Assembly: GCA_026182355.1 (NCBI GenBank)
Contig: JAPFBL010000581.1
Span: 23,501 to 87,500 of the forward strand
Source of the DNA: Hermatobates lingyangjiaoensis
Lineage: Eukaryota; Arthropoda; Insecta; Hemiptera; Hermatobatidae
Direction of reading: 5' to 3'
DNA length: 64,000 bases
This document shows positions 1 through 64,000 of this stretch, in pieces. Position 1 is the stretch's first letter; every line of letters starts with the position of its first letter. Position numbers and translations under genes: made by a program. The notes below the pieces were generated by a model that saw only the letters and a list, made by a program, of their open reading frames with translations, did no database searches and had not been told where the DNA came from.

Positions 1-279
1 TAAGATGTTCAATCATAAACCTCTCTCACGAACTTCAACAATGTCAGACACTTCTTTCAAAGCTTAATTTCAGATTCATGAGAATATAAAAGTATTAGAC
101 TCCGATCGAAAAATAAACCACATTGTTTACTTTATGAAGATGAAAAACTTCTGTTTACAACAGAACAATCCTTATCAAACCCATCCCTCATTCTTCCAAC
201 TTCTTGAGTACTATGAACCCTTTCTCCTCTCGTCTACCAACCTTCGATAAAAAAGAAAAATAGTATATATATATCAAAA

Positions 280-440
280 TTTTACACTAAAAATGTGAAA
301 TAAAAATTAATATTGAAACAACAATACTAAAATGAGAAAAAATATAAAGATCATTCAACCATAACAAGTGCCTATTACGGTTGAAATATCTTATTTTTTT
401 TTGCTCATTTCTTATTGTGGCTTGAAAGTCTATATATAAT
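280..440. mobile_element. Decayed HH-A foldback (Penelope-like 3' end)
   Basis: Left arm (-) 290-385 and right arm (+) 372-437 of the HH-A family, joined inside the ribozyme stem II so that the CUGACGA box is lost. The 3' box GGTTGAAAT and the terminal TTATTGTGG block remain. Confidence 0.55.
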
Positions 441-599
441 ATATATATATATAATTTTCTACCGAAAATTAGAGACTGTAAGTTAGTGTTTTCAATTTCT
501 CTATGTTTCTTTATGTACATTGTACTATAAATATATATATATATATATATACATAAAGAAACATAGAGAAATTGAAAACACTAACTTACAGTCTCTAAT

Positions 600-620
600 T
601 TTCGGTTGAACCGTCTTCAG
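600..620 (-). ncRNA. Hammerhead-like ribozyme core (HH-B2)
   Basis: Minus strand: CUGAAGA, stem II CGGUU/AACCG, GAAA. Both conserved boxes are intact. Confidence 0.6.
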
Positions 621-734
621 GAAAGATAAGATAGGGGAACCAAGCGCACTAGTACACCTCTGTCTCCTCCTGGTAGACTCTCTGTCTCCAACCGTCTCTG
701 TACCAGTGCGCTTGGTTTCCCTCTCTTCTCTCCC

Positions 735-755
735 CTGAAGACGGTTCAACCGAAA
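735..755 (+). ncRNA. Hammerhead-like ribozyme core (HH-B2)
   Basis: CUGAAGA at 735-741, short hairpin, GAAA at 752-755. GTAAGT begins about a dozen bases downstream. Mirror copy of the 600-620 core. Confidence 0.6.
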
Positions 756-871
756 ATTAGAGACTGTAAGTTAGTGTTTTCAATTTCTCTATGTTTCTTT
801 ATGTAAATTAAACTGTATTTGTCCATTTCGGATCGTATTTTCAACGAAAAAGTGTATATATATATATATAT

Positions 872-1012
872 ATCAATGATCAAACCACAATAAGTGGGTT
901 TTGACTCTGACGAAGACCGCTTGTTATGGTTGAAAGATCTTAATCTTGTTTTCCCATTTCTTATTGTGGTTTGATCATTGATTGTTATTTCACGTGTTTA
1001 TGTGAAATCTTT
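872..1012. mobile_element. HH-A foldback, asymmetric
   Basis: A short - arm (872-893) and a full + arm to about 1012. The + arm holds a hammerhead core, the TTATTGTGGTTTGATCA block and the terminal TTTCACGTG...GTGAAA hairpin, then TA-rich DNA. This is the commonest family in the window. Confidence 0.75.
907..935 (+). ncRNA. Hammerhead ribozyme core (HH-A)
   Basis: CUGACGA, stem II ACCG-loop-CGGU type (here with one G-U change), GAAA. Both boxes intact. Confidence 0.65.
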
Positions 1013-1689
1013 ATATATACATATATATAATCCAGGAGTAGTGGATTACATGAGGAATCTTGAAACATCATGTCTGTTTAGAGGATATTTGAACCACATA
1101 TATCAGGAATTCTTGAAAACTGTTCTCATTCAGGTTCCGTATTGTTTTTTTTAAATAATTCATTAAACTGGATCTCTTTTCTTTAGTGAATTCTCTTTTT
1201 TCACATATTCTTTTAATGAAAACATCTTATCCATAATTATCTTGCTAATATTCTGCAATATGATGAATAATAATAATTAAGTATTATATCTCAGAGCAGC
1301 AAAAATATTGCAAAAAAAAAAAACATATAATTTGTTCCTAGGTCAGGTGAAAAAAAAAGGTAAAGAGTATTTCGCAAAGGCTTGTTTCCGAGTTGGCGAA
1401 GATATAGGACAAAGTGATATCCGTATGAGTCAGCTCCCAGGCGAGCACACATCCTGGAAACATGCCACTTCCAAGCCTTATAAATCAATTCTCTCTATCA
1501 ACCTTAAATAAACTTTTTTTGTTCTCTTTTTCCTTTTATATAAATATATAAACTTTTAAAAATACATATATATTATTTACTATTTGCAGATGATGATAGT
1601 GAATTTGTTATAAAGTATTTTGATCTATTTGAATTAGGGAAGTAATATGTGGAGGATCTTATTCCATAATATATATATATGTATATATA

Positions 1690-1910
1690 TAAATGTTTTC
1701 CTTATCTCGACCACATATATTTAACACTATTTTTCGATAATCTAGGTTTATATAATCGAGGTTTGGTCTCGATTGCAAAAATGTAACACCTTTAAGCCGT
1801 CGTTTTGTCTATTTTTGTAGACGTCATATAGAAGAACGTCGGCTTAAAGGTGTTGTATTTTTGATGCTAGACCAAACCTCGAGAAAAGAAAAATAGTGTT
1901 ATGTATATAT
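1690..1910. mobile_element. HH-I foldback, core decayed
   Basis: Inverted repeat with arms 1691-1815 and 1818-1905. The CTTTAAGCCG blocks and the GAGGTTTGGTC blocks face each other. The central ribozyme region no longer matches CUGANGA. Confidence 0.6.
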
Positions 1911-1984
1911 ATATATTGTAAACAGGAAAATGATCCAAAAGGACAACCAACGTTTCACGATGAATCATAAACACAGAACTAATA

Positions 1985-2225
1985 ACAAACACACTTTCTG
2001 TCTCTAATTTTTGGTTGAACCGTCATCAGGAGAGTTCAGGTGCAACTTTCGCTCTTGAAGGTGGACGATGTAAAAAAGACAAATGTACGTGGTTATATTA
2101 ATTGATATTAACATCTGTCAAGTTTAACATCAAAGACGACTTTAATGCTTTTGATTTCTCTATGTTTCTTTTTCTAAATTGAACTATATTTGCCCGTTTC
2201 AATTGTATTTTCAACGAAAAAATGT
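1985..2225. mobile_element. HH-B2 foldback, core mutated
   Basis: The - arm has CUGAUGA and stem II at 2004-2031 but AAAA instead of GAAA. The + arm (2132-2225) keeps only the 3' terminal part ending near GTATTTTCAACG and (TA)n. Confidence 0.6.
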
Positions 2226-2250
2226 ATATAATATATATATATATATATAT

Positions 2251-2430
2251 ACGAGTTCAAAATTCAAGAAGAGTAATACACAGAGTAAGGAAACAGACTT
2301 AAAGACTCAAATTTTTGGTAATCCGTCTTCAGGAGAAAAGAGAAAGTGAGACCAAGCACGTTTCCTTACTCTGTGTGTTACTCTTCTTGAATTTTGAACT
2401 CATATTGTGTCCAGTTTGGATCGTGTTTCC
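2251..2430. mobile_element. HH-B foldback, one mutated core
   Basis: Arms 2251-2355 (-) and 2361-2430 (+) share the CAAAATTCAAGAAGAGTAA block. The - arm has CUGAAGA at 2326-2332, but the 3' box is CAAA. It abuts the next element directly, without (TA)n. Confidence 0.65.
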
Positions 2431-3056
2431 TGTGACACATAGACAGAAACATAACAAAGACTCACTTTTCAATATTTTGACCGTAATAGAGGTCGTCCTC
2501 AGGTGAGGAAGTGAATTGACGGACGACAGTTAACTAAAGAACTTACCAGGTGAGGGCTAAAGCAGTGCTGCCGCAAAGGAGAAAAGTAAAAAAGGAATTA
2601 AGGAGTCGAGATGAAAGAAAAAAAAACTGTAAAACAGGAGAATAAAGGTGACGAAAACAAAAAATAAAGGAAATATATACAAAAAACTAACGGTTTAAAT
2701 TCAAGCCAGGATTCGAGCGTGCCCCTAGGAGCCAAATTCATCAGAAGCTTTTAATGTAACTTGTCTGTTATCACTGGGGACTTGTTTGAAAACTTGGACT
2801 GTGAAACAATCATTGAAGCTGAGGAGAAGGGGAATTAGCGTGAGTAGCGACAGGGAGACTGCTGCGTTTACCAACCGAAACCCTGTGATTATTCATCCGA
2901 AGGTTCAGCATCGTAGATGTTAAACCAACGTAAAAAGCATCACATTGGGTGCATTTCAAAAGGTAAGTGGGTGAATTTGTGTGTTGGGTGCATTTTCAAG
3001 TGACCTTTCTTTCTTTGTTTCTTTTACTGTGTCACAGTTTATTTTAAGTTTATATA
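2428..3056 (-). mobile_element. HH-H Penelope-like 3' end with endonuclease remnant
   Basis: Read on the - strand: GIY-YIG endonuclease C-terminal region (about 2940-2700), T-rich 3' UTR, a decayed hammerhead (CUGAGGA, stem GACC/GGUC, then AAAA; 2475-2502), GTGAGT and a terminal TGTGTCACAG block. A short + copy of that terminal block lies at 3010-3056, followed by (TA)n. It shows the natural order endonuclease - 3' UTR - hammerhead - end. Confidence 0.75.
2700..2940 (-). pseudogene. PLE GIY-YIG endonuclease C-terminal fragment, frameshifted
   Basis: Two - strand frames carry LRMNNHR...LPVATHANS and then LSFNDCFTVQVFKQVP...LKASDE. They match the other fragments here (IHANSHNLSFNDCF at 39.0 kb). 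A frameshift near 2837 and a terminal stop break the frame. HANS supplies a zinc-ligand-like His; the E of SDE is probably the catalytic Glu. Confidence 0.7.
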
Positions 3057-3069
3057 TATATATATAATA

Positions 3070-3198
3070 TATACTTTTTTTCGTTGGAAATACGATCCAA
3101 AACGGACTAATATAGTTCAATATAAACAAAGAAACATAGAGAAATCAAAAGAACACACTTATAGTCTCTAATTTTTGGTTTGAACCGTCTTCAGGAGA
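3070..3198 (-). mobile_element. HH-B2 end fragment
   Basis: Single - strand copy running from (TA)n (GGATCGTATTTC side) to CUGAAGA at 3188-3194. The 3' box is CAAA, so the core is decayed. Confidence 0.6.
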
Positions 3199-3218
3199 TA
3201 TATATATATATATATATG

Positions 3219-3456
3219 GTCAAACCACAATAAGAAAAATGGAAACAAAAACCCAATTGATATATATATATGAAGTTCAAAATCACAAGGAAAAAGAAAA
3301 TTAAAAGAAATAAGTACTTTGAGGCTTTTTACTTTATGACAATAGAAAGCAAAAAAAGTTAGAAAAATAAGCTTTTTTTGGGGAGAAGGGGGCGTGAAAG
3401 GCCTCAGAGCATTTATTTCTTTTATTTTTCTTTTTCCTTCTGATTTTGAACTTCAT
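3219..3456. mobile_element. HH-A remnant and coreless HH-M foldback
   Basis: A 40-bp HH-A remnant (3219-3260), then an imperfect palindrome from GAAGTTCAAAATCA (3271) to TGATTTTGAACTTC (about 3455). Its right half shares GCCTCAGAGCATTTATT with the HH-M element at 26.5 kb, but no ribozyme core is left. Confidence 0.5.
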
Positions 3457-3459
3457 TGA

Positions 3460-4955
3460 TTGAAGTCTCCTTAGATTAATTGACAACGACTCCTTAGATC
3501 AGTTCCATTCAAAGGTGGGTAACCTCCAAAATCAGTCGAACAACACCAACAGCATTTTAAGAGGTATGAAGGTTTGTTCTGTTCCTAATACATTCTAATA
3601 ATACTATGAATCTTACATACATATTAAAATTGTTTTGAAAATGACTCTCATTTAAAAAAAAAATATATCGAGACTAAATGAATTATGTTTTAAAAAAAAT
3701 ATTTATCATTATTTCTATCAATGATACTATCTCCATCATTTTTTTCATTTCCATTAAGGAAATATTTACATTTCATGAAGTACTTAAAATCAATGAGCCA
3801 AAGTTGTGGAGTGTTGTGATAAACAATCATTAGTTTACATAAAAAAAACTAGGTGCATTTCCTTCTAAAATTCAAGGATATTCAAAGAAACATCATATTT
3901 ACTACAAAGTAAAGTATGTTTTATAAGGTTTGTGCAAATTAAGTGCTTTGTACCTACACTTGTCTGTTGACTTGTGAAAAAATGTTCGTGTATAATTGAC
4001 TGAAAAATTCAGTCAGCTGAAAAATTCTAGTTAAAAAAATACTAGATATTTTTGAAGAATAATGAAAAGTGAAAAAAAAATAGTAATAAAATAAATATGA
4101 AATCCTCAAAACAGAATGTAAACCAATAGAAAATGAAATAAATTTTTAAATTATAAGTACCTAACCAAATTAGAAAAAATTTAAATGATGATTAAGTTAA
4201 TTAGCATTATAAATTCAGGGTATGCTCATTTAATTATGTGCCAGAGCAGGTAGTGTACCCTAATTGATAAGCTTTACACGTTTAATGGTTGCTACTTTGA
4301 CTAATTCCATTAATGCATTGGTGCAGATTTGTTTTCTATTGTTACATGTATGAAAGAATAAAATTCTCTCAGTTGTTTTAACTTATAAACCACATACGTT
4401 TTATTAAGTGCATATTTTATATTACTTTTCTGTACCAAGTTCATTTAAGTTGAGCATAAGTTTTCTTGTGTTATATTTACTATATTATATTTAGTATAGT
4501 GATATAGTTTTACTATATTTAGTGATAAACATCCAAGAGTATCAAGTGAATTTTTTTGTTCTTTTTTTCTTTTATTATATTCTGAGCTCTAATGGAATAA
4601 TGATTCATAATTAGTTTGATCTGGTTAAAAAATTGGAAATATTGGCAACTTTTTGGAAAATGCATTTTTTCCTGAAAAGAAAAAACAAAAAACTGTGTTC
4701 TTCTTAAAGTTTATTGCATATTAGCTTTGCATGAGTGAACAATAGATGATTATAATAATAACATTTACCTACAATTTTTATCACAATCATGATTTGTTTT
4801 CTTCTCTCAATATTCGTATGTTATCAGATTATTGGTGATTTTCTTCTTATGATTGAAAATACTACAGTTCTTTTAGGGTTTTGGTCTTCTGATTAAAACT
4901 AGTAGTATGAATCATAAGGCCTAAGCCCTCAAAAATTTCATAACATATAATATTA
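3460..4955. other. AT-rich intergenic, no feature seen
   Basis: No open coding frame, TIR pair or SINE head found; long A and T runs only. Confidence 0.5.
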
Positions 4956-5036
4956 TAAAAAGATTTCACATAAACACGTGAAATAACAATCAATGATCAA
5001 ACCACACTAAGAAAATGAGAAAACAAGACTAGGATC

Positions 5037-5065
5037 TTTCACCCGTAACAAGTGGTCTTCGTCAG
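5037..5065 (-). ncRNA. Hammerhead ribozyme core (HH-A)
   Basis: CUGACGA, stem II with one mismatch, GAAA on the - strand. Confidence 0.6.
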
Positions 5066-5085
5066 AGTCAAAAACCCAACTGACT

Positions 5086-5114
5086 CTGACGAAGACCGCT
5101 TGTAACGGTTGAAA
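5086..5114 (+). ncRNA. Hammerhead ribozyme core (HH-A)
   Basis: CUGACGA at 5086-5092, ACCG/CGGU stem, GAAA at 5111-5114. Confidence 0.65.
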
Positions 5115-5472
5115 GATCTTAGTTTTGTTTTCCCATTTTCTTATTGTGATTTGATCATATAATATTATATATCAAACTTCAAACGGTCTGTACACTCTTT
5201 TACTTCTTTACCCCTGTGTTTTTTTCTCTTTTCTTCTTCATTCGTTTTCTGCTTTTCCAGTGATCGTTTAAATTTTCAAATGATCAAAATGTTCAAGAAT
5301 CACCGAAATAATTATGAGTGTTTTCTTTTTGTGTTTTCATAAAACAAAAGCTGACTTCGTTATTTAAAGAATTTTCTTTATTAAAAATGGATTATTATAT
5401 ATAGAACTAAATATTATTCTATAATTTTTCATAATTCCGATGTTATTTTCAATTTCTACATATTCACATATT

Positions 5473-6680
5473 CGACTTCTACATATAAAACAAATTATTT
5501 ATATGGTAATATTTTTGACAACAAAATAATTCATATATTTTAGAAAACACCTCCGCTTGATTTAATCAACGTTGAAAAAAATAAATGTTTTCTTCTTTGA
5601 ACCACATATATTGAAAACTTTTTTTTCTTTTCTATCAAGGTTTGTTCTTGATAAAATAAATAAAAATTTGGTCTCAATATTTACTTATATAATAATGATT
5701 ATTTTAATAGAGAGACACTTTCCTTCAACATTAGTGTTGAGCTGTAAGATTCAAAAATAAAGTTTATATGTGTCAGTCAAAATACATTATATAAAAGAAA
5801 ATAAGGTAAGAGTTTGAAAAGAAATAGAAATTTCGTTTGAAATGGTGTATAGTTTGAGTTTTTATGATTCAGGAAGAGAAGTAGATATCAGAATAATGCA
5901 AAATAAGTCGAGAAGATAATGACTACTTGATTTATCGCAAAAAAAAAATGGTAGGCTTTGCTGACTGATGGCCCAGTTGTTGGAGAGGTTTTTTGATAAA
6001 AACCGGTTTGAAGCTATTATCAGTGGATACAGATGTCTGACTATCTCTGACCACCACTATCTGCAGATGGTCTGACAGTGCTTCAACAAATACACACAAG
6101 CTGGAACACACGTGTTTCACCTTCCCCCACCCACCATATTAAACAGAACACTCCTTACATAAATATCAGAACGCTTTTAGCGCCCAAACACAAATAAACC
6201 TATTCACTTGCTTGAGACGTTCGATGAAAATATGTCTCACGAATTTATCTTCTACCCTGGAAGCATTTATCTTCCACTCGACAGTTATTGAGTATTACCA
6301 AAGTATCCACTTTTACAAGCCTTCAGCGACTTCTACATATAAAACACAAATTATTTATATGGTCATATTTTTGACAACAAAATAATTCATATATTTTAGA
6401 AAACACCTCCGCTTGATTTAATCAACGTTGAAAAAAATATTTTTTTTCTTCTTTGAACCATATATATTGAAAACTTTTTTTTCTTTTCTATCAAGGTTTG
6501 TTCTAACTTCAAACAATACAATTCCTTTAAGCCAACATTTCGTATTTGTAGACATCTTCACAGCTAGATTTAATTCTGTATCAATGTAGCCTTGAAAATG
6601 AATACAAATATAGATGATATTTCGGCTTAAAGGTGTTCTATTGTTTGAAGCTAGACCAAACCTCGATAAAAAAAAAAACT
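5473..6680. repeat. 180-bp direct repeat pair and HH-I foldback
   Basis: About 180 bp at 5473-5654 recurs at 6330-6508 in direct orientation with few differences. Each copy runs through AAACACCTCCGCTTGATT into an HH-I end (TATCAAGGTTTGTTC). The second copy continues as an HH-I foldback (6425-6680) with decayed cores at 6531-6565 (-) and about 6586 (+, CUUGAAA). The pair reads as a local duplication of an HH-I insertion with its flank. Confidence 0.65.
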
Positions 6681-7019
6681 AGAGTTCTTCAAATATAAAT
6701 AAGCTCTTATTAGTGCGAGAGACACAATTATTTTGAATTCAAAGATTGAACTAAAAAAATTATCGTTTAGTCATTTACCCAAGTAGAATGGGTATTTGAT
6801 TGTACTTCAAAATATCAAACTTCTCATACATTTGAGTATGTGTACAACTTTAATAAACTTGAATAACACTTTAAACTGTCTTTCAAATTAAAATTCAAAT
6901 AAACGAAATGCATATCACATTTTTTTTACAATTTTTAGAGTTTTCTACTAATTTTTTTATACATTTCTTTAATTTTTCATTTTTTATTTTCTTCACCTTT
7001 ATTCTTCTTTTTTTTCTTT

Positions 7020-7230
7020 GATCACGACTCTTCGGTTCTTTTTTATTTTTCTCCTTCGCGATAGCACTGCTTTAGCCCTCACCCAGTGAGATCTATACTT
7101 GACTGTCGTCCTTCGTCAATTCACTTCTTCTCCTGAGAACGACCGCCATAACGGTCGAGATATTGAAAATTGAGTCTTTCTTATGTTTTTTTCTGTGTGT
7201 CACAGTTTATTTTAAGTGTATAATATATAT
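7020..7230 (+). mobile_element. HH-H end fragment
   Basis: T-rich 3' UTR-like part, CACTGCTTTAGCCCTCACC block shared with 2.57 kb, decayed hammerhead at 7133-7160 (CUGAGAA, stem GACCG/CGGUC, GAGA), terminal TGTGTGTCACAG and (TA)n. Confidence 0.65.
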
Positions 7231-7239
7231 ATATTAAAC

Positions 7240-7405
7240 TAGATTTCACATAAGCACATGAAATAACAAACAATGATCAAACTAGAATATGACAAGGGAA
7301 AACAAGACTAACATCTTCACAACCGTAACAAGCGGTCTTCGTCAGAGTCAAAACCCCAACTCACTTTCTCACTTTTTTCCCTTTCATATTGTGGTTTGAC
7401 CATTA
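7240..7405. mobile_element. HH-A foldback, core damaged
   Basis: A - arm to 7353 with CUGACGA and stem II (7314-7346), but the 3' box is interrupted (GUGAAG). Only the terminal part of the + arm (7385-7403) remains. Confidence 0.65.
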
Positions 7406-7430
7406 TATATATATATATATATATATATAT

Positions 7431-7732
7431 ACGAGTTCAAAATTCAAGAAGAGTAACACACAGAGTAAGGAACACACTTACAGACTCAAATTTTTGGGTA
7501 ATCCGTCTTCAGAAGAAAAGAAAGGGAGACCAAGCACGTTGTAGACGCAATGTCAAGTAACCCAACAGTTGCGTCTACAACGTGCTTGGTCACCCTTTCT
7601 CTTTTCTCCTGAAGACGGATTACCCGAAAATTTGAGTCTGTAAGTGTATTTCCTTACTCTGTGTGTTACTCTTCTTGAATTTTGAACTCGTTTTGTGTCC
7701 AGTTTGGATCGTGTTTCGTTTAATTAAGTGAT
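7431..7732. mobile_element. HH-B foldback
   Basis: Arms 7431-7545 (-) and about 7575-7732 (+) with a short asymmetric loop. The GCGTCTACAACGTGCTTGG blocks face each other. The + core is intact; the - core (7492-7512) has CAAA. The + arm ends GGATCGTGTTTCGTTTAATT. Confidence 0.8.
7609..7629 (+). ncRNA. Hammerhead-like core (HH-B)
   Basis: CUGAAGA, CGG/CCC(G) short stem, GAAA, then GUCUGUAAGUG. Stem II is short, so activity is uncertain. Confidence 0.55.
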
Positions 7733-7750
7733 ATATATAGATAGATATAT

Positions 7751-8008
7751 GAGCCGTTTATTTTGAAAGTGGCCCTAATTCCATTTTCCAAAAAAATTTA
7801 GCTAGCTATTTAATTAATTACATTTTTACGTTATCTTTTCCTTTTGCAGCAAATTGTACAAAATTTATTTAAAATTACTAAGTTTTTTTATAACAAAAAT
7901 TAGTTGATAAATAAAATGACAATATTTTTTAATTTTGTAAAATGCAAACCCTTAAATATCTCGATTTTAACATAAATGGAATTAGGCCACTTTCAAAATA
8001 AGAGGCTC
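7751..8008. mobile_element. TIR MITE, 258 bp
   Basis: Terminal inverted repeats of about 36 bp: GAGCCGTTTATTTTGAAAGT at the left and its near-complement at the right, ending GAGGCTC. AT-rich interior without an ORF. Flanks are TATAT on both sides, so the target duplication cannot be read. Superfamily unknown. Confidence 0.7.
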
Positions 8009-8439
8009 ATATATATATTTAGGCGTTTTTATGCAGAAATCTAAGGTTGCAAGTTAACAGTATCATAAGTCGGACATACAAAAACGGGGAACAACTAACA
8101 AGTTATTGAAGCGACTTTAATATCTAAGCTTCCAAGGTAACGAATCCTAACATAAATGTTGCTATGTTAATATTAGTTCAATATTTTTGAATTTAATTAC
8201 TGATTGACGCTTCATACATATTTATATTTTAAGTCCACGTATTAAATGGTGCTAATGGCTACTTATTTAAAATAGCTGGACACAGAGTTAGATTGATTGA
8301 CTTGTTTTTAAAGGCCAAGTCAATCTGGAATGCTAATCGGATCGCGAAAAAACAAAACTATGAGTAGAACTCATTTGATAGATATAAAGATAGATATAAA
8401 TGAGTGAACGTGAATCCCTCCCTGACATCGTTACTCCAG

Positions 8440-9470
8440 GTATTTATCATAAATGATTCTTTACTTCACAGTAATGAACAACAAATCAAATCCACCTTCC
8501 CTAGAAAAAAGGACTGATAAAACATAGAGTAGAATTGAGTCATTTCCTCACAGGGTTATAGGACAATTTGATTTTCTTGTTGATTTTGATAGAACCAGAA
8601 TTGAAAAGAATATACTTATGTCAGGATAAGACAAAGAATTTAGTTGAACTGAGGGGCTCAGTTTATTTTATTAGACCCAGCTTTGAGCAGAACTGTTGAC
8701 CTTGGTTGAGAATGATAGACGAAATATTGAGCAGACTAGATTCCTTATTTGACACTGTCAAATAATTGAGTAAACATCTGGCAATGACAGTTAAACAACT
8801 GAGAAGAACCCGTGTCCTTCAATGATTATGATAAACCAATCAAAGAATAAACAAGATACGTGAGCATTAAATATAACTTTAGAAAATGACATGGATTATA
8901 GAAAAATCATTGAGAACTTGAATCCTCATCGAAGTTAATTGAGAAACATTGAGCAGAACTCATTCTCTTGGTTGAGAATGACGGGAAAAACTGCATACTT
9001 CATTTAACAGGTATTCGTCAATTAGAACTCGAATTTTTAGCTGAAATGATGCATCATTTATTGCGGGGAACTCTAGTTCTGATTCATGAAAGAAATATAA
9101 ACATTGTACTGAACTCATGTATTTGGTTAGTAATGATACCAATCATAGTAATCCAATCAATGATAGTTGATTGAATAAACAAGATTTATCATTTGATAAG
9201 GAAGGTAATAAACCAACTATTGGGCAGAACTGGAGTTCATCATCAAAAACTATAAAACATAAAAAGAAACTGGGGTTCTTATTACACAGTAATAGATAAT
9301 CTATTCAGCAAAAACTCGAGTCCTTGATTGATTATTATAGAAAAAGAATTGTGCAAATTAGATTGCTTATCTAAAAAAGATAGGCTATTGGATTCAACTG
9401 TAGTCCTTGGCGACAAATATGTAAAGGAAGCAGTCAGTAGATGGGAACACTTTGTTAGAAACAAAGAAAA
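8440..9470. repeat. Degenerate minisatellite-like region
   Basis: Recurring phrases of the type ATTGAGCAGAACT and TTGGTTGAGAATGAT at irregular 60-120-bp spacing (8690, 8730, 8950, 9215 and weaker ones). Probably an old, decayed tandem repeat. No gene seen. Confidence 0.4.
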
Positions 9471-10955
9471 TTATGCAAATTTAGGTATTATAAACATGTA
9501 ATCTAGTTAATAATATACCCAGTATTATATTAATGTTAATTTAGTTGTAAAAGTGTAAAACGTTTACAGTTATTATTATAAATGAAAAAATACTTTAAAT
9601 ACAATATGTTAATCTATATTGCGATTATTTATAGATTAAGATAATTATCAAAATGTATTTTTATAATTTAACTTATTCTTTATTGCCATTTAAAACGAAG
9701 CAATTTAGAGGGCTTAGATTAACATAAATGAATTTCTTTTAAACCGAGTTTATAATGAAACCTTTAAACTTACATTAATGGCACGATAGAAACTCTAGCA
9801 GGGATTGCTTTTTGAGATTATTGTCTCCCAGACAACTTCATTGGTCTTAATATGGCGTTTCTTTAAGTGCAGTCACAACCGCTCCGTGACGGTCGGCAGG
9901 ATCAATGGGTAAAAATCAGGCTTTGTTGTGTAAATTTGTCGGCATTTCAAAAGCTTTAGGTATGAAATTAAAAAAAAAATTCGGTTATTAAGAGAAAAGT
10001 AAGAGAGGATAATTAGTGATAATAGAGTAAGGAGGGAATAGATATTAGAGGAGTGATTACATATTTCTACTAAGAAACAAAGGTGCATTGAGAAAAAATA
10101 CTTGAAGGAAAAATCTTTTTCACAACGTAATTTTTGTAAGTGTATACTTGTGCTGTATTCACTCAAGGTATTTTATTACAAACGTAATTTTATTTTGTTT
10201 TAATTGCAAACTTGTTATCAAATCCACTATATTCTAATAAAAGTGTTTTCTATCATAGCTGAATGGAAATTATTTTCCTGTTCCACTCCTTGGATGTAGA
10301 TCGTATTCATAGCTGTAATATAGGTTATTATATTTGAATTGATATTGAAGAAACCTTGTTGGTACATTTTTGTGACATCTATTAGAATACAAAGAATATC
10401 AGAAGTGTCTTTATTAAAACACACAACAACAAGATGGTGCAGATAACATAAGAATAATAGATACATGACCAAAACAAACGACTCTACTGTCTAAGCTAGT
10501 TAACTTTGTTTTGTACCTACTTACTATGTGACAACACCATGACTAAATCCACTGTTTGAAATAATCAGTGAAGAAACATAACTGATAAAATAGTTCACCA
10601 CTAGTCTGGTAGTAAATGAGCTTATGGCTACAGGTCCCATAATTGGCGGCTTTTCACTCTCCATCTTTGAAATACTATCACATTCACCTCTATATTCATA
10701 AAAATGAGCTGATTTGTAATTGTAAAAAATAAAATAAATAGAAATTAAAAATCAAGATGATGTTGCCTTTATTATATTTCTTCAAATAACTTTTTATATT
10801 TTGCAATAATCTATTTTAAAAGAAAAAAAAAATTGAACTGTTCTGTACTAAGTTCACTGAAGTTCTAGTAGAAATCCTTCCACACGGATCTGATAAAGTT
10901 CTTTTCTTAAGAGTAGGCAGGACTTTTTTTCTTATATGGTAAGTTATTGACCTAT
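9470..10955. other. AT-rich intergenic, no feature seen
   Basis: Two - strand open frames (9873-10166 and 10227-10472) have low-complexity, hydrophobic translations without a recognisable domain or splice context. Treated as chance. Confidence 0.4.
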
Positions 10956-10958
10956 TTC

Positions 10959-11290
10959 TCATAGTGTTCTGTTGTGAATTTGTATGGAGATATATGCAGA
11001 AGGGGGAACTGTGTGGACGGAGCCCTTTGGTCGTGACACGTCAGGTCGTAAGATATGTTTGGTTGATAGTGTCCCTGGGCATGATGTGGATTTGTCTAAG
11101 TGGGGTTTCAGAATAGGAGTGGGTTTGGATAGAGGGGGGGGGGGGGAGGGTTCGAGATAAGGTGGAAGTGACAAAGTGAACTCCTTGAGGGAGGGGAAAG
11201 AGAAAGTAGAAGAGAGACGGCTGACTCCTTCTCCCCCCCCCCCCCTCTTCTAAGAGACCAGCTGACGTCACAACCCCTGCAAGCGTTGAA
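10959..11290. other. GC-rich island with G and C homopolymer runs
   Basis: A sharp rise in G+C within AT-rich DNA. A G-run of about 14 lies at 11136-11150 and a C-run at 11233-11246, roughly 90 bp apart on opposite strands. TGACGTCA is at 11263-11270. It could be an old promoter or a TE piece. No supported ORF. Confidence 0.4.
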
Positions 11291-11730
11291 AAAGTACTAT
11301 TCTGAAAGCTCAGCTTTTTGTTACCATTACTGATCCCTTTTTGTTTCAGCTTTCTTGGCTCCTTCTCATTTAGTCTGAATGCTCCCTCTGAGTCTTTGCC
11401 TTCAACGATCTCCTTACTCTACTTCTTTAAAAAACCTACACTATTTTTCCATCGTTACTCCAACCAAAGGATATATTTCTTTGTTATTCTATTTGCTTAC
11501 ACTTTTCTAAGAAACGCAGATACTTGCAGATAGAATAGTTTCCTTTTTAACGACAAAACCTATGCAAATTGAATCTTCTTTAAATATCTAAGCTAAATAT
11601 AAAAAAAAATATTAATAATAGATCAATATTACTGATACAAACATATATATAAAAAGATTTCACATAAACACGTGAAATAACAATCAATGATCAAACCACA
11701 ATAAGAAAATGGGAAAACAAGGCTAAGATA

Positions 11731-11759
11731 TTTCAACCGTAACAAGCGGTCTTCGTCAG
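11731..11759 (-). ncRNA. Hammerhead ribozyme core (HH-A)
   Basis: CUGACGA, AGACCG/CGGUU stem, GAAA on the - strand. Confidence 0.65.
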
Positions 11760-11775
11760 AGTTGGGTTTTTGACT

Positions 11776-11804
11776 CTGACGAAGACCGCTTGTTACGGTT
11801 GAAA
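11776..11804 (+). ncRNA. Hammerhead ribozyme core (HH-A)
   Basis: Mirror copy of 11731-11759; CUGACGA and GAAA intact. Confidence 0.65.
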
Positions 11805-11858
11805 TATCTTAGCCTTGTTTTCCCATTTTCTTATTGTGGTTTGATCATTTATACATAC

Positions 11859-11859
<1 letters not shown>

Positions 11860-11915
<56 letters not shown>
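11860..11915. repeat. (TA)n microsatellite
   Basis: About 25 uninterrupted TA units between two PLE ends. Similar tracts lie at 12259-12311, 13688-13724, 24967-25019, 26430-26491, 26588-26613 and 36823-36860, nearly all abutting PLE ends. Confidence 0.95.
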
Positions 11916-11924
<9 letters not shown>

Positions 11925-11925
<1 letters not shown>

Positions 11926-12085
11926 GATTCGCGCTCCGTTCTTCGACGTGGGGAGATCTCTCTCACTTCGTCCTCTCTTTTAGTCTACTCCTGATGACGA
12001 ACTATAGTTCGAAATATTGAATTCTGTAAGTGTTCTCTTTATTCTTTTTTCTGTGTCGTCCTTTGTGTAATTTAAAGTTATATAT
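11925..12085 (+). mobile_element. HH-C Penelope-like end
   Basis: Single + copy starting CGCGCTCCGTTCTTCGACG, with hammerhead, GAATTCTGTAAGTG and terminal GTGTAATTTAAAG before (TA)n. The longer minus copy at 38.5-39.1 kb shows the endonuclease upstream of this module. Confidence 0.75.
11991..12014 (+). ncRNA. Hammerhead ribozyme core (HH-C)
   Basis: CUGAUGA, stem II CGAAC-UAUA-GUUCG, GAAA at 12011-12014. One of the best cores in the window. Downstream AU...AU could form the 2-bp helix III usual in PLE hammerheads. Confidence 0.75.
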
Positions 12086-12154
12086 ATATATATATATATA
12101 TATAGATACAAGGAACACTGAACCTTAAACCTCAAGAAAATTACATCATATATA

Positions 12155-12255
12155 TATATAAAAAGATTTCACATAAACACGTGAAACAACAATCAATGAT
12201 CAAACCACAATAAGAAATGGGAAAACAAAGTTTTCCCATTTCTTATTGTGGTTTG

Positions 12256-12260
<5 letters not shown>
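12155..12260. mobile_element. HH-A foldback lacking the core
   Basis: Arms from AGATTTCACATAAACACGTG to ATGGGAAAACAAAG, with the mirror copy following immediately. The truncation point is 3' of the ribozyme. Confidence 0.75.
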
Positions 12261-12314
<54 letters not shown>

Positions 12315-12315
<1 letters not shown>

Positions 12316-12487
12316 TATACTTTGGGAGCAGACCTTCTTTTAAACATACCTCATTAAAGATCTTGCCAACATTAAGTTTAGTATTTTTCCTACATACCTT
12401 TTCAAGGTTTCGAATGCTACCTTTCCATCTCTGTGGTACCATATAAATTAACTCACCGATTTTTTTATCTTTCATTGTATTTTTCAT
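12315..12487 (-). pseudogene. PLE N-terminal domain (left arm)
   Basis: Conceptual protein IGELIYMVPQRWKGSIRNLE...VGKIFNEVCLKEGLLPKYTNI, running into YIYIYI from (TA)n. It is conserved with the domains at 33.8, 37.8 and 49.6 kb. Confidence 0.7.
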
Positions 12488-12940
12488 ATTACATTTCCGA
12501 CGTTTCGGTCTACGTTGACCATTTTCAAGGATTCTATATACAAGGTTTTTTTAAACAATTCTAATAAATACTTATTTACAATGACAATTACCTCACTTCT
12601 ATCAAACATAACTAATAATAAAATATTCTTTTAAAAAACACTACGTTAATAAACATGAGTAACAGGTTTGCTACAAAATTCCCTACATGAACATTTACAC
12701 AACATTATTTAAATCACTATATAGTTATTTTTCACGAATGTAACTTTAAAATTCTGGAAAAACAACAGGACTGATCATTAATGTTCGGCTTCTTTTCCTT
12801 TATGCATAATGATTCAATTATATGCAGCCTCGTGTGATTATTTTCTGCATATAATACTTCAATGTTGTCTTCCAGCATTTTTTCTGCTTAGCCTGCTTTT
12901 ATGTATGTTCATTGTGTGTTCTTCGAGTTCCTGCACAGCA

Positions 12941-13306
12941 AATATGATAATTAGGAACAACCTACAACAAAAAACACAACTACAAAAAACCAATGTAGTG
13001 TACAGATATAATTGCACTATAGGAGACTGTGAGCTCCTAAAATCGAGCTACATTGGTTCTACGACGACAACACTTTCACGCAGACTTACGATGCATCTCG
13101 CAGCCGGAGGACCGAAAGAACACACAATGAACATACATAAAAGCAGGCTAAGTAGAAAAATGCTGGAAGACAACATTGAAGTATTATATGCAGAAAATAA
13201 TCACACGAGGCTGCATATAATTGAATCATTATGCATAAAGGAAAAGAAGCCGAACATTAATGATCAGTCCTGTTGTTTTTCCAGAATTTTAAAGTTACAT
13301 TCGTGA
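12941..13306 (+). pseudogene. PLE GIY-YIG endonuclease fragment
   Basis: The frame is open from 12809, but the first 40 codons are antisense of the left arm, so the real fragment starts about NMIIRNN at 12941. It shows VYRYNC (GIY position, about 12998), a Cys-x4-Cys pair, SSYIGSTTTTLSRRL (YIG at 13049-13057 with catalytic Arg), three His in MHLAAGGPKEHTMNIH, and IIESLCIKEKKPNIN with the catalytic Glu. The order matches the zinc-finger-containing PLE endonuclease C-terminus, ending at the normal stop. The RT part is missing. Confidence 0.9.
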
Positions 13307-13550
13307 AAAATAACTATATAGTGATTTAAATAATGTTGTGTAAATGTTCATGTAGGGAATTTTGTAGCAAACCTGTTACTCATGTTTATTAACGTAGTGT
13401 TTTTTAAAAGAATATTTTATTATTAGTTATGTTTGATAGAAGTGAGGTAATTGTCATTGTAAATAAGTATTTATTAGAATTGTTTAAAAAAACCTTGTAT
13501 ATAGAATCCTTGAAAATGGTCAACGTAGACCGAAACGTCGGAAATGTAAT

Positions 13551-13686
13551 ATGAAAAATACAATGAAAGATAAAAAAATCGGTGAGTTAATTTATATGGT
13601 ACCACAGAGATGGAAAGGTAGCATTCGAAACCTTGAAAAGGTATGTAGGAAACATACTAAACTTAATGTTGGCAAGATCTTTAATG

Positions 13687-13692
<6 letters not shown>
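13551..13692 (+). pseudogene. PLE N-terminal domain (right arm)
   Basis: Same protein as the left arm, interrupted by (TA)n after KIFNEV, before the GLLPKYT motif. Confidence 0.7.
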
Positions 13693-13726
<34 letters not shown>

Positions 13727-14199
13727 GAACAGCTAGCGAATTTCAGATAAACTTTTAGAAATAAAATATTAGCTCCAATTTTAGAAGTAAAACACGAAGT
13801 TTTATTCATAAAATAAAGAAGAAATATTTATTTATAAAACTAAACATAATAAAAAATTATTATTATTATTGGATCAATATTTCTGATACAAACATATTTA
13901 CCTGAAAATCTAGCAAATTTCAAATAAACTTTTGGAAATAAAATATTAGCTAAAACTTTAGAATTAAAATACAAAGATTTATTTATAAAATAAAGAAGAT
14001 TTATTTATTTATAAAACTAAACGTCATAAAAAACATATTAATAATGGATCAATATTACTGATACAAACATATATTTATCGGAAGAGCTAGCGAATTTCAG
14101 ATAAACTTTAAGAGCTGAAATATTAGCTGGAATTTTAGAATTAAAATACGAATATTTATTTATATATCAATATTATTATTGAAATCTACTCTAAATGAA

Positions 14200-14460
14200 A
14201 GCAGGTTAGGTTAGGTTGCAGTGGCCATCTCACGAGAGAACACACACACACAGGTCAAAAATTAGACCTGGGTGAAACCATACAATAATCATTCCACCTT
14301 GGAAATCCTATATTTTGCCCAACTCAAGTATATTTAGAATAGGGATCTTTAACGAGTACCTGACATCGTACAGACTTAAGACCGACGGCTTGCCAACGTC
14401 CTCACCAAGACATGACTTGCTTAGATTTTTTCACCGCGCGAATAAATCGATAATAGTCGT
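14200..14460 (-). mobile_element. SINE 3' part with (AACCT)n tail
   Basis: Minus strand: GATCCCTATTCTAAATATAC, CAAGTGTATTT-type and TTGGGCAAAATATAGG blocks shared with the SINEs at 30.6, 49.1 and 49.3 kb. It ends in GCAACCTAACCTAACC (plus 14204-14221), three units of the arthropod telomere repeat. The tRNA-like head is absent. Confidence 0.65.
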
Positions 14461-14464
14461 TATA

Positions 14465-15640
14465 ATAACCGTAAACAGTATTAAGTATTTTGATAAAAAA
14501 TATATTTTACAAATATATTTTTTCCTTAAAATTAAAAAAAGAATTAAGAATTCTTCATTAGCTATATTATTTTAAAACCAGTCAATAGTTTTGAAACTTT
14601 ATTTCCCCCCATATCTTTTTAGGGAGGTTTAATCTATGAGCGATAGGATTTTGCGATGACTGCATTCATTTTGAAATTGTATTGTGTAATCATTTTCACA
14701 CGTCAAGCAAACTATAAATATATTGTTATATGCAAATAGAATAATTTGTAACAGCTTTGTAAATATATATAAAAGTATTGCTCTTATAAGTCATTTATTC
14801 AAGTCAAAATTAACAGAATATGTCAGATATTTCAAGCTTGCTGTTTTAGAAAAGACAATAAATATATCATATTTATAGTGTATGTACATTTATCTATGAC
14901 CTTTCATATTAACTTTAAAAAAAATAACAGATTCAATAATATATCGACCGTTTGATAGAATAGGTGATAGAATTTTTTATCCTGGAAAATTGACCCAACC
15001 CCGATTAGACAACACACCTATTAAAAAAATAATTAATAATAATGTTATTATTATCTTTAATCATAATTGTGACAGATTACATTGCACTGATCTGTGAGCT
15101 AAGTAACATGAGATATAACTCTGTTTGGAAAAATGATCCAGGTAAGGTCTGATATCGGATATACTGTTAGATATCTCTCACCTCATTCTCTCTTGATTTC
15201 TTCTCATACCTTTGACCCTGTCGTCTTTTTATTAAAGAAGAAAAACCAAGGTGTCAGTTTTTATAATGAGGATTACGTGGCATTAGTATGTTGAAGATGA
15301 TTGTTTGGTCCGCATAGGTGGTAATGAAGCAGTAGACGAGTGGTTAATGAGAGAACGACTAAAGCGTTAAACGTGGTGATTCCACCACAGGGAAGATTTT
15401 ACTATAAGTGAACAACAAAGGCGACCTTTGAAGGATGATAACAACAACTTTTCACTATTCCTCCAAAACCTACAAATATTTAGTTGCAAGAAAAAGATAA
15501 AGCTATACAGATATTTGCCAACAGAACATATGTTTATTTTCTTTTCAATATCGACACATACAAGCTTTCACCTTTTATTGCTTTTCTAGGGGAGAAAAGT
15601 GTGACTCGTTTATTGTTTTGAGCCTATTTTAGTAATGGGC
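14465..15640. other. AT-rich intergenic, no feature seen
   Basis: No repeat family or coding frame recognised. Confidence 0.4.
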
Positions 15641-15649
15641 GATTCACAA

Positions 15650-15750
15650 TACCCGGTTGATTACACATAGGGAACACTTAATTTTGACTAACTCAAGTGA
15701 ATTTACAATAGTATCTTTATCGATTACCTGATATCGTACAGGCTTGGGAC
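15650..15750 (-). mobile_element. SINE body fragment
   Basis: Minus copy of the same SINE: the ACTTGAGTTAGTCAAAATTA block and CAGGTAATCGATAAAGATA. It is interrupted at about 15748 by a different GC-rich sequence. Confidence 0.6.
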
Positions 15751-15810
15751 CAATGTTCCCCCTAGAGCTGCGCGCATGCGCAATCGCGCAATGCCCGCAC
15801 ATTCTCGGCA
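15748..15810. mobile_element. Possible hAT-like left end
   Basis: CAATGTTCCCCCTAGAGC followed by a CpG-rich GCGCGCATGCGCAATCGCGC block begins abruptly inside the SINE. This resembles known hAT termini starting CAGTGTTCCCTC. No matching right end was found. Confidence 0.3.
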
Positions 15811-15976
15811 CACAACAAAATCTATCTATCGCATATAAAAATCAATATAAACGTCATTGTGTAAAATATTAATGTTTTAATGTGAGCAAAATGTTATGTC
15901 TGAAAGGTTTATATGTCACATATCTTCCAGAACAAGACCCTCAGCCAGGCCAAAGCAGGACTCTCACATATAACAT

Positions 15977-16236
15977 CTACACATTCAATTTTTCCAATTT
16001 TTGTCTTTTTTTTTTAGAGGTGATGTTGCTTACAATGGTCTTCAGTTTGCTCAGAGAGCTTGGGTGTATGCCTAAATATGTGAACATTGCTTGGGACAAA
16101 CATTGCTTACCGTCTTCTTTAAAGTATACGCTCTCAAATACGTGCTGTCGGGTGAAATAATCGAAGTCAGAATGATATTGGAACCTTGGTTCTATAAGTC
16201 CTGAAGCGAGTAAGCAAGCCACTGGACTACCCTAGT
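15977..16236 (-). other. Possible coding relic, unidentified
   Basis: A - strand frame opens from about 16228 and reads ACLLASGLIEPRFQYHSDFD... with normal-looking composition. TCCTCTTGCAG lies just upstream (16237-16247) and GTAAGC at 16110-16105, which would define a 126-bp exon, but that frame has a TAG two codons after the acceptor. No homologue recognised. Confidence 0.25.
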
Positions 16237-16259
16237 CTGCAAGAGGACACATAAACAAC

Positions 16260-17590
16260 AATAGATTGAATTAATGGTCAATTTATTCAACATAACCAAA
16301 TCTTAGTAGCCAACAATTGAATGGATTAATCTGAAAAGTAAAAATAAGTAGAATTTGTACCTTGCAACACAATATATTTCAAATACCTAATTAAAAAAAA
16401 TAAATTGCTATCAAAAAACAAAATTTTACTTACATAAAGAAACCATCTCTACTAAATTGAACAAAAAATTAAAACATAAGTAAAACATTTCATTTTAAAA
16501 TTAAAATAAATATAATAATATTTGATAAGCGCAAACAAAAAGGAAAATGTTTTCTTTAAATAAAACAAAGGAACATTTATTGTGTGCAATAGAATAAGGT
16601 TAGAAAATGCGGTTTAAAATAAAAGTTATGTTTCATTTTCTCTACCATGGAAAAAAAAATTATTCCATTATAATGAAAGTTTGCGGTCAATTTTAAATTA
16701 ATCAGAGTGTCTTGAATTCATTATATACATGCAATCCCTAAAAACAGCCCGGCTCTAGGTTTATTTGAGATATAAGAAAAACAAAAAAACTGCGGTGCGT
16801 TCCATATTTTATTTAAACGCCTATTATACAAACGATATTTAAGCATTCACAATTTTTCTATAGTATTCAAAAAAGATTTTTCCTAAAGTCGGTCAAATTT
16901 ATTATTCAAAAGGCCTATTGACTGCGAAGTTATTTATCAGAATAGTTGGAAAACATTAATTCTAAGTGAAATCATTTTCTATTATAATTATGTAAAATAC
17001 TTAAAGTATGATAACATATAAATAAGAAAATATATATTTCTTCTGTACAAATACTTTTTCTTTTGTACAAATATATTTCTTTTATACATTACTTTCATAC
17101 ATCCTGCAAAAATATAAAACTTTTTAAAAGAATTAAATCAACCAAGGTTTGATAATGCTTTTTCAATTAATAAAAAACGTACCATATATTTTTTACAAGT
17201 TCATTTTGAGTAGAATTGTGATAAAATAAATTTTAGTTTGAAATATTTTCTGAAAGTATTTTTAACAAAAACCTATCCTTTTATTTTTTTTCTTTCAATT
17301 ATTGCCTTTTATTGTTCTATATACTATATGAATCAAAATTATAATTTTTATAAATACTGAACGAGCTGAAAGTTTGGTTCTGTTTAGTGTTGTATTATTT
17401 TAAGTGATAAATTCCGTCCATTGTTTTTGAATTCAAAAAAATATATAAACAATTGAACTAAACAATTTTACGAACTAAATGTACAAAAAGAACACTCCGA
17501 AGAGAAGTGACGACAAATAAGTCATATTTTTCTTCTTGATGACTAGGTAGTCAAAACATTGTATGAGTTATTGTAATCCTTTTTATGTGT
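16260..17590. other. AT-rich intergenic, no feature seen
   Basis: No TIRs, SINE blocks or coding frames found. Confidence 0.4.
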
Positions 17591-18000
17591 AACCATTGGC
17601 TGGTGTACTTGAAGAAGCACACAAACACTGCAGCCAACTTACGGAGGGAGGTGAGACAACGATAGATAAAGAAATAAAAGCAAAATAAATAATAATTGTA
17701 TAAAAACATTTAAATAAAACTATTAAAACATTGTAAAAAACTAAACTAAAAATAAAAATAAGTAAGTAAACAAAAGATTAATATAGAAACTAAAATAAAT
17801 AAAAGGAATAATCAACGATTGAGGTTAAGCCCAGAAGCAGATCTATCTCTCAGAAGACGAATAAACGCTTCTTCTGAAAATTTCAGAGTAACTTCAGAAT
17901 TAGCTTCATTACTCTGTCTCAGAACATGTACACGGAAACAGTCATTGAAACTGAGTTCGTTAATTTTAACAAGGCTTGCATATATATATATATATATATA
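17590..18000 (-). mobile_element. Penelope-like 3' end with endonuclease C-terminus
   Basis: Minus: (TA)n, endonuclease fragment (about 17960-17812), T-rich 3' UTR, then GTTGGCTGCAGTG and TGCTTCTTCAAG (plus 17607-17640). These blocks are shared with the 22.9-23.3 kb element, so the two are one family. Confidence 0.65.
17812..17990 (-). pseudogene. PLE endonuclease C-terminal fragment
   Basis: Reads LSFNDCFRVHVLRQ, then VTLKFSEEAFIRLL and GLNLNR, then stop. It aligns by eye with the 2.8, 22.9 and 39.0 kb fragments; the E of SEEA is probably the catalytic Glu. Confidence 0.7.
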
Positions 18001-18004
18001 TAAG

Positions 18005-18115
18005 TTCACAGAAGGGGTTATTGAGAATTTTGGTCACAAACATACAACTCCTGATTATAAGCCAACGTTTCGCCAAAAGTTTTTTGGCATTTTCAAGGGT
18101 AAAAAATAAATTATT
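18005..18115 (-). mobile_element. PLE end with divergent hammerhead
   Basis: Minus strand 18108-18072: CUUGAAAAUGCC, long stem II (GCCAAAA/UUUUGGC), GAAACGUUGGC. It has the same layout as the 12.5 kb element but a different sequence. The 5' box deviates from CUGANGA. Confidence 0.55.
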
Positions 18116-18739
18116 AACGACATAAGTAAAGCAAGATAAATACATCCACGGATACCAACCAACAGAAAACAAACCAAACATATATATATTAAATAATAAA
18201 TATGTGGTTTTTCCATTACAAAACATATTTATTTATAGTATGAAAATACATTAAAGAGTAAGTTGAACTGGTAATGTATCCAGTGAAGGGAATGTTTCCA
18301 ACTAAAAGACATTCACCTCCTGACGTATACGATATGTCATTTCACTTGAAATAGACCTAATTAACTCCTCAAGAAATCCATTTAACCACATAAACGAATA
18401 CAGCATTCATATCTGTGCTATGCAAGAAGTTCTAAGTATGACATTATGTTCATTACAAAGAAACAACTCCAATAGTGGTAGTTTGTGTTAAACATTCATA
18501 TGAAATATGAAATTATTAATTAATATATTTATATGTATATTAACAACTTAAAGAAACACGAATGAGAAACAGATATGTACTAGTACTCCCATTTGATATT
18601 TTGACGCTTTTAACGGCCGTCCTTAGGAGAGGATATTGAGCGGCGAGAAGACTAGAGACAACTCATATTTATAAACATATATATTCATGTAATTCAAAAT
18701 ATTTTTTTTAAGGATTAGGTCCAAAGATTAACTACGTTT

Positions 18740-18970
18740 GATTATAATCACACGTTTCGCAGAAAACTGTTCATCATTGTCAAAGTAAACCCAATGCAGA
18801 TAATGTAATTAGTGTAGACTTCTGGAGGAAATCTATTAAAAAAATTTTGGTAATTAGCATTTACAAAACTAAAAAAAAAAAACAACATATAAAGAACGAG
18901 AGCACTTACTGGGATCAATATTTTGAAACGAAGTTCGTCGTCAGAGGATAGAAGGGATGAAAAAGAGGTG
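18740..18970 (-). mobile_element. Two decayed hammerhead ends
   Basis: At 18775-18754 AUGAUGA, CAG/CUG stem, GAAAC (C-to-A in the first box). At 18944-18921 CUGACGA, CGAAC/GUUUC stem, with CAAAA in place of GAAA (HH-G family, cf. 26.35 kb). Confidence 0.5.
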
Positions 18971-19254
18971 CCATCTTCGTTCAAGACGGACGGTGGAAAG
19001 TGAATTTTCCACTTATTCTTATTCATTTTCCACTCTCCGTTTTTTCAATTATTTATCTGACGGATTGGACCGTGTCTTTACTATATGTATTGATCGATTT
19101 GTGTCTTTACCTGAAGGTGGGTTTACACTTTTATACTTCATTTCTGTATAAGTTCCTTGTCCTTGTGGTACCTATCTTTCATTTTTTCTTTTTTTTTTTT
19201 TGCTAAGATATAAATATAAACAAAATAATGTATATATATGTAGAATATAATAAT

Positions 19255-19480
19255 AATAATAATAATGGATATAAACGTCTAAACTACAATAGGAAATTTT
19301 GAATGGAACCAAGATCTTTCAACGGTCAGAATTAACATTGGAAAAGAACAGCTAGTGATAGGCAAGCGAGACATTTTAATGAGAGATAATAGCAAGTAAA
19401 GGGGACAAAAAGCTAGAAATAAGTATGATTTTACAATAAGCACGTAAAATAAAAGCAAATATCTAAACTACTGTAAGAAA
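19255..19480. mobile_element. Divergent HH-A remnants
   Basis: AAACGTCTAAACTACAATAGG (19272) and AGCACGTAAAATAAAAGC (19439) match the outer HH-A block loosely, with CAAGATCTTTCAACGG at 19310. No core left. Confidence 0.4.
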
Positions 19481-19689
19481 TTCTGATTTACATCTGTCTC
19501 TAAAATAACTGAGGTTCAAGTATTATATCCAAAAACATGTGTGAACTTGATAAGGACCAGTCAATTTTGTTTAAAGATCCAGCATCACCTTATACCAATC
19601 GAAGCACCCTGAGACATGTAAATTTAGCAGATATTTTTGCCAGGTAGATTTCCAAACTCTAGAAGGAGTTTAGAAGAATGGAATGATTC

Positions 19690-20090
19690 CAGTATATAGA
19701 TACTAGAAGTGAGATCGGGTCTAAAAAATTCAGCGCAACCCGACGGAGGCCCGTCGATATAAAAGCCCGACCCAGCCTGGGCACAACCTGGCGCAAGCCC
19801 GACACGGCTTGGCTCGACCGGGTCGGGTATATATTGGAGTTTATTCTCCACCAACCAAGCAAATCTCGATCATCTGTTTTATCAAAATATTCCTTAGTAT
19901 AATATCCATACATCGTTTTAGTATACATAATATATAGATATATATTTATTAAAAAAAAACGTTAGAGAGAGAAAAACTAGTGCTCACCCGACCATCGCGG
20001 ACGTAATAATTGACAATTTGGGCCTGACCTAGCCCGAATTTCGGGTAATATCAGACTCGGACTCGGGTTCGGACTGAGGATCTAACCTCT
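19690..20090. repeat. CCCGA-rich degenerate repeat block
   Basis: Two GC-rich stretches (19713-19832 and 19985-20085) are rich in CCCGA/TCGGG words on both strands, with an AT-rich middle. They look like the two inverted ends of an old DNA element, but no clean TIR or TSD was found. Confidence 0.35.
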
Positions 20091-20566
20091 AAATTAGACA
20101 CATACTACAGCCGCTGACATTTAGCAATACATAACTAACAGAAATTAATACGTATAAAGATATAAAAGTCAGAATAATATTAAAAATACTGGTTTGCCAT
20201 TAGTTCAAGGAGAAGCCATTTAATTAGTATACTTCAAGGAGTGACTACCACAGCCAGGTTTGGTGACTGGTGCATATCTAATCATGAGAACCAGGTCTTA
20301 TCATGTCCTTGCCGGCGTCGCTGGATTGTGAAAATGCCTTGTTCTTGCTGTCCGGTAATTACCTAGATCCGGGTGACATTTCACCTGGTTCAATAGGAAA
20401 TCTAGCTACTCCTTAACAACCTTTGGCGAAATATGAAAAAAAAAAAGGAATTGCATACTTAAACTATGAGAAATAAACATTTATAAAACTTTTCATCAAT
20501 TTTAAAGATTTGTGTTGAGACCAATAGATAATTACATTAGATATTCCAATTTTTATGGAGCAAAAA

Positions 20567-20574
<8 letters not shown>

Positions 20575-20607
<33 letters not shown>

Positions 20608-20632
20608 ATGATCAATGATATATATATATATA
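20575..20632. repeat. (TA)n tract with HH-A scrap
   Basis: (TA)n at 20576-20604 and 20619-20632 flank ATCAATGATCAATGA, the outer tip of an HH-A copy. Confidence 0.7.
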
Positions 20633-21322
20633 TACCTCATTAAATATCTTGCCAACATTAAGTTTAGTATGTTTCCTACATACTTTTTCAAGGTTTCGAA
20701 TGCTACTTTTCCATCTTTGTGGTATCATATAAATTAACTCACCGATTTTTTTATCTTTAAATGTATTTTTCATATTACACATGTCCGACGTTTCGGTCTA
20801 CGTTGACCATTCTCAAGGATTCTATATACAAGGTTTTTTTTAACAATTCTAATAAATACTTATTTACAATAACAATTACATCACTTCTATCAAACATAAC
20901 TAATAATAAAATATACTTTTAAAAAACAATACCTTAATAAACATGAGTAACAGGTTTGCTACAAAATTAGTTTATTAAGGTAGTGTTTTTTAAAAGTATA
21001 TTTTATTATTAGTTATGTTTGATAGAAGTGATGTAATTGTTATTGTAAATAAGTATTTATTAGAATTGTTAAAAAAACCTTGTATATAGAATCCTTGAGA
21101 ATGGTCAACGTAGACCGAAACGTCGGACATGTGTAATATGAAAAATACATTTAAAGATAAAAAAATCGGTGAGTTAATTTATATGATACCACAAAGATGG
21201 AAAAGTAGCATTCGGAACCTTGAAAAGGTATGTAGGAAACATACTAAACTTAATGTTGGCAAGATATTTAATGAGGTATGTTTAAAAGAAGGTCTGCTCC
21301 CAAAGTATACCAATAGATATAT
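20632..21322. mobile_element. Penelope-like foldback (same family as 12.3-13.7 kb), no endonuclease
   Basis: Arms 20632-20968 (-) and 20970-21315 (+) with almost no loop. Both arms share private variants against the 12.3 kb copy (CTTGAGAATGG, AAGATATTTAATGAGG), so they arose together. Hammerhead-like motifs at 20787-20817 (-) and 21094-21122 (+). The + arm encodes the complete N-terminal domain to GLLPKYTN. Confidence 0.85.
21129..21316 (+). pseudogene. PLE N-terminal domain
   Basis: MKNTFKDKKIGELIYMIPQR...KLNVGKIFNEVCLKEGLLPKYTN, the best-preserved copy of this terminal domain, then RYIYKLS and stop. Confidence 0.7.
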
Positions 21323-21324
21323 AT

Positions 21325-22305
21325 ATAAGTTATCTTAAAATAGATGACTTTAAAGGTGAAATTATATAAAATTGCAATATTCTAAAATTAGGGAGAAATA
21401 TGAGTATTTTATATTTTCATGTATTAAATTGTTCTGTTATCAAAAGATATAATCTTTAAAAAAAAATGAGAGATAAAAAAAGAGATAATGTTGTCATTTG
21501 TTAGTTAAATATATCAACTCTTCACATATTGATGACTCGTGTCAAACTATATGCTACTCGTATCAAATATATGATATAATGTGGCGTTTTCTGACAGCTA
21601 CTACAGATGGTATTTCGAAAGGTGGTTCATCATGAGAAAGCCTTTAGAAAAGACTGACTCTCGCTTTTTTTTTCCTTCTCTCTGTCTCTTTCTCTTTGTC
21701 TACTATTCTGGTTTTTTCCCTGATGAGAAACCATAAGTAGAATCATCAAACTTATAAGGTTGTATATATGTGTGAGTTTGCGTAAACACGCAATTAAATG
21801 ATACAATTTTAACAGAAATAAAAATAGAGTCAACTTAAATTCTAAAAAATAGGTATATTTCATCACTAACTATATCAAATTGAACTAATAATTGCTTCAA
21901 ATGGATATTTGCATAATTCAAATTGATGCAAATAAGTACATATGAATATTAAGGAGAAATGACTCACCTACTTTGCAAGCACAAAGTAAGGTAATCATTA
22001 GAGAGTACTGTCACTATTTTAAATTCATGACTTTGATAAATAGACATTCACTCTTTCAAGTACACGAAAAGCCAAACAAGAAAAAGTTACACGAATGTCC
22101 ATTAAGCTACATCAGAGAGTAGGGCTGGAATAAATGATTTGAGATAACCATTGTCAAATGTTGAGGTGAAAATTGTTTAAATACAAGTTTTATTGTAAAG
22201 TTATTAAAATGATAAAAAATTGAATAAAAATATTTGAAGTACTGACTTATTGAAAATAACCTATTTTTTTGTCTGCAGACTCCTATCACTTAAACATATA
22301 TACAT
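21325..22305. other. AT-rich intergenic, no feature seen
   Basis: Nothing recognised apart from short pyrimidine tracts at 21665-21700. Confidence 0.4.
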
Positions 22306-22311
22306 AAATAT

Positions 22312-22575
22312 ATGATCAAAGCACAATTTTGGTTTGATCATTGATTGTTATTTCATGTATTTATGTGAAATCTTTATATATATATATATTTCTCTTAATT
22401 AAATGAAACACGATCCACACTACAAACCACAAATGTCTCCCTTTCTCTTTTCTCCTGAAGACGGTTCCCGAAAAATTTAAGTTTGTAAATGTATTTCTTT
22501 ACTTTGTGTGCTACCTATCCACAATTTTGAACTGTTATGTCCAGTTTGAATCGTTATTCCGTTTACATATATAAT
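22312..22575 (+). mobile_element. HH-A remnant and HH-B end
   Basis: 22312-22378 is an HH-A foldback cut down to the outer tips. 22388-22575 is a + HH-B copy that keeps TTAATTAAATGAAACACGAT at its left, the hammerhead and GTCCAGTTTGAATCG at its right. Confidence 0.65.
22455..22473 (+). ncRNA. Hammerhead-like core, shortened stem II (HH-B)
   Basis: CUGAAGA, CGGUUCCC, GAAA: boxes intact but stem II shortened by a few bases. Confidence 0.4.
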
Positions 22576-22576
22576 A

Positions 22577-22672
22577 AACACTTTTTCTTTTTCTCGGAGT
22601 TTGGTCAGGGTAAATATATGGAATCACCTATTTGCCCTGACCAAACTCCGAGAAAAAGAAAAAGTGTTTGTT
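22577..22672. mobile_element. HH-L foldback lacking the core
   Basis: CACTTTTTCTTTTTCTCGGA and its reverse complement flank a 20-bp centre. The same block flanks the hammerhead at 42.95 kb. Confidence 0.7.
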
Positions 22673-22717
22673 AATATTTTGTGGTCAAGAAAACAGTATC
22701 GTATTGGGGTATATATA

Positions 22718-22893
22718 TATACCCCAATTAAATGAAACGGTTCAGAGGACTTTTTTAAATAAAATAAATTCAAAACGAAAGAAACACACAGACATAACTC
22801 ACATCGATATTTCGACCATCGTCGTCATCAGGAGGTGTGAGTTATGTCCGTGTCTTTCTGTGTGTTTCTTTCGTTTTGAATTTATTTTATATA
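22718..22893. mobile_element. HH-D foldback
   Basis: The - arm 22718-22835 includes the core; the + arm 22836-22893 starts just 3' of it at GTGTGAGTTATG. Arms are nearly identical (AAACGAAAGAAACACACAGA). Confidence 0.75.
22810..22831 (-). ncRNA. Hammerhead ribozyme core (HH-D)
   Basis: CUGAUGA, GACGAUGGUC hairpin, GAAA, then UAUCGAUGUGAGU. Confidence 0.65.
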
Positions 22894-22894
22894 T

Positions 22895-23262
22895 ACAGTC
22901 ACTCTGAGAGCTTGGGAACAAGCACTTATTAGTCTTCTGGGAGGTAGATCTGCTACTGGACTTAACCTCAATCGTTTATTGTCCTTTTTAAATAATTTAA
23001 TAGTCGCTTGATTAATCGTTTGCTTCTCACTTATTTTTATTTTTACTTTTGGTTCCTAATAAACTTTTCATAGTAGTTATTACAATGTTTTCATAAATTT
23101 ATTATTTATTTTCTCTGTAATTTATATTATCTATCCTTGTACCATCCATCATTATGTTGGCTACACTGACTGAGTGCCTCTTCAAAGCTAAATTGAGTCT
23201 AATTTTTAACAATGTATGTATACAGGAAGGACTGCTACCAAAATTTACATATATATATATAT
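22895..23262 (+). mobile_element. Penelope-like end: endonuclease tail, 3' UTR, N-terminal motif
   Basis: After TATATACAG the sequence reads LRAWEQALISLLGGRSATGLNLNR (about 22903-22974), continuing to a stop near 23010. Then come a T-rich 3' UTR, TGTTGGCTACACTGA, a decayed ribozyme region and FNNVCIQEGLLPKFTYI (23200-23250), ending in (TA)n. Same family as 17.6-18.0 kb. Confidence 0.7.
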
Positions 23263-23267
23263 ATATA

Positions 23268-23445
23268 CACGCGATAAAAATCGAAGAAGATCAACAGACT
23301 GAGTAGAGGAACACACTGAAATTCTCAAATTTTCGGAAAATCCGTCTTCAAGAGAATCCATCTTCAAGTTGTTACTTTTCTTCGATTATAAACTGGTTTT
23401 GTGTCCAGGTTGGATCGCCTTTTCTATTTTTTTAGTGAATATATA
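23268..23445. mobile_element. Divergent HH-B foldback
   Basis: Outer blocks ATCGAAGAAGATCAACAG and TTACTTTTCTTCGATTATAA. The - core (23328-23352) has UUGAAGA and a GAAA-type box. Confidence 0.55.
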
Positions 23446-23559
23446 TTTCTTCCCCTTGCAAGAGTATTCCTGTTATGAGGGAGTTTATTTATAATGCACG
23501 TACCACATTCGGTATAACGTTACAAACCACCAAATATAACATATGAGCTATGGATAATA

Positions 23560-23625
23560 TATTCAAAAAATTATGTGTGTATGTGTATGTGTGTGTGTGT
23601 GCATGTATATGTGTCTGATGTGACC
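23560..23625. repeat. (TG)n microsatellite
   Basis: TGTGTGTATGTGTATG then about eight TG units at 23590-23605. Confidence 0.85.
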
Positions 23626-23754
23626 ACATTAGCTGTAAAAATGTTCATTGTCATTTCATTTCAACCTCTCAGCCATTCGATATCGAGTGCACCCGTAATG
23701 GTTGGTAGGACAGTCGTAGACTTTTAAGTTAAAGTGATTATTGGAAACTATTCT

Positions 23755-23915
23755 TCAACGTCTGGCTGGTAATGAAGATGTTGAGCGTTTAACTCAGCAG
23801 CGTGGTAAGGCGAAACCTCAAAGTGCTTGTTCAGATTATTCAGGGCATCACGAGAAGGTGACCAACTCATCGCATGTCTCGAGTGAGTGCTTAACACACG
23901 TTGAATGAGATTCTT
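23755..23915 (+). other. Possible TE coding scrap
   Basis: A + frame reads QRLAGNEDVERLTQQRGKAK...SDYSGHHEKVTNSSH with balanced composition unlike the AT-rich flanks. No family recognised; could be a decayed retroelement piece. Confidence 0.25.
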
Positions 23916-24099
23916 CAATTTCTTAGTGTCGTCATATATTTTATTTTTAAGTCAAATTTTTTTTTTAATTAACTATTTCTATTAATTTTTTATTCTATAT
24001 GTTTTTAACACAACCATTGTTAACAAATACTTCTTTTATCCTTTTTACTACTTTGTGGAAGAGAGGCCAGACAGATGACGTCTAGAATCCTCTATATAT

Positions 24100-24570
24100 A
24101 AGAGCCTTAATTTTTTTCGTTTTTATATCTTTCAGAGCAATCAATTTGTGTATTTAAAAATTCTCCTGTATTGTGGGTTTAACATAAACTGATATTTCGT
24201 ATTATCTATGATTCTGATTTAAGCATACATCGAAAAAGTAAAATCGTAAAATACATGATTTTACTATTTATACTGAATTGTTTTGTGAATGATAATACTG
24301 ATACCCCTTTCAGAGCTTTCTTTAAACAGTCAATTTCTTGTTCATTATTCACCACTATGAAGCAGTCGTCTACATAACGGCAGTATACGTGTGGCTTGAC
24401 TATTGATTCTTGTGCTTGAACACTCTTCTCTACATTGCAATGTAAAAATTTGCAAAAGTTACTCCCAGGGAAGAACCCATATCAATACCATCTCTTTATA
24501 ATATAAACTATCATCAATGTGCGTAAAAGGCTTTTCAATAGTGCAACTTCCCAGTAGATCACTGTTGTGA

Positions 24571-24575
<5 letters not shown>
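24100..24575 (-). pseudogene. Penelope-like reverse transcriptase fragment
   Basis: Minus strand: EKPFTHIDDSLYYK, then DGIDMGSSLGVTFANFY (RT motif B region, about 24494-24440), then in another frame KPHVYCRYVDDCFIVVNN (motif C, YVDD codons at plus 24366-24377) and EIDCLKKALKGVSVL. At least two frameshifts and no intact ORF. MGS.LG..FAN followed by YCRYVDD is the PLE-type arrangement. The upstream end is cut by (TA)n at 24575; downstream (24100-24290) the thumb region is unreadable. Confidence 0.85.
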
Positions 24576-24605
<30 letters not shown>

Positions 24606-24683
24606 TAAAAGTATCGACCGAGTCGATAAAACTGACATAACTGACCGAGTACCGATAAACTATAGTTCTGTATATATATATAT

Positions 24684-24808
24684 ATATATAAAGATTTCAC
24701 ATAAATACGTGAAATAACAATCAATGATCAAACCTCAATATGAAATGGGAAAACAAGACAAAGATCTTTCAACCGTAACAAGCGGTCTTCGTCAGAGTCA
24801 AAAACCCT
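24684..24808 (-). mobile_element. HH-A end, single arm
   Basis: Minus copy from (TA)n through the terminal hairpin to CUGACGA and GAGTCAAAAACCC, joined directly to a + HH-B arm. Confidence 0.75.
24767..24795 (-). ncRNA. Hammerhead ribozyme core (HH-A)
   Basis: CUGACGA, ACCG/CGGU stem, GAAA intact. Confidence 0.65.
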
Positions 24809-24809
24809 C

Positions 24810-24965
24810 TGTTTTCTGGCGTGCTTGGCCACCCATTCTCTTTTCTCCTGAAGACGGATCATCCAAAAATTTGAGTTTATAAGTGTGTCCCTTTCTCTGT
24901 GTGTTGCTTTTCTTTGTTTTTGAGCTGATTTGCATCCAGATTGGATCGTTTTTTTGAATTTTGAT

Positions 24966-25021
<56 letters not shown>

Positions 25022-25075
25022 AAACGGAACACAAGACTAGTTTAAAATCGAAAAAAAGTAACAACTTGGTTTATT
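24810..25075 (+). mobile_element. HH-B end and facing fragment across (TA)n
   Basis: The + arm 24810-24962 has a mutated core (24848-24868: CUGAAGA then CAAA) and ends CCAGATTGGATCG before (TA)26 at 24967-25019. A - tip of a related family follows (25021-25070). Confidence 0.6.
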
Positions 25076-25079
25076 TACC

Positions 25080-26150
25080 GTCTCGTCTACATGGTGTATT
25101 TTTTATAAAAATTAAAATTAATTCATAAGAAAATTAATGAAGTAATACACAAAAAGATTACACGTTTTGAAATAAATTTAAAAGAGTAAAATAATAGAAT
25201 ATATTCCTATATTTTAATGTTACTTCAATATGAACTGGTAGAATGTAAATTAAGAGTTTCAGGTTTAAGTTGAGATTAAAAATAATGGTTGGGCTTTTCA
25301 GTTTCTTATTGATACTCTAGTCTGATGGCGATAATTATTATAATTCAAATTACTATAAAATATGTGTAATCGTGAGGAACTTTCCACCGGCAATAGGCTA
25401 TTTTAGGTAATAATAATGGGTGTTACTTTGAAACGGAAGCCTGGCATGTTCATGGATGCACCATTGCATGGATGGTGCTGACATGGTTGAAGGAGGATGT
25501 CATGCTTGGCCGCTAGTAATCCCATTGATTGAACAGAGTGACTCATGCCTGACACGACATATCTCAAGACTTGACAAACAAAGAAAGTCTGCGAGCAAAC
25601 CAATGGCAGACTTATAATTAACGGCCTTCTGGTAACATGCGACCAAAGGCATGCTGCACCTGTTTCAACAGTTATTAGCTTGATACTATTTTTTTTGTTT
25701 TTTTAAATTCCTAGCTCTAATGATCAAACATTGTCGGCTTCCATTGAGACATTCAGTCTGTTAAGTATTCATTTAGTAATAAATATAAAATAAACTAATT
25801 AATGATATTTTATTGAATGAATCGTATCATTCAATTGAATATCATTAATAGAATATAATCGTAATCAAGAATCATATGATTGGAATCTAATAATTAAAAG
25901 TGACAAGGAGTATTGAATTAAAGAAGCTATTATTATCGCTATTTCCAATTAACAAATTACAACATAAAGTAAATAGTATTGCAAAATATTTAAATAAGTA
26001 TTCAAAGTCAAAATTAGCTAATAATCAAATGAACAAAATTGCAAACAGTGTATATTCAACAATATAAATTGTTTTAAGTAAATTATGATGATTTGAAAAC
26101 ATTTTAAAATATGAATATATATTTCTGTATTTGTGATTTTTTGAACTATA
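25080..26150. other. AT-rich intergenic
   Basis: A moderately GC-rich unique segment lies at 25410-25680. A perfect-looking hairpin around ATTAATGATATTTTATTGAA lies at 25798-25850. No gene. Confidence 0.4.
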
Positions 26151-26151
26151 T

Positions 26152-26240
26152 ACATATACATAAACATGTGAAATAACAATCAATGATCAAACCATAATAT
26201 GAAATGGAAAAAGACTAAGACCTTTCAGCAACAACTTCAT
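26152..26240 (-). mobile_element. HH-A fragment
   Basis: Outer 80 bp of an HH-A arm ending at AAGACCTTTCAGCAACAAC, just before the core. Confidence 0.6.
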
Positions 26241-26276
26241 TGATTGCATCAAGTGTTTATTTATTGTGTTTTTTCT

Positions 26277-26430
26277 GGATACATATATATAAATGAAAAA
26301 AGACAACATATAGAAGAAGCGAGAAAACTAACTGGATCGATATTTCGAACTGAAGTTCGTCGTCAGGAAGAGAGTAGAAGGGAAGAAGAAGAGATACGTG
26401 CGTTCACTTGTACCGGCAGAGAACGACTCA
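26277..26430 (-). mobile_element. HH-G end, single arm
   Basis: Minus copy between (TA)n tracts, with hammerhead and downstream AGUUAGUUUUC. Confidence 0.7.
26343..26366 (-). ncRNA. Hammerhead ribozyme core (HH-G)
   Basis: CUGACGA, CGAAC-UUCA-GUUCG stem, GAAA. Very good stem II. Confidence 0.7.
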
Positions 26431-26455
26431 TATATATATATATATATATAATATA

Positions 26456-26492
<37 letters not shown>

Positions 26493-26493
<1 letters not shown>

Positions 26494-26583
26494 ATTTAAC
26501 CATAATGGAAAAAGGAAAACAATATAAATAAATGCTCTGAGGTCTTTCAATGTATGTCATCAGAGAGCAAACAAAGTAAAAAC

Positions 26584-26588
<5 letters not shown>
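26493..26588 (-). mobile_element. HH-M end with minimal core
   Basis: CUGAUGA (26557-26563) and GAAA (26545-26548) on the - strand with only a 3-bp AUG/CAU stem between them. Shares AAATGCTCTGAGG with 3.4 kb. Confidence 0.5.
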
Positions 26589-26611
<23 letters not shown>

Positions 26612-26617
<6 letters not shown>

Positions 26618-26765
26618 AATAAATGAAACTATTGCATGAACTACATCAACATAAAGAACAGAGAGAAAAGAAACAGAAACTCACTACTTATTTCGATGAC
26701 CTCTTCATCAGGAGGATAGAAACGAGTTGCTCCGCAGGCAGACCACGACTCGTATAGCATTTCCG
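26612..26765 (-). mobile_element. HH-F end, single arm
   Basis: Minus copy starting after (TA)n with GCGAATAAATGAAAC and carrying a hammerhead core then UAAGUAGUGAGU. Confidence 0.65.
26691..26711 (-). ncRNA. Hammerhead-like core (HH-F)
   Basis: CUGAUGA and GAAA intact; stem II weak (GA..UC). Confidence 0.45.
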
Positions 26766-26824
26766 AATTTATACTGTATATATAAATATACAGTATATTT
26801 ATATATACTGTATAAATATATATA

Positions 26825-26965
26825 TACACTTTTCTTCTTCTCAAGATTAGTGTAGTCAGGGTTAGTTTGTAAAAATTACCTCTTTGCTATTTTTTACTAA
26901 TTAATCCTGACCAAATCTCGGGAAGAGAAAAGTATTTATTAGTATTTGTTGTCAATTAAACCTTT
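26825..26965. mobile_element. HH-L foldback lacking the core
   Basis: ACACTTTTCTTCTTCTC and its mirror near AGAGAAAAGTATTTATT enclose AGTCAGGGTTAGT and ATCCTGACCAAAT. Confidence 0.6.
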
Positions 26966-27014
26966 ATATATATATATATTATATATATTATATATAGATA
27001 TTATATATATATTA

Positions 27015-27110
27015 TATATATAATTAAAGTATAATTAGGAAACGTAAAAAAGAGACTAATTCTCATAATGCTCTATCGTTTTGGCTTTGTATGTGTGTAT
27101 TCTCAAGCAT
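27015..27110 (-). mobile_element. Decayed PLE end
   Basis: Minus: CUUGAGAAU...GCCAAAACGAUAGAGC, same layout as the 20.8 kb motif but with CAAAAC for GAAAC. Confidence 0.35.
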
Positions 27111-28200
27111 GCAAGCTTCAAACAGGCGTTTTCATGCTCTCTTCATGTTACAAGTTTTGGATGCATGTTAGGTTTAAAAAAAAAAACTTAGTTAAACCGA
27201 ATATGAACATTTTATTAACTAATTGGTAATTATTTTTTTTTTCAAAAGCTGTACTGCTTTGAGCTTCCTTTTAGGTCCTTAATAAAGATGGGCATGGTTT
27301 TCAACAATCATAGTTGGCAGTCTTCCAAGTTTGAAGTGCTGTTATAATTACAGTTGAAACAGAATTTGTTCATTCTGGATAACCTTGAAAGAATCTAAGT
27401 ATAGAAACTGGTCATCTGTAAATTGCTTGCCATCAGTTAAATTTTTCATAAAAGTATACTTGTATAAAACCTGATGGCTCTTTCTTCAACTATTTTGTTA
27501 TATCTCATATTTTAATTAATTAATTGAGGATTTATGAAACACTTCAATTAAGTGATAGATGAAACTATTAATTTACCTAAAAATTCATGATTATGATTAA
27601 TTTATCTAATAGTAATGAAAGTTCATTCATTTAATTGATTGTGACATTACAATGATTATTTAAAATTTTTGGATCGCATAGAAATGTATTTAACTGTTTG
27701 ATTTTATCTGTAGTTCAAATGTTGTCATTACCAAAAGGAGATAACAATTTTCTTGTCAACTCTCTTTCAGTATCGTCAGCATTCTTGGTCTTTCTATTCC
27801 AACATTCTCAAGCAAATATATTTATTATAATTCAAATCTTTCTGTAACAATTGTCAAGTGAGTTAATCTCATCTGTAAAAATTGGAATCAATTTGAAACC
27901 ATTCCTGGAATATGTTGTGAAAGTTAATAAATTTCAAATTGATATTAGTCATTTACGTGTTTGTACACTGATATTTTAACCCTTTTTGATTTATAATACT
28001 GATTTATATATATTCTAAAATATAACAATTTTAGAAGATATATAAATATTCATGATATATTTGGCTGTAAGTTTATAATATAAATATTTTATGACAAATA
28101 TTATTCTGTACCTTATATTTGTTGGGTTAATACACTTAATAATGGTTTTCAGTTTCTTAGTGCCCATTAAGGAATATTTTAAATTAAAAATCCTTACAGA
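27110..28200. other. AT-rich intergenic, no feature seen
   Basis: No repeats or coding frames recognised. Confidence 0.4.
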
Positions 28201-28207
28201 TTATATA

Positions 28208-29032
28208 CAGTGGTACCTCGGGATACGAGTGCCCCAACATACGAGTTATTTGAGATACGAGCTATCAAATGAGCGAAATTTTGTATTGAAATACGAGTAA
28301 AATTTGAGATACGAGGAACTGCCAATTGTAGTATCAGGTATCAGGTAAATATGTAAATTTCTTTTTTCTACGATGCCGCCTACCGCCCACTCAGTTCTCA
28401 GCTTACCTTTGAAAATTGGAAGATCTTGGGAATGTAGAAGAGAGTTCCACGGTTCGTGGCAAAGAAACACCCCGAAAAAGTTGCAACTGGTCGTGCATCG
28501 GATCTATTTAATGAAACTTAAACTAACTTTTGATTTAATGAAAATTAAATCAAAGTTAGTTTAATGTTAAACTATCTTCTGTACCCACTTCTGTAGCATT
28601 CTGAAAGAGTGGAAGAAACAAACCACCTTGGACAGTTTTTTTTTTTAATCCTGCGAAAAAGGCAAGGACCAGTGAAGAGAAAAGCAATAACTAAAATTAA
28701 GCATACAGTAGCATTTAAGTTATGTCTAAGTCAAATTTAAATAACCAAGATTACTAATTACACATGTACATAAACTTAATAAAACCAGTTTTTTCTAATC
28801 ACCTCTACATTCTCTTTTATTATGTTTTTATACAATATTTGTCATTTATAGATACATTTTTATTATTCAAAATCACGTAACAAAAACAATTAGGGGTAAG
28901 TATTTTTGGGACTGGAACGGATTAATGGCCTTTCAATTGATTTCAATGGGGAAAATTACTGTGAGATACGAGTAAATTGACATACGAGCAAGGTTACGGA
29001 ACGAATTAAACTCGTATCCCGAGGTACCACTG
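28208..29032. mobile_element. pogo/Tigger-like non-autonomous TIR element, 825 bp
   Basis: TIRs CAGTGGTACCTCGGGATACG and its exact reverse complement at the right end; TA on both sides (28206-28207 and 29033-29034) is the target duplication. The TIR type and TA target fit Tc1/mariner-pogo elements. The interior holds a 20-bp inverted repeat (28518-28560) and a short scrap reading NPAKKARTSEEKS at 28650, but no transposase. Confidence 0.9.
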
Positions 29033-29039
29033 TACAGGT

Positions 29040-29560
29040 ATGATTTACCTCCATATAAAAAAAATTAGGAATTGGAGTGGTCCACACTCAACTTTAGCAT
29101 AAGTAAAAGTAGCATCATTTAATAACATGCCATTAATTATTAGGTCATGCTTGTAACTTAAATATTATGAAAATCTCTTTCTAATTTAAGTAATTTTATT
29201 TACTAAATGCTATCTGACTATCTCAATTCAGTTAATAAAATTAATATGTAACTGATTGATCTTTTGGGAATTTTTTATTGATTGAACGTAACTGTGGTTC
29301 CTTTTAATGCACATTTTCTAATCTAATATTCAAAATTAGTGGTATTTATATTATGAAATATCCATGTAAAGCAAATAGTTAATTAGAAATTTAGTTTCAA
29401 GAATCACCAAAAGGGAAATAATTAGGATTTCTTATTTTATAACAACGATAAAGTACTTTCAATAATGTTTAACTAAATATAATATAATATAAATATAATA
29501 TATTAAATTATATTAAATATAAATGCTATCCTTGTATCTGCATAAAGAAATACAGATAAT
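29040..29560. other. AT-rich intergenic, no feature seen
   Basis: Nothing recognised. Confidence 0.4.
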
Positions 29561-29564
29561 TAAT

Positions 29565-29885
29565 ATTATTAATATTAGAAATAGAATAAACTATCTCACC
29601 TTGCATATATACTGCTGCTGGAGCTATCCTACTGGTTTCGGGCGTCACCCATCTTCGAAATGAACTGACCCAAGGAGTCGTTATCAAGACATTTGATAGA
29701 ATAACATATATATGAAGAAGACTCACAAACACGTGATGCAATCAATGAAGTTTAGTCTATCACCTTTCTAAGACGGGTGACGTCTGAAACCGGTTGGATA
29801 GCTCCAGCAGCAGTATACAAGATAAGTCTGTTTATTCTATGTCTACTATTAATCATAGTATGGTAACCTGAGTGGTATTAACAAT
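29565..29885. mobile_element. HH-K foldback
   Basis: Facing blocks CTGCTGGAGCTATCCTACTG and GGTTGGATAGCTCCAGCAG. Core-like motifs: minus near 29655-29630 CGAAGA, GGGUGACGCCC, GAAACC; plus near 29778-29802 with mutated boxes. The 3' end CCTGAGTGGTATTAACAA recurs at the 60.4 kb palindrome. Confidence 0.6.
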
Positions 29886-29889
29886 TTGC

Positions 29890-30450
29890 AATTGACAAAT
29901 TGCAAAATAACAACTCTGTTGATATAGTCGTTCAGGAGGAAAAAAATTGTCTAAGAATACATAAGGCAGAATAAAGTTTTGAACCCATATTAACTATAAG
30001 GTCTATTTTTGTGTATTGAATTAATTGGACCCTTCAAACGATATAGCAATGTTGCATGTTAACAAACTTTTGGATATTCTTCATGTTAATTAATAAAAAC
30101 GCGAGATAACATTATATTAGATAATAACACGACATGCTTATATAAAATTTTTCTACTTCACAAAAGCATTGAGTCATCTGAATTATATTTAGCATATTTG
30201 TTCTCCTTATGTTGTACCTCTACTTTGTTGACTTAGAAACAAAAAAAAAACAAAGAACACTTAAAATTCACCCATTATTAAAATTAAATATTTTTTCATA
30301 ACAAAATCTATTCATTTATCACAATTATCAAACCAATTTACCATTTATCTTTTTAGCACTGTCTTATTAAGATCTTGAGTTGATTAAATACTTAAACATT
30401 TCAAAATGTCACGTGGCTCAATAGTAATTAAATAAATTTTTATTCTTGTT
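29890..30450. other. AT-rich intergenic, no feature seen
   Basis: Nothing recognised. Confidence 0.4.
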
Positions 30451-30464
30451 AGGATTGTAGGAAA

Positions 30465-30765
30465 GGGGGCTAGTTTAGCTAGTGGTTAACGTACTCGCAT
30501 CAGATCTGGTAAGTCAGGGGTTCAATACCCACCTGGACCTTGATTTATTCACGCGGGTGGTGAATAAATCGATCTACGTCATCCCTCGGACAGCCGTCGG
30601 TCCGTTTGCCTGTACGATGATAGGTACTTGTTAAAGATCCTTACTCTAAATACACTTGAGTTAGACAAAATTTTGGATTCCCAATGTACAATTTTTTTAC
30701 GATCAGACCGTAAAGGCTGACGTTTTTAATCCACTAGGGGATCGGTTAAAAAAAAGGAGTACAGA
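30465..30765 (+). mobile_element. tRNA-derived SINE, near full length
   Basis: tRNA-like head 30469-30537 with box A TTAGCTAGTGG and box B GGTTCAATACC. Then come a body with CATCCCTCGGACAGCCGTCG, GTTAAAGATCC and ACACTTGAGTTAGACAAAA, and an A-rich end at 30748. It is the reference copy for the other SINEs here. Confidence 0.8.
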
Positions 30766-30769
30766 AAAA

Positions 30770-31830
30770 ATAATAATAATTTGTGTCTAGTTTTATTTTG
30801 ACTCACTATATATCAACTGTTATTATTTAAAGTATTTAAATTATAAACTAAATTTTTGTTCTACGTTTAATGAATTCAGAACATATTAATTACCTGTCCA
30901 TGGTGGAAGCCAGGCAGTCTTTTCCTAAGTCCACTCTATTTTTGTATTTGTGATCTTGGAATATATTTCCTGATATATATTCCATTATCTTAGAATATAT
31001 CAGGTGAAAATCAATGAAATTTTTATTGGAATTTAACTCTTCTATGAAGAAAAGGTAAACCAGTTGGTGTTTTGATGGTAAAAATATAGAAACAGATAAA
31101 ATATATATCCTAAGAAATATATAACTGCACAAAATTACACAAATTGCTATATTATGTAATTTGTATAAATATTTTATTTTTAAAAGTTTATATCAATTAG
31201 TTCACAGTTCTTAGTTCAATCAATAGAAAGAAATGCATACGAAATAATATTATCAGATCTTTAAATGAATGAAATGTGATATTAATAGTCTCGATAAGAA
31301 TCACTATCACATAAGAATGTATAATACAGACATTCAGTAAATGAAAATTTGTTATGTCTTCAGTTTCTAAAACTTTAAGAGTTTCACAAATAATATGAAT
31401 TTAAGTTGTAGATAGCCAAATTTTATTTCACATGTTTCATTTGTAGGTATAGAAAAATGCCAACACGTTTGAAAAGATAACTCTTTCAAACTTAAATCAT
31501 TTCGGATAAAACTCTTGGCATTGAGAAACGTTGTAAAAAATTTTAGATTTATATTTAATTTGAGTGATGAATAATACTACTTTCTCACTGTTAATGGCAG
31601 ATAGGTAATTAAATAGCATAAAATAATGATAGAGAGAAAATAATAGCATTTCCAGAACAAAATTTGTAATCAGGCTTACTTAATAGCGATATTTTTTAGT
31701 TACCCATATAAATGATTAGACATTTGTAATAAATAAATTTATAATATTTGTAATTATATTTGTATATATTTTTTATATTTATAAATGTATATTTATAATA
31801 TTTGTATATATTTATTATATTATATTGTAA
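30770..31830. other. AT-rich intergenic, no feature seen
   Basis: Nothing recognised. Confidence 0.4.
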
Positions 31831-32000
31831 TTAAAAGAAACGGTCCTGCGGACTTATTTAAATAAAATAAATCCAAAACGAAGGAAACACACAGAAAGAC
31901 ACAAACATAACTCACATCGATATTTCGACCATCGTCATCATCAGGAGGTGTGAAGAGCGAAGAGTCCCGCAGGAAGGCAGGGCGTTGACTGAGTTAACGT
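31830..32000 (-). mobile_element. HH-D end, single arm
   Basis: Minus copy beginning AATTAAAAGAAACGGTCC, with an intact core, then GGTGTGAAGAGCGAAGAGTC and a short unique part. Confidence 0.7.
31923..31944 (-). ncRNA. Hammerhead ribozyme core (HH-D)
   Basis: CUGAUGA, GAC-GAUG-GUC stem, GAAA. Confidence 0.65.
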
Positions 32001-32174
32001 TGTTGTTGAGTCTAATGCATATATTAGTATATGCATTATTTTATAATGTTATTTTATATATATGTAATATTTTATATTATTTTATAATATATATATATAT
32101 TTGTATTATATATAAATAACATAAATACATGAAAATTCTGTTACTATACAACATTGTATAATATTTTTAAATGT

Positions 32175-32362
32175 TTAATTTCCATTTGTACCTGACCTCG
32201 TACAGTTTTAGAAATGACAGTTTAACATCCTCTCCAAAGGATGGCGTGATCAGATTTATTTACTTCTCACTTGAATAAATCATGGGCCAGAGTGAGTATC
32301 GAACCCCAGACCTACCAGTTTTGAGGTGAAGCATGTTGCCACTGAGCTAACCTGGCCCCCAA
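32175..32362 (-). mobile_element. tRNA-derived SINE, 5' half
   Basis: Minus: GGGGCCAGGTTAGCTCAGTG head (box A), GGTTCGATACTC (box B), body GAGGATGTTAAACTGTC and ACGAGGTCAGGTAC. Related to, but not identical with, the 30.5 kb SINE head. Confidence 0.75.
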
Positions 32363-32364
32363 AA

Positions 32365-33390
32365 AGTATAAATATAGTTTGAATTTCATAATTCTTGAAT
32401 ATTTGATAAAGGAATTTTTACAGAAAAAAATAAACACCATTAAGTTTTGTTTGTAACTATTTCAAATTATAATAAGAATTACACTATCTGAAAGGGCGAT
32501 ATTCTAATAAAACAATTTAATTATCTAATTGTGAATGAGTTGGATAATAGCTTTTTGCTTTAATATCAATTTAATTGATCTATTTCCCAGTAAATGCCCA
32601 AATATAATGCATTTATAGCTTTAAACGATGATTAACATCCCGTTTCAATTCCATAATAGTTCACTTCCATTAGAGAATTGGGTAGTTAATTTTCTGTAAA
32701 CTGTCAAATGATCTTGGTGCTTAATAACTGAACAAAACCGGCAAGATTACTTCGGCTTTTCGTAATTATCCAGTACTAGCGGCGTTTACTGCTCATCATT
32801 AATTGATAAGAAGATACTGTGATGCAGTTGAGTATATTCGAGGCTCATTTTCCCATTGTTGAGATTAATATTTCAATTCTCAAAGGCGTATTATTATTTA
32901 AATGCATCAGAAATAGGGTAATTTTACTTGGGCAGTCTTATAAAAGACTTTCAACAGTGTGTTATTGAGATAAGTACCGGCTTTTATTAATATTTGATTT
33001 CAGTCCTGAAGAAAAATGTGGTAATATTCTTCAGCTGGTCTGTTTTTTTTTTCATTGAATAATTTATGATAACAAACAGGAGAAATGAAATGAAGGAAGG
33101 TAGGGATTATCGACCTCCGGGGAAATGACACGTCATGTACTAGGGAGGGGGGGGGGGGTTTGGAGAGACCAAGTTTCTAACTTACATGTTCTGTACATAG
33201 AATGAATATTTACTGGACACTGCTCTCTGTGCACTAGTTAAAACTTTAATACTTTGGCATGACTCGTCTCAACTCTAACACTAAATAGTTCATGCTATAT
33301 CATCACATAGAATTGAAAATGATGGTTGTAGTTTCAGATGAAACACTAACATTTTACGAAGTTTAAAAAACAAAAAAATATTCAGTTGCT
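32365..33390. other. AT-rich intergenic with G-run
   Basis: A run of about 14 G at 33147-33160, otherwise unremarkable. Confidence 0.4.
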
Positions 33391-33394
33391 GAAA

Positions 33395-33910
33395 AGACCT
33401 TTTACAGTTTCTTTGGCGTCATACTATAATAAAAAGAAAATAAACAAAAAAAACAAGAAAAGAAAAAAAAATGATCAATTTCTGCATTCACGACCTTTTT
33501 GTTAACAGATTCTAACCTCATGGTTATTTTCCTTATTGTAATAGGTAAACTATAAATCAGGTTCGCCAATGACATTTTCAAGAAAATAGGTCCAATGAAC
33601 AAAAGACATTTAATAACATTAAATTTATATTCTTTATGTTGTTAAATTTATTATTAGGTTAATTTATTATTATAAATTATTATATTAATTTATTAGGTTA
33701 TTAAATTTCTTTCCTTCATTGGATCTATTTACTTGGAAATGTCATTGGCAAATCTGACTTATAGTTTACCTACCTACTACAATAAGGAAAATAGCCCGGA
33801 GGTTAGAATCTGTTAACAAAAAGGTTGTGAATGCAGAAACTGGGATCATTTTCAATAAAATATTCTTGAGAGAAGATCGATCTGCTGCCAATATATGCCA
33901 ACTTAAAAAA
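33395..33910. mobile_element. Penelope-like foldback with N-terminal domains
   Basis: Arms 33402-33640 (-) and about 33695-33905 (+). Each encodes MSLANLxYSLPxTIRKIxx, RLESVNKKVVNAE. The + arm goes on to FNKIFLRED and, after a one-base shift, DLLPIYANL. No hammerhead is visible between them; truncation removed it. Confidence 0.75.
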
Positions 33911-34089
33911 AAACTATATATTAATGGTTACAGTATTTAATGTGCTACATATTATTATTCAACCAGTAAAAATACGAAGTATAATGAATTTCACAAATAT
34001 TTTAATTTTATTATTCAGTTTTTCATTTTCTTAACTTATTCTTAGTTTATTTTTATTACTTCTCTTCAACCGGGCGCGCGCGTGTGACA

Positions 34090-34215
34090 ACACTGTTGGT
34101 CTCCAACCGTTGCTTTGCAAGTGCGTTTGGTGTCCCCATCTCTTCTTTCCTTATGACGTTTAAACCGAAATTTAGAGATTGTAAAGAGTGCTTTCCTATT
34201 TATTGTGTACTTATA
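34090..34215 (+). mobile_element. Decayed HH-B2 end
   Basis: GTGCGTTTGGTGTCCCC, UUAUGACGUUUAAACCGAAAU, then AGATTGTAAAGAGTGC match the family; the first box is lost. Confidence 0.5.
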
Positions 34216-34379
34216 GTTTACTCTGAAATGTATATATCATATATTTGATTTCTGAATAAGTTCTTGAAGTTTAAGAGAGTATGAGGCTGATTTGATGCTT
34301 TTCTTCTCCACCCCTGAAATGAAATAGAGGGATATTCGAATTTATATTTTGGAACCCTTCAATCAAATTATCCCTCCCT

Positions 34380-34760
34380 TAGAATTCACCCTATGGAATT
34401 TTACCCCCCGGGTGATTACGCAACTACTGGTGAGCTAGGACTTTTTTTTTTTTTATTGTTGGATGATTTTGGAGTGGTGGGGAGGTAGGATATGTGGTGG
34501 GGGAAAGTATGAAAGTGTAGTGGGCAAACAGAAGGCAGTGTTGAAGGTAGTAAGGACATGCGCAGAGTTAGAGGAGAGAGACCCCGGGAAGGTTTTCAAA
34601 AGGAGGAGATGTGCGCGCTTTTCTCTTTTGCCGATCAGGGAGTCAGAGTTAAACAGGAGCTCCCCGAGAGCTTCACCTCCCTCAGACCAACTAACCCGCT
34701 GTGCCCTCAACATCTCTCTCTCATCCACTCTCTCTTCCTAACAAATTGTATTTGCCTGGC
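34380..34760. other. GC-rich island, unexplained
   Basis: Overlapping open frames on both strands come from composition alone. Contains CATGCGCAG, ATGTGCGCGC and CTCTCTCATCCACTCTCTC. Could be an orphan promoter or first exon. No domain or splice-linked frame seen. Confidence 0.35.
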
Positions 34761-34764
34761 AAAT

Positions 34765-35795
34765 ATTAAACAAATGTCATACGTTTAATAAACACAATTG
34801 CTTTTTATTATCTCTATTCTACAACTGCACAACTCTTAACTCTTATTAGATGTCCAAAACACACATAACTATCTCTCCTGTTATATGCCTTTTGTTCATA
34901 AAAACCAAATTATGTCTAAAAAACGAAGTCGTTTCACTACATGAATTTTATATGAAAAACATTCTTTCAAACTGCAAGACTGCTTAACCAATAACATAAT
35001 TTAAACAAAAAAAAAACATAATTTTTGAATCTGTAAAGTTCACATTCAGTAGAAAATTCTTACAGCAAAACAAATTCAATGAACTATTTATGCAGAATTC
35101 TATAAAGAATTAGATAGTTACAAGGTACGTGTTACAATGAAATACACTATAACCAAAACAATGTTAACACATCTTTTTATCTTGTTTCAAGTATATAACA
35201 AATTGTGAATGCATTTTTAAAGGGCGTATTTGTCATAGAGAAGTTTTATTTCTTTAGAAAAACAATCTGTAATTATAAAAATAATTACAGCTTCAACTCA
35301 TTGTTAAGAAACAACAACAATATCCTGAAGCTTTATATCGTTTTTTATTTGTTCCACAAATATACGTATATATATGTAAATTTTATCAAATATTAAATTT
35401 GGTATTGGTGCAACTGTGCTAATTGTTTTCCGATAATTTATAACTTGTTTATTACTAGTTTTGATATTATAATTAATTTTAAAAGAAAATAAAAAATATG
35501 TAAATTTATACGTAAAATGCTAAGCATAAATTAATTTGTCTTACTTTTAAAGTAAGAACTGTAGCCATTCGTAAGAACGAAGAAACATAGCCTTTAAAGA
35601 TAAATAAAAAAAAATAGTAAGAAAACAGCATTGAATTTTTGAAAACCATTGCACATATCAAACATCGCAAATATCTAATAGATAAGACGGATGCTGATTA
35701 CTTTAGTTAACAGATATTTGATTAGTAGCTGAATTCTGTTCCTCAACTGTGCCGACCAAGATTTCTGTTCTAGTTTATAAATCTTGTCCCACATT
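34765..35795. other. AT-rich intergenic, no feature seen
   Basis: Nothing recognised. Confidence 0.4.
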
Positions 35796-35799
35796 TGTT

Positions 35800-36130
35800 A
35801 TATAAATAAGGATTTCACATCAAACATGTAATTTTGGTGGAATTTAAAAAATAACGTCTCCACAAAAAAAAAATAGTTTAATTTGAAAACCTATCAACCC
35901 GTTTTGAACACTTTGCCGTTTTCCTTCAGGTTAATATGTGCACTCTTGAAATGTTCATCTGCTGGAGTGACCTAGGAAGGATTCAGAATCCTTCCTAGGA
36001 CTCAGTCCTTCCTAGGTCAGTCCCAAAGATCAACATCTCAAGACTGTAGATGTAAACTTGAAGTAGAACACTAAATGTTCGAAACGCGTTGTTAGTTTTC
36101 AAATTAAACTTTATTTTGTGTGTAGATGCA
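35800..36130. mobile_element. HH-E foldback, decayed cores
   Basis: Minus 35931-35899: CUGAAGGA..., CAAAAC. Plus 36057-36084: UUGAAGU, GAACAC/GUGUUC-like stem, GAAACGCG. The centre holds two CCTTCCTAGG repeats. Confidence 0.6.
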
Positions 36131-36444
36131 ATTTTTGAAATTCCCCAATATGAGTAAATACCACTCTATAACAGATTGCACAAGTAACTAATGAAATATA
36201 TAAATTAAACATTTACGTGATCAGGAAAAATAAAAGCCATAACATTAGACTGTAGAGGATCTCCAAAATAAATCTTTATTAATTCGAAGTATGATAACAG
36301 TAGAGTGTTAAACTAAACGTTCTTTTTTTATGATTTATTAGTTTTATCTCTTCCATTTCTCAGAAAAAATTTTTAAGTTGGACTCTATTTATAAATATTT
36401 ATTTTCATGTATTGAGTAGTTGAGTATAATATGGTATTTTTTTA

Positions 36445-36535
36445 ACAAGATTTCACAATAAACACATGAAATAACAATCAATATCCAAACCACAACAAGA
36501 AATGAGAAAAAAACTAAGATCTAAGAGTTAGTTCT
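36445..36535 (-). mobile_element. HH-A fragment
   Basis: Outer block of an HH-A arm ending at ACTAAGATCTAAG. Confidence 0.6.
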
Positions 36536-36820
36536 TTCTTCCTGCAGTGACTCTGGGGAATACACAGGGTCGGTCCTTAAGAAAATTCTGGTCCTTCTAT
36601 AGCTAATGCTGACCTGGTATTCAACAACAGAAGCTGTTATTTAGCTTGGCTCATGAGTATCACTATACTATTCTTTCAGGAGAACATGACTGTTTACGCC
36701 CACTCCCAGGCATTCATAAGGCCCATATTGCCCTCTAATTTAAAAAGTCCCACTTTCTTTGGCTTAAAGTTCTTAATAATTTTTCTAATTTTTTACTATA
36801 CTTTAAGTATCGATTATAAG

Positions 36821-36861
<41 letters not shown>

Positions 36862-36863
<2 letters not shown>

Positions 36864-36990
36864 AGTTCACATAAACACGTGAAATAACAATCAATGATCA
36901 AACCACAATAAGAAAATGGGAAAGCAAGACTAAGATCTTTCAACCGTAACAAGCGGTCTTCGTCAGAGTCAAAAACCCAACTGGGTTATA
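36862..36990 (-). mobile_element. HH-A end, single arm
   Basis: Follows a (TA)n tract; complete to AAAAACCCAACTGGG. Confidence 0.75.
36938..36966 (-). ncRNA. Hammerhead ribozyme core (HH-A)
   Basis: CUGACGA, ACCG/CGGU, GAAA intact. Confidence 0.65.
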
Positions 36991-37106
36991 TATATATATA
37001 TATATTCACTGATAAAACGAAATACGATCCAAACTGGACACAATACGAGTTCGAGATTAACAAAGAGCAACACACAAAGTAGGGAAACACACTTACAGAC
37101 TCAAAT

Positions 37107-37127
37107 TTTCGGGTAATCCGTCTTCAG
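37107..37127 (-). ncRNA. Hammerhead-like core (HH-B)
   Basis: CUGAAGA, CGG/CCC(G), GAAA, then GUCUGUAAGUG. Confidence 0.55.
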
Positions 37128-37421
37128 GAGTTAAGAGAAAGGGAGACCAAGCACGTTGTAGGCGCAACGGCAAGTAACCAACCCGGCAACCGCCCGTGCT
37201 GTCAACCGTACCCGGTCTTAAAGTATAAAATTAGGAGAAGATATAAACAGAAGCTCAGATAAGCAGTAATGGTTGGGTAAAACTATAAGTAGGTGAAAAA
37301 TTATAAACAATATAAGATAAAAACAAACTATAAGAAACAAAAATAATGATAGAGAAAAGAAGAAAAAATAAATAAATAAATAAAATTCTTAGGTAGAAAG
37401 GAAAATCCTTTCTCTTTTCTC

Positions 37422-37442
37422 CTGAAGACGGATTACCCGAAA
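37422..37442 (+). ncRNA. Hammerhead-like core (HH-B)
   Basis: Mirror of 37107-37127; intact boxes. Confidence 0.55.
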
Positions 37443-37544
37443 ATTTGAGTCTGTAAGTGTGTTTCCCTACTTTGTGTGTTGCTCTTTGTTAATCTCGAAC
37501 TCGTATATATATATACGAGTATATATACGTATATATATATATAT

Positions 37545-37686
37545 ATACGAGTTCGAGATTAACAAAGAGCAACACACAAAGTAGGGAAACACACTTACAG
37601 ACTCAAATTTTCGGGTAATCCGTCTTCAGGAGAAAAGAGAATGGGAGACCAAGCACGTTGTAGGCGCAACGGCAAGTAACCCAATA
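37545..37686 (-). mobile_element. HH-B end, single arm
   Basis: Near-identical to the left arm at 37.06 kb, bounded by (TA)n on both sides. Confidence 0.75.
37609..37629 (-). ncRNA. Hammerhead-like core (HH-B)
   Basis: CUGAAGA and GAAA intact. Confidence 0.55.
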
Positions 37687-37699
37687 TATATATATATAT

Positions 37700-37850
37700 A
37701 TTCGTATATTTGGGGAGCAGGCCTTCATTGATACATGTTCTATTAAAACCTATGACTATTTCAATTTTGACACATTTTCGAATTAATTTTTCAAATTTCC
37801 TTACCTCTGGCTTCCATAAGAAAACTGGCATAGGTTTTAATAGAACATAT
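37700..37850 (-). pseudogene. PLE N-terminal domain, another family
   Basis: Reads MPVFLWKPEVRKFEKLIRKC, VKIEIVIGFNRTCINEGL and LPKYTNI into YIYI. GTTTTAATAGAACAT recurs inverted at 37832-37850, the start of a facing arm. Confidence 0.7.
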
Positions 37851-37860
37851 ATGTATATAT

Positions 37861-38023
37861 ATCAATGATCAAACCACAATAAGAAATGGGAAAACAAGAC
37901 TGAAAACAAGATTGACTTTGACGAAGACCGCTTGTTACGGTGGAAAGATCTTAGTCTTGTTTTCTTATTTCTTATTGTGGTTTGATCATTGATTGTTATT
38001 TGACGTGTTTATGTGAAATCTTT

Positions 38024-38027
<4 letters not shown>
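37861..38027. mobile_element. HH-A foldback, core mutated
   Basis: Short - arm and full + arm; the core at 37915-37945 has UUGACGA and GAAA. Confidence 0.7.
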
Positions 38028-38049
<22 letters not shown>

Positions 38050-38054
<5 letters not shown>

Positions 38055-38215
38055 GCTCTTAATTAAACGAGACACGATCCACACTGGACGCAATACTACA
38101 ACGTACTTGGTCTCCCTTTCTCTTTTCTCCTGAAGACGGATTACCCGAAACTGTGAGTCTGTAAGTGTATTTCCTTACTCTGTGTGTTACTCTTCTTCAA
38201 TTTTGAACCCATTAT
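38050..38215 (+). mobile_element. HH-B end
   Basis: A short inverted tip (GACACGATCCACACTGGAC) precedes the + arm. Confidence 0.7.
38130..38150 (+). ncRNA. Hammerhead-like core (HH-B)
   Basis: CUGAAGA, GAAA; downstream CUGUGAGUCUGUAAGUG. Confidence 0.55.
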
Positions 38216-38239
38216 ATATATATATATATTGCATTGATA

Positions 38240-38360
38240 AAAAGGTTTCTCATAAACACGTGAAATAACAATCAATGATCAAACCACTGACGAAGACCGC
38301 TTGTTACGGTTGAAAGATCTTAGTCTTGTTTTCCCATTTCTTATTGTGGTTTGATCATAT
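38240..38360. mobile_element. HH-A foldback
   Basis: Short - arm ending in AAACCA joined directly to CUGACGA of the + arm. Confidence 0.75.
38287..38315 (+). ncRNA. Hammerhead ribozyme core (HH-A)
   Basis: CUGACGA, ACCG/CGGU, GAAA intact. Confidence 0.65.
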
Positions 38361-38446
38361 ATTGCATTAGGTAGCTTTTGTTTTGAAGGCTAGGTCTCAT
38401 ACATACCTAATACAATTGAATAGAAGAGGTCAAGAATAATTTTTGA

Positions 38447-38480
<34 letters not shown>

Positions 38481-38543
38481 CTTTAAATTACGCAAAGCAC
38501 GACACAGAAAAGAGAATACAAAGAAAACTTACAGAATTCAATA

Positions 38544-38567
38544 TTTCGAACTGTTGTTCGTCATCAG
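38544..38567 (-). ncRNA. Hammerhead ribozyme core (HH-C)
   Basis: CUGAUGA, CGAAC-AACA-GUUCG stem, GAAA. The stem loop differs from the 12.0 kb copy while pairing is kept. Confidence 0.75.
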
Positions 38568-38929
38568 GAGAGTAGACTAGTAGAGAGGACGAAGTGAGAG
38601 AGATCTCCCCACGTCGAAGAACGGAGCGCGAATGAAGAAATAAAGAGTCAACCGAAGAGAGCAGCACTAGCGTAAAAAAGGAGCTAGGCACTAAACGTCG
38701 GAGAACGGAGAAAGCAAAAACAAAAGATAAAATTATAAAATTAAAAATTATAAATTAAAAATTATATAAAAAAGGAATAATAAAAAAAGTAAATAAATAA
38801 ATAAATAAATAAAATAAAAAATATATATATAATAAAAAAAGGAAAAAAATAATAAAATAAAAAAAATATATATATGAATATGAATATATAAGTTAAAAAT
38901 AAAAGGAAAAACAAATAAAAGTTAACGCT

Positions 38930-39115
38930 TCTGATTTAATCCGGGATCTGATCGGGCCCCCAATAACCATATGTGGGCCTCCTCAGACGCTCTTAATGTC
39001 AAACTACGGTCATCAGTGGTCACTAGCTTAATGATTTGAACAGAAAAGCAGTCATTAAAAGAAAGGTTATGGCTGTTGGCATGGATAGCTACAGGAAGCT
39101 GTTTGCGCTGACCAA
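38930..39115 (-). pseudogene. PLE GIY-YIG endonuclease C-terminal fragment
   Basis: Open frame GQRKQLPVAIHANSHNLSF, NDCFSVQIIKLVTTDDRSLT, LRASEEAHIWLLGARSDPGL then stop. IHANSH gives two His; SEEA holds the likely catalytic Glu. N-terminal GIY and YIG parts are missing. Confidence 0.75.
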
Positions 39116-39119
39116 ACTA

Positions 39120-40010
39120 TATATATATTGAATGTTTTCTTATCACGACCACATATATTTAACATTATTTTCTTTTTTATGGAGGTGTGGTCTAGCTTCA
39201 ATAGTACAATACCTTTAAGCAGACGTTTCGTCTACATTTTATAGATGTTTTGAGGGCTATATCTATACAAAATTTAATTATAATAACATGAAAAGTAATT
39301 ATATTACAGCATTTAATTAATATACATAATTACCTTAGTATGTTTCTATTGTAAGGAAGCGACATAACGGTTTGTGTTCAAATCAGCTAGTGGGCTGCCC
39401 TAGTGACTGTTTTTCGAACCTTCTATATCAGACTTGATAACTCAAAACAACCCTAATAAACTCATAAAAACTATATCAAGAAACAGTCATGAAAACTGCA
39501 ACCATATCCTTAATTACTGAATTATAGACTATATTTTATTTAGGTTTTCTGTATCCGTTTTTTTTTATTACAAGCATTTTTGGATTTTCGAATGTGAATA
39601 TTTTTATAAGCCTCTGATTTTTTATAGTCTAGTATCTTATATAGGCTATTACTTAGTAATTAAGATATATGGTTGTAGTATTCCTGGTTCTTTTTTGACA
39701 TAGTTTTAATGAGTATATTAGGTTTGTTTTGAATTATGAAGTCTGACATAGAAGGTTCGAAAAACGGTCACTAGTGCAGAACACTAGCTGAATTGAACAC
39801 AAACCGTTATGTAATTGCTTCCTTACAATAGCAAAATACCAAGGTAAATATGTATCTTAATTAAATAATGTAATAAAATTACTTTTCAAGCTATGGCAAC
39901 TAAATTCTGTATTGATGTAGCCCTGAAGATGTCTACAAATACAGACGAAATGTCGGCTTAAAGTTGTATTATTGAAGCTAAACAAAACCTCGATAAGTGT
40001 GTTTGTATCT
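39120..40010. mobile_element. HH-I large foldback
   Basis: Arms about 39126-39530 (-) and 39690-40005 (+). Facing blocks include GAACACAAACCGTTATG and AACAAAACCTCGATAA. The arms are diverged. The + core is intact, while the - core (39222-39255) has CUCAAAA but keeps GAAAC. Confidence 0.75.
39923..39950 (+). ncRNA. Hammerhead ribozyme core (HH-I)
   Basis: CUGAAGA, stem GUCU/AGAC with an 8-nt loop, GAAA. Good stem II. Confidence 0.7.
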
Positions 40011-40014
40011 AACA

Positions 40015-41190
40015 TTTTCCTCATAGATGAAATGATACTCTGATAAAGACTACTTGCTTTGTTTAAATATTCATGATTGTTTTTTTAGTTTTTTTTTTCA
40101 TTTTCTGGCAGTTGCTTAAACGTTGATTTTTATTTCAACAGTTTATTGTGAAATTTTTTAGTTATTCTTCCTTTTACGCCTACAAAAACAGCTAATTTTA
40201 ATTTGTTTTCAGTGAGTTTTATATAGAATATAATTTACTTATAAGGTAAATAATTCAGTTCCCTGATTTAGTTTAATGTGAAGATATTTACAAATCTTAA
40301 AACTAAAATTTTTATGATCTTTCCTAAAAACTACGTATAATGACGATAACTCCTGTTTACATTATTCTTATCAAAGATAACACACGCAATGAAGTAGCTT
40401 CATTCATGTAGGAATCAGTAATTCATGGTTTCTTCTGAATGAACAAAGTATTTAAATTGAAATGTTCTTTTTTTTTTATAAAAATATAGAAAAGAGCAAT
40501 TAATAGTTTTATCTATTAGACGTTTGCGGTATAGTGCTTGGGGAAGTTGAATAGGTGTATGGCTTATGGCTGGAGAAGACTCTGAGAGAGCAGGCCTCAA
40601 CAAGTCCGTGCCCCACCCCATCCACGGCTAGAGGCAGCAAAAAAACGAATCCCTGCTGCCACAGCCTTACCTGTCACAGCCTGCAGCCCACACCCAGCAC
40701 GTCTTTGTGTCGAATCCATACATCTCAACCTCTGGAAAAGTACTTCCTCCAACCTCTCTCAATCCACCTGCAGCAATAACAGTCGTAGTCTATGATAGGA
40801 TAAACACATCGCGCGTACATGAGCCTGCACGACGAATCGATAATACCTAACATCATATCCCACAGAACAGAAAAAAATATAAAAATATTATTATTAACGA
40901 CATGGTTTGAAATAAACATCTACACTTCAGATTAGTCCCAACTCTTTATTATCTTTATCATAAATTTATTACTGATGAGCTAAAAAAAAATAATGGACAC
41001 GCAATTACTAAACACAAATAATCCTATGCAATATACATTGATTTGCAAAGGGTTAAACTTTTCGTGCAATATTCATTAAAAAATATTGCAAAAAATTATG
41101 GCTGAAATAGTAGAATAAGGGTAGATGTTTTAAATAATAAAAGAATAGAAGAGCATTAAGTAATAAATGTTATTGATAAAATATTACATA
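40015..41190. other. Intergenic with a GC-richer patch
   Basis: 40555-40830 is GC-rich (CTGCAGCCCACACCCAGCAC, TCGCGCGTACATGAGCC) without a recognisable product; the rest is AT-rich. Confidence 0.4.
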
Positions 41191-41194
41191 AAGA

Positions 41195-41620
41195 GATGAT
41201 ATAATATTATCTCAAGTTATGATATAATATTAAATTGAGTGATGATACAATATCAGATCAAGTGATGATGTAATATTAAATTGAGTGATGATATAATATT
41301 ACCTCAATTATGATATAATATTAAATTAAGTGATAATGTGATATTATAATATTAAATCAAGTGTTAATATAATATTAAATTGAGTGATGATACAATATCA
41401 GATCAAGTGATGATGTAATATTAAATTGAGTGATGATATAATATTACCTCAAGTTATGATATAATATTAAATTAAGTGATAATGTGATATTATATATGGT
41501 GATAATATAATATTAAATCAAGTGTTAATATAATATTAAATTGAGTGATGATACAATATCATATCAAGTGATAATGTAATATTAAACTGAGTGATGATAT
41601 AATATTATATCACTTATTAT
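41195..41620. repeat. Minisatellite with higher-order structure
   Basis: Units of about 24 bp, consensus AAGTGATGATATAATATTAAATTG-like. A longer phrase beginning GAGTGATGATACAATATCA recurs at 41237, 41382 and 41543, a higher-order period of about 145-161 bp (six units). Confidence 0.85.
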
Positions 41621-41629
41621 GTTATTTTA

Positions 41630-42800
41630 AACACATCGACTGATGCTAACATTTTTAGTAATATTATAATAATAATTATTATTAATATGGAAAGTTTTTA
41701 ATTTTAATCATTGTTGCTATAGGTAAGAAAACATGACCGTAGAAATGGCACTACCATTTGTTTTCTATATTGATTTACCACTTTTTTTTTATTTAATGCC
41801 TAATATACAATTCTTACTTCATTTAATATTTTATTTTATATGTAAATTTTATCATATTGATATATATTTAATTAGATTCTTAATTAATATATGTTAGTCA
41901 CTTTGATCACTTATTGCACGACCAGTTCGGCAATTTGTCAGCTGTGTAATTTCTATTAGTAGTTTTTCTGTAACTATTTCTCTTTGACACAGTACACCAA
42001 TAACATGTCTATTTGACACAGTATCGTTCAGTTCTTTCTTCAGTTCTCTCTCGATCCTTTCTTTGCTGTATACTTGATCAGTTTGACACTTTCGTCTAAT
42101 TTACCTTGGCTAAATGAAATATCCAAAAAGACTGATGTATATTGCAGTGATTTAAATGCTGTTTATTGTCACTTCATCGCAAAACCTTAATCTTTTTCAT
42201 AAACAAAGCTACAATTTTTTTAGCAGTTATTTTCTTTGTTCGGATCAACACACTTGTTTCAAAAAAAAAATGTTGTTACATAGCTTTTTATGTTTCATTG
42301 AAAGGCAAGTGAGAATTTTCAATGATTATAGTAATGTATGATAATTTAAAGATGAATGTGTTTAGAAGTAGTGTTAATTCAATTATAATTAAATAAAATG
42401 TAAGTTTATTGTGATTAAATTAATGGGAGGCATTGAGTGGAAGCATGTGGTAATGATGTTGAATGTGCAGTAGGCAGCATTGCTTCAGTAACCATGACAC
42501 CTGCTTGTACTCCCAAGGGAAACGTCAACGGCTATCTTAACTAACAGCCAGTGAAAAAGCTTACTAGCAGTGGTATGACTCTGCGAATATGGCGACGCCT
42601 ATAATGAAGAATATACTTTTTAAATTTACATAAATCATACCAAAAATAAGTTTTATTTCTTTCAAATTTATAACTGTCAACTACCGGTAATGTATATATA
42701 GCTCATTTAAACACTTTTATGTACAGAAAATTACAAAAATACTTTAGAATAATCATTAACGGTCAACTTATAGATGTTTGCTTAGGGAACACATTCTTTA
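41630..42800. other. AT-rich intergenic, no feature seen
   Basis: Nothing recognised. Confidence 0.4.
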
Positions 42801-42804
42801 TACT

Positions 42805-43210
42805 GTCATAACAAGATTTAACAATTAACACGTGAAAAAAAAATTAACCTCTAAACCACAGTAAGAATAAAAAAAAAAAAAAAACTTTTTCTTCTTCTTG
42901 GAGTTTGGTCAGGGTTAATATAAGGAATCGCCTTTTCGCCAACGTTTCGTCTTTACTTTTAAGACGTCCTCAGGGCTATAAACTAACAAAAAACAATGGA
43001 TATTTGTCATATCTACTTTACAATCATTATAACAAATTCAAAAAAATTACTTACTCAAGGCTAGCTTCTAATTCCGAACAAAACCGTTATCTGTCATCAG
43101 ATTTCACCGACGAAATGTTGGCGAAAAGGTGATTCCGTATATTAACCCTGACCAAACTCCTAGAAGAAGGAAAAGTTTTTCTTAGTAAATTATGGTCAAG
43201 AAAACAATAC
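42805..43210. mobile_element. HH-L foldback with HH-A-like tip
   Basis: 42805-42870 is the tip of a divergent HH-A arm. 42880-42985 (-) and 43095-43210 (+) are HH-L arms with TTGGTCAGGGTTAATAT and its mirror. The + arm keeps only the 3' half of the core (GACGAAAUGUUGGCG). Confidence 0.7.
42945..42973 (-). ncRNA. Hammerhead ribozyme core (HH-L)
   Basis: CUGAGGA, stem GUCUU/AAGAC, GAAAC, then GUUGGCG. Excellent stem II. Confidence 0.7.
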
Positions 43211-43279
43211 CTTATAATAAAAATATATATATATATATATATATATATTATTAAGAAATGGGAAAACAAGACTAAGATC

Positions 43280-43308
43280 TTTCAACCGTAACAAGCGGTC
43301 TTCGTCAG
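43280..43308 (-). ncRNA. Hammerhead ribozyme core (HH-A)
   Basis: CUGACGA, ACCG/CGGU, GAAA. Confidence 0.65.
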
Positions 43309-43336
43309 AGTCAAAAACCACGTTGGGTTTTTGACT

Positions 43337-43365
43337 CTGACGAAGACCGCTTGTTACGGTTGAAA
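43337..43365 (+). ncRNA. Hammerhead ribozyme core (HH-A)
   Basis: CUGACGA, ACCG/CGGU, GAAA. Confidence 0.65.
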
Positions 43366-43464
43366 GATCGTAGTCTTGTTTTCCCATTTCTTATTGTGGT
43401 TTGATCATTGATTGTTATTTCACGTGTTTATGTGAAAGCTTTTTATATATATATTATATATATC

Positions 43465-43605
43465 TTTTAACTAAAACAAGTGGTATTTCTCAGAATCAAT
43501 TTTGGTTTTAGTATCAGTTGGACACTGACGAAAAATGTTTTGTTTTGAAAATTTTTAGTCATTTTTTTTTATTTCTTACTGTGGTTAGACGTTTATACTG
43601 TCATG
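43465..43605 (+). mobile_element. Divergent HH-A end
   Basis: Core at 43525-43550 has CUGACGA, AAAA/UUUU stem and GAAA although the rest of the element is strongly diverged. Ends in CTTACTGTGGTTAGACG. Confidence 0.6.
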
Positions 43606-43879
43606 TCAGAACTTGTTTATGCGCCTTTCACGTGAATGTTCATAGGGTAATACTTCAATATCGCTTTCATTATAACTTCAAATGAATATTTGTGAATGAT
43701 ATTCATTAAAGCACAAGCAATGCTGGTGTCCGACATTCAATGCAAAGTTTACTTAGAGTTAACCGGTATTAAAGCACTGCTAAAGAACGCAGTGATTCTC
43801 TGACATAGAGACAGGTCGGTTTCAATTATATCATAGACTTTATCCGTAATCTTTTCTAGTTATAATATCAAAAATACCC

Positions 43880-44150
43880 TTACTGAAATTACAAACTTGT
43901 GGAGAGTATTATGTCTTCATACAAAAAATTATATTGTAAAAAAACTAACAACGCGTTTCGAATACTTCATGTTTTGCTTCAGGTTACTTCTAAGAAATAT
44001 TTGTATATATTGTATATATGAGCTTTAAGAAGATTGGGGGTAACCTGAAGAAAGAACATGAAGTGTTCGAAATGCATTATAAATTTTCTTGTAATAAACT
44101 TTTTTGTGTGGATGCATAATACTTTCCCCAATATGAGGAAATACTACACT
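43880..44150. mobile_element. HH-E foldback
   Basis: Arms about 43905-43995 (-) and 44035-44145 (+). The - core has CUGAAGC; the + core is intact. Confidence 0.75.
44045..44072 (+). ncRNA. Hammerhead ribozyme core (HH-E)
   Basis: CUGAAGA, stem GAACA/UGUUC, GAAA, then UGC. Confidence 0.7.
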
Positions 44151-44154
44151 ATGA

Positions 44155-45160
44155 CATATTGCATAATTAATGAATTACAAGTTTATCTTTACTTACTGTT
44201 TGACCGGCATTCAAGTATGAACTTCATAGCTTTTATAACCAAAAAGCCGGCTTCATACAACAATGTTAAACTTTATTCTTATAAAGTGAATTAACTTCTA
44301 AGTGAGAGACCGGCTTCGTATGTTTAAGTCAAACTGTTGTTTTCACACAAACCGGTTTACAATCATGTATCTCTTTATTGCTTCTATAAGATTTTTCATT
44401 TCTTAAAAGCTTCACGCTTTTTCATCTGCCCTAGGGGGAGAAATAGTGGCTGTTTTTATATCCTGACACCTATTGAAAATGAAGCCGCATTAAGCGGGGC
44501 CTATAGCACTCCCTTCTGTAACTGTAAGAGTTGCTTCTTACTTCCAACATAGTTCCCATGACGTTACCTAACAATATCCAATAAGCCGGTTTCATTTTTT
44601 TTTTATGTTAATGCTTTATTAAGTAAGATTATGATACATAGTTATTTGTTTAAAACCTACTTATGTTTTACAATTATCCAATTATGATTGGATATTTGTA
44701 CAATAAGGCTGAAGAGTTAGTTAAGGTCTTATCAATACCAATGTCCGGAATGGTCTCGCAAAATGCTGTAATTAGCATAGCTGAATTCAAATGGTCTGAG
44801 TCACTGTTTTATCACAGTTCGCATTTTTTTAACCTCTTGGGTAACTAGTCATTCTGTGTCATCTAATTTACCTGTGATTTCTTTCGACATTATAGGAAAC
44901 GTCTATTGTATAATTAAGGATTAAAACTTTTCCATTGAGCTATAAAGTGCTGATCAGTCATGTTAACAATTTAGATTTTTTTCTTTTCTTTTTTTTTTTA
45001 TAGAATTTAACGTTGTTAAATAACAAAATGAAATAAGTTGTGTTGGTTGGAATTATACTGAAGGAGTTCGTGCAGGCTTCTATGGAAAATGAACTGTCTA
45101 AAATGTTTTTTTTTTTTTTTTAGAAAAGGTCCAAGGTAGTTATTAGTAAAGGAAATAATA
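44155..45160. other. Intergenic upstream of the DDIT4-like gene
   Basis: No repeat family recognised. CCGGCTTC/CCGGTTTC words recur at 44246, 44312, 44350 and 44585. Confidence 0.4.
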
Positions 45161-45164
45161 GTAG

Positions 45165-45508
45165 AGGCGAACGGGTGACGAAATTACGGAGCCGAGTTGC
45201 TAGGCCAGAAGTCCCCCACCACGTACCTGGTTCAGGTCACGTAGTCAACTGCGCGCGCACCACCCCCACCAACCGACCCTCTATATACAACCGGCCATCA
45301 GCTGGTTTCCAATTCAGTCTTTCTTTGTAGTCTTTAAGGTTAAGAGCTCAGCTTCATATCGAGGCCATTGAGCCGGCGAGCTTCACTAGCTCCGATACAC
45401 TTAATTCATCTTTCGTACCATATTATCGTTTATAACGTTCTCTTCAGTTCTAGTTTTTTGTGATATAATTCTAGTTAGGAACGCAGCAAATTATTTGTTT
45501 TGAGTGCA
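45165..45508 (+). promoter_or_regulatory. DDIT4-like core promoter and 5' UTR
   Basis: A locally GC-richer block in an AT-rich window. A TATATA box lies at 45282-45287 and an arthropod-type initiator TCAGTC at 45314-45319, with the A about 34 bp from the TATA start, so transcription probably begins near 45316 with a 5' UTR of about 193 nt. Upstream are two hypoxia-response cores read on the - strand (ACGTG, at 45220-45224 and 45238-45242), 18 bp apart. This fits the known HIF control of REDD1/Scylla genes. TATA and Inr spacing is seen directly; HIF regulation is inference. Confidence 0.75.
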
Positions 45509-46409
45509 ATGGAAGTTCTCACTTGTCCGGTGCATGTCGATTTCTCTAACCAGCCCAGAGGTGAGTTCATTTTTTTTTTCAAATTTAATTATTTTATATT
45601 TTACGAAACCGGTATAACATTTATTTATTTATTTTTTTAAATAAAATTCATTTCTCATTTTTGTGCTAATTTATATTTAAAAATAAAAATCGTTCCTGTT
45701 TTCTTAAAATCGTTTCACAATTATCGGCTTTTCCTTAAATTTAATATATATATATATTTATTTAATTTTTCGGGTTTTATTTAAATGGTATATATTGTTT
45801 GCAGGAGTCATAATCAATGAAGAAAGTGAAGATATGGGTGCAGTAGAGGCATCTCTCTCTCGTCGATTAGAGACTGAATTGAGAGCAGCCAAATCAGCCC
45901 AACTGGCCTGCGGTGAAGTTCTATTACCACCTGATCTCTTGCCTAGGATCGCTTCAGATGTCGTTAGATTGTCTGAAACTGAACCATGCGGCCTAAGGTA
46001 AATTACTATAACATTTGATTATTATATCTTTGATAACTATAGTTAAACATATCTAATATTTATTTTAATTTATTTCAGAGGCTGCACTTTATATATTAAT
46101 TTCGAAACGGAAACAGAATGCCGGAAATTAAGTACGGTAAAATGTGATCTCAATACAGTCTCAACCTTTGAATTATTTCTTACATTGAAGCAAGATCCAA
46201 AATCAACTTGGCCATGGTCTCTTCCCCAATTTATTAAGTAAGTAATAGTTTTTTTGTTTTAATTGTAATTTATTTTTTTTTAATCTTAAAAATGTTATTA
46301 ATATATTGTTTATTTTTTTTTTAGAAATTTAACAAAAGGTGGAACGATAATAATCAGCAATGAATTTAAACTGGATAAAAAGAAGCTGTATCGTTCGTAC
46401 ACGGACTGA
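45509..46409 (+). CDS. DDIT4-like: DDIT4/REDD1-like (Scylla/Charybdis) protein, four coding exons
   Basis: Spliced CDS joining 45509-45560, 45805-45997, 46079-46237 and 46325-46409 (489 nt, 162 aa). Every intron is GT-AG and phases match: GTGAGT/TTTGCAG, GTAAAT/TTTCAG, GTAAGT/TTTTTAG. The start ATG has G at -3 and +4, with an in-frame TAG at 45476 and no other ATG between them. The C-terminal two thirds carries the family landmarks in order: a LACGEVLLPPDLL block, EPCGLRGCTLYI, STFELFLTLKQD, and a KKKLY near the end that is also near the end of vertebrate DDIT4. At 162 aa it is shorter than fly Scylla/Charybdis or human DDIT4 because the variable N-terminus is only about 40 aa. Family members are stress- and hypoxia-induced inhibitors of TORC1 acting upstream of TSC. 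The family call is seen in sequence; the function is inferred from homologues. Confidence 0.92.
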
Positions 46410-48440
46410 GGAAGTAGCTAGGTGTTTCGGGAGCCACCTGGGGCTCAGAGCTCGCACTCCAGGCTCTTCGAGTGCCCATGCAAGACTGACCTGTTCCGCT
46501 CTCTCTCCACTTCACCTCTACCTCTTCGTCAGCCACTAACATTTCACCTTTTTTTTTTAATTTCATTTTCTTGGTGTCATTTTTATTAAATTATCCTCGA
46601 TGTATTTTAGCTAACAGTATCCTATGCAATTTTCTTCAATAAAACGTCATTTTTTTAAAAAAAAAATATTCGAGTATTTACATTAAGTGATAGTTTTTAA
46701 AAATTAAAAAAAAAACAATTGTATAATATAAATTTTATTTTATATACTAAAAAAAAAATGTATATATATGTGTGTGTGCGTGCATATATATATGCATAAA
46801 GAGAATACAAAGTTCTATAATATATTTAGTTTGTAGAGAGTAGAAATAGTCATGTTTTATTTAGTTCTAATCCTATTTGATTAGGTTGTACAAACCTAAC
46901 AAAGAAGCTAGTGTGATCATTGAAGGCAAGGTAAGGATCAATACTCCTCAAATGTTGCGAGCAATTGGCGTTGACTGAATGCGTGCTGTGTCCTCACCGT
47001 CAAGTACAATATTTTAATCTTATAAGTAGTCTGTCCAGTTAAAAATATTTCTCCCACGTATATAGCTAAACAGGATAGGTAACTCATATCAATCATTAGT
47101 TTTTATATGTAGTTTTTTTAAAAATTAAATCGTAACTCCCCTTCCCAAAGTTTTTTCAGAAAAAAAAAATTGTGTAATTTTTCAATATTTTTCACTGTTT
47201 GCCTAGATATAAAAAAAAAATATTTATCTTTCTAATAGTTATTCCATGTGATTTCAATTTAAATTAGTAAGTGTTAAGAATTTCGTGTTTCTTATTTTAA
47301 GTGTGAAAGTAGATACAAAAAAAAACAGCAATTGTTTTTTGCAGATTTGGCAAATAACATTTTTTGGTCGCATTTATGTACGGTGAGCTAATGTGAAAAA
47401 TGAACTTTACACAGTCATGTGATAAATTTAATTATAAATCTGTGTAACATACATATTATATATATATATAAATATATCTATATATCTAGAGAGGCATTTT
47501 ATGTGATATTATCGTTTTCTGAAAAAGAATATTGTTTTGTTTTAATTTTTTTTTTTAAGTTTTGTTAAAAGACATATCAGTGCAAAGCTTGTTCAAAAAA
47601 ATTTATTATTAAATTTTTTCTAAACCGGTGTTTTGGTTGGAACTTGTTTCGTTATTTCTAAATTTTTTTGATTAAAAGCTTGCACTGAGCATGTCTTATT
47701 TTTAATTTTTAAAAGAGAAAACAATATTACCATGATTTTTGTATGATATAATTATTTGGTCCAGCTTTAATGCCCTTGTTTTGTCTTTCAATCCAAATAA
47801 TTAAGTTGAATTAAAGAGAAAAAAAATTATTAAAAAGTAAAAGTTCACCGATTTATATTTTATGTGATTTTTAAAAATAGTGTTTTAAATAAAGCAGTAT
47901 ATATTGTCGTTTCATCGGGCCCGTTGTTATTCTAACTATAACTGCTTTTGTCAGAAAGTCATTTTTTTATGTGGGCTTGGTGAACTAGTTTTTCTTCTGA
48001 CATGTGATAGAAGTGTAATATTATAATATATATAATTTTGATAAATTTATTGTTGTCATTATAAGTAAGGACACCGCAGTTGTATTAATATTACTGACTA
48101 ATGTGCGACAGTTTTTTTTTTTTTGACTCTAAATCTATCTTCTGATCTCATGGATGTTTTGCGTGAAATCTTGCAAGATTTCCCTAATCGTCTAATTTTT
48201 AATGTTTAAGTGATAAGAAAATAATTTATCAAAGATTTTTTTTCTTGTAAGTTAATTATGAGAAATGTAACAAATATCGTTTTTTATTGTAGTTGTTCAG
48301 TATTTTTTTTTTGTGACATTTTCTTTTGGCTTTGGCCCCTTGTCCTAACGCGTGAATCGACGGTGTTTTTTTTTTTACCTGTGACCGTCAAAAAGTCATG
48401 TAATAACAATTTTTGTACTTTTTGTTATGCAGAATAAAAG
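46410..48440 (+). other. Probable long 3' UTR of the DDIT4-like gene, repeat-poor
   Basis: After the stop codon the sequence is T-rich and free of the PLE, SINE and TIR elements that fill the rest of the window. Candidate poly(A) signals AATAAA occur at 46638-46643 (nearest), 47888-47893 and 48433-48438. The first 100 nt (46405-46510) are relatively GC-rich. Absence of insertions over about 2 kb suggests a transcribed and constrained 3' UTR, but the true end cannot be fixed without RNA data. Confidence 0.4.
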
Positions 48441-48888
48441 AAAAAAAATCTTATGTTGTTTCTTTTTTTTTTGTGATTTTGGAGGAGAACCCCCTTTTTC
48501 TGTTTATGAGAGGAAAGAGATGTTTTGAGCTGTTCAAGGTCATAATGGCGGGCCCTATATATTGGCGTCCGTCCAAGATAGAATAGCATCGTTTGGAAAA
48601 CAAGCTGATGCAACCATACCAGTAGTTTAATCAAGTCAATTCTTTTTTCTAAATTTCGTGTTGAAATTGAAATAACTTGCGAATTGTTTTATTTAATTGC
48701 TAGCTAAAAATAAATTCATCTAAACGTATACACATTCTAATACTGTGCCAATAACAAGATTTATTGGCCATTCATTTCAGTTGGGAAATTCAGAAATATT
48801 ATTGAGGGCAGTGGCCAACGAATCCAGTGATATTAGCATTAAAACTTGAAGTTTTAGTTCAATCCACTGAAAGGAGAGATATATTCAG

Positions 48889-49420
48889 TAATATAACATT
48901 TCTAAGCAATTAAATATCTCTAGCGGAATTTAAATTTTTTTTAACATATATATTACTAATTTTTAAAAGAAAGTTTTAAGCACCCAGAACGTCCCTCGAA
49001 GAGGACGTTAAACCGTCGATCCTGAGAATTTACGATGTTAGGCACACAATAAAGATCTCTTTACTGTTAATACACTTGAGTTAGGCAAAATTTAGGGCTT
49101 CACGAAATGTTTACAGTAATATAACATTACTAAGCGATTAAATATGTCAGAGCTAAATTTAAATTATTTTTTTTTTTTAAATATATAACTAATTTTTAAA
49201 AGAAAGTTTTTTAAGCACCCAGATCGTCCCTCGGAGAGGGCGTTAAACCGACGGTCCCAAGCCTTTATCATATCAGATGCATGTTAAAGATCCCTATTCT
49301 AAATACACTTGAGTTAGGCAAAATTTAGGACTCCCATTGTAGAATGAATGGGAGATGCTTCTATCTGCATCGGAGGACTGACTTGTCGGTTTCTCAACCC
49401 TCTAAAAAAAAAAAAAATCA
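48889..49420 (+). repeat. Tandem duplication containing SINE bodies
   Basis: About 225 bp starting at AGTAATATAACATT (48889) is repeated from 49114. Both copies run through AATTTTTAAAAGAAAGTTTT into the SINE body (GCACCCAGA.CGTCCCTCG, GTTAAACCG, ACACTTGAGTTAGGCAAAAT). Only the second reaches the SINE 3' end (about 49420). No tRNA head. Confidence 0.75.
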
Positions 49421-49532
49421 AAAAAGTCCAGATACCTGGAATATTTGTTCTGCAGTAAATCTGCTTCAATATACATTCGTTCCTTTACTATAGAAATATA
49501 TATATATATATTGATACGAAAGCTGGTATGAA

Positions 49533-49700
49533 ATGATGTCCCTTGGACAATTAATGTGGAAACTTCAACCGCAAGATCGGAAAATCGCCGGCAAGATCGA
49601 GGCCACCTGCTCAAAAATCGTGAGAGCAGTAGCTGCTGCTACTTTTAACAATATATGTTTACAAGAAGACTTGCTGCCGATTTACACTAATATAAAAATA
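49533..49700 (+). pseudogene. PLE N-terminal domain, another family
   Basis: MMSLGQLMWKLQPQDRKIAG, then SKIVRAVAAATFNNICLQED and LLPIYTNI. Higher GC than its flanks, (TA)n-like DNA on both sides, open frame, so a fairly recent copy. Confidence 0.75.
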
Positions 49701-49744
49701 TATACACTTAATATTATTCAGGATGATGATACTTATTTTCGGTA

Positions 49745-50430
49745 GTAACCGTTTAAAAAAAAAAACAAATCGTTCATACTATACGATCCGTTTTGATCAA
49801 CGAAAGCCGGTTCCCATGACACTTGTCAATATAACGAGGTGTGTTTGTTTCTCAACTACTCTATAATCTGGTGCCAACTCTTTGAAGCTAACAATAGTTC
49901 TAACGTCACGAACATTAATATGTTCCATGTTGTTTCTATAAGAATATTGTACTAGTAAAAATAATCGTATTAGTAAATCGTGATTAACGGCAAACGCATG
50001 TAGTACCAGCTGCCAGGCCAGGCAACTTCCCTGAGAAACAATGTTGAAACAAATTTATGGAAAAATCAACTCTGACCACTTCATTTTTTTTTTGTTTGAA
50101 GCGCTTTCAGAATGTTTGCCAGATATATAAAGCTAATTTGACTTTGATTAGATATGGATAGTATACAGCCAGCTATGCAGCTTTCCGTTAATGACAATAA
50201 AGCTCAAATATTTTTTTCAAAAAACACAGATATAGTCATATGATTCTGACTATAAATACATTTATATAACTTTAACTATTAATTAAACATTTCAATAATG
50301 CACAAACAGAAGTTCAGTATATATCTGATGTAGTATACAACTAACTCATCCCTCATAACCATACGAGGGAGTCTTTGACGAAGGGACACATGTTTTGGTT
50401 AAAAGAACAGTTAACGAGCAGAATTTGACA
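49745..50430. other. Intergenic, no feature seen
   Basis: Nothing recognised. Confidence 0.4.
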
Positions 50431-50760
50431 AAAAAAAAAAAAACTCACTTCAAATTTTGACATTGTCGTCATCAGGAGAAGGAGAAGACTTCTTCTTGGC
50501 AAATCAGCTGCTGCCAGCCGAACAGAACTTTTTCTTCTCCTGATGACGTCAAGGTCAAAATATGAAGTGAGTGTTTTTGTTTCTTTTTGTTTATCCTTAT
50601 TCTTTACTTACAATTGTTTTATATATACTTTTTCGATAAAAATACAATAAAGGGACAACTAAAGTTTATAGTAGATAAAGAACCATAGAAAAATTAAATA
50701 TACAAACTTACAGTTTCTAGACTGTAAGTGTGTGTTTTTAATTTTCCTGTTTTTTTTTTA
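50430..50760. mobile_element. HH-J foldback and coreless HH-B2-like foldback
   Basis: HH-J arms 50441-50500 (-) and 50525-50600 (+), each CUGAUGA with GAC/GUC stem but AAAA for GAAA (50453-50477 -, 50538-50560 +), followed by GAAGTGAGTG. 50680-50755 is a small palindrome around CTTACAGTTTCTAGACTGTA. Confidence 0.65.
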
Positions 50761-51066
50761 TTTAATGTAATAAGTATTAAATGTTTTTTCTATGAAAAAT
50801 AGTACTGGAAGGAAGACATGTTAGTCTAAACTACTATTAACTCAAATTTTTGGATTAGCAAATTTAGTAATACAATGCCGATCCATAAATTACATTGTTC
50901 TAACCATTTCAAAATTAAAATAGATTTATATTTACAATATTCTCTGATGATTTCGACAATAAACCATGTTTTAGGTTAAAACGCACGATGAAAACACAAT
51001 ATTTGTAATTTTGGAAATATATTTAATGCAATGGTGACAAAAAAATGAATGAATATCTATTACTTG

Positions 51067-51243
51067 ATAAAAAGATTTCACATAAACACGTGAAATAACA
51101 ATCAATGATGAAACCACAATTAGAAAATGGGAAAACAAGACTAAGATCTCAGTTGGGTTTTTGACTCTGACGAAGACCGCTTGTTACGGTTGAAAGATCT
51201 TAGTCTTGTTTTCCCATTTTCTAATTGTGGTTTGATCATCCAT
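51067..51243. mobile_element. HH-A foldback, private variant shared by both arms
   Basis: Both arms read ACAATTAG where all other copies have ACAATAAG, showing common origin of the arms. The left arm is cut before the core. Confidence 0.8.
51167..51195 (+). ncRNA. Hammerhead ribozyme core (HH-A)
   Basis: CUGACGA, ACCG/CGGU, GAAA. Confidence 0.65.
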
Positions 51244-51414
51244 TACTTGTTCAGAATCGATTCCGGAAGTATATTTTTGCATTATTTAGCTGAAATAATT
51301 TCTCATCAGAATTTTAGGGGTACTCAGGCAATTGTTGAAGTTATTACTGTTTTGTATGAATCTATTGGTTAGTTTAGTGTGCTTAAATTTAACAATTTTA
51401 AATATTGGAATAAT

Positions 51415-52295
51415 AGAAGGTTAGGTTAGGTTACAGTGGCCGTAACCTATTTTATCCATGAGAAAACACATGCATTACAAAGATTGGCCTATGTGGTACC
51501 CAGGGCTGCCAGAATTGTTTTTGTTAATAGTACCAACTGTTATGCTGAAAAGGTACCAAATCAGAGAGAATAGTACCAAATGTTACAAAACTTGTCTTAA
51601 GTCCAGTGCTATTCATGTACAATAGCCTAAAAAACCTTCCTTACAATCACCAATAGCCGTAGCTAAGTCATGAAATATAATTATTAATACTTTAACTGCA
51701 TTGTGCACCATATACACCAAGCTAAACGAAACACTTTGAGAGGCTAACACTGTGCCGTAACACTGTAACGATAAAAAATTAACGATCGATAATTATCGCC
51801 GATAATGCTCATCACTGTCTTCGGGTATGATGACGGGGTATCATATTATAATATGATACCCGAATTACTATTTTGAATATTTTGTAGTATTTATTTTCGT
51901 TATTTTTTATAAATTTAGATCAATTTTAAGAAATAATACCAAATAATGACACTTTACATAAAAGTAGTACCAAATGTACCAAACTTTTAGCTCGAAGGCA
52001 ACTAGAACCACATCTGGTACTATAGTACCAATTCTGGCAGCCCAGGTGGTATCACCTAATGAATATTCTACATTGGGAGTTAAATTTTGCTTTTTACGTT
52101 GTATTAAGCTTGGGTATATTTAACGACTACCTGACAACATACAGGTCAGGACCGATGGCTCCAACGCCCTTAGGTTAATCCGTGCCGGAGTGGATATCGA
52201 ACGAAGGATCTACGAGACCAGAGGCAAGCACACGTTCAGTCTCTGGTCAGAACGAAAAGCTACTGAGCTACCTTCTCTCTTACCGAATATAGAAA
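51415..52295 (-). mobile_element. SINE split by a hAT-like MITE
   Basis: Minus SINE: tail (AACCT)n at 51417-51433, body to 51500, interrupted, then 52046-52290 with TCTACATTGGGAG, CTACCTGACAACATACAGG and a degenerate head. It resembles the 14.2 kb copy. Confidence 0.7.
51501..52045. mobile_element. hAT-like MITE, 545 bp
   Basis: Ends CAGGGCTGCCAGAATTG and CAATTCTGGCAGCCCAG are inverted. 8-bp target duplication GTGGTACC/GTGGTATC (51493-51500, 52046-52053) with one mismatch. The interior repeats GTACCAAAT motifs on both sides. No transposase. Confidence 0.85.
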
Positions 52296-53840
52296 CAACA
52301 CAGTTGTAGTTTAAAATGCAGTGTAAATTAAAAATAAACAAATGAAGTAAATAAGTATGAAATTTGTAAACTAATAAAATATATACTAATACGCTAAACA
52401 ACGAAGGAAAGCCATACTTAACTCTGAGTTATAATACTTAGTTCTGACGTGGCAGAAACTAAAAGCAGGTAAGTAATAAACTTGAAAGCTTATAGCAAAT
52501 ATTATTTCTTTTCCATCCTATTCATTTGGGTGTTTACGTCATTTTTGTAACGGTAGCAGATTCAGCGTCACTTCCCCGTTACTTTCAAAGATGATGTTTT
52601 CTTCCTGAAAAACGTTAAAGGTTAAAAATAAAATTAATTTACTCGCCCATAAATTATTCTCAATATTGATATCCTATTATTAATGGATTCATTTATCTCT
52701 TCTCTTTTAAGCCTGTTTTATTCATTTCATTTATTATCTGGCTTTCTAAAAAAAAAAAAGAAAAACCTTGGATTTCATATTTTAGTCACATTTCTCCAAC
52801 CAGTTTTGCGTCAATTTTGCATAAACGTCTGCCCTTGTTACTAATACAATATATAGGCTTTTTCCTACATTTGTTTAGTTCACTGAATTCAAAAAATTCA
52901 AAATCAAATAAAACCTGAAATTTTCTTTGATTCTGCAGTAGAATAATCAGTACCAGAGAGTGTTATTGAAACAATAAAAGTTATTACCATTTTTTTTATC
53001 ATGTAATCAATGCACGAAATTTTCTATAAGATCACATTAGATTTAATACTTTAGTGAAAAATATATTTATATATATAATAAATAGATTGTTTTTGAATAT
53101 AAATTCATTTATACAGACAATTTTTACTTTACTATAAGTAAATTATAGTGATTGTGAAAAAATTCGATCTCGAGATTTTGACGGAATTATATGTTTTGAG
53201 GTCCCAAAAGTCGTTTTATAAAGTTTTTTCGATGATGTCTGTGTGTGTGTGTGTGTGTGTGGGTGGTTTATGAGTGACATTATTTTTAAGTAATATTGAA
53301 GTTTTTAGAATGAACTTTTTCGTCCTATGGAAGGGCTTGTCTGGTTTTGACCAATATCCAGATTTTTCACTATTCTAGTCTAATAGTTCATACGATTATT
53401 TTCAAAAATTTCAAAATTGCAGCTTTTAAATTTAAAATTATACAGAAAAGTCGGCTTTGAACTTGATTTAAGAATGCAAAATTGGCTAATTACCAATATA
53501 TTTTTTTTCAATATACATTTACAGAAAACTTATAACAGAGTACAGCACCTGGGAAAAAATAACATTCGCTCAGCTAAATTGGTTTTTTATGATTTTTGAC
53601 TAAGAGAAGGAAAAGTGAGTTTTTAAAAAACTCTAGTATGCCATAGAATTCCCAGTATAATAATTTGATAAAAGACCAAAAATGTAGAACATTATTTAGA
53701 ATTAAAAAAAAATTCTTTTAAAAATAATAAATGAAATTATCCTATATCTTAAGTTAAAAATTATCTGAAAACGATTTTTTCTTACATTTTTTGACATTTC
53801 AGACAAAAAATTTGTAACGTTTTTAAAATACTTAAAATAT
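52295..53840. other. AT-rich intergenic with short (TG)n
   Basis: (TG)n at 53240-53261. No gene seen. Confidence 0.4.
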
Positions 53841-53843
53841 TTT

Positions 53844-55462
53844 CAAGTTTTAGATGGGAAACTTTGTCTTAAATCTTCATTAGAGAAGGAGGTCACATAA
53901 ACTATGTAAGTGATCCACTGGTTATTGGAACAAAAGCGATGTTGTTCTCCTGTAAGAGTAATATCGTAATAGAAAGTCTACACTTGCACTTTTCAAAAAT
54001 CTTATTACTGTTGTAGTTATACTAATCAGTGGTGTGATATACAAAAATAAGCGTGTTTATTGATAAGTGGAAAAATCACTATCAGTACTACCTCCACGAA
54101 TGAAAAACTAATACACCTTTTCCAATTAGACATTTAAATTATGCCTAAATGGGACATTGTGTATTATATAGGTACCCAAGAAGATTGATATTATGTTTAA
54201 GTTAGTAATATGGTGAAGATAACTGTAGGCCACTCAAGATTTTTTCAGTGAATTGACTTAAATAAACCTTTAATTTAGAAGAAGGTCAGATAAAGAGCAT
54301 TAAATGTAACAGATTCACTGGCTATGCTAGCAAGCGACACATATTCTTCTGTAAGAGATTATTTGGTAATACGTTTTTTTCCTTCGGCTTTGCCAAAATG
54401 TTATTTCTGTAGTAATATCAAGAATATTATACGAATCATTTGTGTGATAATCAAAAATGAGTATATATATTGATAACTGGGTGAATCAGTATCTGTACAG
54501 TCTCCATATGTATGAAATATTATTACTCATCTGCCTTATAAACATTTATATTATGTTTAAATGGGAAATATTATACCAAAGAAGTTTGAGAATATATTTA
54601 CTTATAGCATAGTTGAGTGCAAAATTTTCTACATGAAGCTGCGTCATGTAGGTTCTTCAATTCCATAGTAATTGAATAAACCATCCACTTTGTGACATGA
54701 TATATTGATGGACTGATTTCTGGAACTTTATGCTCACAAATTCACTTTACTGTTGAATAGCTGGTACAGAGGACATGGTAATTCATTTAAAATTTATTTT
54801 CAATGGCATTATTTTCAATGTTCAAAGAAAATTATCACTAATAAAACTCAAACGCATTCTCACTGAACATCGTTTTAAACTGATTATTACAAGAACATTT
54901 TGAAAATTACTTAATGAAATTAACCTTCGAAAATAACATTTCATAAAATAACAACATATAAAGTATAACTCGGATTAAAAAAAAATAAGGGGATTTCAAT
55001 CTTGGACTAATGGATCACCAGCTATATTTGCCAGATTCTTCATTTATTTACATTGATTTGGAAAATAGGAATATTTTTAAGTTTTAAATGGGAAACTTTG
55101 TCTTAAATCGTCAGTGTAGAAGAAGGTCACATAAATTATGCTAGTGACCCAATGGCTATTGAAACAGAAGACATGTTCTCCTGTAGGAGATTCTTTTGTA
55201 ACACGAAATCTTCACTTTCGCTTTTCAAAAATGTTATGACGGCGGTAGTTACTGTGATATATAAAATAAGTATGCATATTGATAAGTGGATGAGTCACTA
55301 TCAGTACTACCTACAGGAATGAAAGACTAATAATCCTTTTCCATTTACACATTTATATTATGCCAAAATGAGACATTATAAATTATATACCCAAGAAGTT
55401 TTATATTAAGTTTACTTATAGTAAAGTTGAGTGTAGGCCACTCCAAATTTTTAGTTCATGCA
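53844..55462. repeat. About 0.4-kb unit present three times in direct orientation
   Basis: Copies 53844-54255, 54262-54625 (most diverged) and 55078-55462. Shared phrases: GATGGGAAACTTTGTCTTAA, GTTCTCCTGTAAGAG, CAAAAATNTTATTAC, TATTGATAAGTGG, ATCAGTACTACCT, GTAGGCCACTC. Copies 1 and 3 are the most similar. Frames are closed, so non-coding or decayed. Confidence 0.8.
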
Positions 55463-55464
55463 AT

Positions 55465-56625
55465 TACTGTTAATTCTTGTTATATATATATAACAAATTT
55501 TATATCAGGAATCGGTCAGTTTTCCTCGTTGAATTCAATTCGAAGTAACGTTTTGATCTGACAATCGTATATGGATGTTAATCATTAAACAGATGTATGC
55601 AATTCCGAAATTATATATAATAAACTATTAAATTAGATGTTTAAAATGAATAAATTAAGGAATATAAACTTGAACACAAATGCCAGCTTAAATACGAATA
55701 TTCTAAGGTAATATTATAATGACACATTCCTTTCATTAATGTTTTAATTATTCATTTGAATTTAGTTTAATAGTTTTATGTTGGGTAAAATAAATGAAAT
55801 ATTTCAATTTACAGATATTGTTAGTTCCAAATATGTTCGATTATGTATATACCTTGAATTAATGTTTCATTTATTTATGTAAAAAAATATTATGAATCTA
55901 TATCAAACGCAGTAACTATAGCAATAACAGTTATTCTTGTCAATTACGTTCAATGAAAACATATTATTAAATGTTGCTATAATTTCTTACACTGAGTGAA
56001 CATGGGGTCATCGGTCGTCTAGTATGTTATATTTGTTATTTCAATAATATTTAATAACAACTAGTCATTTAAAAGACTGTACCATGTTTTTGCTTTGAAG
56101 TTAATTCTTTTCTCATTTCATTGTAATGTAAATTTTATTGTTTAGCAGTTAATGGATTAACTAGTTTCTAGTTATTTTTGCTGAATATATTCGATTTTGA
56201 GAGAGATTGAATAATGTGACAAGTTTTCTACTTTTGTTTGATTTATTAGTGAGTTAGGTTATTCTATATATAGTAAAATGGAATCTCCTACAGGTGCAGT
56301 ATTAATAGACGGAGTGTAGTGGGAATATTGTTTAATATACCGGACAGCTGTTCTGTTTGCTGTGAAAGACCGTCAGTCTACACGGCTGGGAGACATGTGG
56401 TTTGGATTGAGGCAAGCTCTCCCGCACAGACTCTCTCATTCCTTCTTTAAATCAGTCGGGTCACACTATAGTTCAAACCTTTGTCAAAGCATTTCATCAA
56501 ATACAAACACTTTTCTTTTTTTGATATTGATTTCTATGTAAAGCATACTAAAATATTTAATTCCTGTTTAACAGCTTGTTTGCTTGTTTCCCTGTGATAT
56601 CCATACGTACATTTTTTCACTTCTG
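55465..56625. other. AT-rich intergenic, no feature seen
   Basis: Nothing recognised. Confidence 0.4.
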
Positions 56626-56637
56626 TACTCTCTAACC

Positions 56638-57093
56638 CAGGAGCTCTCAACCTTCGGACGATTCCAGACCCCCGCAAAATGATCTCGAATATTGTGCCAT
56701 ACCCACTTCACTTGACTTTTGAAATAGTTATTACCAATCCTATTATTTGCTAGTATATCTTCCAAATATCTCAATACCTTGAATATCCTTTACTTTATAA
56801 ATGAATTGCGAGGAATAGAACGTTAAAAAGTTATTAATATTGCATTTTTTTTTAAATTTCCAGTGAAAGCGTAATTATATTTTCTGCAGATTGTTACGTT
56901 CATTTGAGATTATCAGATTTTAACTAAATACAAGCAACACTAGAGTATACGAACATAAGCATAACTACAACAAATAAATTGTATAAAATAGAAGAAAATA
57001 ACGAGAGATACTAAAAAAAAAAGTACTTGAAAACCAGAGATTGAGTCCAATATCCTCACGGGGTATGGATCCCCCTCGGTTAAGAACCCCCTG
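56638..57093. mobile_element. hAT MITE, 456 bp
   Basis: Left end CAGGAGCTCTCAACCTTCGG, right end reverse complement CAGGGGGTTCTTAACCGAGG, the classic hAT CAGGGGTTCTCAACC type. 8-bp target duplication CTCTAACC (56630-56637) / CTCTGGCC (57094-57101), two mismatches. No transposase. Confidence 0.85.
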
Positions 57094-57104
57094 CTCTGGC
57101 CCTC

Positions 57105-59260
57105 AAACGCGTATTTTTTCACAAGTGTTGTCTGTGAGCCGCATTGTCGTAGATTGTTTTACATCAGCAGTCCTAAATTTTGCCTTTTCAAATTTATTTT
57201 TTTAATTTTAAGTCATCCTGTAAAAAAGTAGTAATGGTTTTACGTCTTCAAAGTGATAAAATCTGTAGAAGACATAAAGAGTAGACTCCCGAGTAGACTC
57301 CGAGAGTCTACAGAGAATGAGAAACCTTACTCCTTAATCACTCTGAAATTTAAAAAAAAGTCTCGAATTAATAAAAAGAATGATAAATAACAGTTTCAGT
57401 TTTTTTTTAGAAACTCTAACTACTATATCAGAACAACCGCCAGTTGATATCAAGATCTCAAAATTCAATCGAGTGTTATTGATTTAATGAATCAATTGCA
57501 CTTATGTATTACTGGGGCTGTAAATCTTTGTATGAATCACCCATCATTCTGGCTTCAGATGTAGAATCATACGGGTAATAATTTAAGAATATATCTCTAC
57601 AGTGGTATAGTAAGGAGGTGGGGAAAAAGAAATAATAGAAAAAAGAAAATATTAAAATAATAAAAAGCTATCAAAAATCTGAATTTTTATACCAATTTTT
57701 TAGGTCGAATTGTTTTTATGTGTTATATGTGTAATACTGATTTTAAACAGATTTTTCAACTGTTATATTTGCAAATTAAAAATACATTTTTTTAAAAAAA
57801 ATTTTTAAAATAATTTTTAAAGTGGTTGACATTTTATTATATTTGTTTGCGTAGTTAGTTAATTTAATTTAACAATTTTTTTTTATGATTTGAATTATAA
57901 ATTTTTGTTTGGAAAAATCTTTGATTTTCTTTGATTATGATAGTATATGTATACATCAACTATTGTAATAAGTTGAAAGTCAGGGACTAACAACAGCATC
58001 TAAAATCAAATCCTTGATTGCATTTTTATGAAAAAAAATATTTTGAGAACTTTTAGGGGATTGTTGGACGGTAAAAATGGTTTCTAAGCTGCTGTGTCTC
58101 TACCAAAAAGAATTTTAACAAAAAACCAATTAAGCGTTCTTCCAACTTAGTGTTTTTCATCAGCTTATAATCACATATCGGGACGATATGAAACAGAAAC
58201 TGATAGTAGATTAAGATATTGTCCTCTGATTCCTTTTTCATATAAATTGCTTTTACATCATATCATATTACATTACTTTTTTACAGTGGGGATACTGCAG
58301 TAAAGCAACTGTATATTTACCGATCAAGACCGTCTACAGAACTACAGTTCTACACAAGAGAGCTACTGCTGTTAAAATATTGTTAACTAGTACAACAGCC
58401 TATCATATACGATGTTAGTTTATTTTTTTTATAATCTGATATAAAAAAGGTATTCTTTAATTTTTCCAATATTATTAAAAACTGCAGTATGTGATTAAAC
58501 AAATATTTATTAATTGATAGTTTAATCTTAAATGAATAATGTGGTGATATACATATTTGGTGGAATGCAGTAAAATCGTTCTACAAAGGAAAATTTTTCT
58601 AGTATACAGAAAAAAACTACCAATAAAGCATTGAGAAATACTCTATAAATTATCATAATATAAGACATGTCATGGGCTATTTAATACATTATTTAATACA
58701 TGTACTAGGTAAAAGCGGAGACTCTACAATCTTTTGAACACTTGGTGAATGAGTATTACATGAGTGATTCAAAAAGACTGGCTCTTATTCGGAAGGTTTT
58801 ACTTTGTGGAGACAAGTGGCCTTAAGTATTAATCAAAAAACAATTTATAAGAATATGTAAAATTTTTGTACAGCTTTAAGCATTAAAAGTATTTTAATAC
58901 CAAGAATTTCATCTGTACATTATCTGAGCCAACTTTATATTATTTATTTGTTACATCACTGATTTAACAAAAACGAAATGTTTATTTTATAAAAACATGG
59001 GATTATTTCATGGTAATAAGAGAAATATTGCAGATAGTGTTAATGAATGCATGTAGTACAACCTGCAATAAAAAAATAATAATAATGAAAGCAATACTCC
59101 AGTACAGTTGTATAAATCAAATGCCTTCCTAAGAAACAAAGTTGTTTCAAATAATTTCACAACGATGAAGCATTTTGTATCAAGTACCATGCTATATATC
59201 AATATTAAGTATTATTTCCAAGTTTTTGCTCACAGTAACTGTGCTTAAGATTGATTAGGC
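57105..59260. other. AT-rich intergenic, no feature seen
   Basis: Nothing recognised. Confidence 0.4.
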
Positions 59261-59267
59261 AAGGGGT

Positions 59268-59455
59268 TTATACTAATATGTTCTGTTCTGGTTTGGGATT
59301 ATTGCCATCTTGCTTTAATTCTAGAGTGGCTGTCTCTAGTCTTTGAAATCGAACTGACAGACTGCAGGGAAGCAGCTGATGATTTTGGTTGGCCACGGCT
59401 ATTATATATAATTCACTACCATTCACTTTTGAAAATTTCACTAACTTCCTTCCAG
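59268..59455 (-). other. Possible coding relic, unidentified
   Basis: A - strand open frame includes SGRKLVKFSKVNGSELYIIA, then NQNHQLLPCSLSVRFQRLET and LELKQDGNNPKPEQNILV and a stop. Composition is more protein-like than other frames nearby. No splice sites or homologue established. Confidence 0.3.
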
Positions 59456-60014
59456 AAAAATACCCAATGAGATACCGACAACTACTCAAAGGTTAACACT
59501 AATTTCACTCACTTAATATTGTACCATATATTTATTAGGATAAATAACAGTCAAAAGTAAGGAGGATGAATGTTTTTTCTAGCTTATTGTTTCAGTTATA
59601 CTGTTTCTCAAAACGAACTTAAAACACTCAACGTAGTTGACAGTAATAAATAATAAAATAAAGGCACTTTTAGAGTCCAACCTATCACAAACGATCAATG
59701 AATATTTTCACACTGTATAGTGACATTTCAGTAAGCAATTTCAGACCATAGGTCTACTGCTGTTAAGATATTGTACTAATATTTACGGGGAGGTCAGTAA
59801 GTATAGTCAACTAGTACAATAGCCTATCAAAAGAGAGACACCATTTTAGTGTCATATGACCTTATGGGTCAAGAGTTATACAATCATCTGAGCCACTGAT
59901 ATTCAGATGTGAAAGGAGGTCAATAGGGAAGGTGAGGTACTATTAGGGTTAAAGGTGTTGGCAGTTCTCGCTTAAAAGAGTAACTATTGTGTACTCAAAA
60001 GTAAAGACCCAAAC

Positions 60015-60990
60015 ACAAAAAAATCTTAGCGTTCTACAGAAACTTACAACTATTATATGACAAACTTACTACTCTTCTACTACAAACTAACTATTCATTA
60101 ACGATAAACTTACTAATATTTTACAACAAATTTACTAATCTGATACGACAAACTTAATACTTTTATACTATGAATTTACTACTCTTGTATGACAAACTTA
60201 ATTCTTATATAAGACGAACTTACAACTAGTGCACGTCAAACTTACTTCCCTTATACATATAAATAAAATTAAATACTGAGAAACCTACATATGGAAATAC
60301 GCAAAAACTTACATGTAAAGAATTAATATAATAGGAAATTAAAAAAAATCAAACTTTGTTTAAAAAAATAAAAAAGGACTATTATAACGCGGGCTCCCCC
60401 ACTCCACATAATCTTATCTCCCAATAAGTATTTATATTTATATTAGAAATAGGTAAAACCGTCATACCTCGTAAGATGATCATGGAGTTGGAGCGCTTTC
60501 AGACGTTGTCCATCTTCGATCACAACTTCGATGGACAACGTCCGAAAGCGCTCCAACTCCATGATCATCTTACGAGGTATGACGGTTTTACCTATTTCTG
60601 ATATAAATCATACTAACCTCAGTGGTATTAACAATATGCATGTATTTAAGTATTTATATGATATAAAATCTTAAAAAAATTTTCTGCTCTTATATGACAA
60701 ACTTCCTTCTCATATACTATAAATTTACTACTCTTGTATGATAAACTTACTTCTTATATATGTCGAATCTACAACTTTTGTAGGTAAAGCTTACTTCTCT
60801 TATACGCAAACTATAATCTAATCTTAAACGACAAACTTCATTCACCTTTATGGCAAAATTACTACTCTTTTATGACAAACTTCCTAGTCATATACTACTA
60901 GTTAATGACAAATTAGTCTTCTGTTACGATAAATTTATTTATCTAAAAAATAAAGTTACTTTTCTCATACGATAAACCTCTAAGTATTCT
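60015..60990. repeat. Degenerate about 24-bp minisatellite split by a palindrome
   Basis: Units like TATGACAAACTTACTACTCT fill 60050-60255 and resume at 60690-60990. Between them lie unique DNA and the HH-K palindrome. Confidence 0.75.
60440..60606. mobile_element. HH-K palindrome, near perfect
   Basis: Arms 60446-60515 and 60531-60604 around a 15-nt loop. Minus core-like motif: CGAAGA, GGAC-AAC-GUCU, GAAAGCGC; plus: CGAUGGAC-AAC-GUCCGAAAGCGC. Followed by CCTCAGTGGTATTAACAA, as at 29.87 kb. Confidence 0.7.
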
Positions 60991-60994
60991 TAAA

Positions 60995-61805
60995 AATTAG
61001 AATTATATATATCGTTACTACTGAAATCTGTTAGTAGGACTCATACATCATTAAACATACTTTACTAGTTGCAGTTAAAGTTAGACAGATCCGGTCTTTT
61101 CAGATAAGCGCGTAATTCACAACAGAGTTACCTTACCTAGTAAGGTTCCCCATGTCAATCTGGTTCCACTGGTTGTAGATTTTTTCAACTTTTTTGTGTA
61201 CAACAGTAAAAAAGAGTATCAATATAGAATATTGGCAATATACAGAACTGTTAGAACGAAGGAAACACATACGAAGTCATGTATTCCTTTCTTTTTTTAA
61301 TTGTTATTTAGAGCTTCTGCAAACAATTCATAATATCATTCTGCTTCGATTATAAGTGCTAATTAATGAGCTTTTTTTTTTTTTTTTAAATTGAAAATCT
61401 AGTTTATGAAGAAAATATGAAATTAATATCAGTGAAATTCTGATGCGCAAATAGTAATTTATTTCTTCAGCAATTTAAAACCAAAGAACTTGTGTAGTGC
61501 TTGGTGTAACCATGAGACTAGAGGACAGCTGAGGGAGGGGGGAGCGGGAGAAACTTAATGCTGTTTTGTGTCGTGTCAAGAGAAATAAACCGACACACAA
61601 GATCTGACTTGACCTTCCTCAACCGTTCACTTTCAAACACTGCACGCATGCGAAACCTCGTCATTTCTATTAACCATTTATTAACTACACAATTACCTTC
61701 TTTTTTTTTAATTTTCCGATCTTCATTTCAATGAGTAATTTGGAACATAGAGCTACTTTGTTAAATATATAACAAGGCTATATAAAAGAATTTGAAGGAA
61801 ATCAA
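60995..61805. other. Intergenic with GC-richer patch
   Basis: 61510-61660 is GC-richer (GCTGAGGGAGGGGGGAGCGG). No gene seen. Confidence 0.4.
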
Positions 61806-61824
61806 ATGCATGTAAAGGTTTTTT

Positions 61825-62275
61825 TTTTAAACTATGTTTCTGCTCATTCATGACATTTTTTTTAAAAAACATACCACGAAATTTTTCTGCTCATTCAAAA
61901 AGAGTTTTGAAAACATACCACGAACTTTGTTTCTGTTGATTCATTAGGTTTTACAAAACATATATTGAACTGTTTCTACTCATTCATAAGGTTTTTCAAA
62001 ACATACCACAAACTTGGTTTATGCTCATTCATTACGTTTACATAACATGGCATGGACTTAGTTTCTGCTGATTCATTAGGTTTTACAAAACATGTAAATA
62101 GTGAATAGTGAATGTTTCTACTCATTCATAAGGTTTTTCTAAACATACCAAGAAATGAGTTTATGTTCATTCATTACATTTACATAACATGCTATGAACT
62201 TAGTTTCTGCTCATTCAAAAGGTTTTCTAAAATATTCAGCGAATTTATTTTAGCTCATTCATAAGGTTTTTGCGA
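61825..62275. repeat. Minisatellite, unit about 55 bp, roughly eight copies
   Basis: Consensus TTTCTGCTCATTCATAAGGT then TTTTCAAAACATACCACGAA. Alternating unit subtypes (TGCTGATTCATTAGG and CTACTCATTCATAAGG) hint at a two-unit higher-order period. Confidence 0.8.
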
Positions 62276-62279
62276 TGTT

Positions 62280-63625
62280 AATCATTAAATATTGCAATGG
62301 TAAACAATAGATCTTATACTATCACGTACGCTTGATCATTTCATTGATCAAACAGGTGAATGAAATTAAATTGAACTAAATATAATATAACATGAACAAC
62401 AGCTAATAAATGAACTTAACAAATTTAATAGTGAAATTCAAAATAATTTAGATAAAAGTCTATTCTTTTGTATTTGCAGGTTAACACACTTAAATCTAAA
62501 AGTGTGTTTAACGTATAATATTTGATACAACAAATTTTTCATAAATAACACACACTTTCTGCATTCACTAATTTAATAATTATATATAGTAAAGATTAAG
62601 AATTCTAAAACCCTTAATTTATGACATTGAAATTTGCAAACGATTCATATTAAGAAAACTATCAGAACTCAAATTCAAAAACCGTATAATAATAATTTTG
62701 TTTACACTAAATATTTCATGGTTTTGGTTTTAATAAAATCATTTAGAAAGAGTCATAAAAAAATAGTCAAAAAACTATTCATATTTCATAATATTTATGA
62801 AGATATTATAAATATTTTAAAATTTTTCACTATCAAGAAACATTTTAAACCTCAATATCCAGAAAAAAAGATTGATATGAAAGATTCATCTGAACGTAGG
62901 TATTTCGAAGTTTTTATTAAAAATGTTTTTGAGTGAAGATATTTTAGACTTTTCATAAAATCCTATGAAAGTATTATTTCAAGATATTTAGACATATTAT
63001 TATACTTAGGTGTAGAAAGTAATAATGAATATATAAATATCTGAAGATTTTTTTAAATTTATTATTTAATATAATTAAATTTAGAACAGAGGGAAGGGTG
63101 AGGAGGGAAAAGAGGATTTAAAATTGTTTTATGATCTCGATATTAACTGAGTGAAGATATTAAGAACATTGAAATATTAAGCTAAGATAAATATAATGGC
63201 GAAAAAAAAGTTACAAAACATTTAGTGAAGGAAGCTATAACTGAAGAGAAACATTTGAAATGTTTCATAATTTGATGTCATGTAAATATTCAGTAATATA
63301 TAATTTTAGCACACAAAGTTTAAAGACATTTAGTTTTAAAAAGTTCTGAAGACAAATATTTATACCTGGATAGTGCATATTTTTATAGCCTGTTTGAAAG
63401 AGCGGAACAACTAAAACGTAATTTTAGAAAAAATATAAATAATTACTTTTTTTAAAAAAAATAAAAAAAGCATTTTTTTATACCACAGAGGCATTCTATA
63501 AATTTAAATCATGTGTCTATGTGAGGTATGGTGAACTCATTTCTGAGAATTTTTATTATAGAATGATATTTGTACAAGTCAAATGCAAATATAACTTGTT
63601 CTTTAGTAAAGTGGTTTTATAAAAG
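62280..63625. other. AT-rich intergenic, no feature seen
   Basis: The open frame 62634-62936 (100 aa) is Lys/Ile/Phe-rich as expected from base composition; no domain. Confidence 0.4.
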
Positions 63626-63664
63626 TTTCCACACAAATGAAGTTTATTATTAAACAAAAACGCG

Positions 63665-63691
63665 TTTCGAACACCTTGTGTTCATCATCAG
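63665..63691 (-). ncRNA. Hammerhead ribozyme core (HH-E)
   Basis: CUGAUGA, stem GAACAC/GUGUUC, GAAAC. Six-pair stem II. Confidence 0.75.
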
Positions 63692-63816
63692 GAAGACACC
63701 AAAGAATATGGTGCTCGATGGTTGTTCTTGTGGAAACAACTCTTAATTATTGTTTCCAATAACTCTAAAGAGTTGTTTCTACAAGACTAACCCCCCAGGT
63801 ATCCTTTGGTGTCTTC

Positions 63817-63843
63817 CTGATGATGAACACAAGGTGTTCGAAA
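63817..63843 (+). ncRNA. Hammerhead ribozyme core (HH-E)
   Basis: CUGAUGA at 63817-63823, GAACAC/GUGUUC stem, GAAA at 63840-63843. AC..GU then U fits a 2-bp helix III and an NUH site. Confidence 0.75.
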
Positions 63844-63969
63844 CGCTTTGTTGTTTAATGAAAAAAATTTCATTTGTTTGTAGACTTTTGTACGTATAAT
63901 CACTTTACCTCAGAATGACTAAATACCACACAATTACGGATTGCACAACTAATGAGTTAAATATAACTA

Positions 63970-64000
63970 TAGACAAAAAGATTTCACATAAACACGTGAA
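63970..64000 (-). mobile_element. HH-A copy cut by the window end
   Basis: AAAAAGATTTCACATAAACA is the outer tip of an HH-A left arm; the rest lies beyond the window. Confidence 0.65.

Follow-up and report, generated by a model that had tools for sequence, protein, structure and literature searches.

In the textbook hammerhead core no extra nucleotide separates A9 from stem II, G12 is a catalytic residue, and a hammerhead that acts as a dimer needs a palindromic helix III; some known hammerheads of Penelope-like elements (PLEs) may also contain an extra nucleotide between A9 and stem II. Cervera and De la Pena (2014) and Lunse et al. (2017) reportedly described minimal type I hammerheads from PLEs and Terminons, the title of the latter paper being said to state dimer activity. 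Such hammerheads, as reviewed in passages of PMC7761336 and PMC6155905, have in common with the motifs described here the CUGANGA/GAAA core, a tiny or absent helix III, and location in a PLE pLTR, whereas the present motifs differ in their density (about one per 5.5 kb), their many families, the usual extra nucleotide, and family-specific palindromes of 4–6 nt.

In PAc, a Poseidon PLE of Anolis, cleavage by the hammerhead depended on protein, and insertion still took place with catalytic mutants, according to the relevant sections of PMC11167929. PAc, as described there, resembles the present elements in having its hammerhead where pLTR and ORF meet, two RT start sites next to each other, AT-rich targets, and cutting and extension of both strands; its loci are described as tandem, whereas the present insertions are mostly head-to-head pairs, frequently at (TA)n, with a long tail on one side and a short tail on the other. 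Head-to-head inverted pLTRs and a tail (31 bp in Pen2a) that is optional at one inverted pLTR are shared with the Penelopes of Adineta vaga, although here the pairing of a long tail with a short one has hardly any exceptions and holds even for tiny elements; the word hammerhead is absent from the main text of that report (PMC3846280). The metazoan non-LTR retrozymes of PMC7229834, for which passages of that paper give >6000 motifs in 16 families in Acropora and 126,247 motifs in axolotl, are likewise short and non-coding, carry type I hammerheads, and coexist with PLEs, but they are tandem where the present elements form inverted pairs.

Hammerhead cores in the window

The initial annotation of the 64-kb stretch of DNA analyzed here (the window) claimed about 30 intact cores, and the CUGANGA and GAAA boxes of a minimal type I hammerhead are indeed exact in position and strand at all 31 sites that it listed, the coordinate listed for a minus-strand site being the lower one. 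The relaxed descriptor scan that it proposed, with CTGANGAN{8,38}GAAA, gives 39 matches in the window, whereas 100 dinucleotide shuffles average 4.5 and never exceed 9. Eight matches go beyond the list. One of them reads the 42945 site over a greater length, and none of the remaining seven (1995-, 2467-, 26545-, 27749-, 32998-, 45411-, and 63241+) combines a stem II of 3 bp with a palindrome. Matches 2467- and 1995- resemble decayed copies. Among 38 box sites in the window, stem II has at least 3 bp in 25 (0.54 per shuffle) and is joined by a palindrome in 20 (0.04 per shuffle), whereas the corresponding maxima over 1000 permuted box pairs are 12 and 10. Comparison with the Rfam hammerhead models, also proposed in the annotation, yielded no usable match: none in the whole window at the gathering threshold or at E up to 10, a best score of 10.9 bits (E 6; cutoff 34) for an 81-base stretch, and none for an 86-base stretch.

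The "dozen unrelated families" of the annotation is somewhat high, as by our own grouping five of the 31 sites stand alone and the other 26 belong to one of four groups, with 11 sites of C-type, 8 of A/D-type, 5 of B/E-type, and 2 of I-type. C-type cores occupy both arms, left and right, of the pairs at 4962-5158 (5037..5065, -, mutated palindrome; 5086..5114, +, helix III AGAUCU, stem I of 4 bp) and 43252-43437 (43280..43308, -; 43337..43365, +, mutated palindrome), and of the head-to-head pair formed by the AUAU variants 11731..11759 (-) and 11776..11804 (+). The C-type core at 24767..24795 (-) is the left arm of the pair at 24693-24962, the only mixed-family pair, in which C is joined to A2, and an intact one at 51167..51195 (+) is the right arm of the pair at 51074-51239. 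Further C-type cores lie at 907..935 (+; AGAUCU), 36938..36966 (-; intact, stem I GACU/AGUC, helix III AGAUCU), and 38287..38315 (+; truncated directly 5′ of the core).

The D-type cores 600..620 (-; helix III AAUU, H17 A, stem I of 4 bp) and 735..755 (+; stem I of 1 bp) are the left and right arms of the head-to-head pair at 547-814, and the A-type core 7609..7629 (+; AAUU, stem I CUC/GAG) is the right arm of the pair at 7431-7717. Other A-type cores are found at 22455..22473 (+; diverged, AAAUUU, stem II of 2 bp, without stem I), 37107..37127 (-), 37422..37442 (+), 37609..37629 (-), and 38130..38150 (+; mutated palindrome). B-type cores with helix III AUAU lie at 11991..12014 (+; stem II GAAC/GUUC), 26343..26366 (-), and 38544..38567 (-), and E-type cores at 22810..22831 (-; stem II GAC/GUC, AUAU, H17 C) and 31923..31944 (-; extra nucleotide U). 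The I-type cores 63665..63691 (-; stem II of 6 bp, ACGCGU) and 63817..63843 (+; mutated palindrome ACGCUU) score E 1.1e-5 and 4.5e-6 with model R1. Single-family cores are those at 39923..39950 (+; stem II GUCU/AGAC, AUGU, with ACGU in a relative in locus L024), 42945..42973 (-; stem II of 5 bp, ACGU, stem I GCC/GGC), and 44045..44072 (+; AUGCAU, two extra nucleotides before stem II). A diverged core lies at 43525..43550 (+; AAUU, stem II read without the extra nucleotide) and a degenerate one at 26691..26711 (-; stem II of 2 bp, no palindrome, model R1 E 0.003).

Genome-wide, the pattern matches 121,816 times against 402 for a reversed-pattern control, and exact copies of one core number 42,934 against 0; the density is about one motif per 5.5 kb, or ~165,000 pattern-matching motifs in total. 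The axolotl genome is about 32 Gb in size. Taken with that size, the axolotl motif count in PMC7229834 corresponds to a density per base far below the one found here.

Layout and covariation of the fold

From 5′ to 3′, the common variant consists of stem I, CUGANGA, usually one additional nucleotide, stem II, GAA, a palindrome, H17, and stem I, the palindrome comprising 4 or 6 bases from A15.1 (AAUU, AUAU, AGAUCU, ACGCGU, and others). Stem II has at least 3 bp at 24 of the 31 listed sites. In ten sequences from loci outside the window, the closing G-C pair is present in all ten and 94.6% of stem II cells are paired, a percentage biased upward by the choice of these sequences by eye; the stem II covariation score of this set was matched by none of 500 shuffles. 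The fourth stem II pair showed no covariation (87 of 1000 shuffles). A model built from the ten sequences recovers 23 window sites at E ≤0.0082, and C-type cores score poorly with model R1 (E 0.08 to 1). Compensatory stem II changes do exist between families; the HH-C loops UAUA and AACA that the annotation cited for them differ in the loop only. Within the C family, CUGACGA is conserved no better than its surroundings (5.2% mismatch; other regions, 1.4–8.6%).

Helix III is palindromic at 25 of the 31 window sites, and H17 is other than G at all 25 and in 56 of 58 palindromic genome sequences. These 58, among 73 distinct sequences in the genome listing, use eight kinds of palindrome. When loop clusters of this listing, which are crude and in one case mix several families, are reduced to representatives, 18 of 24 are palindromic against 5.4 by column shuffling; because a cluster-level test on a mixed set of loci is only moderate (10/16 vs 6/27, P 0.01), it is the genome listing that carries the point. 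The palindrome and extra-nucleotide rules were first noticed in the window, and the outside-window covariation and the genome listing are later tests.

One extra nucleotide precedes stem II at 28 of the 31 sites, and the 10.1-11.1 pair does not directly adjoin A9 as it would in a textbook hammerhead. A G..C closing pair follows the box directly at 0 sites in the window and 1 in 120 kb, after one nucleotide at 16 and 23, and after two nucleotides at 8 and 9, respectively. The extra nucleotide is C or U in 65 of the 73 genome sequences and can then pair with G12, a pair that appears in the predicted folds of the 42945 core and the PLE motif and that would harm catalysis. Stems I and III had been judged weak by eye. 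The shortness of helix III reflects its palindromic nature and is suited to dimers; stem I has 0–1 bp at 10 of the 25 palindromic window sites and 2–4 bp at the other 15. Among eight monomer folds, those of the C-type, the 42945 core, and the PLE motif give stems I and II as drawn, together with extra core pairs, whereas the A, B, D, and I families do not adopt a hammerhead-like fold and E does so only in part. Homodimer cofolding yields mostly long duplexes and is uninformative on helix III.

Linkage to PLEs

The PLE link, given only as prior knowledge in the initial annotation, is directly visible at L052, where the reverse-transcriptase frame of a PLE is followed ~490 nt further 3′ by an A2-type core, at L051, where a relative lies ~150 nt 3′ of a PLE endonuclease, and in the window's own PLE, in which the motif takes a U3-A8 form. 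The 3′ pLTR of this endonuclease-bearing PLE at 12347..12734 (-) is the left arm of a head-to-head pair, with its long tail outside, and the 3′ pLTR at 13304..13691 (+) is the right arm, with a short tail that runs into (TA)n; their U3-A8 variants, at 12491-12538 and 13500-13547, each reach only E 0.65 with model R1. An open frame of 174 aa at 12782..13306 (+) contains the C terminus of a PLE GIY-YIG endonuclease (12926-13303); the GIY-YIG model scores the endonuclease at 19.2 and 22.5 bits, below the 22.6 cutoff, and some homologues carry PF01541. A second, 5′-truncated head-to-head pair of the same PLE family spans 20633..21278 (20633-20968, -; 20970-21278, +), and a PLE reverse transcriptase fragment at 24119..24557 (-) has 54% identity over its main piece to an 839-codon PLE. 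The ORF of the latter contains RVT_1 and ends in the endonuclease found in the window, and flanking pLTRs and an optional 3′ tail, as in PLEs, are present. The short hammerhead elements do not encode these enzymes; at ~120 nt, the C-type is too short for an ORF; it is PLE-like but non-autonomous.

Head-to-head insertion and tails

Among 20 close C-type pairs, 19 are head-to-head and none is same-strand. The tails of 36 C-type pairs are one long and one short in 29, short-short in 1, long-long in 0, and unclassified in 6, and PLE tails are unequal in 12 of 12 listed pairs with both outer ends visible. A head-to-head table was compiled over all 52 loci plus the window. Both members belong to the same family in 56 of 57 pairs, where random pairing predicts ~44%, and (TA)n often flanks the insertions. 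Some junctions, such as 11731-/11776+, fit by eye a snap-back of ACT on AGT. Head-to-head insertion, the extra nucleotide, and the genome-wide scale had escaped the initial annotation.

Discussion

We consider it probable (about 0.7) that PLEs and short non-autonomous relatives (~90–160 nt) carry these cores as minimal type I hammerhead motifs, which act as dimers, and that the elements insert head-to-head by two-sided reverse transcription. Stem II covariation, the closing pair, the family-specific palindromic helix III, and an H17 other than G support, without backing from Rfam, their identity as putative hammerheads. Since helix III is a palindrome of only 4–6 nt, we infer that the active ribozyme is a homodimer of two RNA copies, in which the GAA-palindrome of each copy would pair with that of its partner and cleavage would follow H17, as in known hammerheads. 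Each insertion would arise when the two strands of a cut (TA)n each support one target-primed reverse transcription, the two reactions beginning at different RNA sites and joining at the RNA 5′ ends; such two-sided reverse transcription would produce the divergent minus-then-plus core pairs seen in the window.

The fold may instead have been retained as a signal to which the PLE reverse transcriptase/endonuclease binds or at which it initiates, with catalysis lost or incidental, a possibility that we rate well below the hammerhead reading. It accords with the weak stem I, with a core nucleotide able to pair with G12, and with passages of PMC11167929 in which the PAc template needs part of the pLTR-ORF region and the hammerhead works with the help of protein and can be dispensed with for insertion in vitro. 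Against it stand a palindromic helix III across families and an H17 other than G at all 25 palindromic window sites, for which a protein site has no obvious need, and the U3-A8 of the PLE, which matches a natural exchange whose covarying form was active in vitro according to PMC3088659. A chance or low-complexity motif multiplied by repeats is extremely improbable: a few repeats account for many of the listed sites, yet the shuffles, permuted boxes, reversed-pattern control, and covariation all argue against it.

The head-to-head pairs could also stem from self-priming, in which the cDNA folds back and copies itself, as proposed for the Adineta Penelopes in passages of PMC3846280. The excess of same-family pairs and the snap-back junctions favor this somewhat unlikely route, but a simple fold-back predicts equal tails, whereas tails are unequal in 29 of 30 classifiable C-type pairs and in every listed PLE pair with both outer ends visible, and one pair joins two families. 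That the short elements are metazoan retrozymes spreading as circular RNAs from tandem hammerheads is improbable; they resemble the small non-coding type I hammerhead repeats found alongside PLEs in PMC7229834, but retrozymes are direct tandem repeats, and with no same-strand arrangement among the 20 close C-type pairs there is no unit between two same-strand ribozymes there.

As an extension of the dimeric hammerhead reading, which we regard as speculative and rather unlikely, the palindromic helix III might be a family-specific dimerization tag that hands the PLE enzyme a matched pair of templates; the enzyme would then lay them down head-to-head, working from either side of a single cut (TA)n and using a different start site for each. 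Such template pairing would explain both the same-family insertions and a helix III that stays palindromic despite sequence change, and the hammerhead would then be mainly a template-pairing device.

Neither PLE hammerheads nor head-to-head copies are new in themselves; what is added here is the density, the covariation of the palindromes, and the strictly asymmetric tails. According to PMC7761336, it is not known what PLE hammerheads do. The ~165,000 pattern-matching motifs in many families provide natural covariation data on the helices and show that helix III keeps its palindromic form while its sequence varies, which is evolutionary support for dimer action. Finally, the association of the motif with an insertion signature, head-to-head with one long and one short tail, makes the model of two-sided reverse transcription testable.

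A common motif layout in the window

All 31 CUGANGA..GAAA cores that the initial annotation had placed in the window (C581:23501-87500 of a 910-Mb genome; window GC ~30%) are exact as listed, and their numbers are far beyond chance. The Rfam hammerhead models gave no support to the annotation's reading of them as hammerheads, either at the gathering threshold or at E up to 10 across the window; on short stretches, the outcome was 10.9 bits for one and no match for another. Because Rfam gave no hammerhead, the motif claim needed tests of its own.

Side-by-side comparison of all sites reveals a common layout, consisting of the 5′ strand of stem I, CUGANGA, an extra nucleotide, stem II, GAA, a palindrome, H17, and the 3′ strand of stem I (positions follow the standard hammerhead scheme). 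The extra nucleotide is present in 28 of the 31 sites, and a palindrome of 4 or 6 nt, running from A15.1 to U16.1, in 25, all of which have a non-G H17. The layout can be followed in a C-type copy (GACU-CUGACGA-A-GACCG..CGGUU-GAA-AGAUCU-U-AGUC), at 42945 (GCC-CUGAGGA-C-GUCUU..AAGAC-GAA-ACGU-U-GGC), and in the Penelope-like element (PLE) of the window (UCC-UUGAAAA-U-GGUC..GACC-GAA-ACGU-C-GGA). In the PLE motif, C3-G8 is replaced by U3-A8, an exchange that occurs in nature and is active in vitro according to earlier work (PMC3088659). In these motifs, 10.1 does not directly adjoin A9 as it does in textbook hammerheads, many copies have a weak stem I, and the core of the C family is no better conserved than the flanking sequence.

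Among 38 box sites found in the window with a relaxed pattern, stem II of at least 3 bp occurs in 25 (shuffle mean 0.54), together with the palindrome in 20 (0.04), and together with the palindrome and a stem I of at least 2 bp in 11 (0). The maxima over 1000 permuted box pairs were 12, 10, and 1, the real values never being reached. Since the layout rules came from this window itself, weight is carried by three later tests.

Tests of stem II and the palindrome

The first drew on ten sequences of non-window loci. Their selection by eye for a hammerhead-like appearance biases the pairing percentage. The closing pair is G-C in 10/10, 94.6% of stem II cells are paired, and the covariation score was matched by 0/500 shuffles. 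The counts of pairs changed on both sides and of further pair types in this set showed no excess over shuffles (192 and 338 of 500). With a covariance model of these ten sequences, 23 sites in the window reach E ≤0.0082, some of them not among the 31, such as 7123-7172 (+) and 36047-36096 (+). Other hammerhead-like sites that the model finds outside the 31 are 50443-50485 (-) and 50530-50572 (+). Its scores are low for the PLE motif (E 0.65) and for C-type copies (E 0.08 to 1).

The second test comprised 83 distinct sequences, from 100 of 106 matches to a pattern fixing stem II only in part (reversed control, 5). Covariation of the second and third stem II pairs was above all 1000 shuffles, and that of the fourth pair was not (87/1000).

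The third test used the pattern CTGANGANGN{6,14}CGAAANNNNNH, with the first 100 matches listed, all on contig C1. Among these, 58 of 73 distinct sequences carry a palindrome (AUAU, AAUU, ACGCGU, ACAUGU, AGCU, ACGU, AGGCCU, or AUAUAU), and 18 of 24 loop clusters, which are crude, have palindromic representatives versus 5.4 by column shuffling (0/5000 reach 18). Palindromic stem III is compatible with dimer hammerheads, as described by Perreault and colleagues (PMC3088659).

The extra nucleotide among the same 73 distinct sequences is C in 36, U in 29, A in 8, and G in 0; when C or U, it is able to pair with G12, described as the general base (PMC6155905). Predicted folds contain this pair at 42945 and in the PLE motif, and that of the C-type, with A as the extra nucleotide, lacks it. 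Such a pair, if formed, should be bad for catalysis. When sites are sorted by the register of the closing pair, a sample of twelve 10-kb regions, at positions set in advance on long contigs, holds 23 with a single extra nucleotide, 9 with two, and 1 without any; the window holds 16, 8, and 0, respectively.

Genome-wide abundance and carrier elements

The third-test pattern has 121,816 matches genome-wide versus 402 for the reversed pattern, and a C-type 29-mer has 42,934 copies versus 0 for the control. The 29-mer cannot be matched by the third-test pattern, so the two counts add, to ~1 motif per 5.5 kb. The axolotl genome is far larger than this one. For axolotl, 126,247 type I motifs are reported (PMC7229834).

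The proposed link to PLEs holds, with hammerhead motifs lying 3′ of both a PLE reverse transcriptase (RT) frame and a PLE endonuclease. At L052, a locus at a preset position, a second PLE type has a 533-codon frame with an A2-type motif ~490 nt away on its 3′ side. RT is the only domain that Pfam scores in this frame, the C terminus of which looks like an endonuclease by eye; many relatives, with named representatives from Macrosteles, Graphocephala, and Lineus, have both RT and GIY-YIG domains. At another locus, L051, a PLE endonuclease is followed on its 3′ side, after ~150 nt, by an ACAUGU motif. In the window, the open frame at 12782-13306 encodes at its C-terminal end a PLE GIY-YIG endonuclease (Pfam score under cutoff), and in copies of this element elsewhere, a frame of 839 codons includes RT besides the same endonuclease. 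C-type elements are non-coding and ~120 nt long.

By eye, polypyrimidine-tract families are followed roughly 6-20 nt downstream by GTRAGT, which is 5′ splice site-like, at window 735-820 (+), 11991-12060 (+), and 26650-26711 (-) and at several loci. Tandem arrays occupy 13715-14164 (unit 177 bp), 41174-41612 (23 bp), 48886-49329 (233 bp), 60040-60897 (22/44 bp), and 61860-62270 (44 bp). At locus L033, ~4 kb (1-4000) is open in all six frames and is presumably a satellite.

Head-to-head insertion and unequal tails

Neighboring copies are mostly arranged head to head (- then +). C-type neighbors less than 200 bp apart, among 100 listed places, number 20: 19 are -+, 1 is +-, and 0 are on the same strand. 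In the 22 of 53 sources retained in the first pair table, neighbors less than 60 nt apart comprise 34 -+, 12 +-, 3 ++, and 2 --, and 7 of the 12 +- cases join different families or subfamilies. The arms belong to the same family in 56 of 57 head-to-head pairs; the sole mixed pair joins C and A2 at window 24693-24962. At L002 ~1546, AGTTGGG marks the junction of C-type arms, with a single C inserted there that may represent a copied cap G; the AGTT is similar to an arthropod initiator.

A run of (TA)4 or more lies within 40 nt of 45 of the 74 copies reaching the family 3′ end versus 3.8% of random places. When C-type arms are classed as long (113 nt or more) or short (80-94), the 36 pairs comprise 29 long with short, 0 long with long, 1 short with short, and 6 long with another length, an asymmetry with P ~3e-8 against independence (30 classifiable pairs). 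For A and A2, unequal ends fall near the same two points in 6 of 7 pairs; E, D, and I pairs show the asymmetry less clearly, and the two ends are equal in several E pairs.

For the 839-codon PLE, a long outer end is combined with a short one in 12/12 pairs with both ends visible among the sources listed (window 12347-13691 and 20633-21278; loci L029, L031, L032, and L034-L040), the loci having been chosen for endonuclease matches, which are often paired, and not for tails. The short outer end enters (TA)n, and the other is ~35 nt longer (length by eye). We found no paper joining hammerhead, Penelope, and "TA repeats", which does not imply absence from print. Head-to-head PLE terminal repeats (pLTRs), one of which may carry a tail, have already been reported (PMC3846280), and two adjacent RT start sites with cutting of both strands are described in PMC11167929. 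The rule of one long and one short end speaks for two reverse transcription events in each insertion rather than for simple self-priming.
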